From Kordia jejudonensis (lineage in GTDB: Bacteria; Bacteroidota; Bacteroidia; Flavobacteriales; Flavobacteriaceae): DNA of 64,000 nucleotides. Shown in pieces: positions 1 to 64,000 of this stretch. Location: positions 62,001 to 126,000 of the forward strand of contig NZ_LBMG01000008.1 of assembly GCF_001005315.1 (NCBI RefSeq), read 5' to 3'. A program made the position numbers and the translations under genes. The stretch's first letter is position 1; each line of letters opens with the position of its first letter. The notes below the pieces were generated by a model, which searched no databases, was not told where the DNA came from, and saw only the letters and a list, made by a program, of their open reading frames with translations.

Positions 1-2
1 GG

Positions 3-395
3 GACAGGCCTCATGACTTTTCTGTCAATGCATCTTATGAACTCAATAATAAATGGAGTTTTAATTCAAACTTCATTTATCAAACAGGTATTCCTACTAA
101 CCTACCCATAGGTCAAGTAGAACAATTGGGTATTACTGTGCCTATTTATGGAGGTAGAAATGAAAGCCGTCTAACGGATTACCACAGATTAGATGTATCA
201 GTCACATTAACTCCAAGAAATAATAAAGGTAGGAGATGGCAATCCGAATGGGTTTTTGGTTTTTACAATATTTATAACAGAAGAAATGCAGCCTCATACT
301 CTTTTGAAGAAAATAGAGAAACAGGTCAAAATGAGGCAATACGTACATCCATATTCGGTGCAGTTCCAGCAATTAGTTATAACTTTAAATTTTAA
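3..395 (+). CDS. TonB-dependent receptor, C-terminal part (partial)
   Basis: The reading frame is open from the left edge (codon phase from base 3) to a TAA at 393-395, so the start lies outside the window. The 130 visible residues have the alternating aromatic/polar pattern of late outer-membrane beta-barrel strands, including the stretches FNSNFIYQTG, YHRLDVSVTL and WVFGFYNIYNR. The last residue is Phe, as is usual for proteins inserted by the BAM complex. The next gene, 3 nt downstream, is a DUF4249 lipoprotein, a family that in Bacteroidota typically follows a TonB-dependent receptor with a carboxypeptidase-like N-terminal domain. From this I infer an outer-membrane uptake pair. The substrate cannot be told. 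An ATG or TTG inside this stretch is not a real start. Confidence 0.85.
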   Translation, partial: DRPHDFSVNASYELNNKWSFNSNFIYQTGIPTNLPIGQVEQLGITVPIYGGRNESRLTDYHRLDVSVTLTPRNNKGRRWQSEWVFGFYNIYNRRNAASYSFEENRETGQNEAIRTSIFGAVPAISYNFKF

Positions 396-398
396 AAA

Positions 399-1235
399 AT
401 GAAAAAAATTCTATATGTAATAATTATTTTTGGTTTAATCACTTCTAGTTGTGAGGATGTTGTAGAACTCGATACACCAACTGGAGAGTCTCGCTTAAAT
501 ATTGATGCTCATTTTAGAGTGTTTACTGATGAGCAACCGATAAGAGCTACAGGTCAAGTAGTTCTTACTGAAACCGTTAACTTTTTTGATGAAACTATTC
601 CAACTGTAAGTGGTGCTACAGTTATAATAACTGAGCGTGATACTAATAATGAGTACATCTTCACCGAAATACAACCTGAGTCAGGTATTTATGAGATCAA
701 CAATCTACTCTTTCTCAATAACTTTGATGCTATTTTTGATTTACGTATAGAGGTTGGTGATGAGATTTACATATCATCTGCAAAGCCAATTACTTCCGCA
801 CCAATAATTGATATACAGCAAGGCGACCTTGAAATTTTTGGTGAAGAGGACTTAGAAATAATAGTAACTATAAGTGACACTCCAATTGTCGAAAATTATT
901 ACCTCTTAGATTACGGTTTTGCTCTATACTTGACTTTAGAAGATGAGTTTTTTAATGGCAATGATTTTGAGTTTTCTTTTCTTTACACAGAAGATGACGA
1001 GGTTAATTTACAAACTGGAGATACCATAACTGTTATAAATGATGGTATAGATGAGCAGTTTTTTACATATATGGAATTACTTCTAGAACAAACTGGAAGC
1101 GGAGGTCTTTTTAGTAGCCCACCAGCTACTGTTAGAGGTAATATTGTTAATTCACAAAATCCAGAAAAATACCCTTTTGGTTATTTTAGAATTTCCGAAG
1201 CATTCTCTATCGATTATATGGTTCAAGATGATTAG
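399..1235 (+). CDS. DUF4249 family lipoprotein, receptor partner
   Basis: This is a 278-residue protein with a lipoprotein signal (hydrophobic segment, then ITSSC with the lipidated Cys near residue 18). CEDVVELDTPTGESRL directly after it is the typical DUF4249 opening. The family is found next to TonB-dependent receptors and is thought to be a surface lipoprotein working with them; its ligand is unknown. The body is rich in Asp/Glu and predicted beta strands. The start ATG lies 3 nt after the receptor stop codon, so the two are almost certainly cotranscribed. Family membership is well supported; the role as a substrate-binding partner is inferred from context. Confidence 0.85.
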   Translation: MKKILYVIIIFGLITSSCEDVVELDTPTGESRLNIDAHFRVFTDEQPIRATGQVVLTETVNFFDETIPTVSGATVIITERDTNNEYIFTEIQPESGIYEINNLLFLNNFDAIFDLRIEVGDEIYISSAKPITSAPIIDIQQGDLEIFGEEDLEIIVTISDTPIVENYYLLDYGFALYLTLEDEFFNGNDFEFSFLYTEDDEVNLQTGDTITVINDGIDEQFFTYMELLLEQTGSGGLFSSPPATVRGNIVNSQNPEKYPFGYFRISEAFSIDYMVQDD

Positions 1236-1294
1236 TTAATATAGCTTCAATATTAAAAGACACTAAAATATAATTGTAAAAAATAATTAGTGCT

Positions 1295-2161
1295 ATGCAG
1301 TTAAAATCATTAAATAATACTTTTTATCCATTACTTGTGATAAAAGCTATCGCTCTAATACTAATTTTTAGTTTTAGCAATCATGCTTTTTCTCAAAACA
1401 AACAGGTAAAGTTAAATAGCAGTAATTACGAAAAATATATTAAGAGCTTACCTAGCTTTACAATGTTTGGCGATAATTATTTTATAACTGGCCCATCACT
1501 AAAAAATAAAATTTCAACCGACAATAGTGATGCTAAATTTCATTTAGGATTTAGGCAACGTCTCACAAATTTTGAATTACCATGGAATACATTCATATAT
1601 TTTACATATCAACAAAAAGCATTTTGGGATATTTATGAAGATAGTTTCCCCTTTAGAGAAACCAATTATAATCCTTCTTTAGGAATTGCAAAACTTTTTG
1701 CTAATGAAACTGGCATTACTGACGGACTTTGGTTTGCTTTTGAGCATGAATCCAATGGTCGTAATGCTGAAAACTCACGTAGTTGGAATTTTTTTTCCCT
1801 ACAATATTTTAAGCCTTATGGTGATGATTGGGTATTTAGAATAAAAACTTGGTTGCCTGTTGGTAGTCTGACAGACAACGAAGACATAACAGATTACAGA
1901 GGCTATTTTGAGACTGGCGTAACTTATACCCCTTCAAAAGACCTATATTTTGATGCAGACTTAAGACAAGCATTTCATAATGGTTGGAGAGGGAGCATCA
2001 AATTAGGAATAAGTTATAAAATCTCAAAAAAGAGTAATCAATTTCTATATTTACAATATTTTGGTGGATATTCGGAAGATCTTATTGACTACAATCAACA
2101 CGTGAGCAACTTAAGGTTGGGAATTGCCTTTAAAGATCTCTTTTTTAATTTTAAAAATTAA
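1295..2161 (+). CDS. pldA: Outer-membrane phospholipase A (OMPLA/PldA-like)
   Basis: A 288-residue protein with a signal peptide (cleavage probably after SFSNHAFSQ, near residue 34) and a beta-barrel composition. The motif FEHESNGRNAENSRSWN places His151, Ser153 and Asn165 at offsets 0/2/14. This is exactly the spacing of the catalytic triad His142/Ser144/Asn156 of Escherichia coli OMPLA, and the SNGR motif is also conserved. The enzyme family hydrolyses phospholipids that reach the outer leaflet of the outer membrane. It lies 59 nt after the DUF4249 gene and may belong to the same transcript, though a functional link is not evident. The last residues (FKDLFFNFKN) resemble a final barrel strand. 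Confidence 0.88.
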   Translation: MQLKSLNNTFYPLLVIKAIALILIFSFSNHAFSQNKQVKLNSSNYEKYIKSLPSFTMFGDNYFITGPSLKNKISTDNSDAKFHLGFRQRLTNFELPWNTFIYFTYQQKAFWDIYEDSFPFRETNYNPSLGIAKLFANETGITDGLWFAFEHESNGRNAENSRSWNFFSLQYFKPYGDDWVFRIKTWLPVGSLTDNEDITDYRGYFETGVTYTPSKDLYFDADLRQAFHNGWRGSIKLGISYKISKKSNQFLYLQYFGGYSEDLIDYNQHVSNLRLGIAFKDLFFNFKN

Positions 2162-3265
2162 TATAACAAAATATCATGAAAAAGATATGCTATCTATCCT
2201 ATCAATTAAGACATTTTACAATTTACACTCATAGTTGTAAGCATTAGATTAAGTACTTAAAAAAGTTTATATAAGCCCAACTGATGGAAATTAGGAAGAG
2301 TTTTACATCTCACCGAAAAATTTCTTATCAATTAAATGAAAAAACGCTCTTAAGCTTAATAATACCCAATAGTATTGGACAAAATATAGAGTAAATTCAA
2401 TTTGGAATTACATATGAATTCAAATTGGCATATTCAGAAATTATTCTGGTTTATACAATAAGGTTTAGATTAGATTTATTTCTTGGAATTATTTACGCAT
2501 TTTTCCTTTGCAAATATTTTCTTTTACTTTTGTTAAAATTAGATTAGAAAATAGAGTTATAAAAACATTAAAAGAATACAGGTTCAGAGTAAAGAAAAGC
2601 ATAGAAATAAATCTTTATTAAATTTTATATTTTGTAAATACAAAAAATATATGCAAATAAGTTAGCCTAGTTTTGGTAATAAACTTCTCCAGCTTTATTG
2701 TAATTGCTTACTTAGAGATACAAATTGAAATTTTGATTAACATAAAGTACAAATCAGTATAAATAATTTTACGATAATATATCAACTATAATAAAATTCA
2801 TCTAAACTTCAGTGAAAGTAATATAATCTTATATTCACATTTTAAATAAAAAAAGATAGCTAATATCCTAAAAAAATATTATGAATTGGAAATTTACAAC
2901 TATATTTGAGTTCTATTTTAAACTAAAATAGAATACACAAACGAATACGATTAGGTCATTTTTTTAAATTAAAACTAAAAATAAAACTCTGAACTTCAAT
3001 ACCTTATTCTTTTAAAACATACAAAGGTACAGGCGAAAGCGTGACCATCTTTCCTTTTTTTACGAAAGGAAAGATGGGAACCCTATTATTATTATTAAAC
3101 TGATATTTATATGAATAGTAATGTTAGAAAACGTTTGAAAGTAATTGCATATGCGCAGATTCATCGCTTTAAGGGAAATGAACATACTTATATTAATTAT
3201 GACAAAGTTTACCTGAGATTCTGCTAAGTGCTACATGAAATAGAGTTTAGCTTTACAAATCAGAC
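2162..3265. other. Long AT-rich gene-free stretch
   Basis: About 1.1 kb without a convincing gene on either strand. Stop codons are dense in all frames and no protein-family pattern is visible. The only clear structure is a hairpin near 3046-3076. The stretch separates the plus-strand outer-membrane genes from the minus-strand T9SS/LRR block, so transcripts from both sides converge on it. It may be decayed sequence. Confidence 0.6.
3046..3076. terminator. 12-bp hairpin, possible terminator of the minus-strand gene
   Basis: CATCTTTCCTTT and AAAGGAAAGATG form a perfect 12-bp stem around a 7-nt loop. It lies about 190 nt beyond the stop of the T9SS protein gene read on the minus strand. There is no strong T-run, so the terminator role is uncertain. 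Confidence 0.45.
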
Positions 3266-4084
3266 TCACTGTTTCATGATTTTAATTGTCTTCGTTGCAT
3301 TTTCTGAATATAGTTTTAGCATGTATATACCGCTTGGCAATCTATTCACATTTATTGTCGTAAGATTGTTTTCTTGCGATTGTACCAATTGTCCATTTAG
3401 ATTATGAATTTCAGCTTTTATTAACTGTGCATTTGTATGTGTTATGTGAATTATATCTTTTACAGGATTTGGATAGATGGAAATTTCAGCCAATTCGTTC
3501 ACTGTTTCTACCGAAAGTGTAGCAAAGCTAATTGAGGAGATTCCAGAAACTCCAGAAGTCATTGCATCTACTACATTTTCAAACGCTGCCATGCCATTGT
3601 CAACCATATCCGCTTGCATAAAACTTTTTAAAGCTGTTACCGTGGTTGCGAGCGTGGAATTGTTTTCTAATACATACATCGTTCCCGAAGTTGGTGCGCC
3701 ATTGATTTGAATGGAAACAATCGTTGAAGTAATTCCCGAAGAAGGAGCTGCCAGCGACACAGGACTGCCCAAAGTCTCTGTAATTAGATATCCGTCAATT
3801 GCTGATTGCCCTACAGCATTGCCGTCAAAAAAAGTAGCACTGGCAGCACTTCCCAATGAAGAAGTAATAGTAGCAGTAATACCATCTGGTAGGATGATGG
3901 TGAATCCATAACTTTGTACTGAAGTTGCAAAATTATTTGCACTAGCATTGGGAACAGCTCCAATCGTATAATTATAGGAACCATTGTCAATTAATGTATA
4001 TGTGTAACCATCTTGTGCTTTTGCTTGGTATATTGTAGTTGTAATAATGGCTATAATGAGTGTTTTTAAGTATGAAGTTTTCAT
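3266..4084 (-). CDS. Secreted protein with T9SS type A sorting domain
   Basis: I place the start at the ATG at 4082-4084, not the further upstream alternative, because it directly begins a classical signal peptide (MKTSYLKTLIIAIITTT...AKAQ). The protein is 272 residues. The last ~75 residues (ISIYPNPVKDIIHI ... LPSGIYMLKLYSENATKTIKIMKQ) are a T9SS type A C-terminal sorting domain, so the product should be exported and surface-attached or released. The central part is rich in Ser, Thr, Ala and Gly and matches no family I recognise. It follows the giant LRR gene on the same strand (128 nt gap), so cotranscription is possible. Function unknown. Confidence 0.8.
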   Translation of the reverse strand: MKTSYLKTLIIAIITTTIYQAKAQDGYTYTLIDNGSYNYTIGAVPNASANNFATSVQSYGFTIILPDGITATITSSLGSAASATFFDGNAVGQSAIDGYLITETLGSPVSLAAPSSGITSTIVSIQINGAPTSGTMYVLENNSTLATTVTALKSFMQADMVDNGMAAFENVVDAMTSGVSGISSISFATLSVETVNELAEISIYPNPVKDIIHITHTNAQLIKAEIHNLNGQLVQSQENNLTTINVNRLPSGIYMLKLYSENATKTIKIMKQ

Positions 4085-4174
4085 GATTTTACGATGTTTA
4101 TTTTTTGATGCTATTTTTTTAAAGGTTTGTAAGTTGAGCACAGTACGGTTTTTGAATTTTCTTTGTTAGATGAT

Positions 4175-4192
4175 TCTCGACTGTGCTCGAAC
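4175..4192. repeat. REP-like short palindromic motif
   Basis: TCTCGACTGTGCTCGAAC contains the near-palindrome TCGA...TCGA typical of short intergenic repeats common in Flavobacteriaceae. It lies between the LRR gene stop and the T9SS gene start. A related type of motif (GCTGAACTTGATTCAGTA) occurs inside the long repeat near 15487. Only one clear copy is seen in the window. Confidence 0.4.
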
Positions 4193-4212
4193 GAACAACT
4201 ATTTACGGTATA

Positions 4213-7200
4213 CTACTGTGCTGTGTTTGATATATTTTCTGGCAATTGCTCTATGATTTGATAGGTACTGAAGTTCAAGAAATTTCCAGGATGCGCTAAT
4301 ACGTTTTGTAAAATGAATGGCGTATCTGGATTGGTTCCTGAGTATTGAATGATTCCGTCCATATTTACATCGTTGGTATTGTACTTTGTGATACTGAATG
4401 TTGGAAAATTTAAAAAGTTACTTGGATCGTTCAATACTGTAGCTAAAATCGCTGGTGTATCAGGATTGGTTCCTGAATACTGAATTCTTATATCTTGATT
4501 GGCATTTCCACTCCACATTCCCGCAATACTAGCAGGCATTCCAGCAATTGTTTGCGCATTTGTACCAAACGTCGTAATGGTTGTGAAATCTATCGTTTCC
4601 GTAACTCCATCTGTAAATGTAATGGCACTATTGGTCATGACACCTAAATGATTTCTGTGTTTGATAACGACATAATAGCTATTTTCTACGTTTGAATAAT
4701 TTAGTGGAGATACACCATCAACATCCACGACATCACCATCACGTTGCAGCAGCGCAGAACGACCTAGAGCAACTATTTCATTGTCTGTTACATCTCGTAA
4801 TTCTACCCAAACCCAATCTACAATTGCGTTGTTTCCTGTTACGTCTAAAACAGTTTGTTCACAGGCTAGCATATCTACATACGGACTTCTGGTTGGAATG
4901 AATCCGCTAGCACGCAAATTGTCACGCATGAGGTTTTCTTCTCCCGTAACTGGGTTGATTGCTGCTCCTTGCAAATATACTTTTGGACGCATACTTAGTT
5001 GTGAAACACATCCTCCATTAACCGCTTCAACAGTTACATCAAAGCTACATGTAATGGTATTTCCTACAGTATCAGTTGCTTCAAACGTGTTGGTCGTAGT
5101 TCCGATAGGGAAATCACTTCCACTTGGCAATCCGGCAGTTTGTGTCATTGGAAACCCTGAAAGTTCGAGTACATATTTTCGTGCACTTGTAGAGTTTATA
5201 TCATTCCAACGTCCATTTGAGCGCAATTCTACATAATCTTCTCCGTCTCTAAAATCATTCGGTTCGTTATCATTCCAGTTTGTATAGTCTGATGTACTTC
5301 CCGAATGCCATTTGAATTCTCTTTCTTCTTCACGATCAGTAAATCCGATGATTACAGAACCTGTTCCTGCTGCATCTGTAGTTTCTCTTAACCAGTCATT
5401 CAATCCTTGTGAGTCTATAGTAGCTACAAAACCATTTTGTGCTTCTGCATCAATAAATGCGTCTGGTGCATTGAAATCGGCTTCTGATAAGTAGTACGCT
5501 TTATTCTCAAATTTTCCTAAGTAGGTAAATCCTGTAATTGCAGTTACATCACAATTGTCCAATGCTAGTGGCACGTCATAAGTTACAGTGGCATTACAAC
5601 TCGTTACAGTGATATTGTCAGGACAGTTTGCCACTTGAGGTGCTTCTGTATCATTTACCGTCATAACTTGTGTACAGGTAGCCGTATTTCCGCCTTCATC
5701 CGTATACTTCCAAACAACATCGGTAGTTCCTACAGGATATACATCGGAAGCATCCGAACTATTGTTATAATCGTTTACAGCTATTGGGCTTAAACTGATA
5801 TCATCTACATAGTACAATGGTGTTGCCGTTGGGTTTGGATCTAATATATCTACGGTAACTGGATAAAAATTAATAGCTCCTAATGTAGTGAGTGTACCGT
5901 CCGTACCTGTAGGAATATAGGTAAATGGATGACTCGCAATGGAAGTACCTTCTACAAAAAATTCACTATTATCTCCATCTGTATTGATTACATATTTTAT
6001 TTCAAACCAAGTATCTTGTGGAAACGTGAAATTGGTTACACCACGATTCACATTGTGTATACCTGTACCATCAGAGAAAAAGAATACTTGACTTCCAACC
6101 TCAGTTCCAGAGGTTTCTGATTTTTGAAGGTTAATAGCTGCGGTATTTCCTGATGGAATGTATACATATAGTTTTAATTCCCAAGCTCCGAATTCACGAT
6201 TTCCTAGATTGTAATTCATATCTTCTGGTCCGCCTGTTGATATTCCTGTAAACTTTATACTTTTTGTACCACTTCGTGCTTGTTCTGTGGAAACATTGGC
6301 ACTTTGTTCAGGAGTGTTTGGTGTCCATGTAACCCAGTTATCATCTTGCCCAAGTAGCGGCCCTACGGTGTAGGATTCCAAATCATCGCTTTGTACAGCA
6401 CCTGTGTTATCATCAGTTATTGTTACCGTTGGAATTGTTAGATCAGCGCCACAAACACCTACATCGTTCCCTACTGTAATATCACTTGGACAGGTGAGCG
6501 TTGGCACAATACAATCAATTTCGTTGAAAGAGATTTGCGAATCAATATTGGTAAAGTTTGTAGTTGCATACGCGACATCATCTACTAAAACGCAGGTTAA
6601 ACTTGGCACGTTGATTAGATTTGCCGAAAGGATATTGGCATTGTTTCCGTTTCTAAAGTCAAAATATGACAAGTTTGGATTGTTGCTAAATGAAATACGC
6701 TCTAAAGCAGGATAGCCAGAAGCATCTATAGAAGCAAAATTGTTTCCTGAAATGAATAGAATTTCCAAGTTTGGCAACTGTGCTGGTAGTGTTAAGTTTA
6801 CGAGTCCGACATTATTGACATCAATACGTTGTAATAATGGACTGTTTGATAGGTCTAAATCCGTGATTATAGATTGTCCAGCTCCTTCAAACTCGATACT
6901 TTCTAATAGTGGATTGTTGTCTAATACTAAATTGTTGACCGTAGTATCTTCAAATTCTACCAGTTTTAGATTTGTATTACTACTCAGGTTTACTGTTGTG
7001 ATCGTATTTGCATTGATGACAAAATTTTCCAATGCGGCAAAGTCTTCAATTCCTGTAATATCTGTGATTCCAGCACTTCCTATGCTAAGCGAATTTACGA
7101 TTTCAATTAACGCCGTCGGCACTTGTCCGTCAGCAGTAATATCATCCAATCCAATTGCTTCTAATTCGGCTTCAAAAGCAGCATCTGGAATGGCGGTATA

Positions 7201-10200
7201 ACGACAATAAGCATCTGTAAACGCAGTTTGTACGTCAATATTTGTCCAATTGGTTGTACTGTAAGCAGCATCGTCTACACTGATACAGGTTAAATTTGGA
7301 TTGTTGGACGCATCAAAACTTGTAATTGCTGTGTTGTTTCCGTTTTTGATGTTTAATGCTGTCAGATTTGCATTGGCAACATTTACATTTCTTAAGTTTG
7401 GATTGTTAATCAGATTTAGTAATGTTACAGATGTATTGTTTAGCGTAAGTTGGCGTAATCCTATTAATGAATTTACATCCAAACTTGTGATTCCTGTATT
7501 GTTTGCCGTAACGGTAGTAAGCAATGTGTTATTCCCAAAAATGATGGTTTGCAAACTACTACAATCACTTACCAAAAGCGATGTTAGATTTATAGTTGCA
7601 CGTACATCTATACTTGGCAAGTTTGTGTTACTGCTTAACGTTACCGTAGCGAGTGATGTATTTGTACTTACATCAATCGAAGAAAGGTTGTTGTTATCTA
7701 ATTGCAATTCTCGTAAGCTTGTCAAGCCATTTATATTGATATTGGTAAGTCTGTTGTTTTGTATAAATACTTGTTCTAATGCTGTGTTTGCTCTTAAATC
7801 GACAGTAGTAAGGTTATTATTTGTAGCACGTAATAAGCGTAATGATGTAAATCCTTCTATTCCTGTTAAATCTGAAATGTTATCATTTGTTACACTTAGT
7901 GTAGTTCTGTTTGCTATTAACGCTGTAGGAACTCGACCGTCATTTGGAATATCGTCAAAACCAGCTAACTGCGCTTCAAAATTCGGATCAGGAACGGCTG
8001 TATACTCACAGTAGTTTGTATCAGTAAACGTTATACCTGCATCTACATTGGTAAAGTTCGTTTCCGCGAAAGCGGCGTCGTCCACAAAAATACAAGTCAA
8101 ATTCGGATTGTTGGTCGCGTTGAAATTGGTAAAGTTGACATTGTTTCCATTTTTGATATTTAGTGTCGTAAAAAAGTTAAAGCTACAATCTAAATCAGTT
8201 AACAATGGCAACACACTTACATCCAATTCGCCCAAACCTGCATCTCTACAGTCTAATTTCTTTATGTTAATATTTGTTGTCAAATTAATGGACGAGAACG
8301 AATTTAATTTACAATCCACTTCTTCCAACTGCTGTAATCCTGTTATATTGATTGAATCGATACTAGATGAATCACATATTAAGGTGATTAAATTTGTATT
8401 TGATCTTAAGTCAACATCTGATACGTTATTGTTACGCATATTCAAGTGTTCCAACGCCGTAAACGCTTCAATTCCAGTGAGGTTTTGTATGGCTGTTGTT
8501 GCGGACACACTTTCTATGTCTAATGATGTGATTCCTTCAATGAAAACTGTTGGCACACGTCCGTCGCCTGAAATATCATCATATCCTAAGCTTTCCAATT
8601 TTGCTTCAAAGTTGGCATCTGGAATGGCAGTGTAATCGCAGTAGGCTGTATCAGAAAACGTAACACCTGCATCAACGTTGGTAAAGTTTATTTCCGCGAA
8701 AGCGGCATCATCTACAAAAATACAAGCCAGATTTGGATTGGTCGTTGCATTGAAATTGGTAAAGTTGATATTGTTTCCGTTGCGGATATTTAAGGCAGTT
8801 AAGGTGTTTAGACTGCAATCTAATGCTGTTAATAATGGTAACATACTTACATCTAAAGTACTTATACCTGTATCTGCGCAGTCTAGCTTTTTGAGATTGG
8901 TATTGGTTGCAATAGTTAAAGTCCCTAAAGGATTGAATTTACATTTTAATTCTTCTAACAGCTCCAAACCTTCAATGTTTAATGATGTTATTCCGGCTGC
9001 TTCACAGTCTAAGCTAATCAAGTTTGTATTTGCTCTTAAATCGAGGTCTCCAAGATTGTTGAAGTCAATATCTAAATGCGTAAGTACGGTAAAGGCTTCT
9101 ATTCCTGTTAGATTTGTTATTTCTGCATTTACACCTTCTACACTTAATGAGGTTACACCTTCAATTAATGCGGTTGGCACTTGTCCATCGCTTGAAATAT
9201 CATCGTAACCTAAGTTACCTAAAGCAGCTTCAAAGTTTGCATCTGGAATGGCAGTGTAACGACAAAAGGTATCGCTAAATGTTACTTGCATATCTACATT
9301 TGTCCAAGTCGTGGTACTGTAGTTTGCATCATCAACCAAAATACAGAATAGGTTGGGATTGTTTTCTACTCTGAAAGCAAAGTTGTTTATATTGGTATTG
9401 TTTCCATTTTGTATGTTTAAAAACGATATTGAGGTATTTTCGATAAATACATCTCTTATTCCTGTATTTGATGACAAATCTAGCGACGTTAACTGCGTAT
9501 TGTTTGCAAATACTTTTCTTAAGAATGTATTGGAAGAAAAGTCTATTTCTGTAATTGCCGTATCGTTGATGTTTATTTCTCTTAAAGCAGTTAGTGGACT
9601 TACATCTATTGAAGTTAATGCCGTTGCAGAAAGTACTATTTCACCCAACATTGGATTGTTTGCAAAGGTTATTGATGCCAATGCAATACAGTTGTTCAGG
9701 AATACTTCTCTCAGCGCGGTTTTGTTGGTAAGATCAAGACTTGCTAGCAAAGGATTGCTATTTAGATATAGTTCTTGCAAAGCTCCTTGATCCGCAAGAT
9801 TTAAAGAGTTTAACGGATTACCATTCAAGTTAATAGTATTTAACCCTGTAAGACCTGTTAGGCTGATACTACTTAAGTTATTATTATTCAGTTGAATGTC
9901 CTGTAAATTTATGTTTGCACCAAGACTTACTGATGTCAATAGGTTATCGTTTGCCGACAGATCTCGTAATTGTGTATTGCTACTTACATTTAAACTTATG
10001 AGCGAATTTTGTCCTATTGCCAGTGTTTCTAAGGCAGCAAAATCTTGAATTCCTGTTAAATCGGAAATACCACGATTGAATAGATTGAGTGATGTTACCG
10101 TTGCTATTAATTCCGTTGGTACACGTCCGTCATTCGGAACGTCATCATATCCTAATTGTCGTAAGCGTGTTTCAAAGTTTGCATCCGGAATTAAGGTGTA

Positions 10201-13200
10201 TTCACAAAAGTCAGTATCTACATATTGAACTTGAGCATCTGCCTGTGTCCAATTGGTAGTACTGTAGGTAGCATCGTCAACAAAAATGCAGGTAAGTTCA
10301 CTATTTCCCGTAATTGAAAAGTCAGTAATTGTTGTGTTGTTTCCGTTTTTGAAGTTTGCTGCTGTCAACTCATTATTATTCAAGCTAATGATTTGTAAAT
10401 TTGTATTATTTATCAATTCAATACTTGATAATTCATTGTCATCCAAACGTAATACTTCCAAAGCAGTATTTGCATCCAAGGAAATTCCTGAGAGTAGATT
10501 ATCGTTGAGTTCCAGCGTTTTTAAATTTGTTAATAACGTTACAACTAAAGATGTTAGCGAATTGTTTGACAATTGAACAGTTTCCAAAGCGGTATTTGCG
10601 TTGAGCGAAATTCCATTAAGATTGTTGCTATGTGCCGAAAGTGTTTTTAGTTGTGTAAGATTTTGAACGTTCAGCACACTTAAGTTATTCGCATTTAAGG
10701 ATAAATTTTCTATGAGTGAATTTGCAGGAAAACTGATGGTATTTATAGAACTACTATCTGCTTGAATGGTAACTAATTGCATTAGATTGTCTAACGGAAT
10801 GGTCGTCATACTATTGTTAGACGCGTTTAAGGTTTGAAGGTTTTCAAAATCTTGAATTCCATTTAAATCATTGATCGATTGATCACTAACGTCTAGCGAA
10901 GTAACTGTCATTATTAAAGCTGTTGGCACTTGTCCATCATTTGAAATATCATCGTAACCTAAGGCTTCCAATCGCGCTTCAAAGTTAGGATCTGGAATGC
11001 TTGTATAGTCACAAAATGTATCACTAATGTTGGCATTGTCAACAAAAGTGCCCCAAGCCATGTCAAAAGCAGTTACATCATCCACTAAAATACAGCTCAA
11101 ATTTGGATTTACTCTTGCACTAAAGTCTATAATAGCACTATTGTTTCCATTGTTTAGCCTAATGTTGGTAAAGTTATTATTGTTTAAACGTACAATTTTT
11201 AACATTGGAAATGGTGATAAATCAATAGAAGTCAATTGATTTCCACTCAATACTACATTTTTTAAAAGTGTGTTGTTTCCAAAAGTAATATCGGTCAACA
11301 CGCCAATATCATCTGCGTTTAATACTTCTAGTTGTTCGTTGTTTGTGATGTCGAGTGCTGTTACAGCAGATTCGTCTATGCGTAACACTTTCAACAACCT
11401 ATTATTGCCCGTATTTAAGGACGAAATTCCTGTGTTTCCTAAATTTACTTCCAACAATTGTGTTAAACTATCAATAGCAATGGCTGTTGCAGGATTATCA
11501 GATGCATTAAATATTTGTAATGCCGTAAATGCTTGTATTCCTGTTAAGTTTGAGATATTGTTTGAAGCGACATTTAAGCTATTTACATTGGTAATTAAGT
11601 CTGTTGGCACTTGTCCGTCACCAGCAATATCATCATAGCCTAAATCATTCAATCGTTCTTCAAAATTGGTATCAGGAATCGCCGTATAATCGCAATAGTC
11701 CGTTTCTGTGTAACTTGCTTCATTGTCTTTAAACCACGTATTATTTACATCTGAGAGATTGTCTATAAAGATGCACGTTAGATCGTCATTGTTACGCGCA
11801 TTCATGGTTAACAATGTAGTACTATTACCATTTCGAATATTCAAGCTTGTCAGTAGATTGCTGCTCACATCTATATTTTCCAAATTTGGAAATGCAGAAA
11901 AGTTTAAGCTTGTGAGTTCGTTAAGCTGAATATATAAGTTTCTTAATTGGGTAAGTCCTGCAATATTTATGGTGGAAATATCACAATCATTAGCCGTTAA
12001 AACTTCCAGCGCCGTATTATTTGTAAGGTTTATTTCTGTGATAGGATTTGCGGCAATTCTCAATTCTGTTAAGGAAACAAAGTCTTCAATCCCTGTTAAG
12101 TCAGAGATCGATTTATTGATGATATTTAAAATAGTGACACCAGCAATGATTCCTTTTGGCACTTGTCCGTCGCCTGGAATATCGTCATATCCTAAATCGC
12201 CCAAAGCTATTTCAAAATTCGGATCGGGAATTTGCGTATAACAACTCGTATCACTAAAAATAGTTTGTGCATCAATAGCTGTCCAATTGGTGGTACTGTA
12301 ATCTACATCATCAACCAACACACAATATAAGTTAGGATTTCCTGCAGTAGTGAATGTTGTTACTGCTATATTGTTACCACTTCTCATGTCTAAACCAGTA
12401 ATGTTATTTCCGTTTAAACCAACAACTGTTAGGTTTGGATTGTTGCTTAAATCAATCGTTCCAGTCAATCCATTTGTAGTAGCATACAGTTCTGATAAGT
12501 TTGTGTTATTAGTTAGATCTAAAGTAGCTATTGAATTACGTGCGATTCCTAAATAACGCAACGCTCCGTTTTGACTTACATTTAAGCTGTCTATATTATT
12601 ATCTTGCACTGCAATCGTTTCCAAAGCCGTATTAGAGTTTACTTGTAATCTTGATAATGTATTTTCTCTTGCAGAGAATGATGTTAACGCCGTATTGTTG
12701 CTAATATCTATTGTGGAAACAGAATTACCATTGATGTTTAATGTTTGCAACGCTGTAAAGTCTTCAATTCCTGTTACGTCTGAAATCAATCTGTTGGAAA
12801 CATTTAAAAATATCAGATTTGAAATTAGCGATGTTGGTACTTGTCCGTCAGCTGCAATGTCATCGTATCCTAAATTGTCTAAAGCAGCTTCAAAATTGGG
12901 ATCCGTAATTGCTGTATAGTTACAAAATGATGCTGAAAAAACTGCAGAATTATCAACCTGTGTCCAGTTGGCAGTACTGTACGCTACATCGTCCACCGCA
13001 ATACAGGTTAGGTTTGGACTGTTGCTCGCGTTAAAATTGGTAATGCTTGTATTGTTTTGATTCTTTATGTTGATTTCTGTTAAATGATTACTTCCTACTA
13101 CTACAGTTTCTAGCAGTGTATTTGTATTTAAGGTAAGCTTGCTAATTCGAGTTCCATCGCCTAGAAAAATTCTTAAAGCTGTATTCTGGGAAAGATTTAA

Positions 13201-14490
13201 TTCGCTAATTTGAGTCACTCTCGCAACTAAAGTTTCTAAAAGTGGATTATTCGTAACATCGAGTTCGCTGAGGCTATTTCTTTCACAGTCTAATGATTCT
13301 AATAACGGATTGTTAGACACATTGAGTAGTGTCATGGTATTTCGTTCACAGTTTACACCTTTTAGTGCTGTATTGTATTGCAGATCAAGATTCGTAATGC
13401 TGTTTCTCTGACAATTCAAATTTTGGAGTGCTGTATTGTACTGTAAATCAAGTGCTCCTAAATTATTAATTGCACAATTAAGAGTTTGAAGATTGGTGTT
13501 TTTTTGTAGATTAAGACTCATCAAACTATTTCGTTCGCAGTTTAAATCGGTTAAGGCGGTAAAACCTTCAATTCCTGTAAGGTCAGCAATGCTACTGTTG
13601 GAAACGTCTAAAGTTGTGACACCTTGAATAGCTGCCGTTGGCACTTGTCCATCATTTGGAATGTCATCATACGCGCTCAACAAGGCTTCGAAATTACTAT
13701 CTGGAATAGATGTATAGCAGCTTGTATCTATGAAATTGGACTGTGAATCCACATTTGTCCAATTCGCAATACTATAAGCGGCATCATCTACTAAAATACA
13801 TGTGAGGTTCGGATTGTTTCCTGCTACAAAAGTGGTAATGTTCGTGTTATTTCCATTCTGTATATTAAGAGTGGATAAATTATTCACATTTACACCCACA
13901 ATCTGAAGATTCGAATTGTTACTCAAGTCCAATTCCGTAAGCGAGTTTCCGCCTACGTATAATCGTTGTAAGAAAAAATTATTACTAACATTTATGGTTT
14001 CAAGACCATTATTTTCTACTAAAACCTGAGTAAGACTAGGATTGGCACTCAAATCTAAATTAGATACGTTATTATTACGAAGGCGTAATATAAATAGACC
14101 TGTATTTTGACTTACATCTAATGAATCTACACTATTGTCGTTGAATTCAAGAATTCGTAAATCAGTAAACCCTTGAATTCCCGTAAGGTCTGAAATATTT
14201 AAGTTATTAAGGAATAAGGTACTTACTCCGCTAATGTTATTGGTAGGCACTTGTCCGTCGTTCGGAATATCATCGTATGCGCTCAACGCTGCTTCAAAAT
14301 TTGGGTCGGGAACTGCCGTGTATGGATTCACTGTTTCCGAAGAAGTATGTTCCTTCGCATTTGTAGTATGCTGTTTTGATTCCTCTTTTTTAGATTTCGA
14401 CGATCTTCGGCCTTCCATATTTCCGTGAGCATTCAGGAAATATATACCGAATAGGAATACTCCAAAAAGTAATAGTAGTTTTTTTAACAT
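4213..14490 (-). CDS. Giant modular leucine-rich-repeat surface protein with HYR and C-type lectin domains
   Basis: A 3425-residue protein with a signal peptide (MLKKLLLLFGVFLFGIYFLNAHG) and a basic/Ser-rich linker to about residue 56. Eleven modules follow, each opening with a YTxIPDxNFEAxL...GYDDIxxDGQVPT header. The opening Tyr lies at residues 57, 259, 525, 751, 935, 1162, 1431, 1745, 1953, 2163 and 2431. Each module has an ISDLTGIExF block, a variable number of short LRRs (xLxxLxLxxNxL) and an ending like PNLTCIxVDDAxY...NWTxVD. Module length varies from about 184 to 314 residues. After ~2660 come an HYR domain (C2667) interrupted by an ESYTVGPLLGQ LamG/concanavalin-like domain (~2700-2903), and a second HYR (~2950-3155) interrupted by a C-type lectin-like domain (~2987-3111). 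The tail (~3160-3425) has two IQYSGTNPDTP repeats and a dockerin-like DVNMDG. No typical T9SS tail is visible. A role in adhesion or glycan binding at the surface is inferred. Confidence 0.9.
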   Translation of the reverse strand: MLKKLLLLFGVFLFGIYFLNAHGNMEGRRSSKSKKEESKQHTTNAKEHTSSETVNPYTAVPDPNFEAALSAYDDIPNDGQVPTNNISGVSTLFLNNLNISDLTGIQGFTDLRILEFNDNSVDSLDVSQNTGLFILRLRNNNVSNLDLSANPSLTQVLVENNGLETINVSNNFFLQRLYVGGNSLTELDLSNNSNLQIVGVNVNNLSTLNIQNGNNTNITTFVAGNNPNLTCILVDDAAYSIANWTNVDSQSNFIDTSCYTSIPDSNFEALLSAYDDIPNDGQVPTAAIQGVTTLDVSNSSIADLTGIEGFTALTDLNCERNSLMSLNLQKNTNLQTLNCAINNLGALDLQYNTALQNLNCQRNSITNLDLQYNTALKGVNCERNTMTLLNVSNNPLLESLDCERNSLSELDVTNNPLLETLVARVTQISELNLSQNTALRIFLGDGTRISKLTLNTNTLLETVVVGSNHLTEINIKNQNNTSITNFNASNSPNLTCIAVDDVAYSTANWTQVDNSAVFSASFCNYTAITDPNFEAALDNLGYDDIAADGQVPTSLISNLIFLNVSNRLISDVTGIEDFTALQTLNINGNSVSTIDISNNTALTSFSARENTLSRLQVNSNTALETIAVQDNNIDSLNVSQNGALRYLGIARNSIATLDLTNNTNLSELYATTNGLTGTIDLSNNPNLTVVGLNGNNITGLDMRSGNNIAVTTFTTAGNPNLYCVLVDDVDYSTTNWTAIDAQTIFSDTSCYTQIPDPNFEIALGDLGYDDIPGDGQVPKGIIAGVTILNIINKSISDLTGIEDFVSLTELRIAANPITEINLTNNTALEVLTANDCDISTINIAGLTQLRNLYIQLNELTSLNFSAFPNLENIDVSSNLLTSLNIRNGNSTTLLTMNARNNDDLTCIFIDNLSDVNNTWFKDNEASYTETDYCDYTAIPDTNFEERLNDLGYDDIAGDGQVPTDLITNVNSLNVASNNISNLTGIQAFTALQIFNASDNPATAIAIDSLTQLLEVNLGNTGISSLNTGNNRLLKVLRIDESAVTALDITNNEQLEVLNADDIGVLTDITFGNNTLLKNVVLSGNQLTSIDLSPFPMLKIVRLNNNNFTNIRLNNGNNSAIIDFSARVNPNLSCILVDDVTAFDMAWGTFVDNANISDTFCDYTSIPDPNFEARLEALGYDDISNDGQVPTALIMTVTSLDVSDQSINDLNGIQDFENLQTLNASNNSMTTIPLDNLMQLVTIQADSSSINTISFPANSLIENLSLNANNLSVLNVQNLTQLKTLSAHSNNLNGISLNANTALETVQLSNNSLTSLVVTLLTNLKTLELNDNLLSGISLDANTALEVLRLDDNELSSIELINNTNLQIISLNNNELTAANFKNGNNTTITDFSITGNSELTCIFVDDATYSTTNWTQADAQVQYVDTDFCEYTLIPDANFETRLRQLGYDDVPNDGRVPTELIATVTSLNLFNRGISDLTGIQDFAALETLAIGQNSLISLNVSSNTQLRDLSANDNLLTSVSLGANINLQDIQLNNNNLSSISLTGLTGLNTINLNGNPLNSLNLADQGALQELYLNSNPLLASLDLTNKTALREVFLNNCIALASITFANNPMLGEIVLSATALTSIDVSPLTALREININDTAITEIDFSSNTFLRKVFANNTQLTSLDLSSNTGIRDVFIENTSISFLNIQNGNNTNINNFAFRVENNPNLFCILVDDANYSTTTWTNVDMQVTFSDTFCRYTAIPDANFEAALGNLGYDDISSDGQVPTALIEGVTSLSVEGVNAEITNLTGIEAFTVLTHLDIDFNNLGDLDLRANTNLISLDCEAAGITSLNIEGLELLEELKCKFNPLGTLTIATNTNLKKLDCADTGISTLDVSMLPLLTALDCSLNTLTALNIRNGNNINFTNFNATTNPNLACIFVDDAAFAEINFTNVDAGVTFSDTAYCDYTAIPDANFEAKLESLGYDDISGDGRVPTVFIEGITSLDIESVSATTAIQNLTGIEAFTALEHLNMRNNNVSDVDLRSNTNLITLICDSSSIDSINITGLQQLEEVDCKLNSFSSINLTTNINIKKLDCRDAGLGELDVSVLPLLTDLDCSFNFFTTLNIKNGNNVNFTNFNATNNPNLTCIFVDDAAFAETNFTNVDAGITFTDTNYCEYTAVPDPNFEAQLAGFDDIPNDGRVPTALIANRTTLSVTNDNISDLTGIEGFTSLRLLRATNNNLTTVDLRANTALEQVFIQNNRLTNININGLTSLRELQLDNNNLSSIDVSTNTSLATVTLSSNTNLPSIDVRATINLTSLLVSDCSSLQTIIFGNNTLLTTVTANNTGITSLDVNSLIGLRQLTLNNTSVTLLNLINNPNLRNVNVANANLTALNIKNGNNTAITSFDASNNPNLTCISVDDAAYSTTNWTNIDVQTAFTDAYCRYTAIPDAAFEAELEAIGLDDITADGQVPTALIEIVNSLSIGSAGITDITGIEDFAALENFVINANTITTVNLSSNTNLKLVEFEDTTVNNLVLDNNPLLESIEFEGAGQSIITDLDLSNSPLLQRIDVNNVGLVNLTLPAQLPNLEILFISGNNFASIDASGYPALERISFSNNPNLSYFDFRNGNNANILSANLINVPSLTCVLVDDVAYATTNFTNIDSQISFNEIDCIVPTLTCPSDITVGNDVGVCGADLTIPTVTITDDNTGAVQSDDLESYTVGPLLGQDDNWVTWTPNTPEQSANVSTEQARSGTKSIKFTGISTGGPEDMNYNLGNREFGAWELKLYVYIPSGNTAAINLQKSETSGTEVGSQVFFFSDGTGIHNVNRGVTNFTFPQDTWFEIKYVINTDGDNSEFFVEGTSIASHPFTYIPTGTDGTLTTLGAINFYPVTVDILDPNPTATPLYYVDDISLSPIAVNDYNNSSDASDVYPVGTTDVVWKYTDEGGNTATCTQVMTVNDTEAPQVANCPDNITVTSCNATVTYDVPLALDNCDVTAITGFTYLGKFENKAYYLSEADFNAPDAFIDAEAQNGFVATIDSQGLNDWLRETTDAAGTGSVIIGFTDREEEREFKWHSGSTSDYTNWNDNEPNDFRDGEDYVELRSNGRWNDINSTSARKYVLELSGFPMTQTAGLPSGSDFPIGTTTNTFEATDTVGNTITCSFDVTVEAVNGGCVSQLSMRPKVYLQGAAINPVTGEENLMRDNLRASGFIPTRSPYVDMLACEQTVLDVTGNNAIVDWVWVELRDVTDNEIVALGRSALLQRDGDVVDVDGVSPLNYSNVENSYYVVIKHRNHLGVMTNSAITFTDGVTETIDFTTITTFGTNAQTIAGMPASIAGMWSGNANQDIRIQYSGTNPDTPAILATVLNDPSNFLNFPTFSITKYNTNDVNMDGIIQYSGTNPDTPFILQNVLAHPGNFLNFSTYQIIEQLPENISNTAQ

Positions 14491-14798
14491 GATAGATTAT
14501 TTTAATTATTATGGTTTTGACAATTGATTAGATACGCTTGTCATTTTGGATGCGACAAATATGTTTAAATCTATTTTCAAGAAAAAGAAAGTAGTAGTGA
14601 TAAAGTATTAGCAATGTTTTTAAAATATTGATTTACAAGTTTTTAAATTTAAATTGCTGCAATTAAATTAGGTTGATAAAAGGTTTTTAGATCTTATGCC
14701 TTTGTAAGAAAGTAGGATGATTCATTCGATTGAGGACTTTGTGCGAAATAGAAATTTAGGAATAGTGTGTAATTGTTTCGTGGGATTTATTAAAAAAA

Positions 14799-14824
14799 GA
14801 AAGATGGGAACTACCCCATCTTTC
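14799..14824. terminator. Hairpin, possible terminator
   Basis: GAAAGATGGG and CCCATCTTTC form a 10-bp stem around a 6-nt loop. It is preceded by an A-run, which becomes a T-run when read on the minus strand, so it could terminate minus-strand transcription arriving from the LuxR-type gene. It shares the 13-mer GAAAGATGGGAAC with the hairpin near 3069. Confidence 0.5.
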
Positions 14825-15286
14825 AACCATAATAAAATAAACTGACTATTTACAATATCTAATGATGAGATTATTAGATGTAGTTAAATAGTAGACTCGT
14901 TATCCAGAAATAGTACGTATCTGGATTTTTTACACGATTGAGATTACAATCATTCATGATTTTTTCCATCGTGTTTTTAAACCGTAAGTAAACTAAACAA
15001 TTATAGATTGATGAGCGCTTTATGAAATTAAAATAGCATAAAACGATATTTCACCCATTCAATCTTTACTAGCACAAAGATGTAGGAACTAAGTATTTTA
15101 CCCAAAAAAGCATACGTGATAAAATATTAGCAATGAATACTTTACACCTGTAAGTTCTTCACACATAACAAGTAAGCCGAGAATATATTTTTGATTAATC
15201 TGATTTAGACGTGAAAAATTTAGTTCGATACTTTTCTTTTCCGAAGTATAGCAGGAATTTTCCGTTAAAAATTTTTGAAGCCTTGG

Positions 15287-15336
15287 AAATCGAAGATTCA
15301 TGAACTCCATAATTTAAAATAAAAAGATTGTGAACT
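15287..15336. repeat. 50-bp unit 1 inserted in repeat copy A
   Basis: Absent from copy B, where the flanking CCAAGG and AAATTTTTT are directly joined. It starts AAATCGAAGATTCATGAA and ends GATTGTGAACT, the same start and end pattern as the two sister units. Confidence 0.75.
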
Positions 15337-15402
15337 AAAAAATTTAGGAAAATTCATGTGGTTTTAGTTTTTTTCAGAAAGAAAAACTAAAAATACCTCT
15401 GG

Positions 15403-15455
15403 AAATGCTGTGCATTCATGAATACTTTAATTTAAAAATATAAATGACATGAACT
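15403..15455. repeat. 53-bp unit 2 inserted in repeat copy A
   Basis: Absent from copy B between CCAGAGG and the AAAAGAAAGGGAAC block. It shares ATTCATGAA near its left end, an AATTTAAAAATA-like AT core and a right end CATGAACT with unit 1. Confidence 0.75.
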
Positions 15456-15521
15456 AAAAGTTCCCTTTCTTTTGTTGATGCCTGTGCTGAACTTGATTCA
15501 GTATTCTTTGGGAAAGCAAAG

Positions 15522-15571
15522 AAATCGAAGATTCACGAATTCCTATTTAAGAAATTAAAGTCTTATGAGCT
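15522..15571. repeat. 50-bp unit 3 inserted in repeat copy A
   Basis: Absent from copy B, where AAAGCAAAG is directly joined to AAAATGAAAATAAAAC. It starts AAATCGAAGATTCACGAA, nearly identical to the start of unit 1, and ends TTATGAGCT. Confidence 0.75.
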
Positions 15572-15681
15572 AAAATGAAAATAAAACGCAGAAAATATGG
15601 TAATTAGCAGAGAGTTTCTAAGCTCAATTATAAATATGAATTGAATCACTTATATCGAACTGACGTTAATTAGAAGATAAC

Positions 15682-16767
15682 TTAAAAAGAAGAAAGATAT
15701 GCAGCTATATTTACGTTGGAATCCAATTCCATTTTTTTTCGCAATCTTGTTTTCGCCACATTTACAGTATTTACTGTTGTATTTCTAACTACGGCAATTT
15801 CTTTGGAGGATAATCCTAATTTTATATAGGAACAAAATTCTTTGTCGGTTCGGGTAATATTTGGATGTGCTTTTAATAAATTTTCAAAAAAACTAGCATT
15901 GACAACGTCCAAATCTTGTTCTGAAAGTTTCATCTTCGCGTTGATTTCGTTTTGCTGACGTAGTTCTAGAATCACTTGATTGATGTTATTTTCAAGTTTT
16001 CCTTCTCGTTGCGCTAATTTTAATTTTTTGATGAGATTTTCATTCAACTGTGTTTGTACCTGATTATTGGTAAGGATCATTTCAATATCCTTTTGTTTTA
16101 AGAGTAATTCTTGCGCGTATTTTTCTTTTTCTAGTTGCATCAGTTGTTCGGAAGTCGTTTTAATTACTTCATTTTGATGCTTTAGTGTATCATTTTGTTT
16201 TCGAATTGTTTGCTCATCTCTGTTGCGCATTCTATCAAAAAATTTTAATCCAAAAGCAAAGATCAATAAAATGACAAGTGTAAGCACATAACCAGAAATT
16301 GCAAATTCTCGATCATTGAGTTGGATGTAATGCAAAATAGAAAAGGTGAAAAAAGCATATATGAAACCAACAATTTTCCATAGTTGATTTTTGATTAAAA
16401 ATATACTAAAAAACCCAATGCAAAGTACGACATAAGGTACTTCTACTTGTTTTTCTTCAAAATATACTGCTACATACGCCATTGAAGTCATGATAAATAA
16501 ATACAGTAAACAAGAAATTTGACTTTTGCCAATTCTATTCAAATAAATTACTGTAATCACTATCACTTCTGCAAAAACAGTCACGAAAAAAGATGTGTAA
16601 TCTGCCTTAATTAATTTTAGAATACACACGGTTGGCAAGATAAGTATAGCACCGCATAGACTAATAAAGTTCAGCAATTTCAAGACTCGTTTGTCGAATT
16701 CGGTAGAAACATGTTCTACACCTTTGTTGATGATGGTATTGTGGTATGCGATGATTTTTTTGAACAA
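15682..16767 (-). CDS. Membrane-anchored LuxR-type HTH regulator
   Basis: A 361-residue protein. Residues ~30-195 contain about five to six hydrophobic membrane segments. A long Gln/Glu/Lys-rich coiled coil follows (about 200-285). The C-terminus (about 300-355, TRTDKEFCSYIKLGLSSKEIAVVRNTTVNTVNVAKTRLRKK, given here in outline) is a LuxR/GerE helix-turn-helix with the canonical SSKEIA turn. The arrangement resembles the C-terminal half of flavobacterial membrane regulators, but there is no Y_Y_Y propeller or TPR sensor and no kinase or receiver domain. The only start available in frame is TTG at 16765-16767. The target genes are unknown; the neighbouring repeat lipoprotein and the LRR gene are on the same strand but far apart. 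Confidence 0.75.
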   Translation of the reverse strand: MFKKIIAYHNTIINKGVEHVSTEFDKRVLKLLNFISLCGAILILPTVCILKLIKADYTSFFVTVFAEVIVITVIYLNRIGKSQISCLLYLFIMTSMAYVAVYFEEKQVEVPYVVLCIGFFSIFLIKNQLWKIVGFIYAFFTFSILHYIQLNDREFAISGYVLTLVILLIFAFGLKFFDRMRNRDEQTIRKQNDTLKHQNEVIKTTSEQLMQLEKEKYAQELLLKQKDIEMILTNNQVQTQLNENLIKKLKLAQREGKLENNINQVILELRQQNEINAKMKLSEQDLDVVNASFFENLLKAHPNITRTDKEFCSYIKLGLSSKEIAVVRNTTVNTVNVAKTRLRKKMELDSNVNIAAYLSSF

Positions 16768-17004
16768 ATCTTTTTTTTACAAAATTAAAAGAATAAATGT
16801 AGGTTATAAAATTATAATTAAGATCGTTTTAAAAAGTTTTGGAAAATTCTTGTGAAACATTTTTTACGAACTACAATATTTCAATTGGATTACATACCAT
16901 ATTATAAGTAAAGTTTTAATATGTAAACTAAAAAAACTATATGTTGTATAAAACATTGATTTACAATACACAATTCTCTTCAAACACATAAAAGCATATG
17001 CAAA

Positions 17005-17051
17005 AGCGTGATCAGCATTACTTTTTCAAAAAAAATAATGCTGATCACGCT
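17005..17051 (-). terminator. Large hairpin, second of a tandem pair
   Basis: AGCGTGATCAGCATTA and its exact complement form a 16-bp perfect stem with a 15-nt A/T-rich loop. On the minus strand it lies just past the stop of the repeat lipoprotein gene and is followed by CTTTTGCATATGCTTTT. It abuts a second, 17-bp hairpin. Confidence 0.7.
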
Positions 17052-17092
17052 ATGTTTAAGTGTATTATGTGAAGCAATACACTTAAACATAG
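17050..17092 (-). terminator. Large hairpin, first of a tandem pair
   Basis: CTATGTTTAAGTGTATT and its exact complement form a 17-bp stem around ATGTGAAGC, beginning 2 nt after the stop codon of the lipoprotein gene. Together with the adjoining 16-bp hairpin it forms a strong 3' end, which could also protect the mRNA. Confidence 0.7.
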
Positions 17093-17094
17093 CT

Positions 17095-17946
17095 TTAATT
17101 TGGAGCTATTACAGTATTTGTATTTGCAACTGGCCAAACTCCTGCCGCTGGAAAGCTAATTCCTTTGTTTTCTCCACGTGCTACATCTTGACCGAAGTAA
17201 TAAAGTGGCCATCCTCTATACGTTAATTGAGTTCTACCATGAACATTGATGGTTCCAAAATCACTATTTTCTAAGATACTCGGTATTTGATCCAATGTGA
17301 TTTCTACAATTGGCCATACCGCATTGTTTGAGAAATCAGGACTTGTAAAGTTGTTGGTATTGTTTGTATCGTTAGAAAATGTATAAATTGTTCTACCATT
17401 ACCACTTACTATGTAACTCGTTTCTTCATCACCCAAAGCGTAAGTACTTGTATAATTATTACCATCATGACCTACCAATTGTGTTTTTGCATACATAAGT
17501 GAATAATCTGGCTTAGCTACATACCAAACATTACCGATATCTTCTCCATTTGTATCTCCTGCGGCGTTATCATTAGCAAAGTAATGCAAAGGCCAACCTT
17601 TATAGGTTGTTTGTAGTGCTCCATCGGCACGTGTAATTGTTGCAAAATCTGAATCACTTAAATCTGAGTTCGTTGTAATGTTTTGAGCATAGAAAATTGG
17701 CCAAGTATCAAGACAACCTCCTGCACATTGTGAAGTGCCTTTGGTATCTTTTGAAAAGAAATAAAGCGTCATGCCATCAACGTCCGTTAAAATACTTCCT
17801 AAAGTAGCATTATTTGTTAGTTGAACCAAGCCTGCATTTGTTTCTGGAGTTGCAAGGATTTCTCCATCGTCTGTACTACAACTTTGCAGTGAAAATAATA
17901 CCATTATTACTGCGTACACTGTTCCTTTAATTGTCTTTGTCTTCAT
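17095..17946 (-). CDS. Lipoprotein with COG4315-type secreted repeats
   Basis: I choose the ATG at 17944-17946 because it starts a clean lipoprotein signal (hydrophobic stretch, then SLQSC with Cys23), giving 283 residues. The mature protein has two tandem modules of the COG4315 / PF03640 type. Module 1 contains GMTLYFFSKDTKGTSQCAGG, DTWP and TTYKGWPLHYFANDNAAGD. Module 2 contains GRTIYTFSNDT, NAVWP and LTYRGWPLYYFGQDVARGE. The CxxxC near the first WP is typical of the family; module 2 lacks it. The family is secreted and its function is unknown, although some members sit near electron-transport genes. It appears to be a single-gene transcript ended by two tandem hairpins. Confidence 0.8.
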   Translation of the reverse strand: MKTKTIKGTVYAVIMVLFSLQSCSTDDGEILATPETNAGLVQLTNNATLGSILTDVDGMTLYFFSKDTKGTSQCAGGCLDTWPIFYAQNITTNSDLSDSDFATITRADGALQTTYKGWPLHYFANDNAAGDTNGEDIGNVWYVAKPDYSLMYAKTQLVGHDGNNYTSTYALGDEETSYIVSGNGRTIYTFSNDTNNTNNFTSPDFSNNAVWPIVEITLDQIPSILENSDFGTINVHGRTQLTYRGWPLYYFGQDVARGENKGISFPAAGVWPVANTNTVIAPN

Positions 17947-18231
17947 GTTAAATTGTTTTGTTTTATTTTCCACAAATCAACGTATAACATGCATTTTTGT
18001 TAGCATAAATGTTTGCTAGCGTGAAAATATTGGGATAAAAGTGAAAAAAAAGAGTTGAGAATTATTAGAAATTATTTTAAAATTGAATTTCCCCTTTCTA
18101 TTTTGTCTTTAAGATTACTTTTTAGCACCTAATTATTAGTAGAAATCGTGAGCATTCTATGGAAGTTTCTAAAATTTAAATAGCAATGTACGATTCGAAG
18201 CTTGATTTATAAAAAGAAGTTCCTATATATA

Positions 18232-18262
18232 TTGTACAGGATTTTGGTTCGTATTATCTTTG
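18232..18262 (+). promoter_or_regulatory. Bacteroidota-type promoter for thrS
   Basis: TTG at 18232-18234, a 20-nt spacer, then TATCTTTG at 18255-18262 fit the Bacteroidota -33/-7 consensus (TTG...TAnnTTTG). The thrS ATG follows 22 nt downstream, leaving a very short leader. Confidence 0.7.
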
Positions 18263-18284
18263 TTAGCTTAATATTTATTTTTGT

Positions 18285-20228
18285 ATGATAAAAATTACAC
18301 TGCCAGACGGCTCAGTTAGAGAATTTGATTCGGGCGCCACTCCAATGGATGTTGCCAAGAATATTAGTGAAGGTTTTGCTAGAAATGTGATTTCGGCAAA
18401 ATTTAATGGTACAACCTTAGAAACCACAACTCCACTTACCACAGATGGAAACCTTGTTTTATATACTTGGAGAGATGATGAAGGAAAGAAAGCTTTTTGG
18501 CATTCTTCGGCTCACATTTTAGCACAAGCAATTTTAGAATTGTACCCAACTGCAAAATTATGGGTTGGTCCAGCTATTGAAAATGGCTTTTACTATGATA
18601 TTGACTTAGGCGATGATACTATTTCTGACAAAGACTTTAAAACGATTGAAGATAAAATGCTTGAAATTGCTAGAGGAAAGCACGATTTTAAGATGCGCTC
18701 TGCAACTAAAGAAGAAGCATTAGCTTATTATAAAGATAGAAACGATTACAAAGTAGAACTTGTAGAAGGTCTTGAAGACGGAACCATTACGTTTTGTGAT
18801 CATGATACTTTTACAGATTTATGCCGCGGTGGACATATTCCAAATACTGGAATTGTAAAAGCCGTAAAAATTATGAGCGTTGCCGGTGCATATTATAAAG
18901 GAGACGAAAATAATAAGCAGTTGACACGTGTATATGGAATTTCGTTCCCGAAACAGAAGGAACTAAAAGAATATTTACACTTATTAGAAGAAGCAAAGAA
19001 ACGTGACCATAGAAAACTTGGAAAAGAAATGGAATTGTTCACGTTTTCTCAAAAAGTTGGACAAGGATTGCCGTTATGGTTACCTAAAGGAGCCGCTTTA
19101 CGCAGTCAACTAGAAAGTTTTTTGAAAAAAGCACAGCAAAAAGCTGGATACGAAATGGTAATTTCTCCACACATTGGACAAAAGGATTTATATGTAACTT
19201 CTGGACATTACGCAAAATATGGAGAAGATAGTTTCCAAGCAATCACAACACCGAAAGCAGATGAAGAGTTTTTGTTAAAACCTATGAATTGCCCACATCA
19301 TTGTGAAATTTATAATGCAAAACCTTTTAGCTATAAAGATTTACCAAAACGCTTTGCTGAGTTTGGAACGGTATATCGTTATGAACAAAGTGGAGAATTG
19401 CATGGATTAACGCGTGTTCGAGGTTTTACACAAGATGATGCACATATTTTTTGTACACCAGATCAACTAGATCAGGAATTTAAAAATGTGATTGACTTGG
19501 TAATGTATGTATTTGGTTCGTTAGGATTTGACAATTTTACAGCGCAAGTTTCGTTACGCGATCCAGAGAAGCCAGAAAAATATATTGGTTCTAATGAAAA
19601 TTGGGACAAAGCTGAAAATGCTATCATTAATGCTGCGAAGGAGAAAAAACTAAATTATGTAATTGAGTATGGAGAAGCTGCATTTTACGGACCTAAGTTA
19701 GACTTTATGGTCAAAGATGCACTTGGACGAAGCTGGCAATTGGGAACAATTCAGGTAGATTATAACTTGCCTGAACGTTTCGACTTAACATACAAAGGAA
19801 GTGATAATGAATTGCACAGACCAGTAATGATTCACCGTGCACCGTTTGGAAGTATGGAGCGATTTATTGCAATTTTATTAGAACATACAGGCGGAAATTT
19901 CCCATTATGGTTAATGACAGAACAAGTAAATCTTTTACCTGTCAGTGAAAAATATGAGAATTACGGGAAAAAAGTTTTAAATTTGTTAGAAAATCACGAA
20001 ATTCGCGCCCAAATAGACAATAGAAACGAAACTGTTGGAAAGAAGATTAGAGAAGCAGAAATGAGCAAAGTACCGTTTATGCTTATCATCGGAGAACAAG
20101 AAGAGAAAGATGGCACAGTTTCTGTACGTAGACACGGAGTCGGAGATATCGGCACACTTACCATGGAAGCATTTGCTGAAATGGTACAAAAAGAAATAAA
20201 TAATAGCTTAAAGCCATTTAATGTTTAA
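18285..20228 (+). CDS. thrS: Threonyl-tRNA synthetase
   Basis: A 647-residue enzyme that charges tRNA-Thr in the cytoplasm. An N-terminal TGS domain (1-60, starting [10 protein letters not shown]) is followed by the editing domain with the HxxxH zinc motif (H73-SSA-H77). The class II catalytic core has MNCPHH at 334-339 (motif 2 zinc Cys336), [20 protein letters not shown] and [13 protein letters not shown]. The anticodon-binding domain starts near residue 545. Length and domain order are normal for the family. It heads the thrS-infC-rpmI-rplT operon, with infC starting 17 nt after its stop. A Bacteroidota promoter lies directly upstream. Confidence 0.98.
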
Positions 20229-20245
20229 CTTAAAATTTTAGAACC

Positions 20246-20800
20246 ATAGCAATACGAAGAAAAAGAAGTAGAGCTCCTAGAAGAGAAATCAAGGAAGATC
20301 CACACAGAATTAACAGAAAAATCAACGCTCCTGAAGTACGACTTGTAGGGGACAATGTTGAAATTGGTGTTTATCCAACACGGAAAGCGCTAGCCATAGC
20401 GGAAGAACAAGAATTAGATTTAGTTGAAATTTCACCTAAAGCGAATCCGCCTGTTTGTAAAATAATGGATTATAAGAAATTCCTTTATGAACAGAAAAAA
20501 CGTGAAAAATCACTAAAAGCAAAGGCAACGAAAGTTACTGTTAAGGAGATTCGTTTTGGTCCTCAAACTGATGATCATGATTATGAGTTTAAAAAGAAGC
20601 ATGCCACAAAGTTCCTAAAAGAAGGAGCAAAATTAAAAGCGTATGTATTCTTTAAAGGACGTTCTATCATATACAAAGATCAAGGACAAATTTTATTATT
20701 AAAATTAGCCCAAGAGCTTGAAGAATATGGTAAAGTAGAACAAATGCCTAAATTAGAAGGAAAGCGAATGATTATGTTCATTGCACCAAAAAAGAAATAA
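20246..20800 (+). CDS. infC: Translation initiation factor IF-3, apparent AUA start
   Basis: IF-3 binds the 30S subunit and checks start-codon/initiator-tRNA pairing. The typical IF-3 sequence ([19 protein letters not shown] ... [23 protein letters not shown]) begins well before the first ATG of this frame (20465). In-frame coding with the expected basic N-terminus ([22 protein letters not shown]) extends back to ATA at 20246-20248. The codons before it are TAA (20231), AAT, TTT, AGA and ACC, so no ATG, GTG, TTG or ATT is available. I therefore annotate an AUA start, giving 184 residues. Non-AUG starts are known for infC (AUU in Escherichia coli) and allow IF-3 to repress its own translation. 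rpmI follows at 37 nt. Confidence 0.95.
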
Positions 20801-20837
20801 AAATAATAAGCGAAGTATTAAAAACAACTTAGGAATT

Positions 20838-21035
20838 ATGCCTAAAATGAAAACAAAATCCAGCGCTAAGAAGCGTTTTAAGCTTACTGGAACTGGTAAA
20901 ATTAAAAGAAAGCACGCGTATAAAAGTCACATCTTAACAAAGAAGTCTAAAAAGCGTAAGCTAGCGTTAACTCACAGTACTTTAGTACACGATAGTGATG
21001 TTAATAGTATTAAAGAACAATTACGTTTAAAGTAA
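20838..21035 (+). CDS. rpmI: Ribosomal protein L35
   Basis: A 65-residue large-subunit ribosomal protein starting [20 protein letters not shown], the standard L35 start, with [20 protein letters not shown]-like basic repeats after it. An upstream in-frame start overlapping infC is not used. AGGA lies just upstream of the chosen ATG. It belongs to the thrS-infC-rpmI-rplT operon. Confidence 0.97.
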
Positions 21036-21159
21036 TCCGTTCTTTCGGTTAAATCAAATTTATAAACCCTGGAGTTAGGCCAACACAAAAAGAATTCAAA
21101 ATTCTGAATTATACATTCTAAATTTTTGAATCGCCTACTACAAAAACACATTTAAAATT

Positions 21160-21504
21160 ATGCCAAGATCAGTAAACGCGGTTGCTCGTAGAGCCCGAAG
21201 AAAAAAGGTATTAAAACAAGCCAAAGGTTACTTTGGAAGACGTAAAAACGTTTGGACAGTTGCAAAGAATGCGGTTGACAAAGCTATGAGTTACTCATAC
21301 AGAGACCGTAGAAACAAGAAAAGAACATTCCGTGCATTATGGATTACTCGTATCAATGCGGGAGCTCGTTTAAATGGAATGTCATATTCTCAGTTTATGG
21401 GGAAAGTTAAAGCTAACGATATCGAATTAAACCGTAAGGTTTTAGCCGATTTAGCAATGAATCACCCAGAAGCTTTTAAAGCAATCGTTGATAAAGTAAA
21501 ATAA
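21160..21504 (+). CDS. rplT: Ribosomal protein L20
   Basis: A 114-residue large-subunit assembly protein, starting [20 protein letters not shown], with [18 protein letters not shown] and [20 protein letters not shown] as in all L20 proteins. It is separated from rpmI by 124 nt, a longer gap than the others in the operon, which holds small A/T-rich inverted repeats (AGAATT...AATTCT). In other bacteria L20 represses rpmI-rplT translation through an mRNA leader; whether this gap does so cannot be decided here. A strong terminator follows. Confidence 0.98.
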
Positions 21505-21535
21505 ATCGTCAAATAATAATATATTTCGCTTATAT

Positions 21536-21567
21536 AAACCGACTCATTTTTGAGTCGGTTTTTTTTA
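21536..21567 (+). terminator. Rho-independent terminator of the thrS-rplT operon
   Basis: AAACCGACTCA and TGAGTCGGTTT form an 11-bp stem with a 4-nt T loop, followed by a run of T, 32 nt after the rplT stop. Confidence 0.92.
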
Positions 21568-21692
21568 TGGTTAGTTTTTATAGAAGTTGCTTCTTACCTG
21601 TCATCAATTCATACACCAAAGGCAACGTTGCTTGTTTTCAAAAATATACTCACATAACTTCATGCTATTATTAATTTTTAAATTTTATAGCT

Positions 21693-21854
21693 ATGTTAGA
21701 AAAATTCAACACGCAGACAATCGTAAACGCGTATTACATTTTAGGTGGTATAACAGATTCTTTTGATGATATTATTTTTGTGGATGATATCAATGCATTA
21801 AACTGCAATGCTACTGCTGACATTATCGGAATTGGAGATGTAGATACGGCTTAA
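21693..21854 (+). CDS. Small MLEK...GG peptide, putative secreted/RiPP-like precursor
   Basis: A 53-residue ORF (MLEKFNTQTIVNAYYILGG, then an acidic hydrophobic tail with a single Cys, ending GIGDVDTA). A Gly-Gly pair at 18-19 could be a leader cleavage site of the kind cut by C39 peptidase transporters. The peptide at 22698-22802 on the other strand has the same MLEK start and a GG at the same position, and a lanthipeptide-like precursor lies between them. That clustering is the main argument that it is real. No modification or export gene is next to it. A dispersed repeat begins 9 nt after the stop. I do not recognise a named family. Confidence 0.55.
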   Translation: MLEKFNTQTIVNAYYILGGITDSFDDIIFVDDINALNCNATADIIGIGDVDTA

Positions 21855-21863
21855 CCCAAATAT

Positions 21864-22150
21864 ATTAACGTGAGTTCGATATAAGTGATTCAATTCATAT
21901 TTGTAATTGAGTTTAGAAACTCCTTACTAAAAACCACATTTTCAGTGTTTTATTTTCATTTTCTTTGCTTTCCCAAAGAAAAGAAACAAAAGAAAGGGAA
22001 CTTTTCCAGAGGTATTTTTAGTTTTTCTTTGAAGGAAAAACTAAAACCGCATGAATTTCCCTAAATTTTTTCCAAGGCTTCAAAAATTTTTAACGGAAAA
22101 TCCCTGCTATACTTCGGAAAAGAAAAGTATCTAACTAAATTTTTTACGTC
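21864..22150 (+). repeat. Dispersed repeat, short copy B
   Basis: A 287-bp segment matching, in the opposite orientation, 15208-15670. It has an 8-bp terminal inverted repeat (GAGTTCGA at 21872-21879, TCGAACTC at 22149-22156), which copy A keeps only at one end. It contains a 12-bp perfect hairpin at 22016-22046 (TTTTAGTTTTTC / GAAAAACTAAAA) and no ORF of useful length. Its structure fits a MITE-like element or a conserved noncoding/RNA element, starting directly after the 53-residue peptide gene. Confidence 0.85.
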
Positions 22151-22172
22151 GAACTCAACATCTATTATTAAA

Positions 22173-22199
22173 AAATCCGACTTTGCTATAGTCGGATTT
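22173..22199 (+). terminator. Hairpin, probable terminator
   Basis: AAATCCGAC and GTCGGATTT form a 9-bp stem with a 9-nt loop. It lies between the plus-strand peptide/repeat and the convergent minus-strand precursor gene at 22309, with T-rich flanks on both sides, so it could work in either direction. Confidence 0.65.
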
Positions 22200-22308
22200 C
22201 TTATAAACATCAGTCAATATAGTTTACATTATTTTCAATTCAATTTAGAAATCCATCGCAGGCACAAGTCAGGATTTTTATGCCGCTGAATTCCTAAAAA
22301 GTTACTTC

Positions 22309-22542
22309 CTACACACAATCTCTACATGTTGGAAATTCAGTTTGTGTAACACACGTTCTTACGACGCTTATTCCACAATTTTTTTGTCGTGTTTCAAAGC
22401 AAACATTAACACCATCAACATCAAGTGTACGAATACATTCGTTGAATGAGTTATCAATATTTCCTCCTTTCTGATGTAAAAGATCGAGCTTAGAAACGAC
22501 CTTCTTGTTTAGTGATAATTGCCTTAATTTGTTTTTTTTCAT
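22309..22542 (-). CDS. Class I lanthipeptide-like precursor peptide
   Basis: A 77-residue peptide. The leader MKKNKLRQLSLNKKVVSKLD...QKGG (GG at 26-27) has the LNKKxVSKL signature and GG end of Bacteroidota class I lanthipeptide precursors (the TIGR04149-like family, from memory). The putative core (about 50 residues) has six Cys plus many Ser/Thr (CIRTLD, CFETRQKNC, VVRTCVTQTEFPTCRDC), fitting Ser/Thr dehydration and Cys ring closure by LanB/LanC enzymes. No LanB, LanC or transporter gene is present in the window, so maturation would have to be done in trans or not at all. It is flanked by two smaller GG peptides. Confidence 0.8.
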   Translation of the reverse strand: MKKNKLRQLSLNKKVVSKLDLLHQKGGNIDNSFNECIRTLDVDGVNVCFETRQKNCGISVVRTCVTQTEFPTCRDCV

Positions 22543-22652
22543 AAAATTTGATTTTAATTATTAATGAGACAAAGCAACTTATAAATTGTGCCGTTTCAAA
22601 CACAAGCAACCCTAAATTGACTGATTTATGACGGTAAATGTAGTGCATAAAA

Positions 22653-22674
22653 AAAACGAACCGAAGTTCGTTTT
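22653..22674 (-). terminator. Terminator of the 34-residue peptide gene
   Basis: AAAACGAAC and GTTCGTTTT form a 9-bp stem closed by a CGAA (minus-strand TTCG) tetraloop, followed on the minus strand by a T-run. It lies 24 nt after the stop of the small ORF at 22698-22802 and supports that ORF being transcribed as a unit. Confidence 0.85.
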
Positions 22675-22697
22675 GTATTGTAGATAATTATATGCTG

Positions 22698-22802
22698 TTA
22701 TGGATTATTCTTTCTCCACTTTGCCAAATCATCAGTCGCGGTAAAACCTCCATAAATTTTATCTGGAGTTTCAATTCTAAATTGTGTTAACTTTTCTAAC
22801 AT
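22698..22802 (-). CDS. Small MLEK...GG peptide (34 residues)
   Basis: The ORF MLEKLTQFRIETPDKIYGG is followed by FTATDDLAKWRKNNP. It shares with the peptide at 21693-21854 the MLEK start and a Gly-Gly at residues 18-19. A strong hairpin terminator follows closely. The short 15-residue tail would be the released peptide if the GG is a cleavage site. It contains no Cys, so it is not a lanthipeptide; it could be a signal or bacteriocin-like peptide. Family not recognised. Confidence 0.55.
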   Translation of the reverse strand: MLEKLTQFRIETPDKIYGGFTATDDLAKWRKNNP

Positions 22803-22923
22803 AAAGATGGTTTTTAAATTAATAATTGTTTGAAGTTAGTTAGAAATTATGAAACCTAAAATTGAAGCAACCGTGAATTAGATAATTTACGCAAGCAGAA
22901 GACATTTAAAACTGATTGAAAAA

Positions 22924-24195
22924 TCAAGTTTTCTGCTTCTTCTTCTTTGCTGCTGGAAATAGAATATTGTTCAAAATTAATCGGTATCCAGGAGAGTTTG
23001 GATGTAGCTCTAATTCCGTTTTCGGATCTCCTACTCTATGCTGATAATCTTCTGGATCATGTCCGCCATAAAACGTAAAAAAACCTTTTCCTTTGATTCC
23101 ATGAATATATCTACCTTCGCCATTGGTTCGGTTTTCACCTAAAATTAAAACAGCTGGCTTTATTTGCGAACGATCAAAACTTGTGGTTTGTCCCATGAAT
23201 CCTTTCACTAAAGCGGTATGATTTTGACACAACATCGTCGGAATTGGATCCCATTTTGCAGAAAAATCCATTAATGTAAAGTAATCCGCATCTTTTACAA
23301 TACGTCTTTTGGAAGTCATATCAATCGATGAAAATTCGTATTTAGTTGGACTTCGTTCGAGTTCAAAATCTGTAAATGCAAACGTTTTATTATAATCTAT
23401 CTTATTTTGATAATTTCTATCCGAAACATCACCATCAAACATAGGTTCACAAATATCTATACCTTCCGCAGCAAGTGCAATATCAAAACTATCCGTTGCA
23501 CTACACATGGCAAACATAAATCCGCCACCAATAACATAATCTCTAATTTTTAAAGCGACATCGCGTTTTTCTTCTGATACTTTATCGTATCCTAACTTTT
23601 TTGCCAACGCTTCTGCTTCTTTCTTTTCACGAATGTACCAAGGAGCCGATCTGTAAATTCCGTAAAACTTACCATATTGCCCTGTAAAATCTTCGTGGTG
23701 CAAGTGTAACCAATCGTACTGAACTAAACCATCCGACAATACTTCTTCATCATACACGACTTCATATGGAATTTCCGCATACGTCAATACCATTGTTACG
23801 GCATCGTCCCACGGAACATTTCCTTTTGGAGAATATACTGCTACTTTTGGCGCTTTTTCTAGAATTACAGCTTCCTGATTTTTACTCGGACTAGCGATTT
23901 CTGCTAATATGGTAGCCGTTTTTGAATCTGATAACAATTCGTATGAAACACCTCTAATTTTACATTCTTTCTCTACGGCATCAATTGCAGGCAGTAAAAA
24001 TGATCCGCCTCTGTAATTGAGCAACCATTTTACTTTGATTTTCTTTTCAAGCGACCAATAAGTAATTCCGTACGCTTTTAAGTGATCTTTTTGCGATTCC
24101 GCATCCATTGGAATCAATATATAGGAAGCATAACTACTCACTGAAAACAGTAAAAGCAGCGCCAATGTGATTATTTTTTTGAATTTCAATTTCAT
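22924..24195 (-). CDS. Conserved exported protein, usually named 'asparagine synthetase B' in flavobacteria
   Basis: A 423-residue protein with a signal peptide (ends near SVSSYAS). It belongs to a family very conserved in Flavobacteriaceae (GITYWSLEKKIKVKWLLNYR, PWDDAVTMVLTYAEIPYEVV, YDWLHLHHEDFTGQYGKFYG, FAMCSATDSFDIALAAEG, GKGFFTFYGGHDPEDYQHRV). Databases often label it asparagine synthetase B. I see neither the N-terminal Cys glutaminase nor the PP-loop synthetase domain expected for AsnB, and the signal peptide makes that reaction unlikely. Several motifs (LHLHHEDF, GGFMFAMCSATD) suggest a glutamine-amidotransferase-like or metal-binding fold, but this is only an impression. The C-terminus is very basic. 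Confidence 0.75.
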   Translation of the reverse strand: MKLKFKKIITLALLLLFSVSSYASYILIPMDAESQKDHLKAYGITYWSLEKKIKVKWLLNYRGGSFLLPAIDAVEKECKIRGVSYELLSDSKTATILAEIASPSKNQEAVILEKAPKVAVYSPKGNVPWDDAVTMVLTYAEIPYEVVYDEEVLSDGLVQYDWLHLHHEDFTGQYGKFYGIYRSAPWYIREKKEAEALAKKLGYDKVSEEKRDVALKIRDYVIGGGFMFAMCSATDSFDIALAAEGIDICEPMFDGDVSDRNYQNKIDYNKTFAFTDFELERSPTKYEFSSIDMTSKRRIVKDADYFTLMDFSAKWDPIPTMLCQNHTALVKGFMGQTTSFDRSQIKPAVLILGENRTNGEGRYIHGIKGKGFFTFYGGHDPEDYQHRVGDPKTELELHPNSPGYRLILNNILFPAAKKKKQKT

Positions 24196-24280
24196 TATTT
24201 TTTATTCTATCGAAAGATACACAAAAATTATACCTCATTAAAGATTTTATAGTTTCTTAACAGATATTCGACTTTTCGCA

Positions 24281-24487
24281 TTAATCATCTTCCAATTTAA
24301 AATCAATCGGTAGGTTATAACGAATGCTAACAATTTCCCCATTATACTTTTCAGGTGTAAACGTAGCTTGTTTAACCATTTGTAATGCTACGCTATCCAA
24401 ATCAGCATGTACACTTTTGGTAATTTTAGCATCACGTACAGAACCATCTTTTTCTACGATGAATGATCTGTGATTTTGGAAAAACAT
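24281..24487 (-). pseudogene. Isolated TonB C-terminal domain (truncated energy transducer?)
   Basis: A 68-residue ORF matching the second half of a TonB_C domain (SFIVEKDGSVRDAKITKSVH, LDSVALQMVKQATFTPEKYN, then IRYNLPIDFKLEDD). A functional TonB needs an N-terminal membrane anchor, a Pro-rich spacer and the first part of the domain, and none is present. The start codon lies inside the last codons of the preceding gene, in another frame (34-nt overlap). Three explanations fit: a remnant, the C-terminal half of a frameshifted gene, or a translationally coupled small protein. Confidence 0.5.
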
Positions 24488-25008
24488 TCGTTACAAATTG
24501 ATGTTGGATAGCGTTCACTAAATCCTGCTCGTTCGTTCCCGCAATTTGCACAAAAAGTTTTTAGTTTTTGACTTTCTATATAAACCAATTCACTTTTCTC
24601 TTTATGTCGAAACAATAAATTATCCCATGCGGCAATCGTGTAGATTTCTTGATCTGAGACTTCCATGTTACGTCTTAATTCATTCGTAGAATTTTCGATG
24701 AATGGCGCCAAAATTTCTATATAATTTTCTATATGTTCAATACTATTTGCTTGATATTCCAAGTACCATTTTTCAGATTTGGTAATATAATTCCAAAATT
24801 CGCGTAATGAACGAAACTTTTTAGTAAAAACGAGTGTCGTTTTTGCTTCTGAATGTGCATTTGTATTGATCCGATTTGGAAAAAGTAGTATCGTTTTCTT
24901 TATCTTTTTTAAATAGTAGACATTTTTGGAATCAGAAAGTACGTAATGTATGTATTCTTGCTTTTTAGCCTTTGTACTATTGCCAAATAGTTTAGAAAAT
25001 ATATTCAT
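24454..25008 (-). CDS. Hypothetical protein with C-terminal zinc-ribbon-like motif
   Basis: A 184-residue protein without signal peptide or membrane segment. The C-terminus holds two CxxC knuckles (CANCGNERAGFSERYPTSIC, then NEC), a zinc-ribbon-like arrangement. The rest (SREFWNY-like region, Trp/Tyr-rich alpha-helical) has no family I recognise. It overlaps the TonB_C fragment by 34 nt in another frame. A one-base shift near the T-run after the second knuckle would fuse CNECF directly to the TonB_C sequence. Sequencing error, frameshift mutation or true overlap cannot be separated from the sequence alone. Confidence 0.65.
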   Translation of the reverse strand: MNIFSKLFGNSTKAKKQEYIHYVLSDSKNVYYLKKIKKTILLFPNRINTNAHSEAKTTLVFTKKFRSLREFWNYITKSEKWYLEYQANSIEHIENYIEILAPFIENSTNELRRNMEVSDQEIYTIAAWDNLLFRHKEKSELVYIESQKLKTFCANCGNERAGFSERYPTSICNECFSKITDHSS

Positions 25009-25115
25009 AAGACAAAACCGAGTTTTTCATATTGAGCTTTCAATATTTCTAGGTTTGAAGTTTTTTGTATGATAAGTACGTATAATTTCAAAAAGTATCT
25101 CTGAATTAATTACGA

Positions 25116-26258
25116 TTACAACTGTTTAATTCCAGCAGTGAAAAAAGGTCCAATTGGCAAGCAACTCATAATTTTCAGGTCTTGCCAAACAGAACTTTCA
25201 TTCCCCAAAAATGCTAAAATATCTTCTATTGGACGATTTTTAAAGATCGTTGCAAAGATTTCTTTCCCTTCTAATTTGTTAGACAACATCACTTCCAATA
25301 ATGTTCTGTCGTACCATTGGTATGTTTTTTCGCGAAATGTCAATTTAGGATTTGGATGTTTTCCTTCTTGCAATAGTTTGATAATATTTTCCGTGTGTTT
25401 TTGCACAAATTGAAACGTATAACCACTACTCGCTTTTGTAAATCCGCCAGCAGTTCCCAAGTTGATAATATTCTCTTGGTTAGAAATATCTCTTGAAAAT
25501 TCAGCCAACGACATAGGAATGATTCCAAATTCTGTATGCAAAATTTCATAATCATCGATAGCTAAATACGATTTGATATAGTTTTGTAACGCTTCTTTGT
25601 ATTGTTCTTTTTCAAGAATTTTCTCTGTAAACAAGGTATATTCTACCAAAGCTTCGGTTTCACTTGTGGGCAACACATACATAAAAGTTGTTCCGTGTTC
25701 TTGACTCAATCTAAAATCCATCAATCGACCAACAGTGGTATCAAAAACTGGTTTTTTTGACTGAATTACCCAACCTTCAAAATGTTGCAAAAGTGAATTT
25801 TTAGTGTCTATTTTTGGATAGAAAAGACTTGTAGAATTGAACACAAACGTTGCCGAATACGTTGCTTTTTCCGTAGTAACTTCTGCAGATTTTTGATCTG
25901 AAGTAATTGAAGTGATTTGCTCAGAAATAAACCTTACATTTTCAAATTGCTTTGCGAAACTGATTACAAAGTTATAAAAGTCAATTCCTTGAATCATTTT
26001 ATATCGATATGCAGGCATGTCATATTTGCGCTGAAAATCATCTGATAAAAACTCTAAGGTTTCCCATTGATGCGTTACGATGTATTCAAATAGTCCGTTT
26101 CCTTTTTCCCAAAAACACCATGTACGATCGTTTTTGTTTTTTTGTTCCTTGTCTACAACTAAAATTTGCTTGGTACACAACGTTGGATCTTTCAAAATTC
26201 TGTACAGCAAACTCAGCCCTGCACATCCTGATCCAGCAATTATGTAATCGTATTTCAT
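25116..26258 (-). CDS. crtY: Lycopene beta-cyclase
   Basis: A 380-residue FAD-dependent enzyme that cyclises lycopene to beta-carotene in the membrane-associated carotenoid pathway. The ATG at 26256-26258 is preferred over a TTG two codons upstream, because it directly begins the dinucleotide-binding fold MKYDYIIAGSGCAGLSLLYR. Other family motifs are NDRTWCFWEKGNGLFE, GTTFMYVLPTSETEALVEYT, YGIIP-like EFGIIPMSLAEF and LGTAGGFTKASSGYTFQ. It is not in the crtI-crtB-crtZ operon of this window but 20 kb away, next to dnaB. ATACTTTGTC just upstream of the start is close to, but not a full match of, the -7 promoter box. Confidence 0.93.
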   Translation of the reverse strand: MKYDYIIAGSGCAGLSLLYRILKDPTLCTKQILVVDKEQKNKNDRTWCFWEKGNGLFEYIVTHQWETLEFLSDDFQRKYDMPAYRYKMIQGIDFYNFVISFAKQFENVRFISEQITSITSDQKSAEVTTEKATYSATFVFNSTSLFYPKIDTKNSLLQHFEGWVIQSKKPVFDTTVGRLMDFRLSQEHGTTFMYVLPTSETEALVEYTLFTEKILEKEQYKEALQNYIKSYLAIDDYEILHTEFGIIPMSLAEFSRDISNQENIINLGTAGGFTKASSGYTFQFVQKHTENIIKLLQEGKHPNPKLTFREKTYQWYDRTLLEVMLSNKLEGKEIFATIFKNRPIEDILAFLGNESSVWQDLKIMSCLPIGPFFTAGIKQL

Positions 26259-26358
26259 TGACAAAGTATTCTTTACAGTAATTATTGCATGTTAAAAATC
26301 TAGCTTTTGTCATTCCGCGCTCGATTTGACATGTTACTTTTACAAAAATAAGGATTTC

Positions 26359-27909
26359 TTAGAAAGGAACTTCGTTATCGTCAGGATTAAAATCATCATT
26401 CATTGAACTTCCAAACGCTTCATCGGCACTTGGTAAATTTTCTGTTTTAAATGTATCATCATTTGCCGCATCGTTCATTTTTGAATGGAATTCGAAAGGA
26501 GAATCGAAAGTTTCCAAGTTGTCAAACTTACCTAAATGTCCAACGAATTTCAATCGAATGTTATCCAAACCACCATTTCTGTGTTTTGCGACAATGAATT
26601 CCGCTTGTCCGTCAGTTGGCGAGCGTTCTTCATCATCCCATTCTTCAATTTTATAATATTCAGGACGATAAATAAACGATACGATATCCGCATCCTGCTC
26701 AATCGCTCCCGATTCACGTAAATCGGAAAGTAATGGACGTTTGCTTCCTCCACGCGTTTCCACCGCACGTGATAACTGAGATAAGGCAATTACTGGAACA
26801 TTTAATTCTTTTGCCAAAGCTTTTAGGTTTCGCGAAATGGTTGAAATTTCCTGTTCACGGTTTCCTCCTTTTTGACTTCCGCCAGCTGTCATTAACTGCA
26901 AGTAATCAATCATGATCATTTTGATTCCGTGTTGCGAAGCTAAACGTCGCGCTTTTGCACGCAAATCAAAGATGGATAACGAAGGTGTATCATCAATAAA
27001 CAAAGGTGCTTTTTCGAGTCCTTTTACTTTTACGTTGAGTTGTTCCCATTCGTGTTTGGCAAGTTTCCCTGTACGTAATTTTTCAGAAGATAAACCAGTT
27101 TCCGAAGATATTAAACGTGTGATTAACTGTACCGAAGCCATCTCTAACGAGAAGAATGCTACTGGAATGTTTTGATCTACGGCAATGTTTCGTGCCATCG
27201 ATAAGGTAAGTGCCGTTTTTCCCATACCTGGACGTGCTGCAACGATGATTAAATCACTTGGTTGCCATCCAGAAGTTAGTTTGTCTAATAGTGTAAAACC
27301 TGTTGGAATACCACTTAATCCTTCTTTATTTGATATTTCTTCAATTTTCTTTTTGGCTTGAATTACCAAACTTTGCGCCGTTTCGGACGATTTTTTAATG
27401 TTTCCCTGTGTTACTTCATACAAACGTGATTCTGCTTTGTCTAATAGTGAAAAAACGTCTGTTGTTTCATCGTATGCATCTTCAATGATTTCATTGGAAA
27501 TTTTTATCAAACTACGTTGAATGAATTTTTGCAAAATGATACGTGCATGAAACTCTATATGCGCCGAAGATGATACTTTTTGCGTAAGCGATATTAAATA
27601 GAAATCGCCGCCTACCATGTCTAACTTTGAATTTTTTCGCAATTGCGACGAAACTGTTAATAAGTCAATTGGTTCTGAGTTTTCGAACAATTGAAAGATG
27701 GCTTCAAAGACAAATTTGTTGGCTTCTTTGTAAAAAGCTTCAGGACTTAGAATATCAATAACCTCATCGACACCTTTTTTATCAATCATCATTGCACCAA
27801 GTACGACTTCTTCTAAATCGACGGCTTGTGGAGGCAATTTTCCTTTCTCCAGACTTATTAAATTGCTTTTATCAGTTTTATATGTTTGCTTAGGGTTTAC
27901 ATTTTCCAT
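26359..27909 (-). CDS. dnaB: Replicative DNA helicase DnaB
   Basis: A 516-residue hexameric helicase that unwinds DNA at the replication fork. The N-terminal DnaB domain (about 25-130, PPQAVDLEEVVLGAMMID) is followed by a linker and the RecA-like motor: Walker A ARPGMGKT at 225-232, the SLEM motif (VAFFSLEMASVQLITRLISS), Walker B IKMIMIDYLQLM and the SQLSRAVETRGGSKRPLLSD loop. There is no intein. The C-terminal tail (about 40 residues) is acidic. The ATG at 27907-27909 is the only sensible start. Length is normal for Bacteroidota. Confidence 0.98.
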   Translation of the reverse strand: MENVNPKQTYKTDKSNLISLEKGKLPPQAVDLEEVVLGAMMIDKKGVDEVIDILSPEAFYKEANKFVFEAIFQLFENSEPIDLLTVSSQLRKNSKLDMVGGDFYLISLTQKVSSSAHIEFHARIILQKFIQRSLIKISNEIIEDAYDETTDVFSLLDKAESRLYEVTQGNIKKSSETAQSLVIQAKKKIEEISNKEGLSGIPTGFTLLDKLTSGWQPSDLIIVAARPGMGKTALTLSMARNIAVDQNIPVAFFSLEMASVQLITRLISSETGLSSEKLRTGKLAKHEWEQLNVKVKGLEKAPLFIDDTPSLSIFDLRAKARRLASQHGIKMIMIDYLQLMTAGGSQKGGNREQEISTISRNLKALAKELNVPVIALSQLSRAVETRGGSKRPLLSDLRESGAIEQDADIVSFIYRPEYYKIEEWDDEERSPTDGQAEFIVAKHRNGGLDNIRLKFVGHLGKFDNLETFDSPFEFHSKMNDAANDDTFKTENLPSADEAFGSSMNDDFNPDDNEVPF

Positions 27910-28016
27910 GACTGCGAAAGTAAACTAATACATTTACTTTTGGGGTTTTATTTTTCGCTTGAATCTTAACGATTCAATGTTAATAAGTTACGATTTTTTG
28001 TTGATAAGCGGAAAAA

Positions 28017-28042
28017 AAATCCGAAGCGCTAACTTCGGATTT
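28017..28042 (-). terminator. Terminator of accA
   Basis: ATCCGAAG and CTTCGGAT form the core of the stem, extended by A/T pairs, with a 6-nt loop. On the minus strand it ends in a run of T and lies 25 nt after the accA stop, before dnaB. Confidence 0.9.
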
Positions 28043-28067
28043 TCATACTTCCTTATGTAGTATAGGT

Positions 28068-29021
28068 TTATCCTTTGAATTCGCCCATTTTTGAATATTT
28101 ATCCATCCGTGAACTTACTAAATCTTCTTGTGATAAGTTTTTTAATTTGTCATAATTTGCAACAATGGCATCGCGAACTGCAATAAATGTTCCTTCACGA
28201 TCGTTGTGTGCGCCACCAAGCGGTTCTTCTATGATTTCATCAATTACTTTGATTTTCATTGCGTCAATAGCAGTTAATTTTAACGCATCTGCCGCTTTTT
28301 CTTTGTGTTCCCAACTACGCCATAAAATTGACGAGCAGTTTTCAGGAGATATTACAGAGTACCAAGAGTTTTCTAACATTAATACTGTGTCTCCAACACC
28401 GATTCCTAACGCGCCACCTGAAGCACCTTCTCCGATAATTACAGTAATGATTGGCACTTTTAATCGTGTCATTTCAAGAATGTTACGTGCAATTGCTTCT
28501 CCTTGTCCGCGTTCTTCAGCTTCTAATCCTGGATAAGCTCCTGGTGTATCAATTAACGTTACTACAGGAATTCCGAATTTTTCAGCAGATTTCATTAAAC
28601 GCAATGCTTTACGATAGCCTTCAGGATTTGCCATTCCGAAATTACGGTACTGACGTGTTTTTGTGTTGTATCCTTTTTGCTGACCGATGAACATGTACGA
28701 TTGATCTCCGATTTTACCTAGACCACCAATCATGGCTTTGTCATCTTTTACATTACGATCTCCGTGTAGTTCTAAGAATGTATCGCCACAAAGTGCGTTG
28801 ATATAGTCTAAGGTATACGGTCTGTTTGGATGACGTGATAGTTGTACACGTTGCCAAGCAGTTAGATTTTTGTAAATATCTTTTTTAGCTTTTGCTAGTT
28901 TTTCCTCGATTTGCTGACATGTTTCTGTAACATCAATATCGCTTTCATGTCCAATTGCGACACATTTTGTCAGTTGCTCTTCTAATTCCTTAATAGGTAG
29001 CTCAAAATCTAAATATTCCAT
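28068..29021 (-). CDS. accA: Acetyl-CoA carboxylase carboxyltransferase, alpha subunit
   Basis: A 317-residue cytoplasmic subunit that, with AccD, moves the carboxyl group from biotin to acetyl-CoA in the first step of fatty-acid synthesis. It has a typical N-terminal helical part ([13 protein letters not shown]). The crotonase-like fold follows, with [73 protein letters not shown] and [16 protein letters not shown]. Full family length. It lies between dnaB and a transporter gene on the same strand, a common order in this family, and is ended by its own terminator. Confidence 0.98.
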
Positions 29022-29072
29022 GCTTTTGAGGGTATGTTTAGTTGTTTCAGTTTACAAATATAAAATTTTAAT

Positions 29073-29984
29073 TTAGGAAACATCTATGCCGACATCGGAT
29101 TTTATTTTCCTTTTGTTTTTTAGGATTCCATTTGCAAGTACCGTTATGATAACTAGGATACTTCCGTAATAGAATCCTGGTGACATTTTTTCGTCTTCTG
29201 GAAATAATAACAAGGCTAAAATTATTCCATATATTATTTCTAAATTATAGGTCAACACTACCGTATACGGACTTATATGAAGCATTATATGTGTGGACGC
29301 TATAAACGCATAAGCCGTACATATAGAAGCAAGAATGAAGATATATATCCAATCATTTGTACTTAGGATGAAGAAATTTTCTTGTGTAAAACCATCTGCC
29401 GAAAAGACTAAGTATATTGAGATAAATGCGACACCACAGATAAATTCATAGAATGATATGGTAGAAGCATTGTGTTTTTCTACAAATTTTCCATTTAGTA
29501 CTGCAAATAATGATGATAGAAATGCAGAAATGACTCCTAAAATGATTCCGTTGATGTATTTGAATTCGCTATTCATAATGATATACACACCAATGATGAC
29601 AATGATTCCGAAGATGATTTCATACCAAATTATTTTTCTTTTGTAAACAATAGGTTCTATGAAAGAAGCAAAAAATGCTCCTGTAGAGAACATGACCAAA
29701 GTAATGGATACGTTAGACACATCAATAGCGCCAAAAAAGGTAATCCAATGTAAAGCCACCACAATACCTGCGACGGCAAATTTTGAAAATGTTTTTAGAG
29801 ATATGTGTAATCGTATTTTGGAAATTTTGATAAAGGCAAACATAATTACACCTGCAATAAGCATTCGAAACCAGACTAATGGAATCGCTTTGATTGTGAT
29901 GAGTTTTCCTAGTATTGCAGTAAATCCTGCAATGAAAATCAACACGTGAAGATGTATGTAGTTTTTGAGTTTAACGCCTAGCAT
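29073..29984 (-). CDS. EamA/DMT-family transporter
   Basis: A 303-residue inner-membrane protein with about ten hydrophobic segments arranged as two EamA halves (first half contains FRMLIAGVIMF and VALHWITFFGAID; second contains GVISAFLSSLFAVLNGKFVE and YNLEIIYGIILALLLFPEDE). DMT proteins export or exchange small metabolites; the substrate cannot be predicted. The start ATG lies inside the last codons of the LptF/LptG-family gene (14-nt overlap), indicating translational coupling. Confidence 0.88.
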   Translation of the reverse strand: MLGVKLKNYIHLHVLIFIAGFTAILGKLITIKAIPLVWFRMLIAGVIMFAFIKISKIRLHISLKTFSKFAVAGIVVALHWITFFGAIDVSNVSITLVMFSTGAFFASFIEPIVYKRKIIWYEIIFGIIVIIGVYIIMNSEFKYINGIILGVISAFLSSLFAVLNGKFVEKHNASTISFYEFICGVAFISIYLVFSADGFTQENFFILSTNDWIYIFILASICTAYAFIASTHIMLHISPYTVVLTYNLEIIYGIILALLLFPEDEKMSPGFYYGSILVIITVLANGILKNKRKIKSDVGIDVS

Positions 29985-31050
29985 TGTACAACAAATATAT
30001 CGCTAATATCCCAAAGACAATATTTGGCACCCAAACGGCTAACATGGGAGAGAATCCTGACTTTTCAGCCATTGTACCAAAGATTTTATCAAAAAATATG
30101 TAGATAAACGCGATAGAAATCCCAAAAGCTAGGTTAACGCCCATTCCTCCTCTACGTTTCATAGACGAAACAGCTACCGCAATAATAGTAAGTATGAAAG
30201 CTGTTATTGGCAGACTCCAACGTTTGTATTTTACTAATAAATGCTTGCTTACGTTTGGCGATCCTGCTTGACGTTCTTTTTGTATAAATTTGTTTAGTTC
30301 TTGATAGTTTAACGTTTCTGCCATGTAGGTTACAGGCGTTAAATCTTCCACTTCAAAAGGAAAAATAGTATCAAATCTTCGTTCGCTCAAAATACTATCA
30401 TTCATAGTTCCGATGATACGTTTTTTAAAGCTTCGTAACGTGTAGGTACTATCTTCTTCGTTATATGTTATCGAGCGTGCTTGTATTTTATACTTTAATA
30501 TGTTGTCTTCAAAATGCTCTAAAGTAAAGTTATCGCCTCTTTTGTCGTTAAAATTAAATCCTTTTAAATACACAAAATCATTATCCGAAACTTGCTTATA
30601 TATCTGAGCATTGTCGCGCACTTGTTTCCGTCCTTTTTTGATATATTCAAATCGAAACTCATTAAAACCTTTACTCGAATTAGGAACGATGTACATTCCT
30701 GCTACAAAAGCTACAATAGCAACTATAGAGGCAGCAACTAAAAATGGGCGTAAAAAACGCATATAAGAAACACCAGAGCTTAAAATAGCAATGATTTCAG
30801 TATCGTTTGCCATTTTTGATGTAAACCAAATGACCGAAAGAAATAAAAATATTGGGAATAATAGATTGGCAAAGTAAATGACAAAGTCGACATAATAGAC
30901 AACGATTGCACCTGCTGGCGCTTCTGAAGCTAACATTTTGTCAATGTTTTCAGAAATATCAACCATGATTCCGATAGGAACGAAGAGTAACAACATTACT
31001 GAAAATGTTGACAAGTATTTTTTAATGATGTACCAATCTAATATTTTCAC
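29971..31050 (-). CDS. LptF/LptG family lipopolysaccharide-export permease
   Basis: A 359-residue inner-membrane protein. It opens MKILDWYIIKKYLSTFSVML (the usual LptF/G start). Membrane segments lie near 15-35, 55-75 and 100-120, then a periplasmic jellyroll-like domain (~125-260) and three C-terminal segments. This is the six-helix permease plan of the LptBFG ABC transporter that extracts LPS. One copy only is present in the window; LptF versus LptG is not decided. The start is GTG at 31048-31050. It overlaps the DMT gene by 14 nt and lies 69 nt after tgt, giving a tgt-lptF/G-DMT unit. Confidence 0.9.
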   Translation of the reverse strand: MKILDWYIIKKYLSTFSVMLLLFVPIGIMVDISENIDKMLASEAPAGAIVVYYVDFVIYFANLLFPIFLFLSVIWFTSKMANDTEIIAILSSGVSYMRFLRPFLVAASIVAIVAFVAGMYIVPNSSKGFNEFRFEYIKKGRKQVRDNAQIYKQVSDNDFVYLKGFNFNDKRGDNFTLEHFEDNILKYKIQARSITYNEEDSTYTLRSFKKRIIGTMNDSILSERRFDTIFPFEVEDLTPVTYMAETLNYQELNKFIQKERQAGSPNVSKHLLVKYKRWSLPITAFILTIIAVAVSSMKRRGGMGVNLAFGISIAFIYIFFDKIFGTMAEKSGFSPMLAVWVPNIVFGILAIYLLYNARR

Positions 31051-31119
31051 ACATTTAAATTTTAAATATTTTCTTTATAGAGGAATTTTCAAATTTCTAA
31101 ATATTCGCTTTATTTTCTG

Positions 31120-32250
31120 CTATAAACGCTTATCCATTTGTTTTACCATCATATCTTTCCATGTTCTGAAATCGCCTGCTAAGATATGTTTTCTAGCTTC
31201 TCGTGTCAACCAAAGATAAAATCCTAGGTTATGAATCGTTGCAATTTGCTTTCCAAGCAATTCATTTACCGTAAATAAGTGACGTAAATATGCTTTTGAA
31301 TATTCCGTATCGACAAACGTAATGCCCATTTCATCAATTGGAGAAAAATCGTCTTCCCACTTTTTGTTTTTGATATTTATAGTTCCATGTGCTGTAAAAA
31401 GCATCCCATTTCGAGCATTTCGAGTTGGCATGACACAATCAAACATATCGACACCTAAAGCAATGTTTTCTAAGATATTGATTGGTGTTCCAACGCCCAT
31501 TAAATAGCGTGGTTTGTCTTCTGGAAGAATTTCACAGACAACATCTGTCATTGCATACATTTCTTCAGCAGGTTCTCCAACAGATAAGCCACCGATTGCA
31601 TTACCAACTGCTTCACGCGATGCGATAAATTCTGCCGATTGTTTGCGTAAGTCTTTGTATGTACTTCCTTGCACTATTGGGAAAAATGCTTGTGTGTAAT
31701 CGTATTTGTAAGGTGTTTTGGCTAAATGTGCAATACAACGATCTAACCAACGATGTGTCATGTGCATCGAACGTTTTGCATATCGGTAATCGCATGGATA
31801 CGGTGTACATTCGTCAAAAGCCATTATGATATCGGCTCCAATTGTACGTTGAATTTCCATGACATTTTCTGGCGTAAAGAAATGATACGAACCGTCAATG
31901 TGCGATTTGAACTTTACGCCTTCTTCTTTAATTTTTCGGTTTGCCGAAAGCGAATACACTTGATAACCTCCAGAATCTGTCAAAATATTGCGATCCCAGT
32001 TCATAAATTTGTGCAATCCTCCAGCTTTTTCAAGAATTTCAGTTTGTGGACGCAAGTACAAATGATAGGTATTTCCTAAAATAATATCAGGATTGATATC
32101 TTCTTTTAACTCACGTTGATGTACTCCTTTTACGGTTCCAACCGTTCCCACAGGCATAAAAATAGGCGTTTCAATTGTTCCATGATCGGTGGTAATAACT
32201 CCCGCTCTCGCCTTACTTCCTGCGTCTTTTCCTTTTAAATCAAATTTCAT
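31120..32250 (-). CDS. tgt: tRNA-guanine transglycosylase
   Basis: A 376-residue enzyme that exchanges guanine-34 of tRNAs with GUN anticodons for a queuosine precursor. TIM-barrel motifs are present: SDSGGYQ-type LTDSGGYQVYSLS (~residue 92, general base Asp), IMAFDECTPYPCDYRYAKRS, GGLSVGEPAEEMY, RYLMGVGTPINILE and FDCVMPTRNARNG (nucleophile Asp). The C-terminal zinc site normally has CxCxxC just before YSxAYLRHL. Here the equivalent stretch is SPIDEMGITFVDTEYSKAYL, with no Cys. I believe this loss is shared by related flavobacterial Tgt proteins, so the enzyme is probably still active. Confidence 0.95.
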   Translation of the reverse strand: MKFDLKGKDAGSKARAGVITTDHGTIETPIFMPVGTVGTVKGVHQRELKEDINPDIILGNTYHLYLRPQTEILEKAGGLHKFMNWDRNILTDSGGYQVYSLSANRKIKEEGVKFKSHIDGSYHFFTPENVMEIQRTIGADIIMAFDECTPYPCDYRYAKRSMHMTHRWLDRCIAHLAKTPYKYDYTQAFFPIVQGSTYKDLRKQSAEFIASREAVGNAIGGLSVGEPAEEMYAMTDVVCEILPEDKPRYLMGVGTPINILENIALGVDMFDCVMPTRNARNGMLFTAHGTINIKNKKWEDDFSPIDEMGITFVDTEYSKAYLRHLFTVNELLGKQIATIHNLGFYLWLTREARKHILAGDFRTWKDMMVKQMDKRL

Positions 32251-32448
32251 GTATGTATGCTATCTATTGCCTGTAATGTTATCATGTAAGTGCGCTGTGT
32301 TTTATCGGCTACAGCCGACTACGACTTTTTTGACAACTATATAGTGGCATGATCAGTTGGCAAATATAGGTAAGATTGCGAGATGATTTTACTAATCAAA
32401 TATTAAAATTTAAGAAACTCAGATGGATTGGTGTTTTTTGATAGATTT

Positions 32449-32754
32449 TTACTTTATATCTTCATTGAGTTTATTCGCATCTTGTCTTGAATCAAAAAAT
32501 GTAATGATTTCAATTTCATTTGATTCCGTTACAATTCTGTAATAAAAAGTGGTTTGCTTGGTAACAACACATTTGTAAAGTCCTCTAAATTCAGTGGATT
32601 GCGGACAACTATGCGGTTGTGTAGATACTTGATTTATTTTTGCTGTCAATTTTTCAATAAATTGATCTTTTGTTTTCAAGCTCCAATGTTCTAAAAGATA
32701 TTGAGCTAATTTTTGCAGTTTAGACGCTGCTAATTCGGATAAAAATACATTCAT
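32449..32754 (-). CDS. RelE/ParE-family toxin
   Basis: A 101-residue protein with the RelE/ParE fold pattern: FLSELAASKLQKLAQYLLEH, then FIEKLTAKINQVSTQPHSCP, then FRGLYKCVVTKQTTFYYRI and IEIITFFDSRQD. Its ATG shares one base with the stop of the upstream antitoxin gene (TAATG), so the two are translationally coupled. ParE members poison gyrase and RelE members cleave mRNA; which applies here cannot be told. It is a type II toxin-antitoxin toxin by family and context. Confidence 0.85.
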   Translation of the reverse strand: MNVFLSELAASKLQKLAQYLLEHWSLKTKDQFIEKLTAKINQVSTQPHSCPQSTEFRGLYKCVVTKQTTFYYRIVTESNEIEIITFFDSRQDANKLNEDIK

Positions 32755-32972
32755 TAAGAAATCTTCTTCAAGACTGATTCGTAGGAAACTCTTTTTCCTT
32801 TATCAAGATTTTCGATGCCTTGTTTTATTTCTTCTTGTTGAGCTGTACTCAATTCATTCCAGAAATCAACTTTTTCCTTATTGACAAAATCAGCAACTTT
32901 TTGAAGAAATTCGTCATTTTGAATCGCTAAGATTGTTTTTACTAATTCAATTTTTGTTGCTTGAATATCCAT
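32754..32972 (-). CDS. Antitoxin of a type II toxin-antitoxin pair
   Basis: A 72-residue acidic helical protein (MDIQATKIELVKTILAIQ ... WNELSTAQQEEIKQGIENLD, then GKRVSYESVLKKI). This is the usual form of the small addiction-module component that precedes a RelE/ParE toxin in Bacteroidota. It has no obvious DNA-binding domain, so repression of its own promoter is uncertain. It overlaps the toxin gene by one base. Confidence 0.82.
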   Translation of the reverse strand: MDIQATKIELVKTILAIQNDEFLQKVADFVNKEKVDFWNELSTAQQEEIKQGIENLDKGKRVSYESVLKKIS

Positions 32973-33388
32973 AGTATTTTATTCTTTAAATCAAAGATAC
33001 AAAATAATGTATTATGTACTATTACTACTGTAACTATCATACAATTATTGAGTGTAGAATTTACTTTCTAGCACCTTTTTAGCAAGCATGATTTTTAATG
33101 ATATATTTCACGTACTTACAATTTGCTTTTTTAAAAGACATCGATTTTCTCTCAAATTAGGGAAATTCATCAACTAAGTTTTACAATATGTCTTGTAAGT
33201 TCTTCATGCAAGTATTATTTGGAGCATTTACAATAGTTTTTACAAACTTCATTTTCAATAATTTACACACAACTCACACTTTTTACCTTATTCACAACAT
33301 TTCGTTAATAAAAGCCTACAAAGTTCTTTTGTTTGCGCCGTTTTATAACTTACTTTTGATGCTTTAAAAAACTACTAATTAACACACA
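32973..33388. other. Divergent intergenic region between the toxin-antitoxin pair and transketolase
   Basis: 416 nt with no ORF worth reporting. It must hold the antitoxin promoter (minus) and the transketolase promoter (plus, see 33330-33359). The rest is AT-rich and I see nothing else in it. Confidence 0.6.
33330..33359 (+). promoter_or_regulatory. Bacteroidota-type promoter for the transketolase genes
   Basis: TTG at 33330-33332, a 19-nt gap, then TACTTTTG at 33352-33359 match TTG...TAnnTTTG. The transketolase ATG is 29 nt further on. Confidence 0.7.
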
Positions 33389-34234
33389 ATGTCTGATAAC
33401 AAATCATTAGAAAATTTAGTCACTCAAGTACGTAGAGATATCTTGAGAATGGTACATAAAGTAAATTCTGGACATCCAGGAGGTTCTTTGGGATGTGCTG
33501 AATTTTTAGTCACTTTATATAATGATACGATGAAACTGAAGGACGGTTTCGATATGGACGGAAAAGGAGAAGATGTTTTCTTTTTGTCTAACGGTCATAT
33601 TTCTCCTGTAATTTATAGCGTTTTAGCACGTCGCGGATATTTTCCTGTTGATGAATTGAACACATTTCGTTTGTTAGATTCTCGTTTGCAAGGACATCCA
33701 ACTACGCATGAAGGCTTGCCTGGAATTCGTATTGCGTCTGGTTCACTAGGACAAGGAATGTCGGTTGCTATTGGCGCGGCATTGACTAAAAAGTTAAACG
33801 GAGACAATCATTTAGTGTATTCGTTACACGGAGATGGAGAGCTGCAAGAAGGTCAGAATTGGGAAGCAATTATGTACGCCGCTGGAAATAACGTTGATAA
33901 TTATATCGCAACGATTGATTATAATAAGAAGCAAATTGATGGTGCTACAGATGATGTATTGCCATTAGGTTCACTTTCTGATAAGTTTGAAGCGTTTGGT
34001 TGGGATGTTTTAGAAATTACCGACGGAAACAATATTCAGGCTATTAAAGACGGAATGGCGGAAGCTAAAGCCAGAACTGGAAAAGGAAAACCAGTGTGTG
34101 TATTGTTGCATACAGAAATGGGGAATGGTGTTGATTTTATGATGAACACACATGCTTGGCACGGTAAAGCACCAAATGATGAACAACTGGAAAGTGCATT
34201 GGCACAAAATCCAGCAACTTTAGGTGATTATTAA
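33389..34234 (+). CDS. Transketolase, N-terminal (thiamine diphosphate) subunit
   Basis: A 281-residue protein that is the pyrophosphate-binding half of transketolase. It has SGHPGGSLGCAEFLVTLY, FFLSNGHISPVIYSVL, RLQGHPTTHEGLPGIRIASG, SLGQGMSVAIGAAL, and the thiamine-diphosphate motif GDGELQEGQNWEA...IDYNKKQIDG. The second half of the enzyme is the separate gene 68 nt downstream. Together they catalyse two-carbon transfers in the pentose-phosphate pathway. Split transketolases are known in many bacteria, so this is not a frameshift: both halves have own starts and a normal gap. Confidence 0.95.
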   Translation: MSDNKSLENLVTQVRRDILRMVHKVNSGHPGGSLGCAEFLVTLYNDTMKLKDGFDMDGKGEDVFFLSNGHISPVIYSVLARRGYFPVDELNTFRLLDSRLQGHPTTHEGLPGIRIASGSLGQGMSVAIGAALTKKLNGDNHLVYSLHGDGELQEGQNWEAIMYAAGNNVDNYIATIDYNKKQIDGATDDVLPLGSLSDKFEAFGWDVLEITDGNNIQAIKDGMAEAKARTGKGKPVCVLLHTEMGNGVDFMMNTHAWHGKAPNDEQLESALAQNPATLGDY

Positions 34235-34302
34235 AAATCAAGTCTTTCTTATTGAATTAAAAACAACAACTAAAAAGATACCCGATTTCTAGGGCACATA
34301 AG

Positions 34303-35256
34303 ATGAAAAAATATACAAATACAGGAAGTAAAGATACACGTTCAGGTTTTGGAGATGGATTGACAGAGCTTGGACAAACAAACGAAAATGTTGTCGCACT
34401 TTGTGCAGATTTGACAGGATCGTTAAAAATGAATGAATTCAAGGACAATCATCCAGAACGTTTTTTCCAGATTGGAATTGCAGAAGCAAATATGATTGGA
34501 ATTGCCGCAGGAATGACGATTGGCGGAAAGATTCCGTTTACAGGAACGTTTGCGAACTTTTCTACAGGTCGTGTGTACGATCAAATTCGTCAATCAGTAG
34601 CGTATTCTGATAAGAATGTAAAAATTTGTGCTTCACACGCAGGAATTACGTTGGGAGAAGATGGCGCAACACACCAAATTTTAGAAGATATCGGTTTGAT
34701 GAAAATGTTGCCTGGTATGACCGTTATTAATACCTGTGATTACAACCAAACAAAAGCAGCTACCTTGGCAATTGCAGCACATCATGGACCTGTATATTTA
34801 CGTTTCGGACGTCCGAAAGTAGCCAACTTTACACCTGCTGATCAAAAATTTGAAATTGGAAAAGCGGTTCAATTAACCGAAGGAACTGATGTTACAATTG
34901 TTGCTACAGGACATTTAGTTTGGGAAGCATTACAAGCGGCTGAAACTTTAGAAGCGGAAGGAATTTCTGCGGAAGTGATCAATATTCACACTATTAAACC
35001 ATTGGACGAAGCAGCTATTTTGAACTCTGTTGCTAAAACGGGTTGCATTGTTACAGCGGAAGAACATAACTTTTTAGGAGGATTGGGCGAAAGTGTAGCA
35101 CGTACGTTAGCACTAAATACACCAGCACCTCAAGAATTTGTAGCGACACAAGATACTTTTGGAGAATCTGGAACGCCTGCACAATTGATGGAAAAGTACG
35201 GTTTAAATGCCGCTTCAATCGTAAAAGCGACACAAAAAGTAATTAAAAGAAAGTAA
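34303..35256 (+). CDS. Transketolase, C-terminal (pyrimidine-binding) subunit
   Basis: A 317-residue partner of the upstream gene. It starts near RSGFGDGLTELGQTNENVVA, has the cofactor-binding FFQIGIAEANMIGIAAGMT (with the catalytic Glu), the SHAGITLGEDGATHQILEDI loop, YLRFGRPKV and a C-terminal domain (VTAEEHNFLGGLGESVAR, GTPAQLMEKYGL). It is cotranscribed with the N-terminal subunit (68-nt gap) and probably forms an alpha2-beta2 enzyme. Confidence 0.95.
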   Translation: MKKYTNTGSKDTRSGFGDGLTELGQTNENVVALCADLTGSLKMNEFKDNHPERFFQIGIAEANMIGIAAGMTIGGKIPFTGTFANFSTGRVYDQIRQSVAYSDKNVKICASHAGITLGEDGATHQILEDIGLMKMLPGMTVINTCDYNQTKAATLAIAAHHGPVYLRFGRPKVANFTPADQKFEIGKAVQLTEGTDVTIVATGHLVWEALQAAETLEAEGISAEVINIHTIKPLDEAAILNSVAKTGCIVTAEEHNFLGGLGESVARTLALNTPAPQEFVATQDTFGESGTPAQLMEKYGLNAASIVKATQKVIKRK

Positions 35257-35307
35257 TAGATTCTAAAAAAATACGTTTCTACTACTATAACATTAAACAG
35301 TAAGATC

Positions 35308-35898
35308 ATGAGAAACAACCTATTATGTTTGATATTTTTGTTTGCTACGGCAAGTTGCTTCGCGCAATTTGGTGTAAAAGCAGGATTGAACTTCAACTCT
35401 AATGGAGAATTAAAACTTCAAGATGTAATCAACGCGGGAGAAAATATTGTAGAAGAAAGCGGAGACGCAAAAATTGGATATCACTTTGGAGCGTATTACA
35501 ATGTTGATTTAGGAAAATTATACCTTCGTCCAGAAGTTGTATATACAAAAACGAAAAGTGAATACCAATCTAATGCATATGACATGTCTAAAATTGATAT
35601 TCCGTTATTAGTAGGATTGGATATTGTTGGTCCTTTGAGTGTTTTTGCTGGACCAGCGTTTCAATATACATTAGATAACGATTTTGAAAATAATACTATT
35701 TCTGATGTACAAAATGACATTACTGTTGGTTTCAACTTTGGCGCCATGGTAAAAATTGGAAATGTTGGTTTGGATGTACGCTACGAACGTGGATTTACTG
35801 AAAATGAAGCCACTATTTTAGATAGTAATAATATTCAAATTGGAACTTTAGATTCTAGACCAAGTCAAATAATATTTAGTCTTTCATTAAAATTATAG
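35308..35898 (+). CDS. PorT-like outer-membrane beta-barrel protein
   Basis: A 196-residue protein with a signal peptide (ends near SCFAQ). The mature part is a small barrel: QFGVKAGLNFNSNGE, IGYHFGAYYNVDLGK, LYLRPEVVYTKTKSEYQ, TVGFNFGAMVKIGNVGLDVR and the closing QIIFSLSLKL. This matches the PorT/OMP_b-brl_2 type common in Bacteroidota, where most members have unknown roles. It is 51 nt after the transketolase gene, followed by a strong terminator, so it may be the last gene of that transcript. Confidence 0.85.
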   Translation: MRNNLLCLIFLFATASCFAQFGVKAGLNFNSNGELKLQDVINAGENIVEESGDAKIGYHFGAYYNVDLGKLYLRPEVVYTKTKSEYQSNAYDMSKIDIPLLVGLDIVGPLSVFAGPAFQYTLDNDFENNTISDVQNDITVGFNFGAMVKIGNVGLDVRYERGFTENEATILDSNNIQIGTLDSRPSQIIFSLSLKL

Positions 35899-35917
35899 AC
35901 TTAAAAAATTACAGCAT

Positions 35918-35951
35918 AAAAAAAGCACTTCCGAACAGAAGTGCTTTTTTT
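35918..35951. terminator. Bidirectional terminator
   Basis: AAAAAAAGCACTTC and GAAGTGCTTTTTTT form a 14-bp stem with a 6-nt loop and T-runs on both strands. It serves the plus-strand barrel gene and the convergent minus-strand FKBP-like lipoprotein gene. Confidence 0.93.
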
Positions 35952-35970
35952 GTGCTTTTATAAAATGCTT

Positions 35971-36963
35971 TTAGTTCGCATCTAAATAATCTGGAGTTCC
36001 ATCTCCGTCTGTATCTGTAAATACAACTGTACTAATGGTTGTAACACCATCGTCGTCAGTTTCTCTAGTTTGTTCAACCTCATTGGCAGCTAATACAGGC
36101 TCTAAATCTCCAGGATTTAATACATATGTATTTTGAACAATTTCATTTATTGTTAAAGTTCCATCGCCATCATCATCAAAGTCTGCAAAGTTTGGATTTC
36201 CATCACTATCAGTATCATCATTGGTTACATCATTATCGCCATCAATGTCTTCTAAGGAAGAAAGAATTCCGTCATTATCATCATCTTGGTATATTGCATC
36301 AAATACATTGAAAGAAAAGATAAGTTCAGAATACACAGGAATTCCTGGTTGAAATAAGCCGTAATATCCTAATCCTGAAGGGAAAAATATTGCGCCTATA
36401 CCACCGTTTCTTGCGTTTAAAAATCCTCCTGATCCTTCTACAATATCTTCCGCAGTTCTAAATTCGTCAAGTCCAACTTGAAATCCTTTTATGGAAGATA
36501 CTAAACCTATCAACTGTTGAGTTAACTTAAAGTCAAACGTAGATAAGTCTTCAACTAATTGTCCTCTATACGTTAAGCTTACCGCATCAGCATTGGTATA
36601 TTCTTTTCCACCACCTTCACGAAGTTTCAATACATAATATGTGTATTCTGTATCAAAATAAGTAATCGTTCTGGTTTCTACCTGACTGCTTAATGGTATT
36701 TTGTCTGCATTTGCTCCTTCAATCTTACCAAAAGTCATCTGAAAAGTATCATTTGCGGCACTTTCAGGATTCATAAAATCGAAATCTTCGTAATTATAAA
36801 AATGCGTATTGAGAAATTCTATTAATTCCGCAGAATCTTCTATTTGCTGCTCATTTCTATCAGCTAACTCAATAGCACCTCCACTATCATCATCTGGTCT
36901 ACACGAAAATATAACCACACTTGCGATTATTATTAAAAATGTAAATTTTATAATCTTCATCAT
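35971..36963 (-). CDS. FKBP-like lipoprotein with calcium-binding Asp-rich repeats
   Basis: A 330-residue lipoprotein (signal with VVIFSC, Cys near residue 21). The middle part (about 100-220: YVLKLREGGGKEYTNADAV, SLTYRGQLVEDLSTFD, GFQVGLDEFRTAEDIVEGSG, IGAIFFPSGLGYYG) resembles an FKBP-type peptidyl-prolyl isomerase, as in other flavobacterial lipoproteins. The C-terminal ~100 residues are Asp-rich (DDDNDGILSSLEDIDGDNDV, DTDSDGNPNFADFDDDGDG, DTDGDGTPDYLDAN), typical of thrombospondin type 3-like calcium sites. Catalytic activity is uncertain. Two adjacent ATGs could start it; I keep the first. Confidence 0.82.
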   Translation of the reverse strand: MMKIIKFTFLIIIASVVIFSCRPDDDSGGAIELADRNEQQIEDSAELIEFLNTHFYNYEDFDFMNPESAANDTFQMTFGKIEGANADKIPLSSQVETRTITYFDTEYTYYVLKLREGGGKEYTNADAVSLTYRGQLVEDLSTFDFKLTQQLIGLVSSIKGFQVGLDEFRTAEDIVEGSGGFLNARNGGIGAIFFPSGLGYYGLFQPGIPVYSELIFSFNVFDAIYQDDDNDGILSSLEDIDGDNDVTNDDTDSDGNPNFADFDDDGDGTLTINEIVQNTYVLNPGDLEPVLAANEVEQTRETDDDGVTTISTVVFTDTDGDGTPDYLDAN

Positions 36964-37044
36964 TGATTTATTAAATTTTGGCTTGCAAGATACAATTTTA
37001 TCCTACTTTTGTATATTCTTTAACGTAGTTTTTAGAGATTTTGT

Positions 37045-37437
37045 ATGAGGATAGATAAATACCTTTGGTGCGTCCGTTATTTTAAGACGCGAAACATTGC
37101 GACAACTGCCTGTAAAAAAGGGCATGTACGCATAAATGATGCTGTTGTAAAACCGTCGAGAGATGTGTATGCAACGGATAAAATTATCGTGCGAAAAAAC
37201 CAAGTACAGCACCATTTAACGGTACTAGATATTCCGCCAAATCGTGTAGGAGCTAAATTGGTAGATATTTACAGAGTAGATACAACTCCGAAAGAAAATT
37301 TTGATCATTTAGAACTGTTAAAACACGCCAAAGATCATTATCGTAAGCAAGGAACTGGACGACCTACTAAAAAAGACAGACGTGAAATTGATGATTATCT
37401 GGAAGATAGTCTTGATGATGATCAAAGTAATGATTAA
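37045..37437 (+). CDS. S4-domain RNA-binding protein (Hsp15-like)
   Basis: A 130-residue protein. The N-terminal S4 domain (MRIDKYLWCVRYFKTRNIAT, ACKKGHVRINDAVVKPSRDV) matches heat-shock protein 15/RqcH-associated S4 proteins that bind rRNA on stalled 50S subunits. The C-terminus is charged, with a basic GRPTKKDRREIDD part and an acidic end. It lies divergent from the FKBP-like lipoprotein gene with a short 81-nt gap. The role in ribosome rescue is inferred from the family only. Confidence 0.88.
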   Translation: MRIDKYLWCVRYFKTRNIATTACKKGHVRINDAVVKPSRDVYATDKIIVRKNQVQHHLTVLDIPPNRVGAKLVDIYRVDTTPKENFDHLELLKHAKDHYRKQGTGRPTKKDRREIDDYLEDSLDDDQSND

Positions 37438-37547
37438 TTTTACTCAACAATCAAGCATTTACTCATGCAAAGTAGACTTGATGTAAAACATAAATTTCAT
37501 ATATACTGCGAATTTACGCTGTAGTAATTTATTTAAATTTTAACACT

Positions 37548-38051
37548 ATGACCGTTACGGGAAATATTATCCTCAATCATCAGCAAATTCAACATAAAAC
37601 ACGTCGAATTGCGTATCAAATTTTAGAATCTAATGTAAATGAAAAAGAAATCATTGTCGCAGGAATTGCAACGAATGGTTTTGTATTTGCACAAAAGATA
37701 AAAGATGAGTTGGAAAAAATTTCTTCAGCTGTAATTACCTTGTGTGAAGTTAAAATTGACAAACAAAATCCACTTGAAGCCGTTACTACCTCGCTACCAA
37801 AAGAACAATACTCCAATAAGCCTTTGGTGTTAATTGATGATGTCCTAAACTCAGGAACAACATTAATTTATGGCGTAAAGCACTTTTTAGACGTTCCTTT
37901 GAAGAATTTCAAAACGGCGGTATTAGTGAATAGAAATCATAAAAAATACCCTATAAAAGCCGATTTTAAAGGTATTTCATTATCAACGTCTATCTTAGAG
38001 CATATTGATGTTGTTTTTGAAGAAGGTCAGAATAAAGCATTTCTAATTTAA
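37548..38051 (+). CDS. Phosphoribosyltransferase (PyrR-like)
   Basis: A 167-residue protein with the type I PRTase fold and the PRPP-binding motif VLIDDVLNSGTTL at 94-106, preceded by VAGIATNGFVFAQKI. This combination is usual for uracil/hypoxanthine PRTases and PyrR-type proteins, so the nucleobase substrate cannot be fixed. It converges with aroK and their 3' ends overlap by 9 nt. Confidence 0.88.
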   Translation: MTVTGNIILNHQQIQHKTRRIAYQILESNVNEKEIIVAGIATNGFVFAQKIKDELEKISSAVITLCEVKIDKQNPLEAVTTSLPKEQYSNKPLVLIDDVLNSGTTLIYGVKHFLDVPLKNFKTAVLVNRNHKKYPIKADFKGISLSTSILEHIDVVFEEGQNKAFLI

Positions 38052-38558
38052 AACTGCCTTTATTTCTTCCACTAAAGTGTCCACTGATTTTTTATCGGTC
38101 AGTATGGTATGTGTTGCTTTTTGGTAGAATGCATTCCGTTCAAACAGATGTTTTCCAATAAATTCTGGCAAATCTTCGTCTGCAATTTCGGTAATTAAAG
38201 GACGTGTTGCTTTTTCATCCTTCACTCTATTGATAATTTCAGAAATAGACGTTTGCAGATAGATAGTATGTTGTGTATATGCATGAAGCAACTCCATATT
38301 TCCAGCATAGCAAGGTGTGCCTCCGCCAAGCGAAACAATAATGTCTTCTTTTTTCTCTAAAATTTCTTTCAAGTAGTGATGTTCTTTCATGCGAAAATAG
38401 ATTTCTCCTTTCGATTCAAAAATTTCACGAATCGTAGTTTCTTCTTTTTCTTCAATAAAATGATCCAAATCAACTACTGGAAGTTTCAATGCTTTTCCTA
38501 GTAATTTAGAAACAGAACTCTTTCCACTTGCCATATATCCTAAAAGTACAATTGTCAT
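38043..38558 (-). CDS. aroK: Shikimate kinase
   Basis: A 171-residue enzyme phosphorylating shikimate in aromatic amino-acid synthesis. P-loop GYMASGKS at 7-14, the DLDHFIEEKEETTIREIFES region with the substrate Asp and Walker Asp residues, FRMKEHHYLKEI, IIVSLGGGTPCY and the lid RPLI. Length is normal. The last 9 nt overlap the convergent PRTase gene. Confidence 0.95.
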   Translation of the reverse strand: MTIVLLGYMASGKSSVSKLLGKALKLPVVDLDHFIEEKEETTIREIFESKGEIYFRMKEHHYLKEILEKKEDIIVSLGGGTPCYAGNMELLHAYTQHTIYLQTSISEIINRVKDEKATRPLITEIADEDLPEFIGKHLFERNAFYQKATHTILTDKKSVDTLVEEIKAVLN

Positions 38559-38635
38559 ATTTGCATTATAATTAATTTATTTTTAAGCGCTTACAAAAAT
38601 CCGAAAAAAAAAGATAAAATTATATTAAAAAAGAC

Positions 38636-38665
38636 TTGAAAAATAAAATTATGATGTTATATTTG
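38636..38665 (+). promoter_or_regulatory. Promoter of the tRNA operon
   Basis: TTG at 38636-38638, a 19-nt gap and TATATTTG at 38658-38665 form a very good Bacteroidota -33/-7 promoter. The first tRNA starts 40 nt downstream. Confidence 0.85.
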
Positions 38666-38704
38666 CACCCGCATTCAGGGAATTATTTATAATTCATTTT
38701 GAAT

Positions 38705-38777
38705 GACCTGGTAGCTCAGTTGGTAGAGCATCTCCCTTTTAAGGAGAGGGTCCTGGGTTCGAGCCCCAGCCAGGTCA
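38705..38777 (+). tRNA. tRNA-Lys (anticodon UUU), copy 1
   Basis: 73 nt. The acceptor stem GACCTGG pairs with CCAGGTC, discriminator A. D-arm AGCTCAGTTGGTAGAGC. The anticodon loop CTTTTAA within TCTCC/GGAGA gives UUU. T-loop GGTTCGAGCC. No CCA is encoded. Confidence 0.98.
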
Positions 38778-38802
38778 CAACGTACAAATTATCAAGGTCT
38801 AT

Positions 38803-38875
38803 GACCTGGTAGCTCAGTTGGTAGAGCATCTCCCTTTTAAGGAGAGGGTCCTGGGTTCGAGCCCCAGCCAGGTCA
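38803..38875 (+). tRNA. tRNA-Lys (anticodon UUU), copy 2
   Basis: Identical in sequence to the copy at 38705-38777, and separated from it by 25 nt, so a recent duplication or kept identical by conversion. Same UUU anticodon and cloverleaf. A terminator follows immediately. Confidence 0.98.
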
Positions 38876-38877
38876 CA

Positions 38878-38902
38878 AAAGTTAAGCTATTGCTTAACTT
38901 TT
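38878..38902 (+). terminator. Terminator after the tRNA-Lys pair
   Basis: AAAGTTAAGC and GCTTAACTTT form a 10-bp stem with a 4-nt loop and a T-run, 2 nt after the second tRNA-Lys. tRNA-Leu downstream must be reached by readthrough or its own promoter. Confidence 0.9.
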
Positions 38903-38936
38903 TTGTTTTATATTTACTGTATAATTACAAGTATTT

Positions 38937-39020
38937 ACCGAAGTGCTGGAATTGGTAGACAGGCATGGTTGAGGGCCATGTGTTCATTAGAGCGTGTGGG
39001 TTCGACTCCCATCTTCGGTA
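38937..39020 (+). tRNA. tRNA-Leu (anticodon GAG)
   Basis: 84 nt, a class II tRNA with a long variable arm. The acceptor ACCGAAG pairs with CTTCGGT, discriminator A. The anticodon stem CATGG/CCATG encloses TTGAGGG, giving GAG. T-arm GTGGGTTCGACTCCCAT. No CCA is encoded. Confidence 0.97.
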
Positions 39021-39043
39021 CTAAAATTTTCCTCATAAAATTA

Positions 39044-39075
39044 AAAATCCCAACAGTTGTGTTGGGATTTTTTGT
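39044..39075 (+). terminator. Terminator after tRNA-Leu
   Basis: AAAATCCCAACA and TGTTGGGATTTT form a 12-bp stem around GTTG with a T-run after it, 23 nt beyond the tRNA. Confidence 0.92.
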
Positions 39076-39130
39076 TTTTTCGCAATAACTACCGCAATTA
39101 ATAGTTTTTTAATATTGAATTGTTATATAC

Positions 39131-40177
39131 TTATTTCTTTATGATCTTTTTTATCTGATATTCGTTAATTCTTAAAAAGTAGATTCCATTTTTTAAATCA
39201 CTAATATCAAGATTACTATTGTTTATTGTTTTACCTTTTAAAACGATCTTACCATTTATATCAGTAATTTTATAAGTAGCATTATCTTCGAGTCCTTTGA
39301 TGCTAAGAAGTCCTGATGTCGGATTAGGATAATATTCAAATGTTACTTTTTGAGCACTATTTTCGGTGCTTAAAGTTGTTAGATCAAATCTCGAAACTTT
39401 TGCTCCAAATTGTTCGGAAATGTATAGAAAATTATCCGTAACAATAATATCCCATGGAGTGTTAAGAGCGGAAACAACGTCTGTAATAGTTGGTGTAGTT
39501 TGTGTAACATCAAATCTTGAAACTTTACTCTCATTAGGTCTAGCTACGTATAAATAATTATCTTTAATTCTAATTCCTGCACCTCCAGACATAGGCGTTA
39601 CTTCAGTAATATTAGGATTTACTTGTGTAACATCTATTTTAGAAATACTGGTATTATTGTGTGAAAAATACAAATCATTTCCATAGAATGCTAATCCATT
39701 AACCCAGCCATTAATTCCTGTAACTACATCAGTCGGAGAAGGATTTGATTGAGAAATATCGATCTTAACAATTTTATTAGAAAATCTCAATGAAATATAT
39801 AAATCATTTCCACGTAATGCCAATCCAATTGGAGTATTTATTCCTGTTACTACATCTTCAGGAGATGAATTAGGATCACTAACGTCTATTCTTGTAACTT
39901 TACTGTCTGATACTTGTGGAATGTACAGATAATCGCCTATGAGCAATAAGAATCCTGGGAAACTTATATTTGTGAGATAATCGGTTGCTAAAGTTGTAGT
40001 TGTATCCGATAAATCCTTTTTCATTACTTTTTGATTCCCTACAGAACCTACATATAAGTCATTTCCATTTAGAGCTAAACCTACTGGATTTGATAAGCCC
40101 GTTACAACTGTAGTTGTTTGCGCAAAAGAATTGATTGTGATCACTAATAAAAAGTAGAATAGATACTGCTTTGTCAT
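39131..40177 (-). CDS. Secreted beta-propeller protein with T9SS sorting domain
   Basis: A 348-residue protein with a signal peptide (ends near INSFAQ). Residues ~25-260 contain six or so repeats of the type TGLSNPVGLALNGNDLYVGS, INTPIGLALRGNDLYISLRF, VNGLAFYGNDLYFSHNN and NTPWDIIVTDNFLYISEQFG, each near 40 residues. These look like NHL/SMP-30-type propeller blades. A T9SS type A domain ends the protein (FEYYPNPTSGLLSIKG ... LKNGIYFLRINEYQIKKIIKK). It is probably secreted to the surface. Ligand or enzyme activity is unknown. Confidence 0.87.
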   Translation of the reverse strand: MTKQYLFYFLLVITINSFAQTTTVVTGLSNPVGLALNGNDLYVGSVGNQKVMKKDLSDTTTTLATDYLTNISFPGFLLLIGDYLYIPQVSDSKVTRIDVSDPNSSPEDVVTGINTPIGLALRGNDLYISLRFSNKIVKIDISQSNPSPTDVVTGINGWVNGLAFYGNDLYFSHNNTSISKIDVTQVNPNITEVTPMSGGAGIRIKDNYLYVARPNESKVSRFDVTQTTPTITDVVSALNTPWDIIVTDNFLYISEQFGAKVSRFDLTTLSTENSAQKVTFEYYPNPTSGLLSIKGLEDNATYKITDINGKIVLKGKTINNSNLDISDLKNGIYFLRINEYQIKKIIKK

Positions 40178-41013
40178 TGTTTTTTTGATTTGTTTTATTT
40201 AGTAGTATTACGGCATAAAAATAATGAATCGAAAATACAAATAGCCATTAAATATGCTATAATTCTCCTAAATTCTCTTACTTGTGATACTTTTAAAATG
40301 AAAGCTTCCTTTATTGCTTTCTTGTCGTATTATTAAACGATTTAGGAAGCGATTACTAATTCTAACTATTTTATGTGTACGCTTGGAAATTGCTCAAATG
40401 ATTGCGAAAAACAAACTGCATCAAGATGCGATTTTTAATTTAACAAAGTGCTTGATTTAGAAACGCTCGAAATCTGAAAGAATATTTGTGTCGTCCTAAA
40501 AAATCGCACCTGTTTTTAGAACGATCCAATTTTACGGCCAAGGTAATACATCTCCTGAGCTGTTTCTTGGAATTACAAAATATGACCACATTTCTTTAGA
40601 AAAATATTTTTGAAGCGCTGGTAATCTATCTAGTGGTTTACTGTCCAAACCCAACACGATCACAACCATTGTCTATTTGTCACTGTCACACAAATTAGAC
40701 AACAGTCCAAATCTTAAACATTTTAAGCGAGCTTCGGTTCGCTTTTTTTATGCCTCACTATATACTTTCACGTAAGTAGTTGCAAAATAACACTTTAACT
40801 GACGATATAAGATTACAACATTTAAAAAAAATTACAATGAACTATAAATCAAATAATTACATAAATTGTAGTATGTGATTCCTTCGTAATGTTGTAGTAT
40901 TGTTGTAATACAATTGAAATTCAAGCAATTACGATTTATGAATCCTGAGAAGTCATCTTTTTTTATGCTTAATCAATTGAGTATCTTGATGGAAACAATT
41001 AAAACTTTATATC
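40178..41013. other. Gene-poor region, possibly with decayed peptide genes
   Basis: About 0.84 kb with no confident gene. It contains a plus-strand terminator at 40725-40750 with no gene in front of it. There is also a 21-codon Cys-rich ORF (40373-40438, ending TASRCDF) and a 45-codon minus-strand ORF (40532-40669). None has a leader or a recognised family. The terminator resembles those after the peptide genes at 41014 and 22698 (GCGA...TTCGG...TCGC). This suggests a decayed relative once lay here. Confidence 0.5.
40725..40750 (+). terminator. Orphan terminator
   Basis: AAGCGA and TCGCTT, with an inner GC/TTCGG loop, followed by a T-run. There is no upstream gene that it could clearly serve. 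Confidence 0.75.
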
Positions 41014-41187
41014 ATGAAAAGAAAAGATTTAAAATCATTGAAATTAAACAAAAAGTCAATTTCAAATTTTAGTAGTAGAGAATTAAATGGAGGAATGTCT
41101 AGATCACAATGTGATTCACAATGCGGATATTCTTGTACGCCTGCGCTTTGTAAACCAAAAGGGCAGTTAGATGCACCATTAGGCTAA
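41014..41187 (+). CDS. Class I lanthipeptide-like precursor peptide
   Basis: A 57-residue peptide, shorter than a usual ORF cutoff. The leader MKRKDLKSLKLNKKSISNFS...LNGG (GG at 26-27) has the LNKKSISNF signature of Bacteroidota class I lanthipeptide precursors. The core MSRSQCDSQCGYSCTPALCK has four Cys with Ser/Thr between them, followed by a short tail ending APLG. A hairpin terminator begins 6 nt after the stop. No modification enzyme lies nearby. It is one of three such precursors in the window. Confidence 0.8.
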   Translation: MKRKDLKSLKLNKKSISNFSSRELNGGMSRSQCDSQCGYSCTPALCKPKGQLDAPLG

Positions 41188-41192
41188 TTGAT

Positions 41193-41220
41193 AATGCGAA
41201 CTTCGGTTCGCATTTTTTTT
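41193..41220 (+). terminator. Terminator of the 41014 peptide gene
   Basis: AATGCGAAC and GTTCGCATT form a 9-bp stem with a TTCG tetraloop and eight T. Confidence 0.93.
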
Positions 41221-41239
41221 GTTTGTTTCATCTGTTTTA

Positions 41240-41542
41240 CTAAGTAATTACAGTAAACATAGAAATAATAAATAGCAAACCATATAAACCGCAAACAACA
41301 CTTGCTATCCAAAATTGATAGTTTCTCGGATATTTGTTCAATATACTTATCAATAGAAATACAAACGTCAAGCACCACAAAAAGGCACATATGATTCCAA
41401 AACACAGCATCACTGTTGAAAAACGAAGTGCATCCTGTGTCAGCGAATTAAAATTGACCGTAAGAATAAATTGAATGATATTTATAATCACAATCCAAAT
41501 TGAAAAGTGAAATGCCCATTTGTTAACGTTCCCTATTTTCAT
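41240..41542 (-). CDS. Small membrane protein, function unknown
   Basis: A 100-residue protein with three hydrophobic segments (about 12-32, 45-68, 78-98). No family recognised. It lies 21 nt downstream of the XRE regulator gene on the same strand, so it is probably the third gene of the DUF2975-XRE unit. Confidence 0.65.
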   Translation of the reverse strand: MKIGNVNKWAFHFSIWIVIINIIQFILTVNFNSLTQDALRFSTVMLCFGIICAFLWCLTFVFLLISILNKYPRNYQFWIASVVCGLYGLLFIISMFTVIT

Positions 41543-41563
41543 TAGTATTTTTAGTTTCTAAAG

Positions 41564-41767
41564 TTATTCAATATATTCCAAAATATCGCCTGGTTGACAA
41601 TCCAATGCTTTACAAATTGCGCTCAACGTACTAAACCGAACGGCTTTTGCTTTGCCATTTTTTAGTATAGAAAGGTTAGACAACGTAACTTCTACGCGTT
41701 CTGAAAGTTCGTTTAATGACATTTTTCGTTTTGCCATCATTACATCTAAATGTACTACAATTGCCAT
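41564..41767 (-). CDS. XRE-family HTH regulator
   Basis: A 67-residue Cro/C1-type HTH protein (LDVMMAKRKMSLNELSERVE, TLSNLSILKNGKAKAVRFST, LSAICKALDCQPGDILEYIE), the small YozG-like type. It begins 2 nt after the DUF2975 gene stop. DUF2975 membrane protein plus small XRE regulator is a common pair in Bacteroidota and Firmicutes. The target is probably its own operon. Confidence 0.9.
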   Translation of the reverse strand: MAIVVHLDVMMAKRKMSLNELSERVEVTLSNLSILKNGKAKAVRFSTLSAICKALDCQPGDILEYIE

Positions 41768-41769
41768 GA

Positions 41770-42291
41770 TTATACGGTTAAATCATTTTCTGCTTGCATA
41801 ACTGCTCCTTTTTTAAACAATTGCGCCAACACATATACCAATCCTGCCAAGAAGATAAATTCTCCAGCGATAAGTTCAGCCTCAATACCAGCATTTGCAT
41901 TAATAATTCCGACATGTACATTGTGTAGAATAGCCAAAATTCCCACACCTAAAATTGTGTAACTTATTTTATGTAATAATTGGACAACTTCTGCACTAAA
42001 TGGTTTTTCAATATTGATACTACTTAGCAGTTTTGCACCAAACAAAGCAATATATGCCTGCATAAGATACATGATTACATAATACATCACTATAATTGTA
42101 TACTGAACAAAATTGTAGGCTTCATAGCGTGACAAATCCATTCCTTTGTATAAGTCTTTTGCTGCTTCAGGATTATTTGTGCTGATTCCATAAGACATAA
42201 TAATTGCTCCGGCTTTAATCAGTAATCCGATAAAGGCAATCCATGCAAGCAAGCGCATGATTTTTAATATATTTTTGGCTGTTGAATTCAT
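41770..42291 (-). CDS. DUF2975 membrane protein
   Basis: A 173-residue protein with four hydrophobic segments (near 10-32, 62-90, 108-130, 138-160), matching the DUF2975 plan. It is cotranscribed with the XRE regulator directly downstream (2-nt gap). The membrane protein might sense a signal for the regulator, but no function has been shown for the family. Confidence 0.85.
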   Translation of the reverse strand: MNSTAKNILKIMRLLAWIAFIGLLIKAGAIIMSYGISTNNPEAAKDLYKGMDLSRYEAYNFVQYTIIVMYYVIMYLMQAYIALFGAKLLSSINIEKPFSAEVVQLLHKISYTILGVGILAILHNVHVGIINANAGIEAELIAGEFIFLAGLVYVLAQLFKKGAVMQAENDLTV

Positions 42292-42387
42292 AATGCTGTG
42301 TTTAATACATCAAATTACGGTAAAAATTTATTGATAAACAATAAATTTTTATTCTTTTTAAATAATATCATCAATTCTTCAAAAAAG

Positions 42388-42413
42388 AAAAGCGAGCCGT
42401 GTAGCTCGCTTTT
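42388..42413 (-). terminator. Terminator of the lipocalin-like gene
   Basis: AAAAGCGAGC and GCTCGCTTTT form a 10-bp stem with a 6-nt loop. On the minus strand it is followed by CTTTTTT and lies 19 nt beyond the stop of the gene at 42433. Confidence 0.9.
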
Positions 42414-42432
42414 AAGTTCTTTGAATCTATTT

Positions 42433-42798
42433 TTACTCTATTCTCTTCAAATATACTTTTCGTCCAGATCCTATGTCTAAACTGATCGTTTTTCCGTCAA
42501 TCCAATTCACTACAAATGTTCCTTCTCCTGGGCGTTTTTCTTCAGAACTAATTGATACTTCTTTCGTTTCTGTATTGTATTCCCAATTTCCTGTTCTGTT
42601 AGTCGTATCAAGTGTATTTCCTCCTATTAAAACTCCATCTTTTTGAAAATCCATCCAGCGACCACTGGTATCTCTCACTTCTCCTTCTCCACTTTGCATT
42701 TTAAACAATTCCCACTTTCCAACTAATGATTCATTGGTTTGAAAAGATAGAAAGCTGAAAATAGCGGCAAGTACAAATACAATTTTTATATTTTTCAT
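42433..42798 (-). CDS. Small secreted lipocalin-like protein
   Basis: A 121-residue protein with a signal peptide (ends near FLSFQ). The mature part (LVGKWELFKMQSGEGEVRD, RWMDFQKDGVLIGGNTLD, TGNWEYNTETKEVSISSEE, VVNWIDGKTISLDIGSGRKV) has the W-E-x(n)-F-x(2)-DG-x(n)-G-x-W pattern of lipocalin-like DUFs common in Bacteroidota. No Cys follows the signal, so it is soluble. Ligand unknown. Confidence 0.72.
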   Translation of the reverse strand: MKNIKIVFVLAAIFSFLSFQTNESLVGKWELFKMQSGEGEVRDTSGRWMDFQKDGVLIGGNTLDTTNRTGNWEYNTETKEVSISSEEKRPGEGTFVVNWIDGKTISLDIGSGRKVYLKRIE

Positions 42799-42823
42799 GA
42801 TATTTTATGTGTTTTTAGTTATT

Positions 42824-42983
42824 GAACTCGTTTAAACTTTTTTAATTTGCTAAAAAATTGCTCTTTTCAGACCTGTTTTTACCTTTTTTTCGTTCCGTAA
42901 CGCTGCTATGAAACTCAAAAAAGCTGTCAACAGAACTTAAAACTGCTAATTTTCGCCTAAATCCGAAAAGTTTAAACGAGTTC
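42824..42983. repeat. MITE-like element with 18-bp inverted ends
   Basis: GAACTCGTTTAAACTTTT at 42824-42841 is exactly complemented at 42966-42983, giving a 160-bp segment bounded by 18-bp perfect inverted repeats, each holding the palindrome GTTTAAAC. ATT flanks both ends, which fits a 3-bp target duplication. A 47-codon ORF (42842-42985, minus, starting MNSFKLFGFRRKLAV) spans it end to end. I have an impression of having seen this peptide as a repeated fragment in related genomes, but it cannot be verified here. Confidence 0.7.
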
Positions 42984-43088
42984 ATTTTAATACGTAGCTA
43001 AGATCAAACTTTTTGTGAATATATAGGTAATGAAATTAGCCACAATTTATAAAATTACAGAAATTCTGTATTTTTGGTTTTGTTTTTA

Positions 43089-43697
43089 TTATTGTTTGCG
43101 TTCTTCCTCCGCTTTGTCCATTTTTATATATTCTTGATATGCTTTTTCTTGCAACTCTTTATTGTTAGGATCTTTGAGCAACGCTTTTTCTGCTTCAAGA
43201 TATGATGTTGAACAATCTTTACATTGCATTTCAAGCAACGTTTCTTGTGGTAAGTACAGCAAAAACAAACCGATAAGACCTGTAATTCCAATTCGCAACA
43301 AAATATACGAATACACTTTATGAAATGATATTCCTTTTTTGAGTACAATGACAATTACAATAATTCCTGTAAAAATCAATCCGTTTTGCAAATTTATATA
43401 TCCATAAGGCCAACGTTGAAATACAAACAAAATCCCTATAATTACTATGGAAAGTACCCATCCAGTTCCAATAATGCCAATCATTCGCCAAATACTAATA
43501 CCTTTAAAAGATTCTTTTTTTAAGAAGCTTCGAAAAGAAATTCCATTCAGCAATGCAAAACCAAAAGTAGTATAGAGTAACACTAACAAAAGTGTTGAAA
43601 GCGTTAATATCATTGAACTATACGGGAAAGCCGTAAACAATCGTAAAACCATGAATGCTATGATGGTAACTGCTAAGATTTTTTCAAGTTTTTTCAT
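43089..43697 (-). CDS. Membrane protein, function unknown
   Basis: A 202-residue protein. Five to six hydrophobic segments up to about residue 150 are followed by a soluble tail with two Cys (MQCKDCSTSYLEAEKALLKD) and a charged helix (QEKAYQEYIKMDKAEEERKQ) that looks like a TPR-type helix pair. No family recognised. It is a lone minus-strand gene between the MITE-like element and a divergent small membrane gene. Confidence 0.6.
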   Translation of the reverse strand: MKKLEKILAVTIIAFMVLRLFTAFPYSSMILTLSTLLLVLLYTTFGFALLNGISFRSFLKKESFKGISIWRMIGIIGTGWVLSIVIIGILFVFQRWPYGYINLQNGLIFTGIIVIVIVLKKGISFHKVYSYILLRIGITGLIGLFLLYLPQETLLEMQCKDCSTSYLEAEKALLKDPNNKELQEKAYQEYIKMDKAEEERKQ

Positions 43698-43784
43698 ATA
43701 CTATTTTAAAGGCTGAAAATACTAAAAAAGATATGTTTTTCATCTTATGGAACAGATCAAATTACTTTTAGTATATTTACTTCA

Positions 43785-44036
43785 ATGCAATTCTACATAA
43801 AACATTTACTTACTTTTTTAAAAGCAGCTGCCATTTCCTTACTATTTGGCGCTTCTTGGGCAATTACATTCTACAAACTTGATGAAATAGCCGTTGATCA
43901 TTTACATAATTACAGAAGCGATTTCTTCTTAGAAATTATCATATTCTTCTTTAGCGGATTGGTTGGTGCATTTTTATTTTTTGTCTTAATTAGATGTATA
44001 GAATTTGTCGCTTCATCAGTGTATTCAAAATCGTAA
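43785..44036 (+). CDS. Small two-helix membrane protein, function unknown
   Basis: An 83-residue protein with hydrophobic segments near 8-30 and 48-75. No family is recognised. It is transcribed divergently from the membrane protein at 43089-43697 (87-nt gap). A hairpin terminator lies 160 nt downstream. Confidence 0.5.
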   Translation: MQFYIKHLLTFLKAAAISLLFGASWAITFYKLDEIAVDHLHNYRSDFFLEIIIFFFSGLVGAFLFFVLIRCIEFVASSVYSKS

Positions 44037-44197
44037 TTCATTTTGAAAATAAATAATCCATTGTTTTTCAACTAATTAAAAACAACTTAGGTATATCAAA
44101 ATTTACAAACTGTACTTCCTTGTGAATAGTACATGTATTTTATTGACAGACGATTTTGAATTGAAATGGTAGAAAAAGCTACTATTTTTACCTGAAT

Positions 44198-44232
44198 AGA
44201 TCGTTATTTATAAATAGCGATCTTCTTTTGTT
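44198..44232 (+). terminator. Terminator before the lanthipeptide-like precursor
   Basis: AGATCGTTATTTA and TAAATAGCGATCT form a 13-bp stem with one G-T pair and almost no loop, followed by TCTTTTGTTTT. Confidence 0.75.
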
Positions 44233-44286
44233 TTATAACAATCTGTTTGTTTGTAATTTTAGGCAAACCATAAAAATTATAATACC

Positions 44287-44532
44287 ATGAAAAAACAAAA
44301 ATTAAATGGGTTACACCTAAAGAAGCAAGTTGTTTCAGCTTTAAATCAAGAAAACATTGTTGGTGGAGCTGATGAAAAATTCACGCAAACTTGCGCAAGA
44401 CCTATTGGGAATTGCACAATTGCACTAACAGTACAACCAGCTGTTTGCCAAACATTACCAAGACCATTAGGAAATTGTACGGTACAATATTCCATTCAAG
44501 TTTGGTGTCAATCACTTGATGTAAAATGCTAA
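44287..44532 (+). CDS. Class I lanthipeptide-like precursor peptide with duplicated core
   Basis: An 81-residue peptide. The leader MKKQKLNGLHLKKQVVSALN...IVGG (GG at 27-28) matches the Bacteroidota class I precursor signature (LKKQVVSAL, GG). The core has six Cys and repeats itself: CARPIGNCTIALTVQ...C and PRPLGNCTVQYSIQ...C, about 20 residues apart, then a C-terminal Cys. Many Thr and some Ser are available for dehydration. A terminator follows 17 nt after the stop. No LanB/LanC nearby; the next gene is the CarH-like regulator of the carotenoid operon, most likely unrelated. Confidence 0.82.
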   Translation: MKKQKLNGLHLKKQVVSALNQENIVGGADEKFTQTCARPIGNCTIALTVQPAVCQTLPRPLGNCTVQYSIQVWCQSLDVKC

Positions 44533-44549
44533 ACACCCAGTAATGCTAA

Positions 44550-44577
44550 AAAAGTTGTCCATATGGACAACTTTTGT
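44550..44577 (+). terminator. Terminator of the 44287 peptide gene
   Basis: AAAAGTTGTCC and GGACAACTTTT form an 11-bp stem with an ATAT loop. It separates the peptide gene from the carotenoid regulator. Confidence 0.9.
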
Positions 44578-44691
44578 GCTCTATCGATTTTATTTAGAAT
44601 GATTCTTATTAGCGGAGAAATGGATAATTTGGCTAAAAAATAGATAAAAAGCACTATTTTTGTTGAAGTTGCTAAAAAAAAGATTGAACAA

Positions 44692-45588
44692 ATGGAGTGT
44701 GTAAAAACAAAGTTTAGTATTAAAGACTTAGAAAACCTCTCAGGTGTTAAGGCGCATACAATTCGTATTTGGGAAAAACGATACAACTTATTAGCCCCTG
44801 AAAGAACTGATACAAATATAAGAACTTACGATATTCAAAGCTTGCAAAAGCTACTAAATATAACCCTACTTTACAAAAATGGGTATAAAATATCTAAGAT
44901 CGCCGAAATACCGGAAGACAAAATTCATATTTTAGTTAGAGAGATTGCTACCGAGAAAAATATGCATAATCAAGCTTTAAATTCTTTTAAGCTTTCTATG
45001 TTAAATTTTGATTACAGTTTATTCTACAATACATATAATAAGTTGTTGGCTGAGCAATCATTTAGAGAGATATTTTTTGACACGTTTATTCCTTTATTGA
45101 ACGAATTAGGTGTATTGTGGCATACAAACACCATAAATCCTGCACATGAACACTTCATTTCCAGCTTAGTAAAACAAAAAATTATACTAAATACGGAAAG
45201 AATTCAAACTTTAGAAAAGTCAAATAAATCAAAAACGTTTGTACTGTTTTTACCTGAAAACGAGATTCATGAAATTGGATTGTTATACCTAAATTATGAA
45301 TTACAACTCAAAGGATATCACACTATATATCTTGGACAAACAATTCCTATTGATAGCTTAACAAATATTCACAATTTCTTTCCAGAATTGCATTTTATTT
45401 CTTATTTTACGGTCACGCCACCTGATGATAAGGTTGAAGGATACATAGAAGAGTTTAGTGAAAAAATTGGTTTGGATACACATCATTTATGGCTTCTTGG
45501 TTACCAAGCTAGAAATGTTAAAAACAAGGAGAATCACAAAAACTTGAAAATCTTTAAATCGATTCAAAATTTAGTTAAAGAAATCTAA
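44692..45588 (+). CDS. MerR-type regulator with cobalamin-binding domain (CarH-like photoreceptor)
   Basis: A 298-residue protein. The N-terminal MerR HTH (FSIKDLENLSGVKAHTIRIW, EKRYNLLAPERTDTNIRTYD) is followed by a four-helix cap. The cap contains W143-x9-E153-H154 (LWHTNTINPAHEHFIS), the exact W-x9-EH motif of CarH photoreceptors that contacts adenosylcobalamin. The Rossmann-like B12 domain has ENEIHEIGLL, an ExHxxG motif whose His193 would be the lower cobalt ligand. CarH proteins repress carotenoid genes in the dark and release DNA when light breaks the Co-C bond. Here crtI follows 45 nt downstream. A -7 box TATTTTTG (44655-44662) lies upstream. Light function is inferred from motifs and context. 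Confidence 0.9.
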   Translation: MECVKTKFSIKDLENLSGVKAHTIRIWEKRYNLLAPERTDTNIRTYDIQSLQKLLNITLLYKNGYKISKIAEIPEDKIHILVREIATEKNMHNQALNSFKLSMLNFDYSLFYNTYNKLLAEQSFREIFFDTFIPLLNELGVLWHTNTINPAHEHFISSLVKQKIILNTERIQTLEKSNKSKTFVLFLPENEIHEIGLLYLNYELQLKGYHTIYLGQTIPIDSLTNIHNFFPELHFISYFTVTPPDDKVEGYIEEFSEKIGLDTHHLWLLGYQARNVKNKENHKNLKIFKSIQNLVKEI

Positions 45589-45601
45589 AATTGTATTCAT
45601 T

Positions 45602-45632
45602 TTTGTTTAACTTTTTACTACATTTGTTAAAC
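45602..45632 (+). promoter_or_regulatory. Direct repeat and -7 box in front of crtI, candidate regulator site
   Basis: TTTGTTTAAC (45602-45611) and TTTGTTAAAC (45623-45632) are 21 bp apart, two helical turns, the spacing expected for repeat binding by MerR/CarH-type tetramers. TACATTTG (45619-45626), a match to the Bacteroidota -7 box, overlaps the second repeat, so a bound repressor would block the promoter. The crtI ATG is at 45634. No proven motif for this regulator is available for comparison. Confidence 0.55.
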
Positions 45633-45633
45633 A

Positions 45634-47121
45634 ATGAAATCAAAAATTATAATTATAGGTTCTGGATTTTCCTCACTATCTGCTTCAAGCTATTTGGCTA
45701 AAGCTGGATATGATGTGACAATTCTAGAAAAGAATACGACTGTTGGAGGACGCGCACGTCAACTCAAAAAAGAAGGTTTTACGTTTGATATCGGACCTTC
45801 TTGGTACTGGATGCCTGACGTATTTGAGCGTTTCTTCAATGACTTCGACACCAAAACTTCAGATTTTTATCATTTAGACAAATTGAATCCTGCATATCAA
45901 GTATATTTTGGTAAGGAAGATACTATTTGTATTGAAGATACTTTAGAAAAAATCTGTGCCGCTTTTGAGCAAGAAGAAAAAGGCAGCAGTGCAAAACTCC
46001 GAAAATTTATTGCAAACGCAGAAGAAAACTATAATGTTGCCATTAAAGATTTGGTATACAAACCTGGTGTTTCTCCGTTAGAATTGGTCAATGCAAAAAC
46101 TGTTACCAAATTAGGTCAGTTTCTTAGCAACATTAAACGTGATGTTCGAAAAGAATTTAAAAATGACCGATTGATAAAAATCTTAGAATTTCCAGTATTG
46201 TTTTTAGGTGCAAAACCAAGCGATACTCCTTCTTTTTACAGTTTTATGAACTATGCCGATTTCGGACTAGGCACTTGGCATCCAAATGGAGGAATGTACA
46301 GCGTAATATTGGCAATGCAGAAGTTAGCACAACAGTTAGGTGTAACGATCAAAACAGATCAAAACGTACAAGAAATTAAAGTTGACAATTCGGTAGCGAC
46401 GAAAGTCATAACACAACAAGATGAATTTGAAGCTGACATTGTATTATCTGGCGCAGATTATCATCATTCGGAAACGCTATTGGCTCCAAAATACCGTCAA
46501 TATTCAGAAAATTACTGGGAAAAGAAAACATTTGCACCTTCTTCCCTATTATTTTATGTAGGATTTGATAAAAAGTTGCAAAATGTTTCGCATCACACTC
46601 TATTTTTCGATGTAGATTTTGATGCACATGCGCACGTTATTTATGATCAAGCAGCTTGGCCAAAAGAACCTTTATTTTATGCAAACTTTCCGTCCATGAC
46701 AGATGCTACAATGGCGCCAGAAGGAAAAGAAGCTGGTTTCTTTTTAATTCCAATTGCGCCAGGTTTAGAAGATACACAAGCGCTTCGCGATCAGTATTTT
46801 GACATTATAATGAACAGATTTCAGGAAATTACACAACAAAATATCTCAAATCATATTATATTTAAAGAATCTTTTTGTGTGAATGATTTCATAAAAGAAT
46901 ACAATTCATACAAAGGAAATGCATATGGAATGGCAAATACGTTGCTTCAAACTGCATTTTTAAGACCCAAATTGAAAAGTAAAAAAGTATCAAATCTTTA
47001 TTTTACTGGACAATTAACCGTTCCTGGACCTGGCGTTCCACCAGCGTTAATTTCTGGGAAATTGGTAGCCGAATTAATTACCAAACACCAACCAAATACT
47101 CATCATGAAAGCACTATTTGA
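45634..47121 (+). CDS. crtI: Phytoene desaturase
   Basis: A 495-residue FAD-dependent membrane-associated enzyme converting phytoene to lycopene. The N-terminal FAD fold IIIGSGFSSLSASSYLAKAG, TILEKNTTVGGRARQLKKEG and FDIGPSWYWMPDVFERFF are CrtI signatures; the C-terminal FTGQLTVPGPGVPPALISGK is the family's closing motif. Length is normal. It overlaps crtB by 17 nt and follows the CarH-like regulator, so it belongs to a crt operon with the order regulator-crtI-crtB-crtZ. Confidence 0.96.
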   Translation: MKSKIIIIGSGFSSLSASSYLAKAGYDVTILEKNTTVGGRARQLKKEGFTFDIGPSWYWMPDVFERFFNDFDTKTSDFYHLDKLNPAYQVYFGKEDTICIEDTLEKICAAFEQEEKGSSAKLRKFIANAEENYNVAIKDLVYKPGVSPLELVNAKTVTKLGQFLSNIKRDVRKEFKNDRLIKILEFPVLFLGAKPSDTPSFYSFMNYADFGLGTWHPNGGMYSVILAMQKLAQQLGVTIKTDQNVQEIKVDNSVATKVITQQDEFEADIVLSGADYHHSETLLAPKYRQYSENYWEKKTFAPSSLLFYVGFDKKLQNVSHHTLFFDVDFDAHAHVIYDQAAWPKEPLFYANFPSMTDATMAPEGKEAGFFLIPIAPGLEDTQALRDQYFDIIMNRFQEITQQNISNHIIFKESFCVNDFIKEYNSYKGNAYGMANTLLQTAFLRPKLKSKKVSNLYFTGQLTVPGPGVPPALISGKLVAELITKHQPNTHHESTI

Positions 47122-47944
47122 TTCTGTTTCATATCAGTGTAGCACCACCGTTACAAAGTCGTACAGTACGTCATTTGCTCTGGCTACAAAAATGTTATCA
47201 CCATCTATTCGTCAAGATATTTACAATATTTATGGATTTGTCCGTTTTGCCGATGAAATTGTAGATTCTTTTCATGAGTTCGACAAAAAATTCTTGTTAG
47301 ACAAATTTCAAGATGATTTAGATTGTGCGCTGGAAAATAAAATTAGCTTGAATCCTATTTTAAATTCTTTTCAGCATACGGTTTTAAAATATGACATTCC
47401 AAAACACTTAATTGATGCTTTTATGAAAAGTATGCGTCAAGATTTGGATAAAAAAGTATACTTAACAAAAGAAGAGTACAACGAATACATTTATGGTTCG
47501 GCTGATGTAGTTGGTTTAATGTGTTTAAAAGTCTTTGTAAAAGGAGATGAAACAAAGTATGAAGAATTGAAATCTTCGGCAATGTCACTCGGTTCAGCAT
47601 TTCAAAAAGTGAACTTCTTGCGTGATTTAAAAGCTGATTTTGAAGATTTAGATCGTACGTATTTCCCTGATGCAGATTTAAAAAACTTAGACGAAGCATC
47701 AAAACAGAAAATTATTGCAGAAATAGAACACGATTTCAAATTAGGTTTAGAAGGTATTGCAAAATTACCTATTGAAGCCAAATTTGGGGTCTTTACAGCA
47801 TATAAATATTATTTCAAATTATTGAAAAAGCTAAAAAGAACGCCTTCTATGAAGATAAAAAATGCACGAATTCGCATTCCAAATTATCAAAAAATGGCGT
47901 TATTAGCAAAATCATACGTTAATTATCAACTCAATCTTATATAA
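47105..47944 (+). CDS. crtB: Phytoene synthase
   Basis: A 279-residue enzyme joining two GGPP to phytoene. SYSTSFALATKMLSPSIRQD and IYGFVRFADEIVDSFHEFDK contain the first Asp-rich motif (DEIVD); FQKVNFLRDLKADFEDLDRT contains the second (RDLKADFEDLD). YCYxAGxVG-like IYGSADVVGLMCLKVF is present. Length is normal for CrtB. Overlap with crtI by 17 nt indicates translational coupling; crtZ follows 9 nt after the stop. Confidence 0.95.
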   Translation: MKALFDSVSYQCSTTVTKSYSTSFALATKMLSPSIRQDIYNIYGFVRFADEIVDSFHEFDKKFLLDKFQDDLDCALENKISLNPILNSFQHTVLKYDIPKHLIDAFMKSMRQDLDKKVYLTKEEYNEYIYGSADVVGLMCLKVFVKGDETKYEELKSSAMSLGSAFQKVNFLRDLKADFEDLDRTYFPDADLKNLDEASKQKIIAEIEHDFKLGLEGIAKLPIEAKFGVFTAYKYYFKLLKKLKRTPSMKIKNARIRIPNYQKMALLAKSYVNYQLNLI

Positions 47945-47953
47945 ATAAAAACA

Positions 47954-48406
47954 ATGACAACGTTACTTTGGATCGCAGTATTTTTAGGAACATTTTGTAT
48001 TATGGAATTTATGGCGTGGGCAACGCACAAATATGTAATGCATGGTTTTTTGTGGTCACTTCACAAAGATCATCATCATAAAGATCATGATTCATGGTTT
48101 GAACGTAATGACGCATTCTTTATCTTCTATGCAGTCGTAAGTATTGGTTGTTTTGTATTGTGGAAGTTTGAAATTTTCTGGGCTGGATTGCCTATTGGTG
48201 TTGGAATTTTCGCTTACGGACTCGCCTATTTTATTGTGCATGATATTTTTATTCATCAACGGTTTAAAATGTTCCGAAAAGCAGACAATTGGTATGCAAA
48301 AGGAATTCGTAGAGCACATAAAATTCATCACAAACACTTAGGAAAAGAAGACGGCGAATGTTTTGGAATGCTTTGGGTTCCAATGAAATACTTTAAACGA
48401 AAGTAA
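47954..48406 (+). CDS. crtZ: Beta-carotene hydroxylase
   Basis: A 150-residue di-iron membrane hydroxylase adding 3-OH groups to beta-carotene to give zeaxanthin. It has the expected His clusters: ATHKYVMHGFLWSLHKDHHH, KDHDSW and IHQRF, then RRAHKIHHKHLGKEDGECFG. Hydrophobic segments lie near 4-24 and 55-90. It is the last gene of the crtI-crtB-crtZ operon. crtY lies elsewhere in the window (25116-26258), completing the pathway to zeaxanthin. Confidence 0.94.
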   Translation: MTTLLWIAVFLGTFCIMEFMAWATHKYVMHGFLWSLHKDHHHKDHDSWFERNDAFFIFYAVVSIGCFVLWKFEIFWAGLPIGVGIFAYGLAYFIVHDIFIHQRFKMFRKADNWYAKGIRRAHKIHHKHLGKEDGECFGMLWVPMKYFKRK

Positions 48407-48453
48407 ATACATTTTTTGTAGTATATTCCGTTTTTCTGACATCACAACAAAGT

Positions 48454-48627
48454 TTAAGTAAGGATATTTGTGTTTAGAAAATATTTGAAAATTTGATTGA
48501 GTTCATTTTCAAGATTATTTTTCCAACTTTTCATCCATTTATTATCTGCAAATCCACTTCCAGAATTATATGAATCTTTGTCAATGTAATAAATAATTAC
48601 AGTTGGTTTGGTACTATTGACCTTCAT
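48454..48627 (-). CDS. Small ORF, function unknown
   Basis: A 57-codon ORF (MKVNSTKPTVIIYYIDKDSY ... MKSWKNNLENELNQIFKYFL) in the gap after crtZ. Composition is protein-like and the strand agrees with the next three genes, but no family, signal or strong ribosome-binding site is visible. It may be the tail of a decayed gene. Confidence 0.3.
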   Translation of the reverse strand: MKVNSTKPTVIIYYIDKDSYNSGSGFADNKWMKSWKNNLENELNQIFKYFLNTNILT

Positions 48628-48666
48628 ATTTGTTGACTATTCATGTAAACTGGTATCAATTCCGAT

Positions 48667-49065
48667 TTATCTAATCCGCTTGTAAATAGTACCTCTTTTC
48701 AATTTCTTATTTTTATTTAGATAGAAGAAAATCAATCGTTTATCATTAAATTTCACAGTCCAGTTAAAGTCAGTTTTGTTTCCATTCCTATATTGAGTTA
48801 AGATATAATATTTACCATTTAGAGTAATTTTCCCTTTACTAATTGTAGGTTCTTGTTCTTTATAGCTTTTCCATTCCTTTTTACGATTAACATCCCAACT
48901 TTTCCAAGTGAAAGTAGCATCAGAATGTATTGTTATTTCAGTTACTGCATATGAGTAGATCGTACTATAATTATGGTTGTGACTTAAATAAGTTCGGTCA
49001 GAATTTTGTCCAAAAGTATTCAGCGAAATTAGAGTTAGTAATAAAGTAAGAAAAATGTTTTTCAA
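48667..49065 (-). CDS. Small secreted protein, function unknown
   Basis: A 132-residue protein with a signal peptide (KNIFLTLLLTLISLNTFGQ). The mature part is beta-rich with basic C-terminus (KNKKLKRGTIYKRIR) and has no recognised family. The only plausible start is TTG at 49063-49065, directly before the signal peptide; no in-frame ATG precedes it. Confidence 0.55.
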   Translation of the reverse strand: MKNIFLTLLLTLISLNTFGQNSDRTYLSHNHNYSTIYSYAVTEITIHSDATFTWKSWDVNRKKEWKSYKEQEPTISKGKITLNGKYYILTQYRNGNKTDFNWTVKFNDKRLIFFYLNKNKKLKRGTIYKRIR

Positions 49066-49159
49066 TTCGGTTCTGTTTTTTTCAGCTTGTGCGCAACGTT
49101 CAGCGTATGAAGTATCACACTAAGACTTGAATTGCCATATTTTACATACGTTTCTATTT

Positions 49160-49636
49160 CTAGTTTTTTTTCCACTCAAAGTCTAATACATCACGCAATC
49201 GATTCAGACTATCTTTTGATAAAAATTTAAAAGCAAGTCCTATGAAGATATATCTAATCATTAAAATTTGAACTATCATCACTAAAATCAGAATTGATGA
49301 AAATTCTTGAGGTTTAGTCAAAATCATCGCAATCATTCCGATTACTGGAAAGCACATAAAAACACTCAATAAGATTCTAAATACTTTATGAATTTCTACT
49401 TTCACATTTCCACTATCAGCGTTAATTTTCCCTGTCATCACACAAAAAGCTCCTTTTCCGATTGCTGAAGAGATTATTTTAAATTCATTTTCGTTTATCA
49501 TTCCGCGGAAAGATTTATCGGTATATTGAGAAGTCAAATTTTTAGACTTTTCCGTTCTCCGATGCAATCGATTCAGCGTTTCTGCTTGGTCATCAATTAG
49601 TTTAAATTCTTTTTCTATGGTTGGGAAAATTTTCAT
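49160..49636 (-). CDS. Membrane protein, function unknown
   Basis: A 158-residue protein. A polar N-terminal half (FRGMINENEFKIISSAIGKG, FCVMTGKI) is followed by two hydrophobic segments (about 85-107 and 113-137). No family recognised. It belongs to a run of small minus-strand hypotheticals with gaps near 100 nt. Confidence 0.6.
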   Translation of the reverse strand: MKIFPTIEKEFKLIDDQAETLNRLHRRTEKSKNLTSQYTDKSFRGMINENEFKIISSAIGKGAFCVMTGKINADSGNVKVEIHKVFRILLSVFMCFPVIGMIAMILTKPQEFSSILILVMIVQILMIRYIFIGLAFKFLSKDSLNRLRDVLDFEWKKN

Positions 49637-49734
49637 AAGCTGTGGCTATTGTACTTTTACTGAATTTTCACTTAAAAATCTGAAAATCAATTCTTTTTAT
49701 ATAAAATTCCAAAGTTATGTATAGCGTTGTTGAT

Positions 49735-50304
49735 TTAGTTAAAAGTAGATGCTAATATACTTTTATCAATTAATTTTCTTTTTTCACTGTCGCTTGATAA
49801 AATAATTATTTCCAATTGTTTTTTACCAAACATCCTACTATAAACGGTATAGTCATAATTAGTTCCGTTATCGTTTAGTGTTTTCAGATTGAACATTTTA
49901 AACTCTAGTCCATCAATAATTTCAGTACCGACATTTTTTTCAATTTTTGTGTTTGGTCTCTCTTTGGTAAATGCTTTCAAAACAATTTCATTTGATTTAT
50001 TGAATTGTTCTAAAAAATCCTGTTCTGAATTCAATTCTGAGAATTGTGCGTTCATGGAATTGTATTTACCATTATTGAAGTGGAATAAATTCTGTGCAAC
50101 TATATTGACTTTTGTGTTAGGATAAGCAGATTCTATCATTTTCACACCTTTCTTTTGAGATTCCATTCGTGTTTTTGATGGTACATCTTTAAAATTTGCT
50201 GGAATATGTAAAGTCCATTCAAATTCTTCAATGTAGACTTTCTTTTCAGATTCAGCACATCCAAATGTCAAAACTAACACCATTAAGCATAAAATATTTC
50301 TCAT
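49735..50304 (-). CDS. Small lipoprotein, function unknown
   Basis: A 189-residue lipoprotein (MRNILCLMVLVLTFGC, Cys16). The mature part starts with FEWTLHIPANFKDV and ends IIILSSDSEKRKLIDKSILA, with a pattern (short beta strands plus a C-terminal S.L.S.F element) seen in many small flavobacterial lipoproteins of unknown role. Not recognised further. Confidence 0.62.
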   Translation of the reverse strand: MRNILCLMVLVLTFGCAESEKKVYIEEFEWTLHIPANFKDVPSKTRMESQKKGVKMIESAYPNTKVNIVAQNLFHFNNGKYNSMNAQFSELNSEQDFLEQFNKSNEIVLKAFTKERPNTKIEKNVGTEIIDGLEFKMFNLKTLNDNGTNYDYTVYSRMFGKKQLEIIILSSDSEKRKLIDKSILASTFN

Positions 50305-50501
50305 AGATTATAGATAGCAGATTGATTGAGTTGTTATAATACATACAAGATATTTATGTATGATTTCGTTATGTATTTATAGGACTAAAGTAATAAATAA
50401 AAACAAATAGGTTTTCATAAATAAGCTAAAAATAACTCTTGATTTTACACGGAGTTGGCTAATCATTTTTTTTATAAAATTTATGATATTTCGTTTAAAT
50501 C

Positions 50502-50768
50502 TTATCTACCTATAATCGCCATTATTTCTACAACATTGTCATTTATTTTGAAGAAAATACTATCAACACTATAAACACAACGTCTGTAACCTTTCTTTAT
50601 ATAATCTACTGACTCAAAAGAAAAAGGTCGTTCCGCAATACTATCAAAATATTCAAAAAACGATTCAAAATATTTATCTGCTTGAGCTGTGCCAAATTTT
50701 TCAGTTCCATAGCGATGAATTCGAATCAAGTCGTTTTTAGCTTCGTTGCTTAATCTATAATTCGCCAT
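50502..50768 (-). CDS. parE: ParE-family toxin
   Basis: An 88-residue RelE/ParE-type toxin (YRLSNEAKNDLIRIHRYGTE, FGTAQADKYFESFFEYFDSI, YKKGYRR-like VDYIKKGYRRCVYSVDSIFF, VVEIMAIIGR). The pattern fits the ParE branch (gyrase poison). It overlaps the antitoxin gene by 14 nt, so translation is coupled. A second, unrelated pair lies at 32449-32972. Confidence 0.87.
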   Translation of the reverse strand: MANYRLSNEAKNDLIRIHRYGTEKFGTAQADKYFESFFEYFDSIAERPFSFESVDYIKKGYRRCVYSVDSIFFKINDNVVEIMAIIGR

Positions 50769-51000
50769 TGAGCAAAGACTTTGACTGCGCTAAAATTTCA
50801 TCTTTACGATCGTTGGTAAATCCGCTTTTTTCAGCCTTTTCTAGTTTAGTCCGAATCCAGTCAACTTGAGCTTGTTGTTTTCGAGCTTGCCTGACTAAGT
50901 CATTTATGAGTTCACTTTTACTTGAATATTCATTGCTGTCTACTTGCGTTTTAAGCCACTCATCATTTGGTTTTGTAAAAGATATGCTTTGCCTTGCCAT
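50755..51000 (-). CDS. parD: ParD-like antitoxin
   Basis: I choose the ATG at 50998-51000, which starts MARQSISFTKPNDEWLKTQV; the upstream extension is Cys-rich and unlike the family. The protein is 81 residues with a ribbon-helix-helix (RQSISFTKPNDEWL, SKSELINDLVRQARKQQ) that should bind the operon's promoter, and a C-terminal toxin-neutralising helix. It overlaps the ParE-like gene by 14 nt. Confidence 0.87.
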   Translation of the reverse strand: MARQSISFTKPNDEWLKTQVDSNEYSSKSELINDLVRQARKQQAQVDWIRTKLEKAEKSGFTNDRKDEILAQSKSLLNGEL

Positions 51001-51291
51001 AATTTCATGATTTGGTGTAAAAATACACCAAAATTGCATCGTTTCAAAATTGTGTCAATATGCATAGCATAAGAATTACTTTTATTTCTATTATAACGAA
51101 ACCTTAATTCACTAAAAATAATTTAGTTACAAAATTAAAAATACATTTTGATTGAAAATACGTAGCAAAGTTATCGAGGTACAAATAAGGACTTTTATGA
51201 TTTACTTTACGCTTTAATAATTCTGAACTAAAAACCATAACTATACAGTAGAAAAGAAGAAAAATAGTTCCTGCGCTTTACACAACTATAC

Positions 51292-51870
51292 TTACTCTGC
51301 AAGCGTAAACGCTAACAACTCATCTATTTGATTCCGTACATTTTGGCTATTCCAATTTCCTGCGCCAATTTCCTTCATCACAATTTTTCCTTGATCGTCA
51401 ATTAAAAACGTAGCAGGAATACTTTTTGAATACAACTCGTTTGGCGCTTTTTCAGAAGTATAATACACGGGCAAATCATACGTATTCTTAGTGAGATATG
51501 TACGTACATTTTCAGCAGTATCATTGGCTACAAACACAAAACTGATTTTATCTTTGTAGTCTGTGTACAACATGTTCAAATTGGGCATTTCTGCAATACA
51601 TGGCGGACACCAAGTTGCCCAAAAGTTGATTAAAACGACTTTTCCTTCCATTTCCTGAAAGTTTACTGATTTTCCGTTGCTGTCTATCAAATTCCAGTTA
51701 AAATCGCTAATAGTAACTCTATTTTCTTCTGCAATACTTGATGGATTGGAAACAGCAATGTACACTCTCATAAGCTGAACTTTTACAAAAGTACCAACTG
51801 GAGTAAAAAGCAAGATTGCTATTGCCGAAAAGAAGATAATATTATTTCTTAGTTTTTTTGTGAAGTTCAT
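51292..51870 (-). CDS. TlpA-type thiol-disulfide oxidoreductase
   Basis: A 192-residue membrane-anchored thioredoxin-like protein facing the periplasm. One N-terminal hydrophobic segment (about 10-27), then the thioredoxin fold with FWATWCPPCIAEMP (C88-PP-C91). VFVANDTAENVRTYLTK and ATFLIDDQGKIVMKEIG (cis-Pro region) complete it. It reduces or oxidises disulfides of extracytoplasmic partners; the specific partner is not shown. Confidence 0.9.
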   Translation of the reverse strand: MNFTKKLRNNIIFFSAIAILLFTPVGTFVKVQLMRVYIAVSNPSSIAEENRVTISDFNWNLIDSNGKSVNFQEMEGKVVLINFWATWCPPCIAEMPNLNMLYTDYKDKISFVFVANDTAENVRTYLTKNTYDLPVYYTSEKAPNELYSKSIPATFLIDDQGKIVMKEIGAGNWNSQNVRNQIDELLAFTLAE

Positions 51871-51935
51871 GTAATGTAGTTTGTGAGTTTAATTTAAAGA
51901 TTTACAGATAGAACTACGATAAAATTTCAAAAAAA

Positions 51936-51988
51936 TCAATCTTTCAATCCTTCAATCTTTTAATCTTTTAATCCTTCAATCTTTTAAT
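51936..51988. repeat. Short imperfect tandem repeat
   Basis: Several units of the type (T)CAATC(C/T)TT, TTAATCTTTTAATC and CAATCTTTTAAT follow each other in an intergenic stretch. A low-complexity repeat, not obviously functional. Confidence 0.6.
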
Positions 51989-51998
51989 GACAAACAAA

Positions 51999-52028
51999 AA
52001 ACACGCTACCAACATTGATAACGTGTTT
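51999..52028 (-). terminator. Terminator of the 52056 lipoprotein gene
   Basis: AAACACG and CGTGTTT form a 7-bp stem with a 16-nt partly pairing interior, followed on the minus strand by TTTTTTGTTTG. It lies 27 nt after the stop. Confidence 0.7.
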
Positions 52029-52055
52029 CAAAATTAACGATAATAATCATAAAGA

Positions 52056-52949
52056 TTATCGCACAATCGTTCCAGTAGGGAATGACGAAGCATTTAAATT
52101 AAAATTATTCGTCGCTGGCGCTGTGTCGTTTCCAGCAGTTCCTACTAGGGGCTTTAGTAGAAATGGTGCTGGACTGTTGTCAGGACTTGGTTCTACAGAG
52201 ATAACTACGGTACGTCCGCGTACATCTAGTGGGAATGTAAAACCTGCTGGTGCGTTGCGGAAAAAGTCTTCACCTGGAACTGGAGGTCCAACCGTATTTT
52301 CTGCGCCGCTAAAGTCGTTAAATTCATCAACAGCTCCGAATGTTGTAAAAGTTCCAGTAGTTAACGGACCTACGCCATCTACTACTACCCAACCTTCATA
52401 TTTCCATCCGTCTGCTAAAGGAGGTAAGTTCAAGCCTGAAGTTGGCGGCATTCCTGGTGTTCCGTACCAAACTCCATATTGATCGTTTCCGTTGTTTCCT
52501 GATCCTGCTAATTCATCTGTAGGTGTTCTTAAAAAGAATACTCCGGAAGCGTTGTCAAAGTTTCCACTACTTGTTACTGGATCTAATCCTACGGCTGCAG
52601 TGTTTCCTGAGAAATCGCCTGCTAATAATTTTGTGGCTGCTGGTGCTGGATCTGGATCAACCGTTGGCTCTATTGAAAGTACAAATGTTGTTGCCGCCGC
52701 TAATTGATCTGAGTTTACTGAAAAAGAAGTTCTCGATAAAGCTCCTGCATCATTTACCGTAAATGTTCCTGTGGAAACTGGACTTCCATTTACAATAATC
52801 CATCCTTCATATACGAAGTCTGCACCTAAGTTTTCTAAACCATTTAGGTTTACATCTAAATTTGATATTGCTACTGTAGCATCATCATCACTACTACACG
52901 AGATTGCGAAAAATCCTAACGCTAATCCCAAAAACATTTTTTTTATCAT
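52056..52949 (-). CDS. Lipoprotein with two RskA-like (anti-sigma C-terminal) domains
   Basis: The ATG at 52947-52949 is chosen because it opens a lipoprotein signal (ALGFFAISCSSDDD, Cys18), giving 297 residues. Two tandem domains begin YEGWIIVNGSPVSTGTFTVND and YEGWVVVDGVGPLTTGTFTT. Each ends in a line like VLSIEPTVDPDPAPAATKLL or VISVEPSPDNSPAPFLLKPL followed by an AGxxxxNxA segment. This resembles the extracytoplasmic domain of RskA-type anti-sigma factors, but there is no cytoplasmic sigma-binding domain, so calling it an anti-sigma factor would be wrong. Surface/periplasmic role unknown. Confidence 0.75.
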   Translation of the reverse strand: MIKKMFLGLALGFFAISCSSDDDATVAISNLDVNLNGLENLGADFVYEGWIIVNGSPVSTGTFTVNDAGALSRTSFSVNSDQLAAATTFVLSIEPTVDPDPAPAATKLLAGDFSGNTAAVGLDPVTSSGNFDNASGVFFLRTPTDELAGSGNNGNDQYGVWYGTPGMPPTSGLNLPPLADGWKYEGWVVVDGVGPLTTGTFTTFGAVDEFNDFSGAENTVGPPVPGEDFFRNAPAGFTFPLDVRGRTVVISVEPSPDNSPAPFLLKPLVGTAGNDTAPATNNFNLNASSFPTGTIVR

Positions 52950-53160
52950 TGCGAATATTTTTTTATGATTACAGTACAAATGTATGTTGCTAAAATCACG
53001 TAAAATGTTAGCTAGCTAACACTTCTTTAAAAAAATCACTTTTTGCTAAAAAAATGTTCAAAAAAAACACACTCCTTAATGATACTATTTTTTTTGATTC
53101 AAAAACCTACATATCAAAATATTAAACACAATTATTTAACTAATTAGATTAATAAAAATA

Positions 53161-53204
53161 AAGCATCCAAAACTGTCATGCTGTCATGTTAGTTTTGGAT
53201 GCTT
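53161..53204 (-). terminator. Terminator of the Crp/Fnr gene
   Basis: AAGCATCCAAAACT and AGTTTTGGATGCTT form a 14-bp stem around a loop with two GTCATG repeats, followed by T-runs on both strands. It lies 49 nt after the regulator's stop. Confidence 0.92.
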
Positions 53205-53253
53205 TTTTGCGCTAAAAATAGCGTCTTTGTGTATATTTTAAATGTATTATTTT

Positions 53254-53916
53254 TTATTGAATAAAACGAATTTCTTTTCGATTAAAATCGATCACATTTG
53301 CTTCTTTTAATTCGTTCATGATGATGTTTAATGTTGGACGCGAAGTACCAATTAAGCTTGCAATATCTTTTTGTGTGTACGGATGTTTTACCACATGATC
53401 GCCTGTTTTTGGACATTCATATCCATATTCTTCACAGAGTTCTTTTAGGAATTCTAGCAAACGTGTTTTGGTATCTTTGAAGAGTAAAAGCTGTAATCGG
53501 CGTTCTAATTTTTTAATTCGAAAACCAATGAACTTGTATATTTTTAATGTGAAGGTTTGATTGTCTCGCATCAAATCGTGCATCGTGTCAACACCAATTG
53601 GACAGATAGACGTTGTATTGTCTACCGACTGCGCAAATTCATTTCGTTTTTCTTCGCCTAAAATGGCTTTCTCTCCAAATAATTCTCCTTTTGATAGAAT
53701 AGATTTTACCACTTCTTCTCCATCTTCTGTGTAATAGCCAAGCTTTACTTTTCCTTTTTCAATAAGATACAGTTTATTCGCAGAATCTTCTTCAAAGTAA
53801 ATATAGTCTTGCTTTTTATACGCATCAAATTCGTGACTCTTTTTGTACTTCTTAAATTTATGCGGACATAAGATATTGAAGAGGTTTACATCGTTAAAAT
53901 ACCAAAGAGAATTCAT
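53254..53916 (-). CDS. Crp/Fnr-family transcriptional regulator
   Basis: A 220-residue protein. The cyclic-nucleotide-like sensor fold (~25-120; IYFEEDSANKLYLIEKGKVK, GYYTEDGEEVVKSILSKGEL, FGEKAILGEEKRNEFAQSVD) lacks obvious Fe-S cysteines of Fnr. The C-terminal HTH is YTQKDIASLIGTSRPTLNII. It is a monocistronic gene with its own terminator. Signal and targets unknown. Confidence 0.92.
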   Translation of the reverse strand: MNSLWYFNDVNLFNILCPHKFKKYKKSHEFDAYKKQDYIYFEEDSANKLYLIEKGKVKLGYYTEDGEEVVKSILSKGELFGEKAILGEEKRNEFAQSVDNTTSICPIGVDTMHDLMRDNQTFTLKIYKFIGFRIKKLERRLQLLLFKDTKTRLLEFLKELCEEYGYECPKTGDHVVKHPYTQKDIASLIGTSRPTLNIIMNELKEANVIDFNRKEIRFIQ

Positions 53917-54005
53917 CGTATTGTGTGGTTACTTTTTAGGTGTTATCAAGGCTATTAATTCAGAAGTCGATAAAAAAAGTAAGAACTTACATAATAAGCA
54001 TAAAA

Positions 54006-54029
54006 AAACTCCAGATTGCGCTGGAGTTT
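54006..54029 (-). terminator. Terminator of lpdA
   Basis: AAACTCCAG and CTGGAGTTT form a 9-bp stem with a 6-nt loop; on the minus strand a T-run follows. It lies 24 nt after the lpdA stop. Confidence 0.9.
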
Positions 54030-54053
54030 GTTATTTTTTATGTGATATACGTT

Positions 54054-55460
54054 TTACACGTGCAATGCTCTGTCTTCTGTAGCCGCTAATGCCGCTTCTT
54101 TGATAGCTTCTGCAAATGTTGGATGTGCATGTGACATACGCGCAATATCTTCCGCAGATGCTCTGTATTCCATCGCAACTACCGCTTCCGCGATTAAATC
54201 GGCTGCTCTGGCACCAATCATGTGAACTCCTAAGATTTCATCTGTTTTTTCATCGGCTAAGATTTTGATGAAACCATCTAAATCCATACTTGCTCTACTT
54301 CTACCTAAGGCACGCATTGGAAATTGTCCAGATTTGTAGGCAATTCCAGCATCTTTTAATTCTTGCTCCGTTTTTCCAACCGCAGCAACTTCTGGCCATG
54401 TGTAGACAACTCCAGGAATTAAATTGTAATCGATATGTGGTTTTTGTCCCGCAATAATTTCAGCTACCATAGAACCTTCTTCCGAAGCTTTGTGTGCCAA
54501 CATTGCTCCTTTTACCACATCTCCAATTGCGTAAATGTTTGAAACATTGGTTTGCAAATGTCCGTTTACTTCTACTCTACCTCTGTCATCTAGTTTTACT
54601 CCAGCCGCTTCCGCGTTTAATCCGTCAGTATATGGACGACGACCTACAGAAACTAGGCAATAATCTCCTTTGAATTCTACTTCTTCGCCTTTTTTGTTGT
54701 CCGCTTTTACAATAACTTCATCTCCAACTCGCTCAACAGATTTTACTTTGTGCGATGTGTTGATTTTATATTTTTGCTTTTTGAATACTTTTGTCAATTC
54801 CTTCGATAAACCAGCGTCCATCCCTGGAATGATTCTATCCATATATTCAACAACAGTTACTTCTGCGCCTAAACGTCTGTATACTTGTCCTAATTCCAAT
54901 CCAATAACTCCACCACCAATGACAATCATGTGTTTTGGCACTTCTTTTAGCTTTAGTGCTTCTGTAGAAGTAATTACGCGTTCTTTATCAAGTGTAATGA
55001 ATGGTAAGTTTGATGGTTTACTTCCCGTAGCAATGATGATATTTTTTGCTTCAATTTCTTCGGAAGTTCCGTCATTTTTGGCAATGTTTACGTGTGTAGC
55101 ATCTTTAAAACTACCCAAACCTTCGTAGACATCAATTTTGTTCTTTTTCATCAAGAAATCAATTCCTCCAGTAGTTTGATCGACAACAGCAGTTTTACGA
55201 GCGATCATTTTTTCAAGATTGACTTTTACATCTCCTGAAATTTCAATTCCGTGATCGTCAAAATGTTTGATAGCATCTTCGTAATGATGAGAAGAATCTA
55301 ACAACGCTTTTGACGGAATACAACCTACATTTAAGCAAGTTCCACCGAGCGTACTGTATTTTTCTATAATTGCTGTTTTCATTCCTAGTTGTGCACAGCG
55401 AATTGCGGCAACATATCCACCAGGTCCTGAACCGATAACGGCTACATCGTATGAATTCAT
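54054..55460 (-). CDS. lpdA: Dihydrolipoyl dehydrogenase (E3)
   Basis: The start is the ATG at 55458-55460 (MNSYDVAVIGSGPGGYVAAI); the longer reading adds 16 basic residues not present in the family. The 468-residue flavoenzyme reoxidises the lipoamide of 2-oxoacid dehydrogenase complexes and the glycine cleavage system. Redox disulfide motif GGTCLNVGCIPSKALL, FAD/NAD folds (VIGGGVIGLELGQVYRRLGA), and C-terminal HAHPTFAEAIKEAALA with the catalytic His-Glu pair. No E1/E2 genes are adjacent; the neighbours are a Crp-type regulator and a secreted protease. Confidence 0.97.
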   Translation of the reverse strand: MNSYDVAVIGSGPGGYVAAIRCAQLGMKTAIIEKYSTLGGTCLNVGCIPSKALLDSSHHYEDAIKHFDDHGIEISGDVKVNLEKMIARKTAVVDQTTGGIDFLMKKNKIDVYEGLGSFKDATHVNIAKNDGTSEEIEAKNIIIATGSKPSNLPFITLDKERVITSTEALKLKEVPKHMIVIGGGVIGLELGQVYRRLGAEVTVVEYMDRIIPGMDAGLSKELTKVFKKQKYKINTSHKVKSVERVGDEVIVKADNKKGEEVEFKGDYCLVSVGRRPYTDGLNAEAAGVKLDDRGRVEVNGHLQTNVSNIYAIGDVVKGAMLAHKASEEGSMVAEIIAGQKPHIDYNLIPGVVYTWPEVAAVGKTEQELKDAGIAYKSGQFPMRALGRSRASMDLDGFIKILADEKTDEILGVHMIGARAADLIAEAVVAMEYRASAEDIARMSHAHPTFAEAIKEAALAATEDRALHV

Positions 55461-55591
55461 ATTCTTTTTTTTTGAACTTTTTTGTTTGTCAAGAATACAA
55501 AAGTACAACTATTTTAGAGTTCAACAATGCTTTAATGATTTCTATAACATTTTCATCATAAATACTTTTAAAAACATTGTGTATATAAGCA

Positions 55592-55631
55592 AAAAAGCAG
55601 CAATTTACATAGAAGAAATTGCCGCTTTTTA
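55592..55631 (-). terminator. Terminator of the secreted protease gene
   Basis: AAAAAGC-a-GCAATTT pairs with AAATTGC-c-GCTTTTT (one mismatch) around a 9-nt loop, with T-runs on both sides, 21 nt after the protease stop. Confidence 0.88.
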
Positions 55632-55651
55632 TTTTTTTAGTAATGTTTTTT

Positions 55652-58306
55652 CTAGTTTACAATAATACGTTTTGTTGTTACTTTTTTATCAGTAATTAGT
55701 TTTAGTATATATATATTAGGGCGTAAATTACCTAAATCAACGGGCACTTTATCTTGATGCTTAAATGATTTTTCATATAGTAATTGTCCAGTGTTGACAT
55801 CTAATACCTGAATTGTTCCACGTTGTACAGCTACTTCTTGAATTTGAACTGTAAATTGTCCTCTGCTTGGATTTGGAATTAACGTAATATCATCTACTGT
55901 AGTTTGTCTTCTGAATGGTTCTCCTCTATCTTCATTTCCTCTACCATTTAATTCTACAAAATAGTGACATTCACTTCCATACGCTTCTTCTCTGTTTTCA
56001 GAGTAGTTTTGAGAGAATGCAAAATGATAGTTTACTGATTGTCTAAAACCTTGATTCATTCTGAATTCAACACTTAATGGATAATATACTCCTGGCGGCA
56101 TACGAAGATTCAATAGTTGCGCTCTTGAAGGTTGTGTAAGTACAACTTCTCTTTCTTCTTCATTTATAATTTCAATACCTTCTGCTTGCCTACCATTTTC
56201 CAGCCATAAGTTCCAAAGTTCTTGGCTAAGCTGAAATCTGATTTCACCAACTTCTCTAAAAGGAACTGCTATTTGATCATCATCTAACAAAGTAAAATTT
56301 ACATCAAATAAAGCATGTTCAAATGTATGATTCCCAACTACAATTCCTCCAAAACCATTTAAATAGTTTCCTCCAAGATTTACCAAACTTGCATTTCGAG
56401 TCACAATATTGTTGTTGTTGCTCACATTTGGACCAATTGGTGCGCCTGGACCTGGATTTTCATTAGCCATTGGATCATTCGGATCTACAATTCTTCCCAA
56501 GAAACAAATCATTGCGCCATTATTTAACCCAAAAATTGCTGGATCGTCTGGTTGCCACTTTGCATCAATAATGTATTCTTGTCCTGGTGCCAACGCTGGA
56601 ATTCGGAATCCTTGTCCAGCAACATACGTGTTAGTAGCATTAAAACCAGTGTAAGGAACTGTTAATTCAGCTCCAGCTGGATTTCCATTTATGAGTGTTG
56701 TTCCGTCCCAAGATTCTGGCCAAGCTTCTCCTGTAGAACCTAATGTCCAATATAGTTTTGCATAACTTACAGAAGAAGTTGTAAAACTTACATTATGCAC
56801 TCTGAAACGCATTACGTTAGAATTTGAACCAAGATATCCTGGATCTTCATGAGTCAGATTTAGTCCTGAATTTGTTCTACGATTCCAGATATCTGGACTT
56901 TGCCATATACCTTGCCCTGAATTATTTGGTTCTTCTCCTCCATCACGTGAGCTATCAAATCCTGCCAAATCATATCCAGTATCACAACCCATAGATTTTA
57001 ATACTTCTACACCTGTATTTCCAGGATCTAACCAATTACTTAGTCGTGTAGAATTGGTTCCGCCACCAGTCCAAGATTCCGAGAATTTCCCGTAATTATT
57101 GTTATCTACGAAACTTCCTCCTGAAGAAGTACAACCTAGATTTAAGTCTCCATTCCATAATTGCCCTATTATTTGGTGGTTTTGATTAAATAATGGCGAT
57201 CCACTTGAACCTGGCTCTACCAACCCATCATCCCATTGATCTATAAGCCATCTGTTAGTTCCGTTAGAGACAGCATTACTATCAAAAGAGATTTTTTTGA
57301 TATCTCCGGCAGGATGATGAATTCCAGCTACACTTAACGGTACTGTTCCTGTGTTGTCCCAACCCGCAAAAGTAATACCATAAGATGTTGGAATTGATGA
57401 AGTAATTTCCACCAAACAAAAATCAGTGGTACTTCTTCTTGCTCTGAATGCTGCTCCACTTACAGATTGAAATGATGGCGAACTACCAGGTGTTGTACAT
57501 GTAGCACTTTGCCAATTGAATCGGAATACCCAAGAACCTGGATTTGGATCAAAAGTATAACAATGGTTTGCTGTTAATACATATGGTGTTTGATCTTGAT
57601 TTGTATTGTTTATTAAAGAACCTGAACATGAACTTCCTGCAAGCACAATAAGCATACTTGCATCAATTTCACAAGTCCAAGGTGCGCCAACAGCACAATT
57701 TACATTATTATGACATGGTCTTGCATTTGTATCTCCAAAACCATACGGCGCTCTATATCCGTGAATTACAGTACTGAGTTCTATTTGCCCCTTTCCTATT
57801 ACTTCTTTTGGTTCGTAGTATTCAAACGTAATGAAATCTCCTTGAATTAAATCTGTAGCAAAGATTCCGTTATCCTTGTTATTTTTATTGGTAAACGCTC
57901 CTAAGACTTCTTGTTTCTTATTGTATATAAACAATTTAGCCCCTTCTGGAAGTCTATATTTTTTAAAGATTAGATTGATGCTTAGCGCATTTGGAGAGAC
58001 AATAGAAACATTCCAGACGCGATCGCCATTACCTAGTGTTTGCCAAACACCTCTTTTAAATCCAATTTCTACTGGAATTTCCACTCCAAATCGATACGGC
58101 TTTAATTCATCTTTGGTAGCTTCGTCTTCTCTTTTATAAGATTCCACATCAACCAAAGGCATAGCAACTACAGGGATTTTAGCATTCAAAAATCCTTTAT
58201 TTTGCAGTGTAAACGCATACGGCGTTCCACCTTCACTTATCTGAGCTTCTGCTTGCCAACTTATGCACAGCAGGAAACTCATTAATAATAATAACTTTGT
58301 TTTCAT
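55652..58306 (-). CDS. Secreted trypsin-like serine protease with T9SS sorting domain
   Basis: An 884-residue protein with a signal peptide (ends near WQAEAQ). After a propeptide-like region (~25-185), a chymotrypsin-fold domain follows with the triad His248 (LTANHC), Asp295 (TTDFCLVEI) and Ser368 (EPGSSGSPLF). The pattern CHNNVNC...CSGSLI and the disulfide-rich layout resemble lysyl endopeptidases. A ~400-residue tail follows, with a jellyroll-like part and a type A sorting domain (LIPNPSRGQFTVQI ... LRPNIYILKLITDKKVTTKR). The signal peptide and sorting domain predict T9SS secretion and surface attachment. The Lys specificity is a guess from similarity. Confidence 0.9.
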   Translation of the reverse strand: MKTKLLLLMSFLLCISWQAEAQISEGGTPYAFTLQNKGFLNAKIPVVAMPLVDVESYKREDEATKDELKPYRFGVEIPVEIGFKRGVWQTLGNGDRVWNVSIVSPNALSINLIFKKYRLPEGAKLFIYNKKQEVLGAFTNKNNKDNGIFATDLIQGDFITFEYYEPKEVIGKGQIELSTVIHGYRAPYGFGDTNARPCHNNVNCAVGAPWTCEIDASMLIVLAGSSCSGSLINNTNQDQTPYVLTANHCYTFDPNPGSWVFRFNWQSATCTTPGSSPSFQSVSGAAFRARRSTTDFCLVEITSSIPTSYGITFAGWDNTGTVPLSVAGIHHPAGDIKKISFDSNAVSNGTNRWLIDQWDDGLVEPGSSGSPLFNQNHQIIGQLWNGDLNLGCTSSGGSFVDNNNYGKFSESWTGGGTNSTRLSNWLDPGNTGVEVLKSMGCDTGYDLAGFDSSRDGGEEPNNSGQGIWQSPDIWNRRTNSGLNLTHEDPGYLGSNSNVMRFRVHNVSFTTSSVSYAKLYWTLGSTGEAWPESWDGTTLINGNPAGAELTVPYTGFNATNTYVAGQGFRIPALAPGQEYIIDAKWQPDDPAIFGLNNGAMICFLGRIVDPNDPMANENPGPGAPIGPNVSNNNNIVTRNASLVNLGGNYLNGFGGIVVGNHTFEHALFDVNFTLLDDDQIAVPFREVGEIRFQLSQELWNLWLENGRQAEGIEIINEEEREVVLTQPSRAQLLNLRMPPGVYYPLSVEFRMNQGFRQSVNYHFAFSQNYSENREEAYGSECHYFVELNGRGNEDRGEPFRRQTTVDDITLIPNPSRGQFTVQIQEVAVQRGTIQVLDVNTGQLLYEKSFKHQDKVPVDLGNLRPNIYILKLITDKKVTTKRIIVN

Positions 58307-58488
58307 GGTTTTGATTGTTTTATAGGTTATTTTATTTATAATACCTTAAAAGTAAACCATTTAAATCCCTTAAGAAAAGGTTAAACACGTATTTATTGAA
58401 GGTAAAACGCCTTTATTTGAGAAGGTTAAACCATATAGTGATTAGAAAGAATATTCTTAAATTAATAAGTTTGAATTATCGCAATTAG

Positions 58489-59121
58489 TTAAACAGGAAA
58501 CCCTAACATTTCTCCCATTCCAATGGTGAACAACCAACTTCCATAAATGGCGTGTTCAATAGTGACTAATAGTGTCGACTTCGTTTTGATGAACGTGAAC
58601 GCGAATAAAATCCCGCCAAGGAATGTAAGTACTAAAACTAATACGTTTTGAAAGAAAAAATGTGCCAAGCAAAACACAATGGCGTTGATAAATATGAGTA
58701 GATTTTTATTTTTAAATAATGATTCATACCGAACAAAAAAGAAGGTTCTGTATATTAATTCTTGTGGATATACTGAAAATACACTGTAAAAGAATAAAAT
58801 GAAAAGCCATAATAATGGTTTTGTTTTTGGGACGATAAATAGCTTTGAAATATCTGTAAAATACACATATACTGCGGTAATTACACAAATACAAGCTAGT
58901 AAAATTAACGTTCGTTCCCAAAATGCTTTCCAATTGAGATGTTCATTGAGTTTGAAACGTTGTTTTTCTACTCTGAGTAACATCCAAACGATGTATAGAA
59001 AACCGAAAAGTCCAAGTCCGAGTTTTAACCAAATAGGATAATCTAATACCAAACTTACAGGCATCAAAATGAAAATCAAGAAGAATTCTGTGAGTTTGTA
59101 GCGTGTGTTTTGAAAATCCAT
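58489..59121 (-). CDS. CPBP-family (Abi/Rce1-like) membrane protein
   Basis: A 210-residue inner-membrane protein with six to seven hydrophobic segments. Motif 1 of the glutamic intramembrane protease family is normally EExxxR; here it is Q-E-L-I-Y-R (YPQELIYRTFFFVRY), with Gln in place of the first Glu. FCLAHFFFQN (motif with His) and VTIEHAIYGSWLFTIG are present. The family includes CaaX proteases and bacteriocin-immunity proteins; activity here is uncertain because of the substitution. Confidence 0.78.
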   Translation of the reverse strand: MDFQNTRYKLTEFFLIFILMPVSLVLDYPIWLKLGLGLFGFLYIVWMLLRVEKQRFKLNEHLNWKAFWERTLILLACICVITAVYVYFTDISKLFIVPKTKPLLWLFILFFYSVFSVYPQELIYRTFFFVRYESLFKNKNLLIFINAIVFCLAHFFFQNVLVLVLTFLGGILFAFTFIKTKSTLLVTIEHAIYGSWLFTIGMGEMLGFPV

Positions 59122-59153
59122 TTGAAACGTTTAGAATATAAAGGTATGGTTTT

Positions 59154-59615
59154 CTAAACAGAAATCGCCGTTGTATGTTTTACTTCACTAATCACAAAAA
59201 TGCTATGCGTGTTTCCAATGTTTGGAATTACCGTTAGTTTACTGACCATAAAATCGCGATACGCTTCCATATCTTCCACTAAGATTTTTAGAATGTAATC
59301 GTAATCGCCACTTACGTGATAACATTCCAATACTTCTTCCAACTTTATAATTTCACGTTCAAATTTTAGCACAAAGTCTTTTGAATGTTGTGTTAAACGT
59401 ACATGACATTGCGCCATGAAGCTTTTTGCAATTCGTTTTTTATCTAAAATTGCCACATAATTTTTCACAACACCTTCTTTTTCAAGCTTCTTAATACGTT
59501 CATACACAGCAGTTACGGATAAGTTTAGCTTGTTTGATAATTCTTTGGTGGTTTGTTTGCTATCTTTTTGCAATAGCATTAACAACTTTCGGTCGGTTTG
59601 ATCAAGTTTCAACAT
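59154..59615 (-). CDS. Lrp/AsnC-family transcriptional regulator
   Basis: A 153-residue protein. HTH at the N-terminus (LDQTDRKLLMLLQKDSKQTT, KELSNKLNLSVTAVYERIKK) and an AsnC/RAM effector-binding domain (YHVSGDYDYILKILVEDMEA). It is divergent from a PLP-dependent methionine/cysteine-type enzyme (156-nt gap), which suggests that it controls that gene in response to an amino acid. Confidence 0.93.
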   Translation of the reverse strand: MLKLDQTDRKLLMLLQKDSKQTTKELSNKLNLSVTAVYERIKKLEKEGVVKNYVAILDKKRIAKSFMAQCHVRLTQHSKDFVLKFEREIIKLEEVLECYHVSGDYDYILKILVEDMEAYRDFMVSKLTVIPNIGNTHSIFVISEVKHTTAISV

Positions 59616-59771
59616 GGAAAAAATTCTATAATTGTATTATTTTCAAAGTAAAATTAAATAATATTTCACTCTAAAACCATTTTAATAGATTTATTTTCTA
59701 TATAAAACACATTTGATTGATTTTAATTCTATTTATATCGAATTTTACTACATATTTAAATTTTAAAAACT

Positions 59772-60986
59772 ATGAAGTTCAATCCAGCTAGTAACATACA
59801 AGATTTACAGTATTTTGGCGAATTTGGAGGTGTAAATCCTTCAATTTCAGATTCATCAACTTATACATTTTTGTCAGCAAAAACCATGTTTGACACCTTT
59901 GAAGGCAATGCAGATGGTTGTTATTTGTATTCGCGACATACATCGCCGAGCAATTTGTATTTAGGCGAAGCGTTGGCCGCTATGGAAGGCACTGAAACTG
60001 CAAATGTTTCCGCTTCAGGAATGGGCGCCATTACACCAGTTTTATTACAGTTATGCAAAAGTGGCGATCATATTGTTTCTAGCAGAACGATTTATGGCGG
60101 AACGTATGCTTTTTTAAAAAATTTTACACCACGTTTTCATATTGAAACTTCATTTGTAGATATTACAAAATTGGATGTGGTTGAAGCGGCAATTACACCA
60201 AAAACGAAAGTATTGTACTGCGAAGCGGTTAGCAATCCACTGTTAGAAGTTGCTGATATTGCTGGTCTAGCCAGAATTGCCAAGAAATATAATTTACAAT
60301 TAGTGGTTGACAATACCTTTTCGCCGTTGTCAATTTCGCCTGCCAAACTTGGAGCAGATGTGGTTATTCACAGCTTAACGAAATTTATCAACGGTTCTAG
60401 TGATACGGTTGGTGGTGTAGTTTGTGGAACACAAGCTTTTATTGATCAATTGCGAAATGTTAATGACGGCGCAAGCATGTTATTGGGTTCAACAATGGAT
60501 AGTTTGCGAGCGGCTTCTGTATTGAAAAATTTACGAACGCTTCATATTCGGATGAAACAGCACAGTCACAACGCAGCCTATTTAGCACAAAAATTTCAAG
60601 AAGATGGTTTAAAAACGGTGTATCCAGGCTTGACTTCACATCCATCACATGAATTATTTAAAAGCATGATGAATGAAGAGTATGGTTTTGGCGGTATGCT
60701 AACCATTGATGTTGGTAGCAGTGAAAAAGCAAATCAACTCATGGAGTTAATGCAACAAAGAAATTTAGGGTATTTGGCCGTGAGCTTAGGATTTTATAAA
60801 ACGTTATTTAGCGCGCCAGGAACATCTACCTCATCGGAAATACCAGCAGAAGAACAAGCAGCAATGGGCTTAACAGATGGCTTGATTCGTTTTTCTATAG
60901 GTTTGGATAATGACATCCACAGAACCTATACGATTATGCGTGAATGCATGCATGAACTTCATATTTTACAGCCTACGTTGGTATAA
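59772..60986 (+). CDS. PLP-dependent Cys/Met metabolism enzyme (methionine gamma-lyase-like)
   Basis: A 404-residue aspartate-aminotransferase-fold protein of the trans-sulfuration family: YLYSRHTSPSNLYLGEALAA, ASGMGAITPVLLQLCKSGDH, TFSPLSISPAKLGADVVIHS and the PLP-lysine K204 in HSLTKFINGSSDTVGG. The end (GLIRFSIGLDNDIHRTYTIM) matches the family (RLSVGLE type). Methionine gamma-lyase or a related lyase is most likely; cystathionine beta/gamma-lyase and homocysteine synthase cannot be excluded. The adjacent divergent Lrp regulator suggests amino-acid-dependent control. Confidence 0.9.
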   Translation: MKFNPASNIQDLQYFGEFGGVNPSISDSSTYTFLSAKTMFDTFEGNADGCYLYSRHTSPSNLYLGEALAAMEGTETANVSASGMGAITPVLLQLCKSGDHIVSSRTIYGGTYAFLKNFTPRFHIETSFVDITKLDVVEAAITPKTKVLYCEAVSNPLLEVADIAGLARIAKKYNLQLVVDNTFSPLSISPAKLGADVVIHSLTKFINGSSDTVGGVVCGTQAFIDQLRNVNDGASMLLGSTMDSLRAASVLKNLRTLHIRMKQHSHNAAYLAQKFQEDGLKTVYPGLTSHPSHELFKSMMNEEYGFGGMLTIDVGSSEKANQLMELMQQRNLGYLAVSLGFYKTLFSAPGTSTSSEIPAEEQAAMGLTDGLIRFSIGLDNDIHRTYTIMRECMHELHILQPTLV

Positions 60987-61016
60987 TTAAGCTTTTTTTA
61001 GTTACTACGAGACAAG

Positions 61017-61043
61017 AAGGAATATCTCAAGGTATTCCTTTTT
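61017..61043 (+). terminator. Terminator of the PLP enzyme gene
   Basis: AAGGAATA and TATTCCTT form an 8-bp stem with an 8-nt loop, followed by T-run, 30 nt after the stop. Confidence 0.85.
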
Positions 61044-61200
61044 GAGTTAAAAACTTACACTATAAAAAAGAAACAACTTAAGTGTTTCTACGTGCTTTTT
61101 ATAAAAATATCGCTCATTACGGTTTTCCGTAAAATTCATTCTACAGATATCGTTATCATTGAATTCAAAATTCAATGATTACCTAAGAAACCCTAAATTA

Positions 61201-61461
61201 ATGAGCCAAGACGTATATATTTTAAGAGAACACATAGACTCAGGAGAGATGCATTTATTCTTAGCTTCTAAGACAAAAGAAGATGAATGTTACGCTAAAC
61301 AAAAATCAATTTGCGGAAAAATGGATGCTGATGATGCTTCTAAAACTATTTTTTCATGTCAACCCGAAAACAGTGCCCGAAAACAATGTGCAAAAGTTGG
61401 AAAACAGGTTTGTAGTAAATGTATTAGCTATTTATATGATAATGGGATTGATTTAAAATAA
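61201..61461 (+). CDS. Small Cys-rich protein, function unknown
   Basis: An 86-residue cytoplasmic protein. The ATG at 61201 (MSQDVYILREHIDSGEMHLF) is preferred over a TTG 14 codons upstream that would start in a hairpin-like AT stretch. Six Cys are spread over the protein (ECY, SICGK, FSCQ, KQCAK, QVCSKC). The CSKC pair could bind a metal or be redox-active. No family recognised. The stop codon lies inside the AATAATCC tandem repeat that follows. Confidence 0.55.
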   Translation: MSQDVYILREHIDSGEMHLFLASKTKEDECYAKQKSICGKMDADDASKTIFSCQPENSARKQCAKVGKQVCSKCISYLYDNGIDLK

Positions 61462-61490
61462 TCCAATAATCCAATAATCCAATAATCCAA
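61457..61490. repeat. 8-bp tandem repeat
   Basis: AATAATCC is repeated four full times (61457-61488) plus two bases, starting inside the stop region of the small Cys-rich gene and reaching close to the 3' end of the YdjM-like gene. Slipped-strand length variation is likely. Confidence 0.9.
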
Positions 61491-61494
61491 TTTA

Positions 61495-62526
61495 CTATTT
61501 CCCTTTCACACGTTCCCAAAAGATTCCTAAAATATCGCCCATCGTCATATTTTCATCAAATTCTGGGGCAAAAGGTTTCATATTGAGTCGATTTCCGTCT
61601 TTGAATAGGGTAAATGAAAATACAGCCGATTTCCCATTTCCAGTATCAATAGAAGGATATCGTAAATCACTGTACAAATATGTTCCGTCTTTATTATCTT
61701 GGAGATTGTAATATTCGTTACTAAACCAAGTTAGTTGTGCCAAATCAGGATTGTCCTTCGGAAGCAAATTGTGATTTTTAGGAATCGTATTCCAATCAAT
61801 AAACGTTGATTTTGTATCGAATAGTGAATAAAAAGCAACATGATAATCGGTTTCCGTTTCGGCAATTCCAAACCATAATATGTTATTTAAAATTGAAGCT
61901 TCTGTATTGTAACGCGTATATTGAATGCCTTGTTCGACTAACGATTTTTCAAAGACTGAGTTGATATAAAATTTGTTTCCAATCGTGAATAACATGTATA
62001 TGGAACTAATTCCTACGCCTAGTTTTAGCCATAATTTTCGTGTTGGATTTTTTCGATTAAAAAACATCATTACTATCAAACAGAGTAAAAACGGAACTGT
62101 ATACGCAGGATCTGCCACAGAAATATTGCTAAATGCAACGCGGTAATCTGAAAAAGGTAAGAATAATTGCGTTCCGTATCCTGTGAAGCAATCTAAAATA
62201 GGATGTGTAAATATGGACAAGAAAAACAACCAAGTCCAATCTTTTTGAGTAGTTGTGTCTTTTCGTTTGCCATTATCGTATAATTTATACACGAGCAGTC
62301 CAAACAAAAATGCGGCTAAAATCGCGAAAGCAATCGAATGCATGAATCCTCTATGAAACAACATGGCATCTATTTGATTATCGTACAACCAATTTCCCAC
62401 AAAGACATCCAAATCTGGAATGGTCCCACCAATTGCACCAAACAATAACGCTTTGTTGCCAATCTTTTTTCCCATTGCAGCTTCGCCACAAGCGGCTCCT
62501 AATACTATTTGCGTTAACGAATCCAT
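61495..62526 (-). CDS. YdjM-like membrane-bound metal-dependent hydrolase
   Basis: The ATG at 62524-62526 (MDSLTQIVLGAACGEAAMGK) is the typical start of the family; a longer reading adds 22 unusual residues. 343 residues. GGTIPDLDVFVGNW, HRGFMHS (metal-binding His) and FTHPILDCFTGYGTQLFLPF are the conserved motifs of COG1988. Hydrophobic segments near 60-80, 95-115, 145-165. It is an inner-membrane putative hydrolase of unknown substrate; the C-terminal half is specific to Bacteroidota. Confidence 0.85.
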   Translation of the reverse strand: MDSLTQIVLGAACGEAAMGKKIGNKALLFGAIGGTIPDLDVFVGNWLYDNQIDAMLFHRGFMHSIAFAILAAFLFGLLVYKLYDNGKRKDTTTQKDWTWLFFLSIFTHPILDCFTGYGTQLFLPFSDYRVAFSNISVADPAYTVPFLLCLIVMMFFNRKNPTRKLWLKLGVGISSIYMLFTIGNKFYINSVFEKSLVEQGIQYTRYNTEASILNNILWFGIAETETDYHVAFYSLFDTKSTFIDWNTIPKNHNLLPKDNPDLAQLTWFSNEYYNLQDNKDGTYLYSDLRYPSIDTGNGKSAVFSFTLFKDGNRLNMKPFAPEFDENMTMGDILGIFWERVKGK

Positions 62527-62629
62527 GAATTGATTTAAATTATAAGATTTGCAAAGGTACGCAACCAAATTGATTTGCATAGTAGTTAACAAAATCGTAA
62601 CATTACGCTAAGAAACGAACCGAATCATT

Positions 62630-64000
62630 ATGCAAGAAAAAAACAACATTTCAGAAACGAAAGCAAAGGATCAAACGATTGTCAGTAACTCAGAACTGAG
62701 TATTTGGGAAGCCTTGATTCCTGTTGTTATACTCATGGGATTGTTGGCTTACAATATCTTTTTTGTAGAAAGTCAAGAATGGTTTGGCGCGTACACAAAT
62801 CAAATAATTTTATTAATCGGAGCTGGAGTTGCTATTGTTGATGGACTGTTTAATAAAGTTTCAATTGGCTTGATGCTAAAAGAAATTTGGGAAAATTTAC
62901 GAAGTGTATTTGTTCCTATCATGATTTTATTTTTAGTTGGAGCTTTGGCAGGAACTTGGCTAATTAGCGGAATTATTCCTGCAATGGTTTATTATGGTTT
63001 ACAAGTATTGAGTCCTGAAATATTTTTACCTGCTTCTGTTATAATTGCTGCTATAATTTCTATTGCCACAGGAAGTAGTTGGACCACTTCTGCAACGGTA
63101 GGTATTGCCTTAATAGGAATAGGTAGCGCATTGGGTATTCCTTCTGGTATGATTGCAGGTGCTGTTATATCTGGAGCGTATTTTGGAGATAAAATGTCGC
63201 CATTAAGTGATACTACAAATTTAGCACCAGCAATGGCTGGAACTGATTTGTTTACTCATATTCGTTATATGACATTTACTACGGTTCCCACAATAATTAT
63301 TACGTTAATTTTCTTTACCATTTTAAGTACTACTATAGAGACTAATGGAAATGCCGATATCGCTTTTATTCTTGAAACCATACACACAAATTTTAATATC
63401 ACACCTTGGTTATTTGTCGTTCCATTAGTGGTAATTGCATTAATTTTATTAAAAACAAAACCACTAATAGCATTATTATCTGGTGTCGTTCTTGCTGCAA
63501 TTTTTGCTTTAATATTTCAACCAGATGTTTTAAATAAACTTTCATCTTCAAAAACATCTGTAATTACAAATGCTGTTTTGACTGATACCAGTATTGAAAT
63601 TCCAGACGAAGCGTATGTCGCTACTTTTACAGAGAAAGAATTAACGACTATTAAATCAGATGAAGACTTAAAAAATATCTTTACGGATGATGATGTTACG
63701 AAAATTTACACAAAAGAAGATTTAATAAACGTATTTGCTAGCCTTTCATTATCACAAACTGAAGTGGCAACAAAAGCTGAAAATTTAGACAAACTTATTA
63801 CTATAAAACGATTGAAAAAATTATTCGGTTCTGGTGGAATGAATGGAATGTTATGGACAATCTTTTTAATAGTTTGTGCAATGGTTTTCGGCGGCGTTAT
63901 GGATGCTATCGGCGCTTTATCTAGAATTACACAAGCATTATTGAAAATGGCAACAAGTGTATTTGGACTCTTTGCTAGTACGGTTGCTAGTTGTTTGGGT
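62630..64000 (+). CDS. nhaC: NhaC-family Na+/H+ antiporter (partial, runs off the window)
   Basis: Open from ATG 62630 to the right edge (457 codons, no stop). Polytopic membrane protein: WEALIPVVILMGLLAYNIF, PIMILFLVGALAGTWLISG, ATGSSWTTSATVGIALIGIG, VISGAYFGDKMSPLSDTTNL (a NhaC signature with the transport Asp) and IFLIVCAMVFGGVMDAIGA. It expels Na+ in exchange for H+. Between about residues 300 and 400 a hydrophilic, Thr/Glu/Asp-rich segment (TFTEKELTTIKSDEDLKNIF and so on) interrupts the membrane part. Confidence 0.92.
   Translation, partial: MQEKNNISETKAKDQTIVSNSELSIWEALIPVVILMGLLAYNIFFVESQEWFGAYTNQIILLIGAGVAIVDGLFNKVSIGLMLKEIWENLRSVFVPIMILFLVGALAGTWLISGIIPAMVYYGLQVLSPEIFLPASVIIAAIISIATGSSWTTSATVGIALIGIGSALGIPSGMIAGAVISGAYFGDKMSPLSDTTNLAPAMAGTDLFTHIRYMTFTTVPTIIITLIFFTILSTTIETNGNADIAFILETIHTNFNITPWLFVVPLVVIALILLKTKPLIALLSGVVLAAIFALIFQPDVLNKLSSSKTSVITNAVLTDTSIEIPDEAYVATFTEKELTTIKSDEDLKNIFTDDDVTKIYTKEDLINVFASLSLSQTEVATKAENLDKLITIKRLKKLFGSGGMNGMLWTIFLIVCAMVFGGVMDAIGALSRITQALLKMATSVFGLFASTVASCLG

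What the first reader, a model, noticed from the sequence alone, without database searches (positions are those of the whole stretch)
22309..44532. Three orphan class I lanthipeptide-like precursors without modification enzymes
Peptides at 22309-22542, 41014-41187 and 44287-44532 share an LNKK/LKKQ-type leader and a GG end near residue 27, then Cys- and Ser/Thr-rich cores, and each of the two plus-strand genes has a hairpin terminator. No LanB, LanC, cyclase, protease or transporter is in the 64-kb window. A scattered set of precursors served by one distant enzyme set, or used unmodified, would be a different layout from classical lanthipeptide clusters.
Basis: partly seen in the sequence, partly recalled or inferred. 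Interest (0 to 1): 0.8.

Follow-up and report, generated by a model that had tools for sequence, protein, structure and literature searches.

The report
One enzyme set, 200-plus scattered precursors
The three small peptide genes are real and belong to a set of more than 200 similar genes scattered around this marine Kordia genome, apparently all made into ring-shaped peptides by one set of enzymes encoded elsewhere, so the bacterium seems to make a whole library of peptides with a single production line.

Summary
The three peptides share a 27-residue leader ending in GG and Cys/Thr-rich cores, with no modification enzyme nearby. The genome (genus Kordia) holds 221 such precursors in the 1.37 Mb that I read, about 227 by extrapolation, in 128 runs; the 220 cores that could be cut all differ and all contain Cys. 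It has one LanB (split, PF04738 + PF14028), beside a LanC, a C39 peptidase-transporter and three precursors, on another contig. All 11 Kordia genomes held have one PF04738 and at least 115 leader matches; of 138 other relatives only 2 have the leader at E<=1e-5, and theirs are the two LanB nearest to Kordia's. Best reading: one substrate-tolerant class I lanthipeptide line serving a dispersed, fast-changing precursor library, a class I counterpart of the cyanobacterial prochlorosin system (class II, up to 79 substrates reported). Kordia's richness in such precursors is in print (PMC11118758); in the parts I read the one-LanB, genus-wide layout is not. Modification, expression and function remain unshown. 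New variant of a known kind.

The parts
22309..22542 (-). Precursor peptide 1 (77 aa): leader 22462-22542 ending KGG, core 22312-22461; one of a family of three paralogous cores among the precursors read
   Evidence: paralogues L058:1479-1721 and L068:2647-2892
41014..41187 (+). Precursor peptide 2 (57 aa): leader 41014-41094 ending NGG, core 41095-41184
   Evidence: two precursors with similar cores (by eye) in the matching stretch of the nearest Kordia locus L198
44287..44532 (+). Precursor peptide 3 (81 aa): leader 44287-44367 ending VGG, core 44368-44529 with two units RPxGNCTxxxxxQ (by eye)
   Evidence: orthologue at the same place in 6 of 7 other Kordia loci; dN/dS about 0.11 in leader and 0.05 in core
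41193..41214 (+). Intrinsic terminator after peptide 2
40725..40744 (+). Intrinsic terminator upstream of peptide 2
44550..44575 (+). Inverted repeat (11-bp stem) after peptide 3; no T tail beyond the stem, not scored as a terminator by the scan
   Evidence: sequence, by eye; absent from the list
22173..22199 (-). Inverted repeat (9-bp stem, loop of 9) followed by T, about 110 nt after the stop of peptide 1; not scored by the scan
   Evidence: sequence, by eye; absent from the list
22653..22674 (-). Intrinsic terminator upstream of peptide 1, after a separate 34-aa ORF

Best explanation
The three genes are members of a dispersed library of more than 200 class I lanthipeptide precursors in a Kordia genome. 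Each is translated as leader plus core; the common leader (MKKxxxKxLxLNKxxISxLxxxxxxGG) is bound by the genome's only LanB, a split dehydratase (751-aa glutamylation subunit plus 305-aa elimination subunit) encoded far away; that enzyme dehydrates Ser/Thr in whatever core follows, a LanC closes thioether rings with the Cys residues, and the C39 peptidase-ABC transporter cuts after GG and exports the product. The genes are mostly in small units of their own, so the library can grow by duplication and drift of cores while leader and enzymes stay fixed. Shown: the gene set, the counts, the single LanB, kept LanC motifs, selection on one precursor. Inferred: recognition of all leaders by the one LanB, dehydration, cyclisation, export. 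The function of the products is not known; a secreted, changing set of signalling or antagonistic peptides is the guess.
For: NF038153 in the own genome: 146 matches at E<=10, 27 over the cut-off (6 of these only together with neighbours in the frame), although only 150 of 220 candidates were scored. Own leader model: 221 distinct ORFs at E<0.01 in 1.37 Mb, with a gap from E 0.006 to 0.17; 35 unselected stretches (667 kb) hold 1 of them, so about 6 more are expected in the part not read. 220 cores could be cut; 220 of 220 contain Cys (50% of 4113 control ORF tails), Cys 11.7% against 2.3%, Thr 12.4% against 5.8%, 220 different sequences, 1 leader with Cys. Ser is enriched 3-6 residues before Cys (z 2.2-4.6), Thr at -3 (z 4.3) and -5 (z 2.3); 215 of 220 cores have at least as many Ser+Thr as Cys. 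NCBIfam on 100 of the 221: L1a leader 74, L1b leader 10, TIGR04149 rSAM 7, at E<=0.1. One PF04738 and one PF14028 in the genome, adjacent; beside them LanC, C39-ABC, three precursors, ECF sigma. LanB matches NisB (E 8.9e-25) and 9g04 (1.3e-50); the transporter matches 4ry2, an ABC-type bacteriocin transporter, over nearly its whole length (E 3.3e-101); the neighbouring LanC keeps WCYG and CHG in 11 of 11 Kordia LanB loci. PF04738 is exactly 1 in 11 of 11 Kordia, leader matches at E<=0.01 are 115-150 of the 150 scored in each. Of 138 non-Kordia relatives 2 have A1 leaders at E<=1e-5; their LanB are 64.7% and 61.7% identical to the window genome's, against 27-44% for the other 16 non-Kordia LanB places (12 genomes), none of which goes with the leader.
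Against: No expression or mass data. All three window peptides fall below NCBI's cut-off. The genome has two more full LanC genes (C2 and C160) and two LanC-like ORFs, so cyclisation of some precursors may use another enzyme; the C160 LanC sits among precursors without a LanB. Seven of 100 precursors also match the rSAM family TIGR04149 and three SPASM proteins exist, so a minority could be modified otherwise. The Ser/Thr signal is not clean: the strongest enrichment is after Cys (+2: S z 8.2, T z 5.8), together with Pro at +1, and overall Ser is not enriched (7.2 against 8.5%). The relaxed leader motif is weak on its own (1478 of 4113 controls). No shared regulatory motif was found upstream. 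The genome is a 217-contig draft, so a LanB missing from the assembly cannot be fully excluded, though the other 10 Kordia, three of them in one contig, agree.
Confidence: 0.8

Rival explanations
1. Several enzyme systems share the precursors: the LanB line serves a subset and the others are cyclised by the orphan LanC with the nucleotidyltransferase on C160, or modified by radical SAM enzymes.
For: Orphan LanC (L092:5345-6517) and nucleotidyltransferase (L092:6747-7565) lie among precursors; PMC11118758 notes LanC plus nucleotidyltransferase around Kordia precursors (passage); 3 SPASM proteins, one about 5 kb from a precursor group on C145; 7 of 100 precursors match TIGR04149.
Against: One leader profile covers all 221; only one LanB-type dehydratase in the genome, and LanC needs dehydrated substrates (established knowledge); 74 and 10 of 100 match the two lanthipeptide leader models, 7 the rSAM one (the counts may overlap).
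Confidence: 0.13
2. The peptides are exported after GG cleavage but not modified; the Cys form disulfides.
For: GG leaders and a C39 exporter alone suffice for double-glycine bacteriocins (established knowledge); the cores are Cys-rich.
Against: Leader of the class I lanthipeptide type; Thr enriched and Ser/Thr placed before Cys, which disulfides do not require; leader presence tracks LanB similarity.
Confidence: 0.05
3. Most of the dispersed copies are decaying, unexpressed paralogues of a few functional precursors.
For: One broken remnant seen (L203); 135 of 154 core groups are single genes.
Against: Peptide 3 is kept in place in 6 of 7 other Kordia loci with dN/dS about 0.09 overall and 5 of 6 Cys columns invariant in 7 sequences; 91 paralogue pairs keep Cys at 454 of 507 positions with pN/pS 0.55 in cores; terminator-like hairpins within 100 nt after 63 of 216 precursors against 57 of 1485 control ORFs.
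Confidence: 0.02

Closest known systems
Prochlorosin / ProcM and SyncM systems of marine Prochlorococcus and Synechococcus
   Same: One modification enzyme, many precursors with a conserved leader and GG end, variable cores, genes single or in tandem (PMC10783134, passages) and many of them far from the enzyme gene (PMC7268733, passage)
   Different: Those are class II (one LanM, Nif11-type leaders); here class I (split LanB plus separate LanC, L1a leaders). Reported numbers 29 (PMC12328550, passage) and up to 79 in one strain (PMC9872173, abstract passage), here 221 found
Bacteroidetes class I lanthipeptides with LxLxKx5L leaders (Walker et al. 2020, PMC7268733, passages)
   Same: Leader motif, GG end, C39 protease often in the cluster
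   Different: In the passages read, found as clusters with their own precursors; here 218 of 221 precursors lie outside the cluster
RiPP-rich Kordia genomes in Microbiome 2024 (PMC11118758, section 7 and passages)
   Same: Same genus; up to 176 RiPP precursors on a Bacteroidota genome, Kordia named as exemplar of Flavobacteriaceae; LanC with nucleotidyltransferase noted; ProcM-like distant enzymes suggested in general for precursors without neighbouring enzymes
   Different: Predicted lanthipeptide and rSAM classes are mixed; in the parts read, no statement of one LanB per genome, the shared leader, or counts across the genus. Its supplement could not be read
Pinensins (Chitinophaga pinensis)
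   Same: Class I lanthipeptides of Bacteroidetes (named in PMC7268733); organism name and split LanB are recalled, from no call
   Different: Classical cluster with few precursors (recalled)

Membership tests
Class I lanthipeptide precursor, L1a leader type | Match to NCBIfam NF038153 over its curated cut-off | tested here: inconclusive
   Window peptides 18.3, 16.8, 19.5 bits against 22; 27 places in the genome pass; 74 of 100 precursors match at E<=0.1
Class I lanthipeptide precursor, L1a leader type | LxLxKx5L motif and GG or GA end | tested here: met
   Strict motif 141 of 221, control 10 of 4113; relaxed 218 of 221, but also 1478 of 4113 controls. In the window strict in peptides 1 and 3, F for the last L in peptide 2 (by eye); GG at residues 13-42 in 207 of 221
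Class I lanthipeptide precursor, L1a leader type | LanB and LanC in the genome | tested here: met
Class I lanthipeptide precursor, L1a leader type | Dehydrated Ser/Thr and lanthionine rings in the product | not testable with these tools
   needs mass spectrometry
Classical lanthipeptide gene cluster | Precursor beside its modification genes | tested here: not met
   None on the window contig; 3 of 221 precursors lie in the C143 cluster
ProcM/prochlorosin system | One dehydrating enzyme, many dispersed precursors, shared leader, variable cores | tested here: met
   (gene layout only; that the one enzyme acts on all is inferred)
ProcM/prochlorosin system | Class II LanM enzyme | tested here: inconclusive
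   The dehydratase found is PF04738/PF14028; LanC matches lie in ORFs of 408-654 aa, shorter than a LanM as recalled. The LanM dehydratase family itself was not searched
TIGR04149 rSAM-modified RiPP | Match over cut-off | tested here: not met
   Of the three, only peptide 2 is listed, 9 bits against 25; 7 of 100 precursors at E<=0.1

The most novel reading that the evidence does not exclude
Throughout the genus Kordia one class I LanB/LanC/C39 line makes a genome-wide library of different lanthipeptides (221 found here; roughly 140-320 per species if first-look counts scale as in this genome), the largest substrate set of any single RiPP enzyme set that I know of and an independent, class I equivalent of the prochlorosin system, with products evolving by turnover of scattered precursor genes under a frozen leader.
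Probability: 0.6. Interest if true: 0.8.

Novelty: new variant of a known kind. Interest (0 to 1): 0.63.

Why it matters
Prochlorosins are the standing example of one promiscuous enzyme with tens of dispersed substrates, and their biological function is unknown (PMC10783134, abstract). A second, unrelated lineage with a class I enzyme and several times more substrates lets the question be tested by comparison: which leader contacts suffice, how one LanB could tolerate about 220 different cores, and whether such libraries share an ecological role in marine bacteria. If the reading is right it also offers a substrate-tolerant class I dehydratase with a natural set of about 220 test substrates.

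Tried and rejected
Shared upstream regulatory motif: words enriched upstream of 220 precursors are mostly A+T-rich; the Bacteroidota promoter pattern TTG-N17-23-TAnnTTTG (recalled) occurs in 10 of 220 against 41 of 1476 controls, its -7 part in 47 of 220 against 205 of 1476: no evidence of a common regulon.

rSAM maturation as the main route: only 3 SPASM matches in the genome, 7 of 100 TIGR04149 matches.

Chance origin: rejected.

Second LanB or LanM: one PF04738, one PF14028; the two weaker LanC-like ORFs (C146, C156) each lie next to a 293-297-aa ORF beginning MKIVQSFWSKP; the LanM dehydratase family was not searched.

Literature: searches listed no paper whose title or abstract start states the one-LanB, 200-precursor layout in Kordia; of the listed papers I read only passages or sections of PMC7477175, PMC10734526, PMC7268733, PMC11118758, PMC12328550, PMC10783134, PMC9872173 and PMC9993889. 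The library holds only open-licence papers, the PNAS paper on cyanobacterial lanthipeptides (cited in PMC11118758) is not held, and no supplements could be read.

Not done: structure prediction, RNA-family search, search of phage, plasmid or viral collections.
Full report
OBSERVATION. The three ORFs are present as described. All three have NF038153, NCBI's class I lanthipeptide leader L1a, as best NCBIfam hit, each a little under its cut-off; Pfam gives one chance-level hit. Peptides 1 and 3 carry the LxLxKx5L motif that Walker et al. describe for Bacteroidetes class I precursors with a GG end (PMC7268733, passages); peptide 2 has F for the last L. The rest of the window reads as ordinary flavobacterial chromosome (thrS, infC, rplT, dnaB, accA, crt genes; names from reading the translations, not from a family search).

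THE WHOLE GENOME. The window is C196:62001-126000 of a 5.36-Mb, 217-contig genome, 99.99% complete. NF038153 gives 146 matches there at E<=10, 27 over the cut-off (21 on the match itself, 6 with neighbours in the frame), with only 150 of 220 candidates scored. I took the stretches around the matches, built a leader model from them and rescanned all short ATG ORFs: 189 precursors. A profile of 92 leaders (A1) run on the whole genome matched in 150 of the 150 candidates scored, of 332, including all three window peptides and further places, which were then taken too. Together with 35 unselected stretches this gives 221 precursors at E<0.01 in 1.37 Mb; the next ORF stands at E 0.17. The 35 unselected stretches (667 kb) hold 1 of them, so about 6 are expected in the part not read. 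The three in the window (one per 21 kb) are about the average density (one per 24 kb).

WHAT THE SET LOOKS LIKE. 207 of 221 have GG at residues 13-42; for 220 a core could be cut. Median core 40 residues, 5 Cys, 8 Ser+Thr. Every one of the 220 has Cys and 215 have at least two; one leader has Cys. Cys 11.7% and Thr 12.4% against 2.3% and 5.8% in the tails of 4113 other short ORFs from the same stretches (presumably mostly non-coding); Ser is not enriched (7.2 against 8.5%). Against shuffles of the cores themselves, Thr is enriched at -3 (z 4.3) and -5 (2.3), Ser at -3 to -6 (z 2.2 to 4.6) from Cys, which is the spacing expected of lanthionine rings; but the strongest signals are Pro at +1 (z 12.9) and Ser/Thr at +2 (z 8.2 and 5.8), a frequent C-P-[S/T] unit, so the spacing evidence is supportive, not clean. 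Cys avoid each other at 1-3 residues. All 220 cores differ; at 40% identity over 60% of length they fall into 154 groups, 135 of them single genes. They lie in 128 runs (same strand, gaps under 600 bp), 79 of them single genes, the longest run 7. Terminator-like hairpins follow 63 of 216 within 100 nt against 57 of 1485 control ORFs. Of 100 members scanned, 74 match the L1a and 10 the L1b lanthipeptide leader, 7 the rSAM-type TIGR04149, at E<=0.1.

THE ENZYMES. PF04738 occurs once (C143:51044-53011) and PF14028 once beside it (C143:50035-50850). The stretch L089 reads: C39-ABC transporter 735 aa, HlyD-type protein 452 aa, precursors of 83 and 91 aa and a third, weaker one (73 aa, E 0.006, no GG), a TPR-AraC regulator, the 305-aa elimination subunit, the 751-aa glutamylation subunit, LanC 405 aa, a TPR protein, an ECF sigma factor ('elimination' and 'glutamylation' are recalled roles of the two domains, HlyD is named by reading). 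LanB matches NisB and 9g04; LanC matches 8byk and, weakly, NisC; the transporter matches 4ry2 (recalled as PCAT1) and ComA from the peptidase to the end, behind many ABC exporters that match only the transport part. The C39 search gave one strong and two weak matches, one of the weak ones over the cut-off. Two further full LanC genes exist on C2 and C160, and two LanC-like ORFs on C146 and C156.

RELATIVES. The genus is Kordia: the MerR-type gene (named by reading) next to peptide 3 is 86-94% identical in seven loci titled Kordia and 64% or less in the other 73 of the best 80. Exactly one PF04738 match at E<=1e-10 in 11 of 11 Kordia genomes; leader matches at E<=0.01 are 115 to 150 of the 150 scored in each (the cap makes these lower bounds, first-look candidates 187-427). 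Of 138 non-Kordia relatives, 14 have a LanB and 2 have the leader at E<=1e-5, both among the 14: G087 with 18 matches on four contigs at E<=0.01 and G028 with one. I compared all 29 LanB places with the window genome's LanB: the other 10 Kordia 87.0-96.7% identical, G087 64.7%, G028 61.7%, the remaining 16 places in 12 genomes 27-44%. So the leader occurs only with the two LanB nearest to Kordia's, and leader and LanB go together; the number of independent cases is small (three genera). LanC with WCYG and CHG lies beside LanB in 11 of 11 Kordia.

SELECTION AND TURNOVER. In the stretches around the MerR gene, 7 Kordia loci hold 23 precursors and 73 other loci none. Peptide 3 has an orthologue directly upstream of the MerR gene in 6 of 7; dN/dS is about 0.11 in the leader and 0.05 in the core, with synonymous sites near saturation, so the values are rough. 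Five of six Cys columns are invariant in the 7 sequences; the sixth is lost with an 11-column internal deletion in two species. The seventh locus (L203) has a broken remnant. Other precursors in these loci differ between species, though some recur (L202 and L204 share three besides peptide 3, by eye), so the set turns over while some members are kept. Paralogue pairs inside the genome (91 pairs) have pN/pS 0.43 in leaders and 0.55 in cores and keep Cys at 454 of 507 positions.

INTERPRETATION. The gene layout is that of a promiscuous-enzyme library: one leader, one dehydratase, one strong candidate for processing exporter, about 220 cores. Shown are the parts, their numbers, the tie between leader and LanB, and selection on one precursor; inferred are recognition, dehydration, ring closure, export and any function. 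It works like the prochlorosin system (PMC10783134 and PMC9872173, abstracts and passages) but I do not file it there, since the enzyme found is of class I. Kordia had been singled out as RiPP-rich, with up to 176 precursors on a Bacteroidota genome (PMC11118758, section 7 and passages), so the abundance itself is not new; what I did not find in print (searches; passages only of most papers) is the single-LanB, shared-leader, genus-wide layout. A genome paper on Kordia lists lanthipeptide as one of several cluster types (PMC7477175, passages).

LIMITS. Counts in other Kordia are lower bounds from a capped search. The draft assembly could hide a second LanB. The orphan LanC on C160 and the three SPASM proteins leave room for other chemistry in a minority. 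Nothing here shows expression or a product.

Noticed in passing
L090:542-7522 (G000:C2): Cluster of a kumamolisin/subtilase-like protease, a 478-aa Cys-rich repeat protein (GPTGTQGCTQPGHC and GGNAQAQTLGHTAYQGC units, L090:2594-4030), an APH-type kinase, a HopA1-domain protein and a full LanC. The kinase/HopA1/LanC set resembles class V lanthipeptide enzymes (recalled); a repeat substrate of this size would be unusual.
   Followed up: partly
window 22698-22802 (-): 34-aa ORF with a GG (MLEKLTQFRIETPDKIYGG...) and no Cys, followed by a strong terminator, between peptide 1 and the next gene; a different kind of short peptide gene.
   Followed up: partly
L092:5345-7565 (G000:C160): LanC without LanB next to a nucleotidyltransferase, among several precursors; PMC11118758 mentions the same pairing in Kordia.
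   Followed up: partly
L056:2833-5684 and L064:3344-6140 (G000:C146, C156): Two pairs of a 293-297-aa protein beginning MKIVQSFWSKP and a 625-650-aa protein with a partial LanC-like match; another possible peptide-modifying pair.
   Followed up: no
window 4213-14490 (-): 3425-aa protein of repeated leucine-rich units with a C-type-lectin-like stretch near the end (by reading).
   Followed up: no
L203, upstream of the match at 10001: In the Kordia MAG ALOHA_ZT_18 the place of peptide 3 holds a recognisable but broken core without a leader.
   Followed up: partly
L158:10529-10690: Short GG peptide with a different leader (MLKKIVNVENAQTLTKEAQAKINGG) and a Cys-rich tail, not of the L1a type.
   Followed up: no
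one of the 100 precursors in alignment A2: One precursor matches NF038108, Cys-every-fifth RiPP peptide CefA, at E 1e-9; the table does not say which.
   Followed up: no
G087 (another genus of the same family): 18 matches to the leader on four contigs and the non-Kordia LanB nearest to Kordia's: perhaps a smaller version of the same library.
   Followed up: partly
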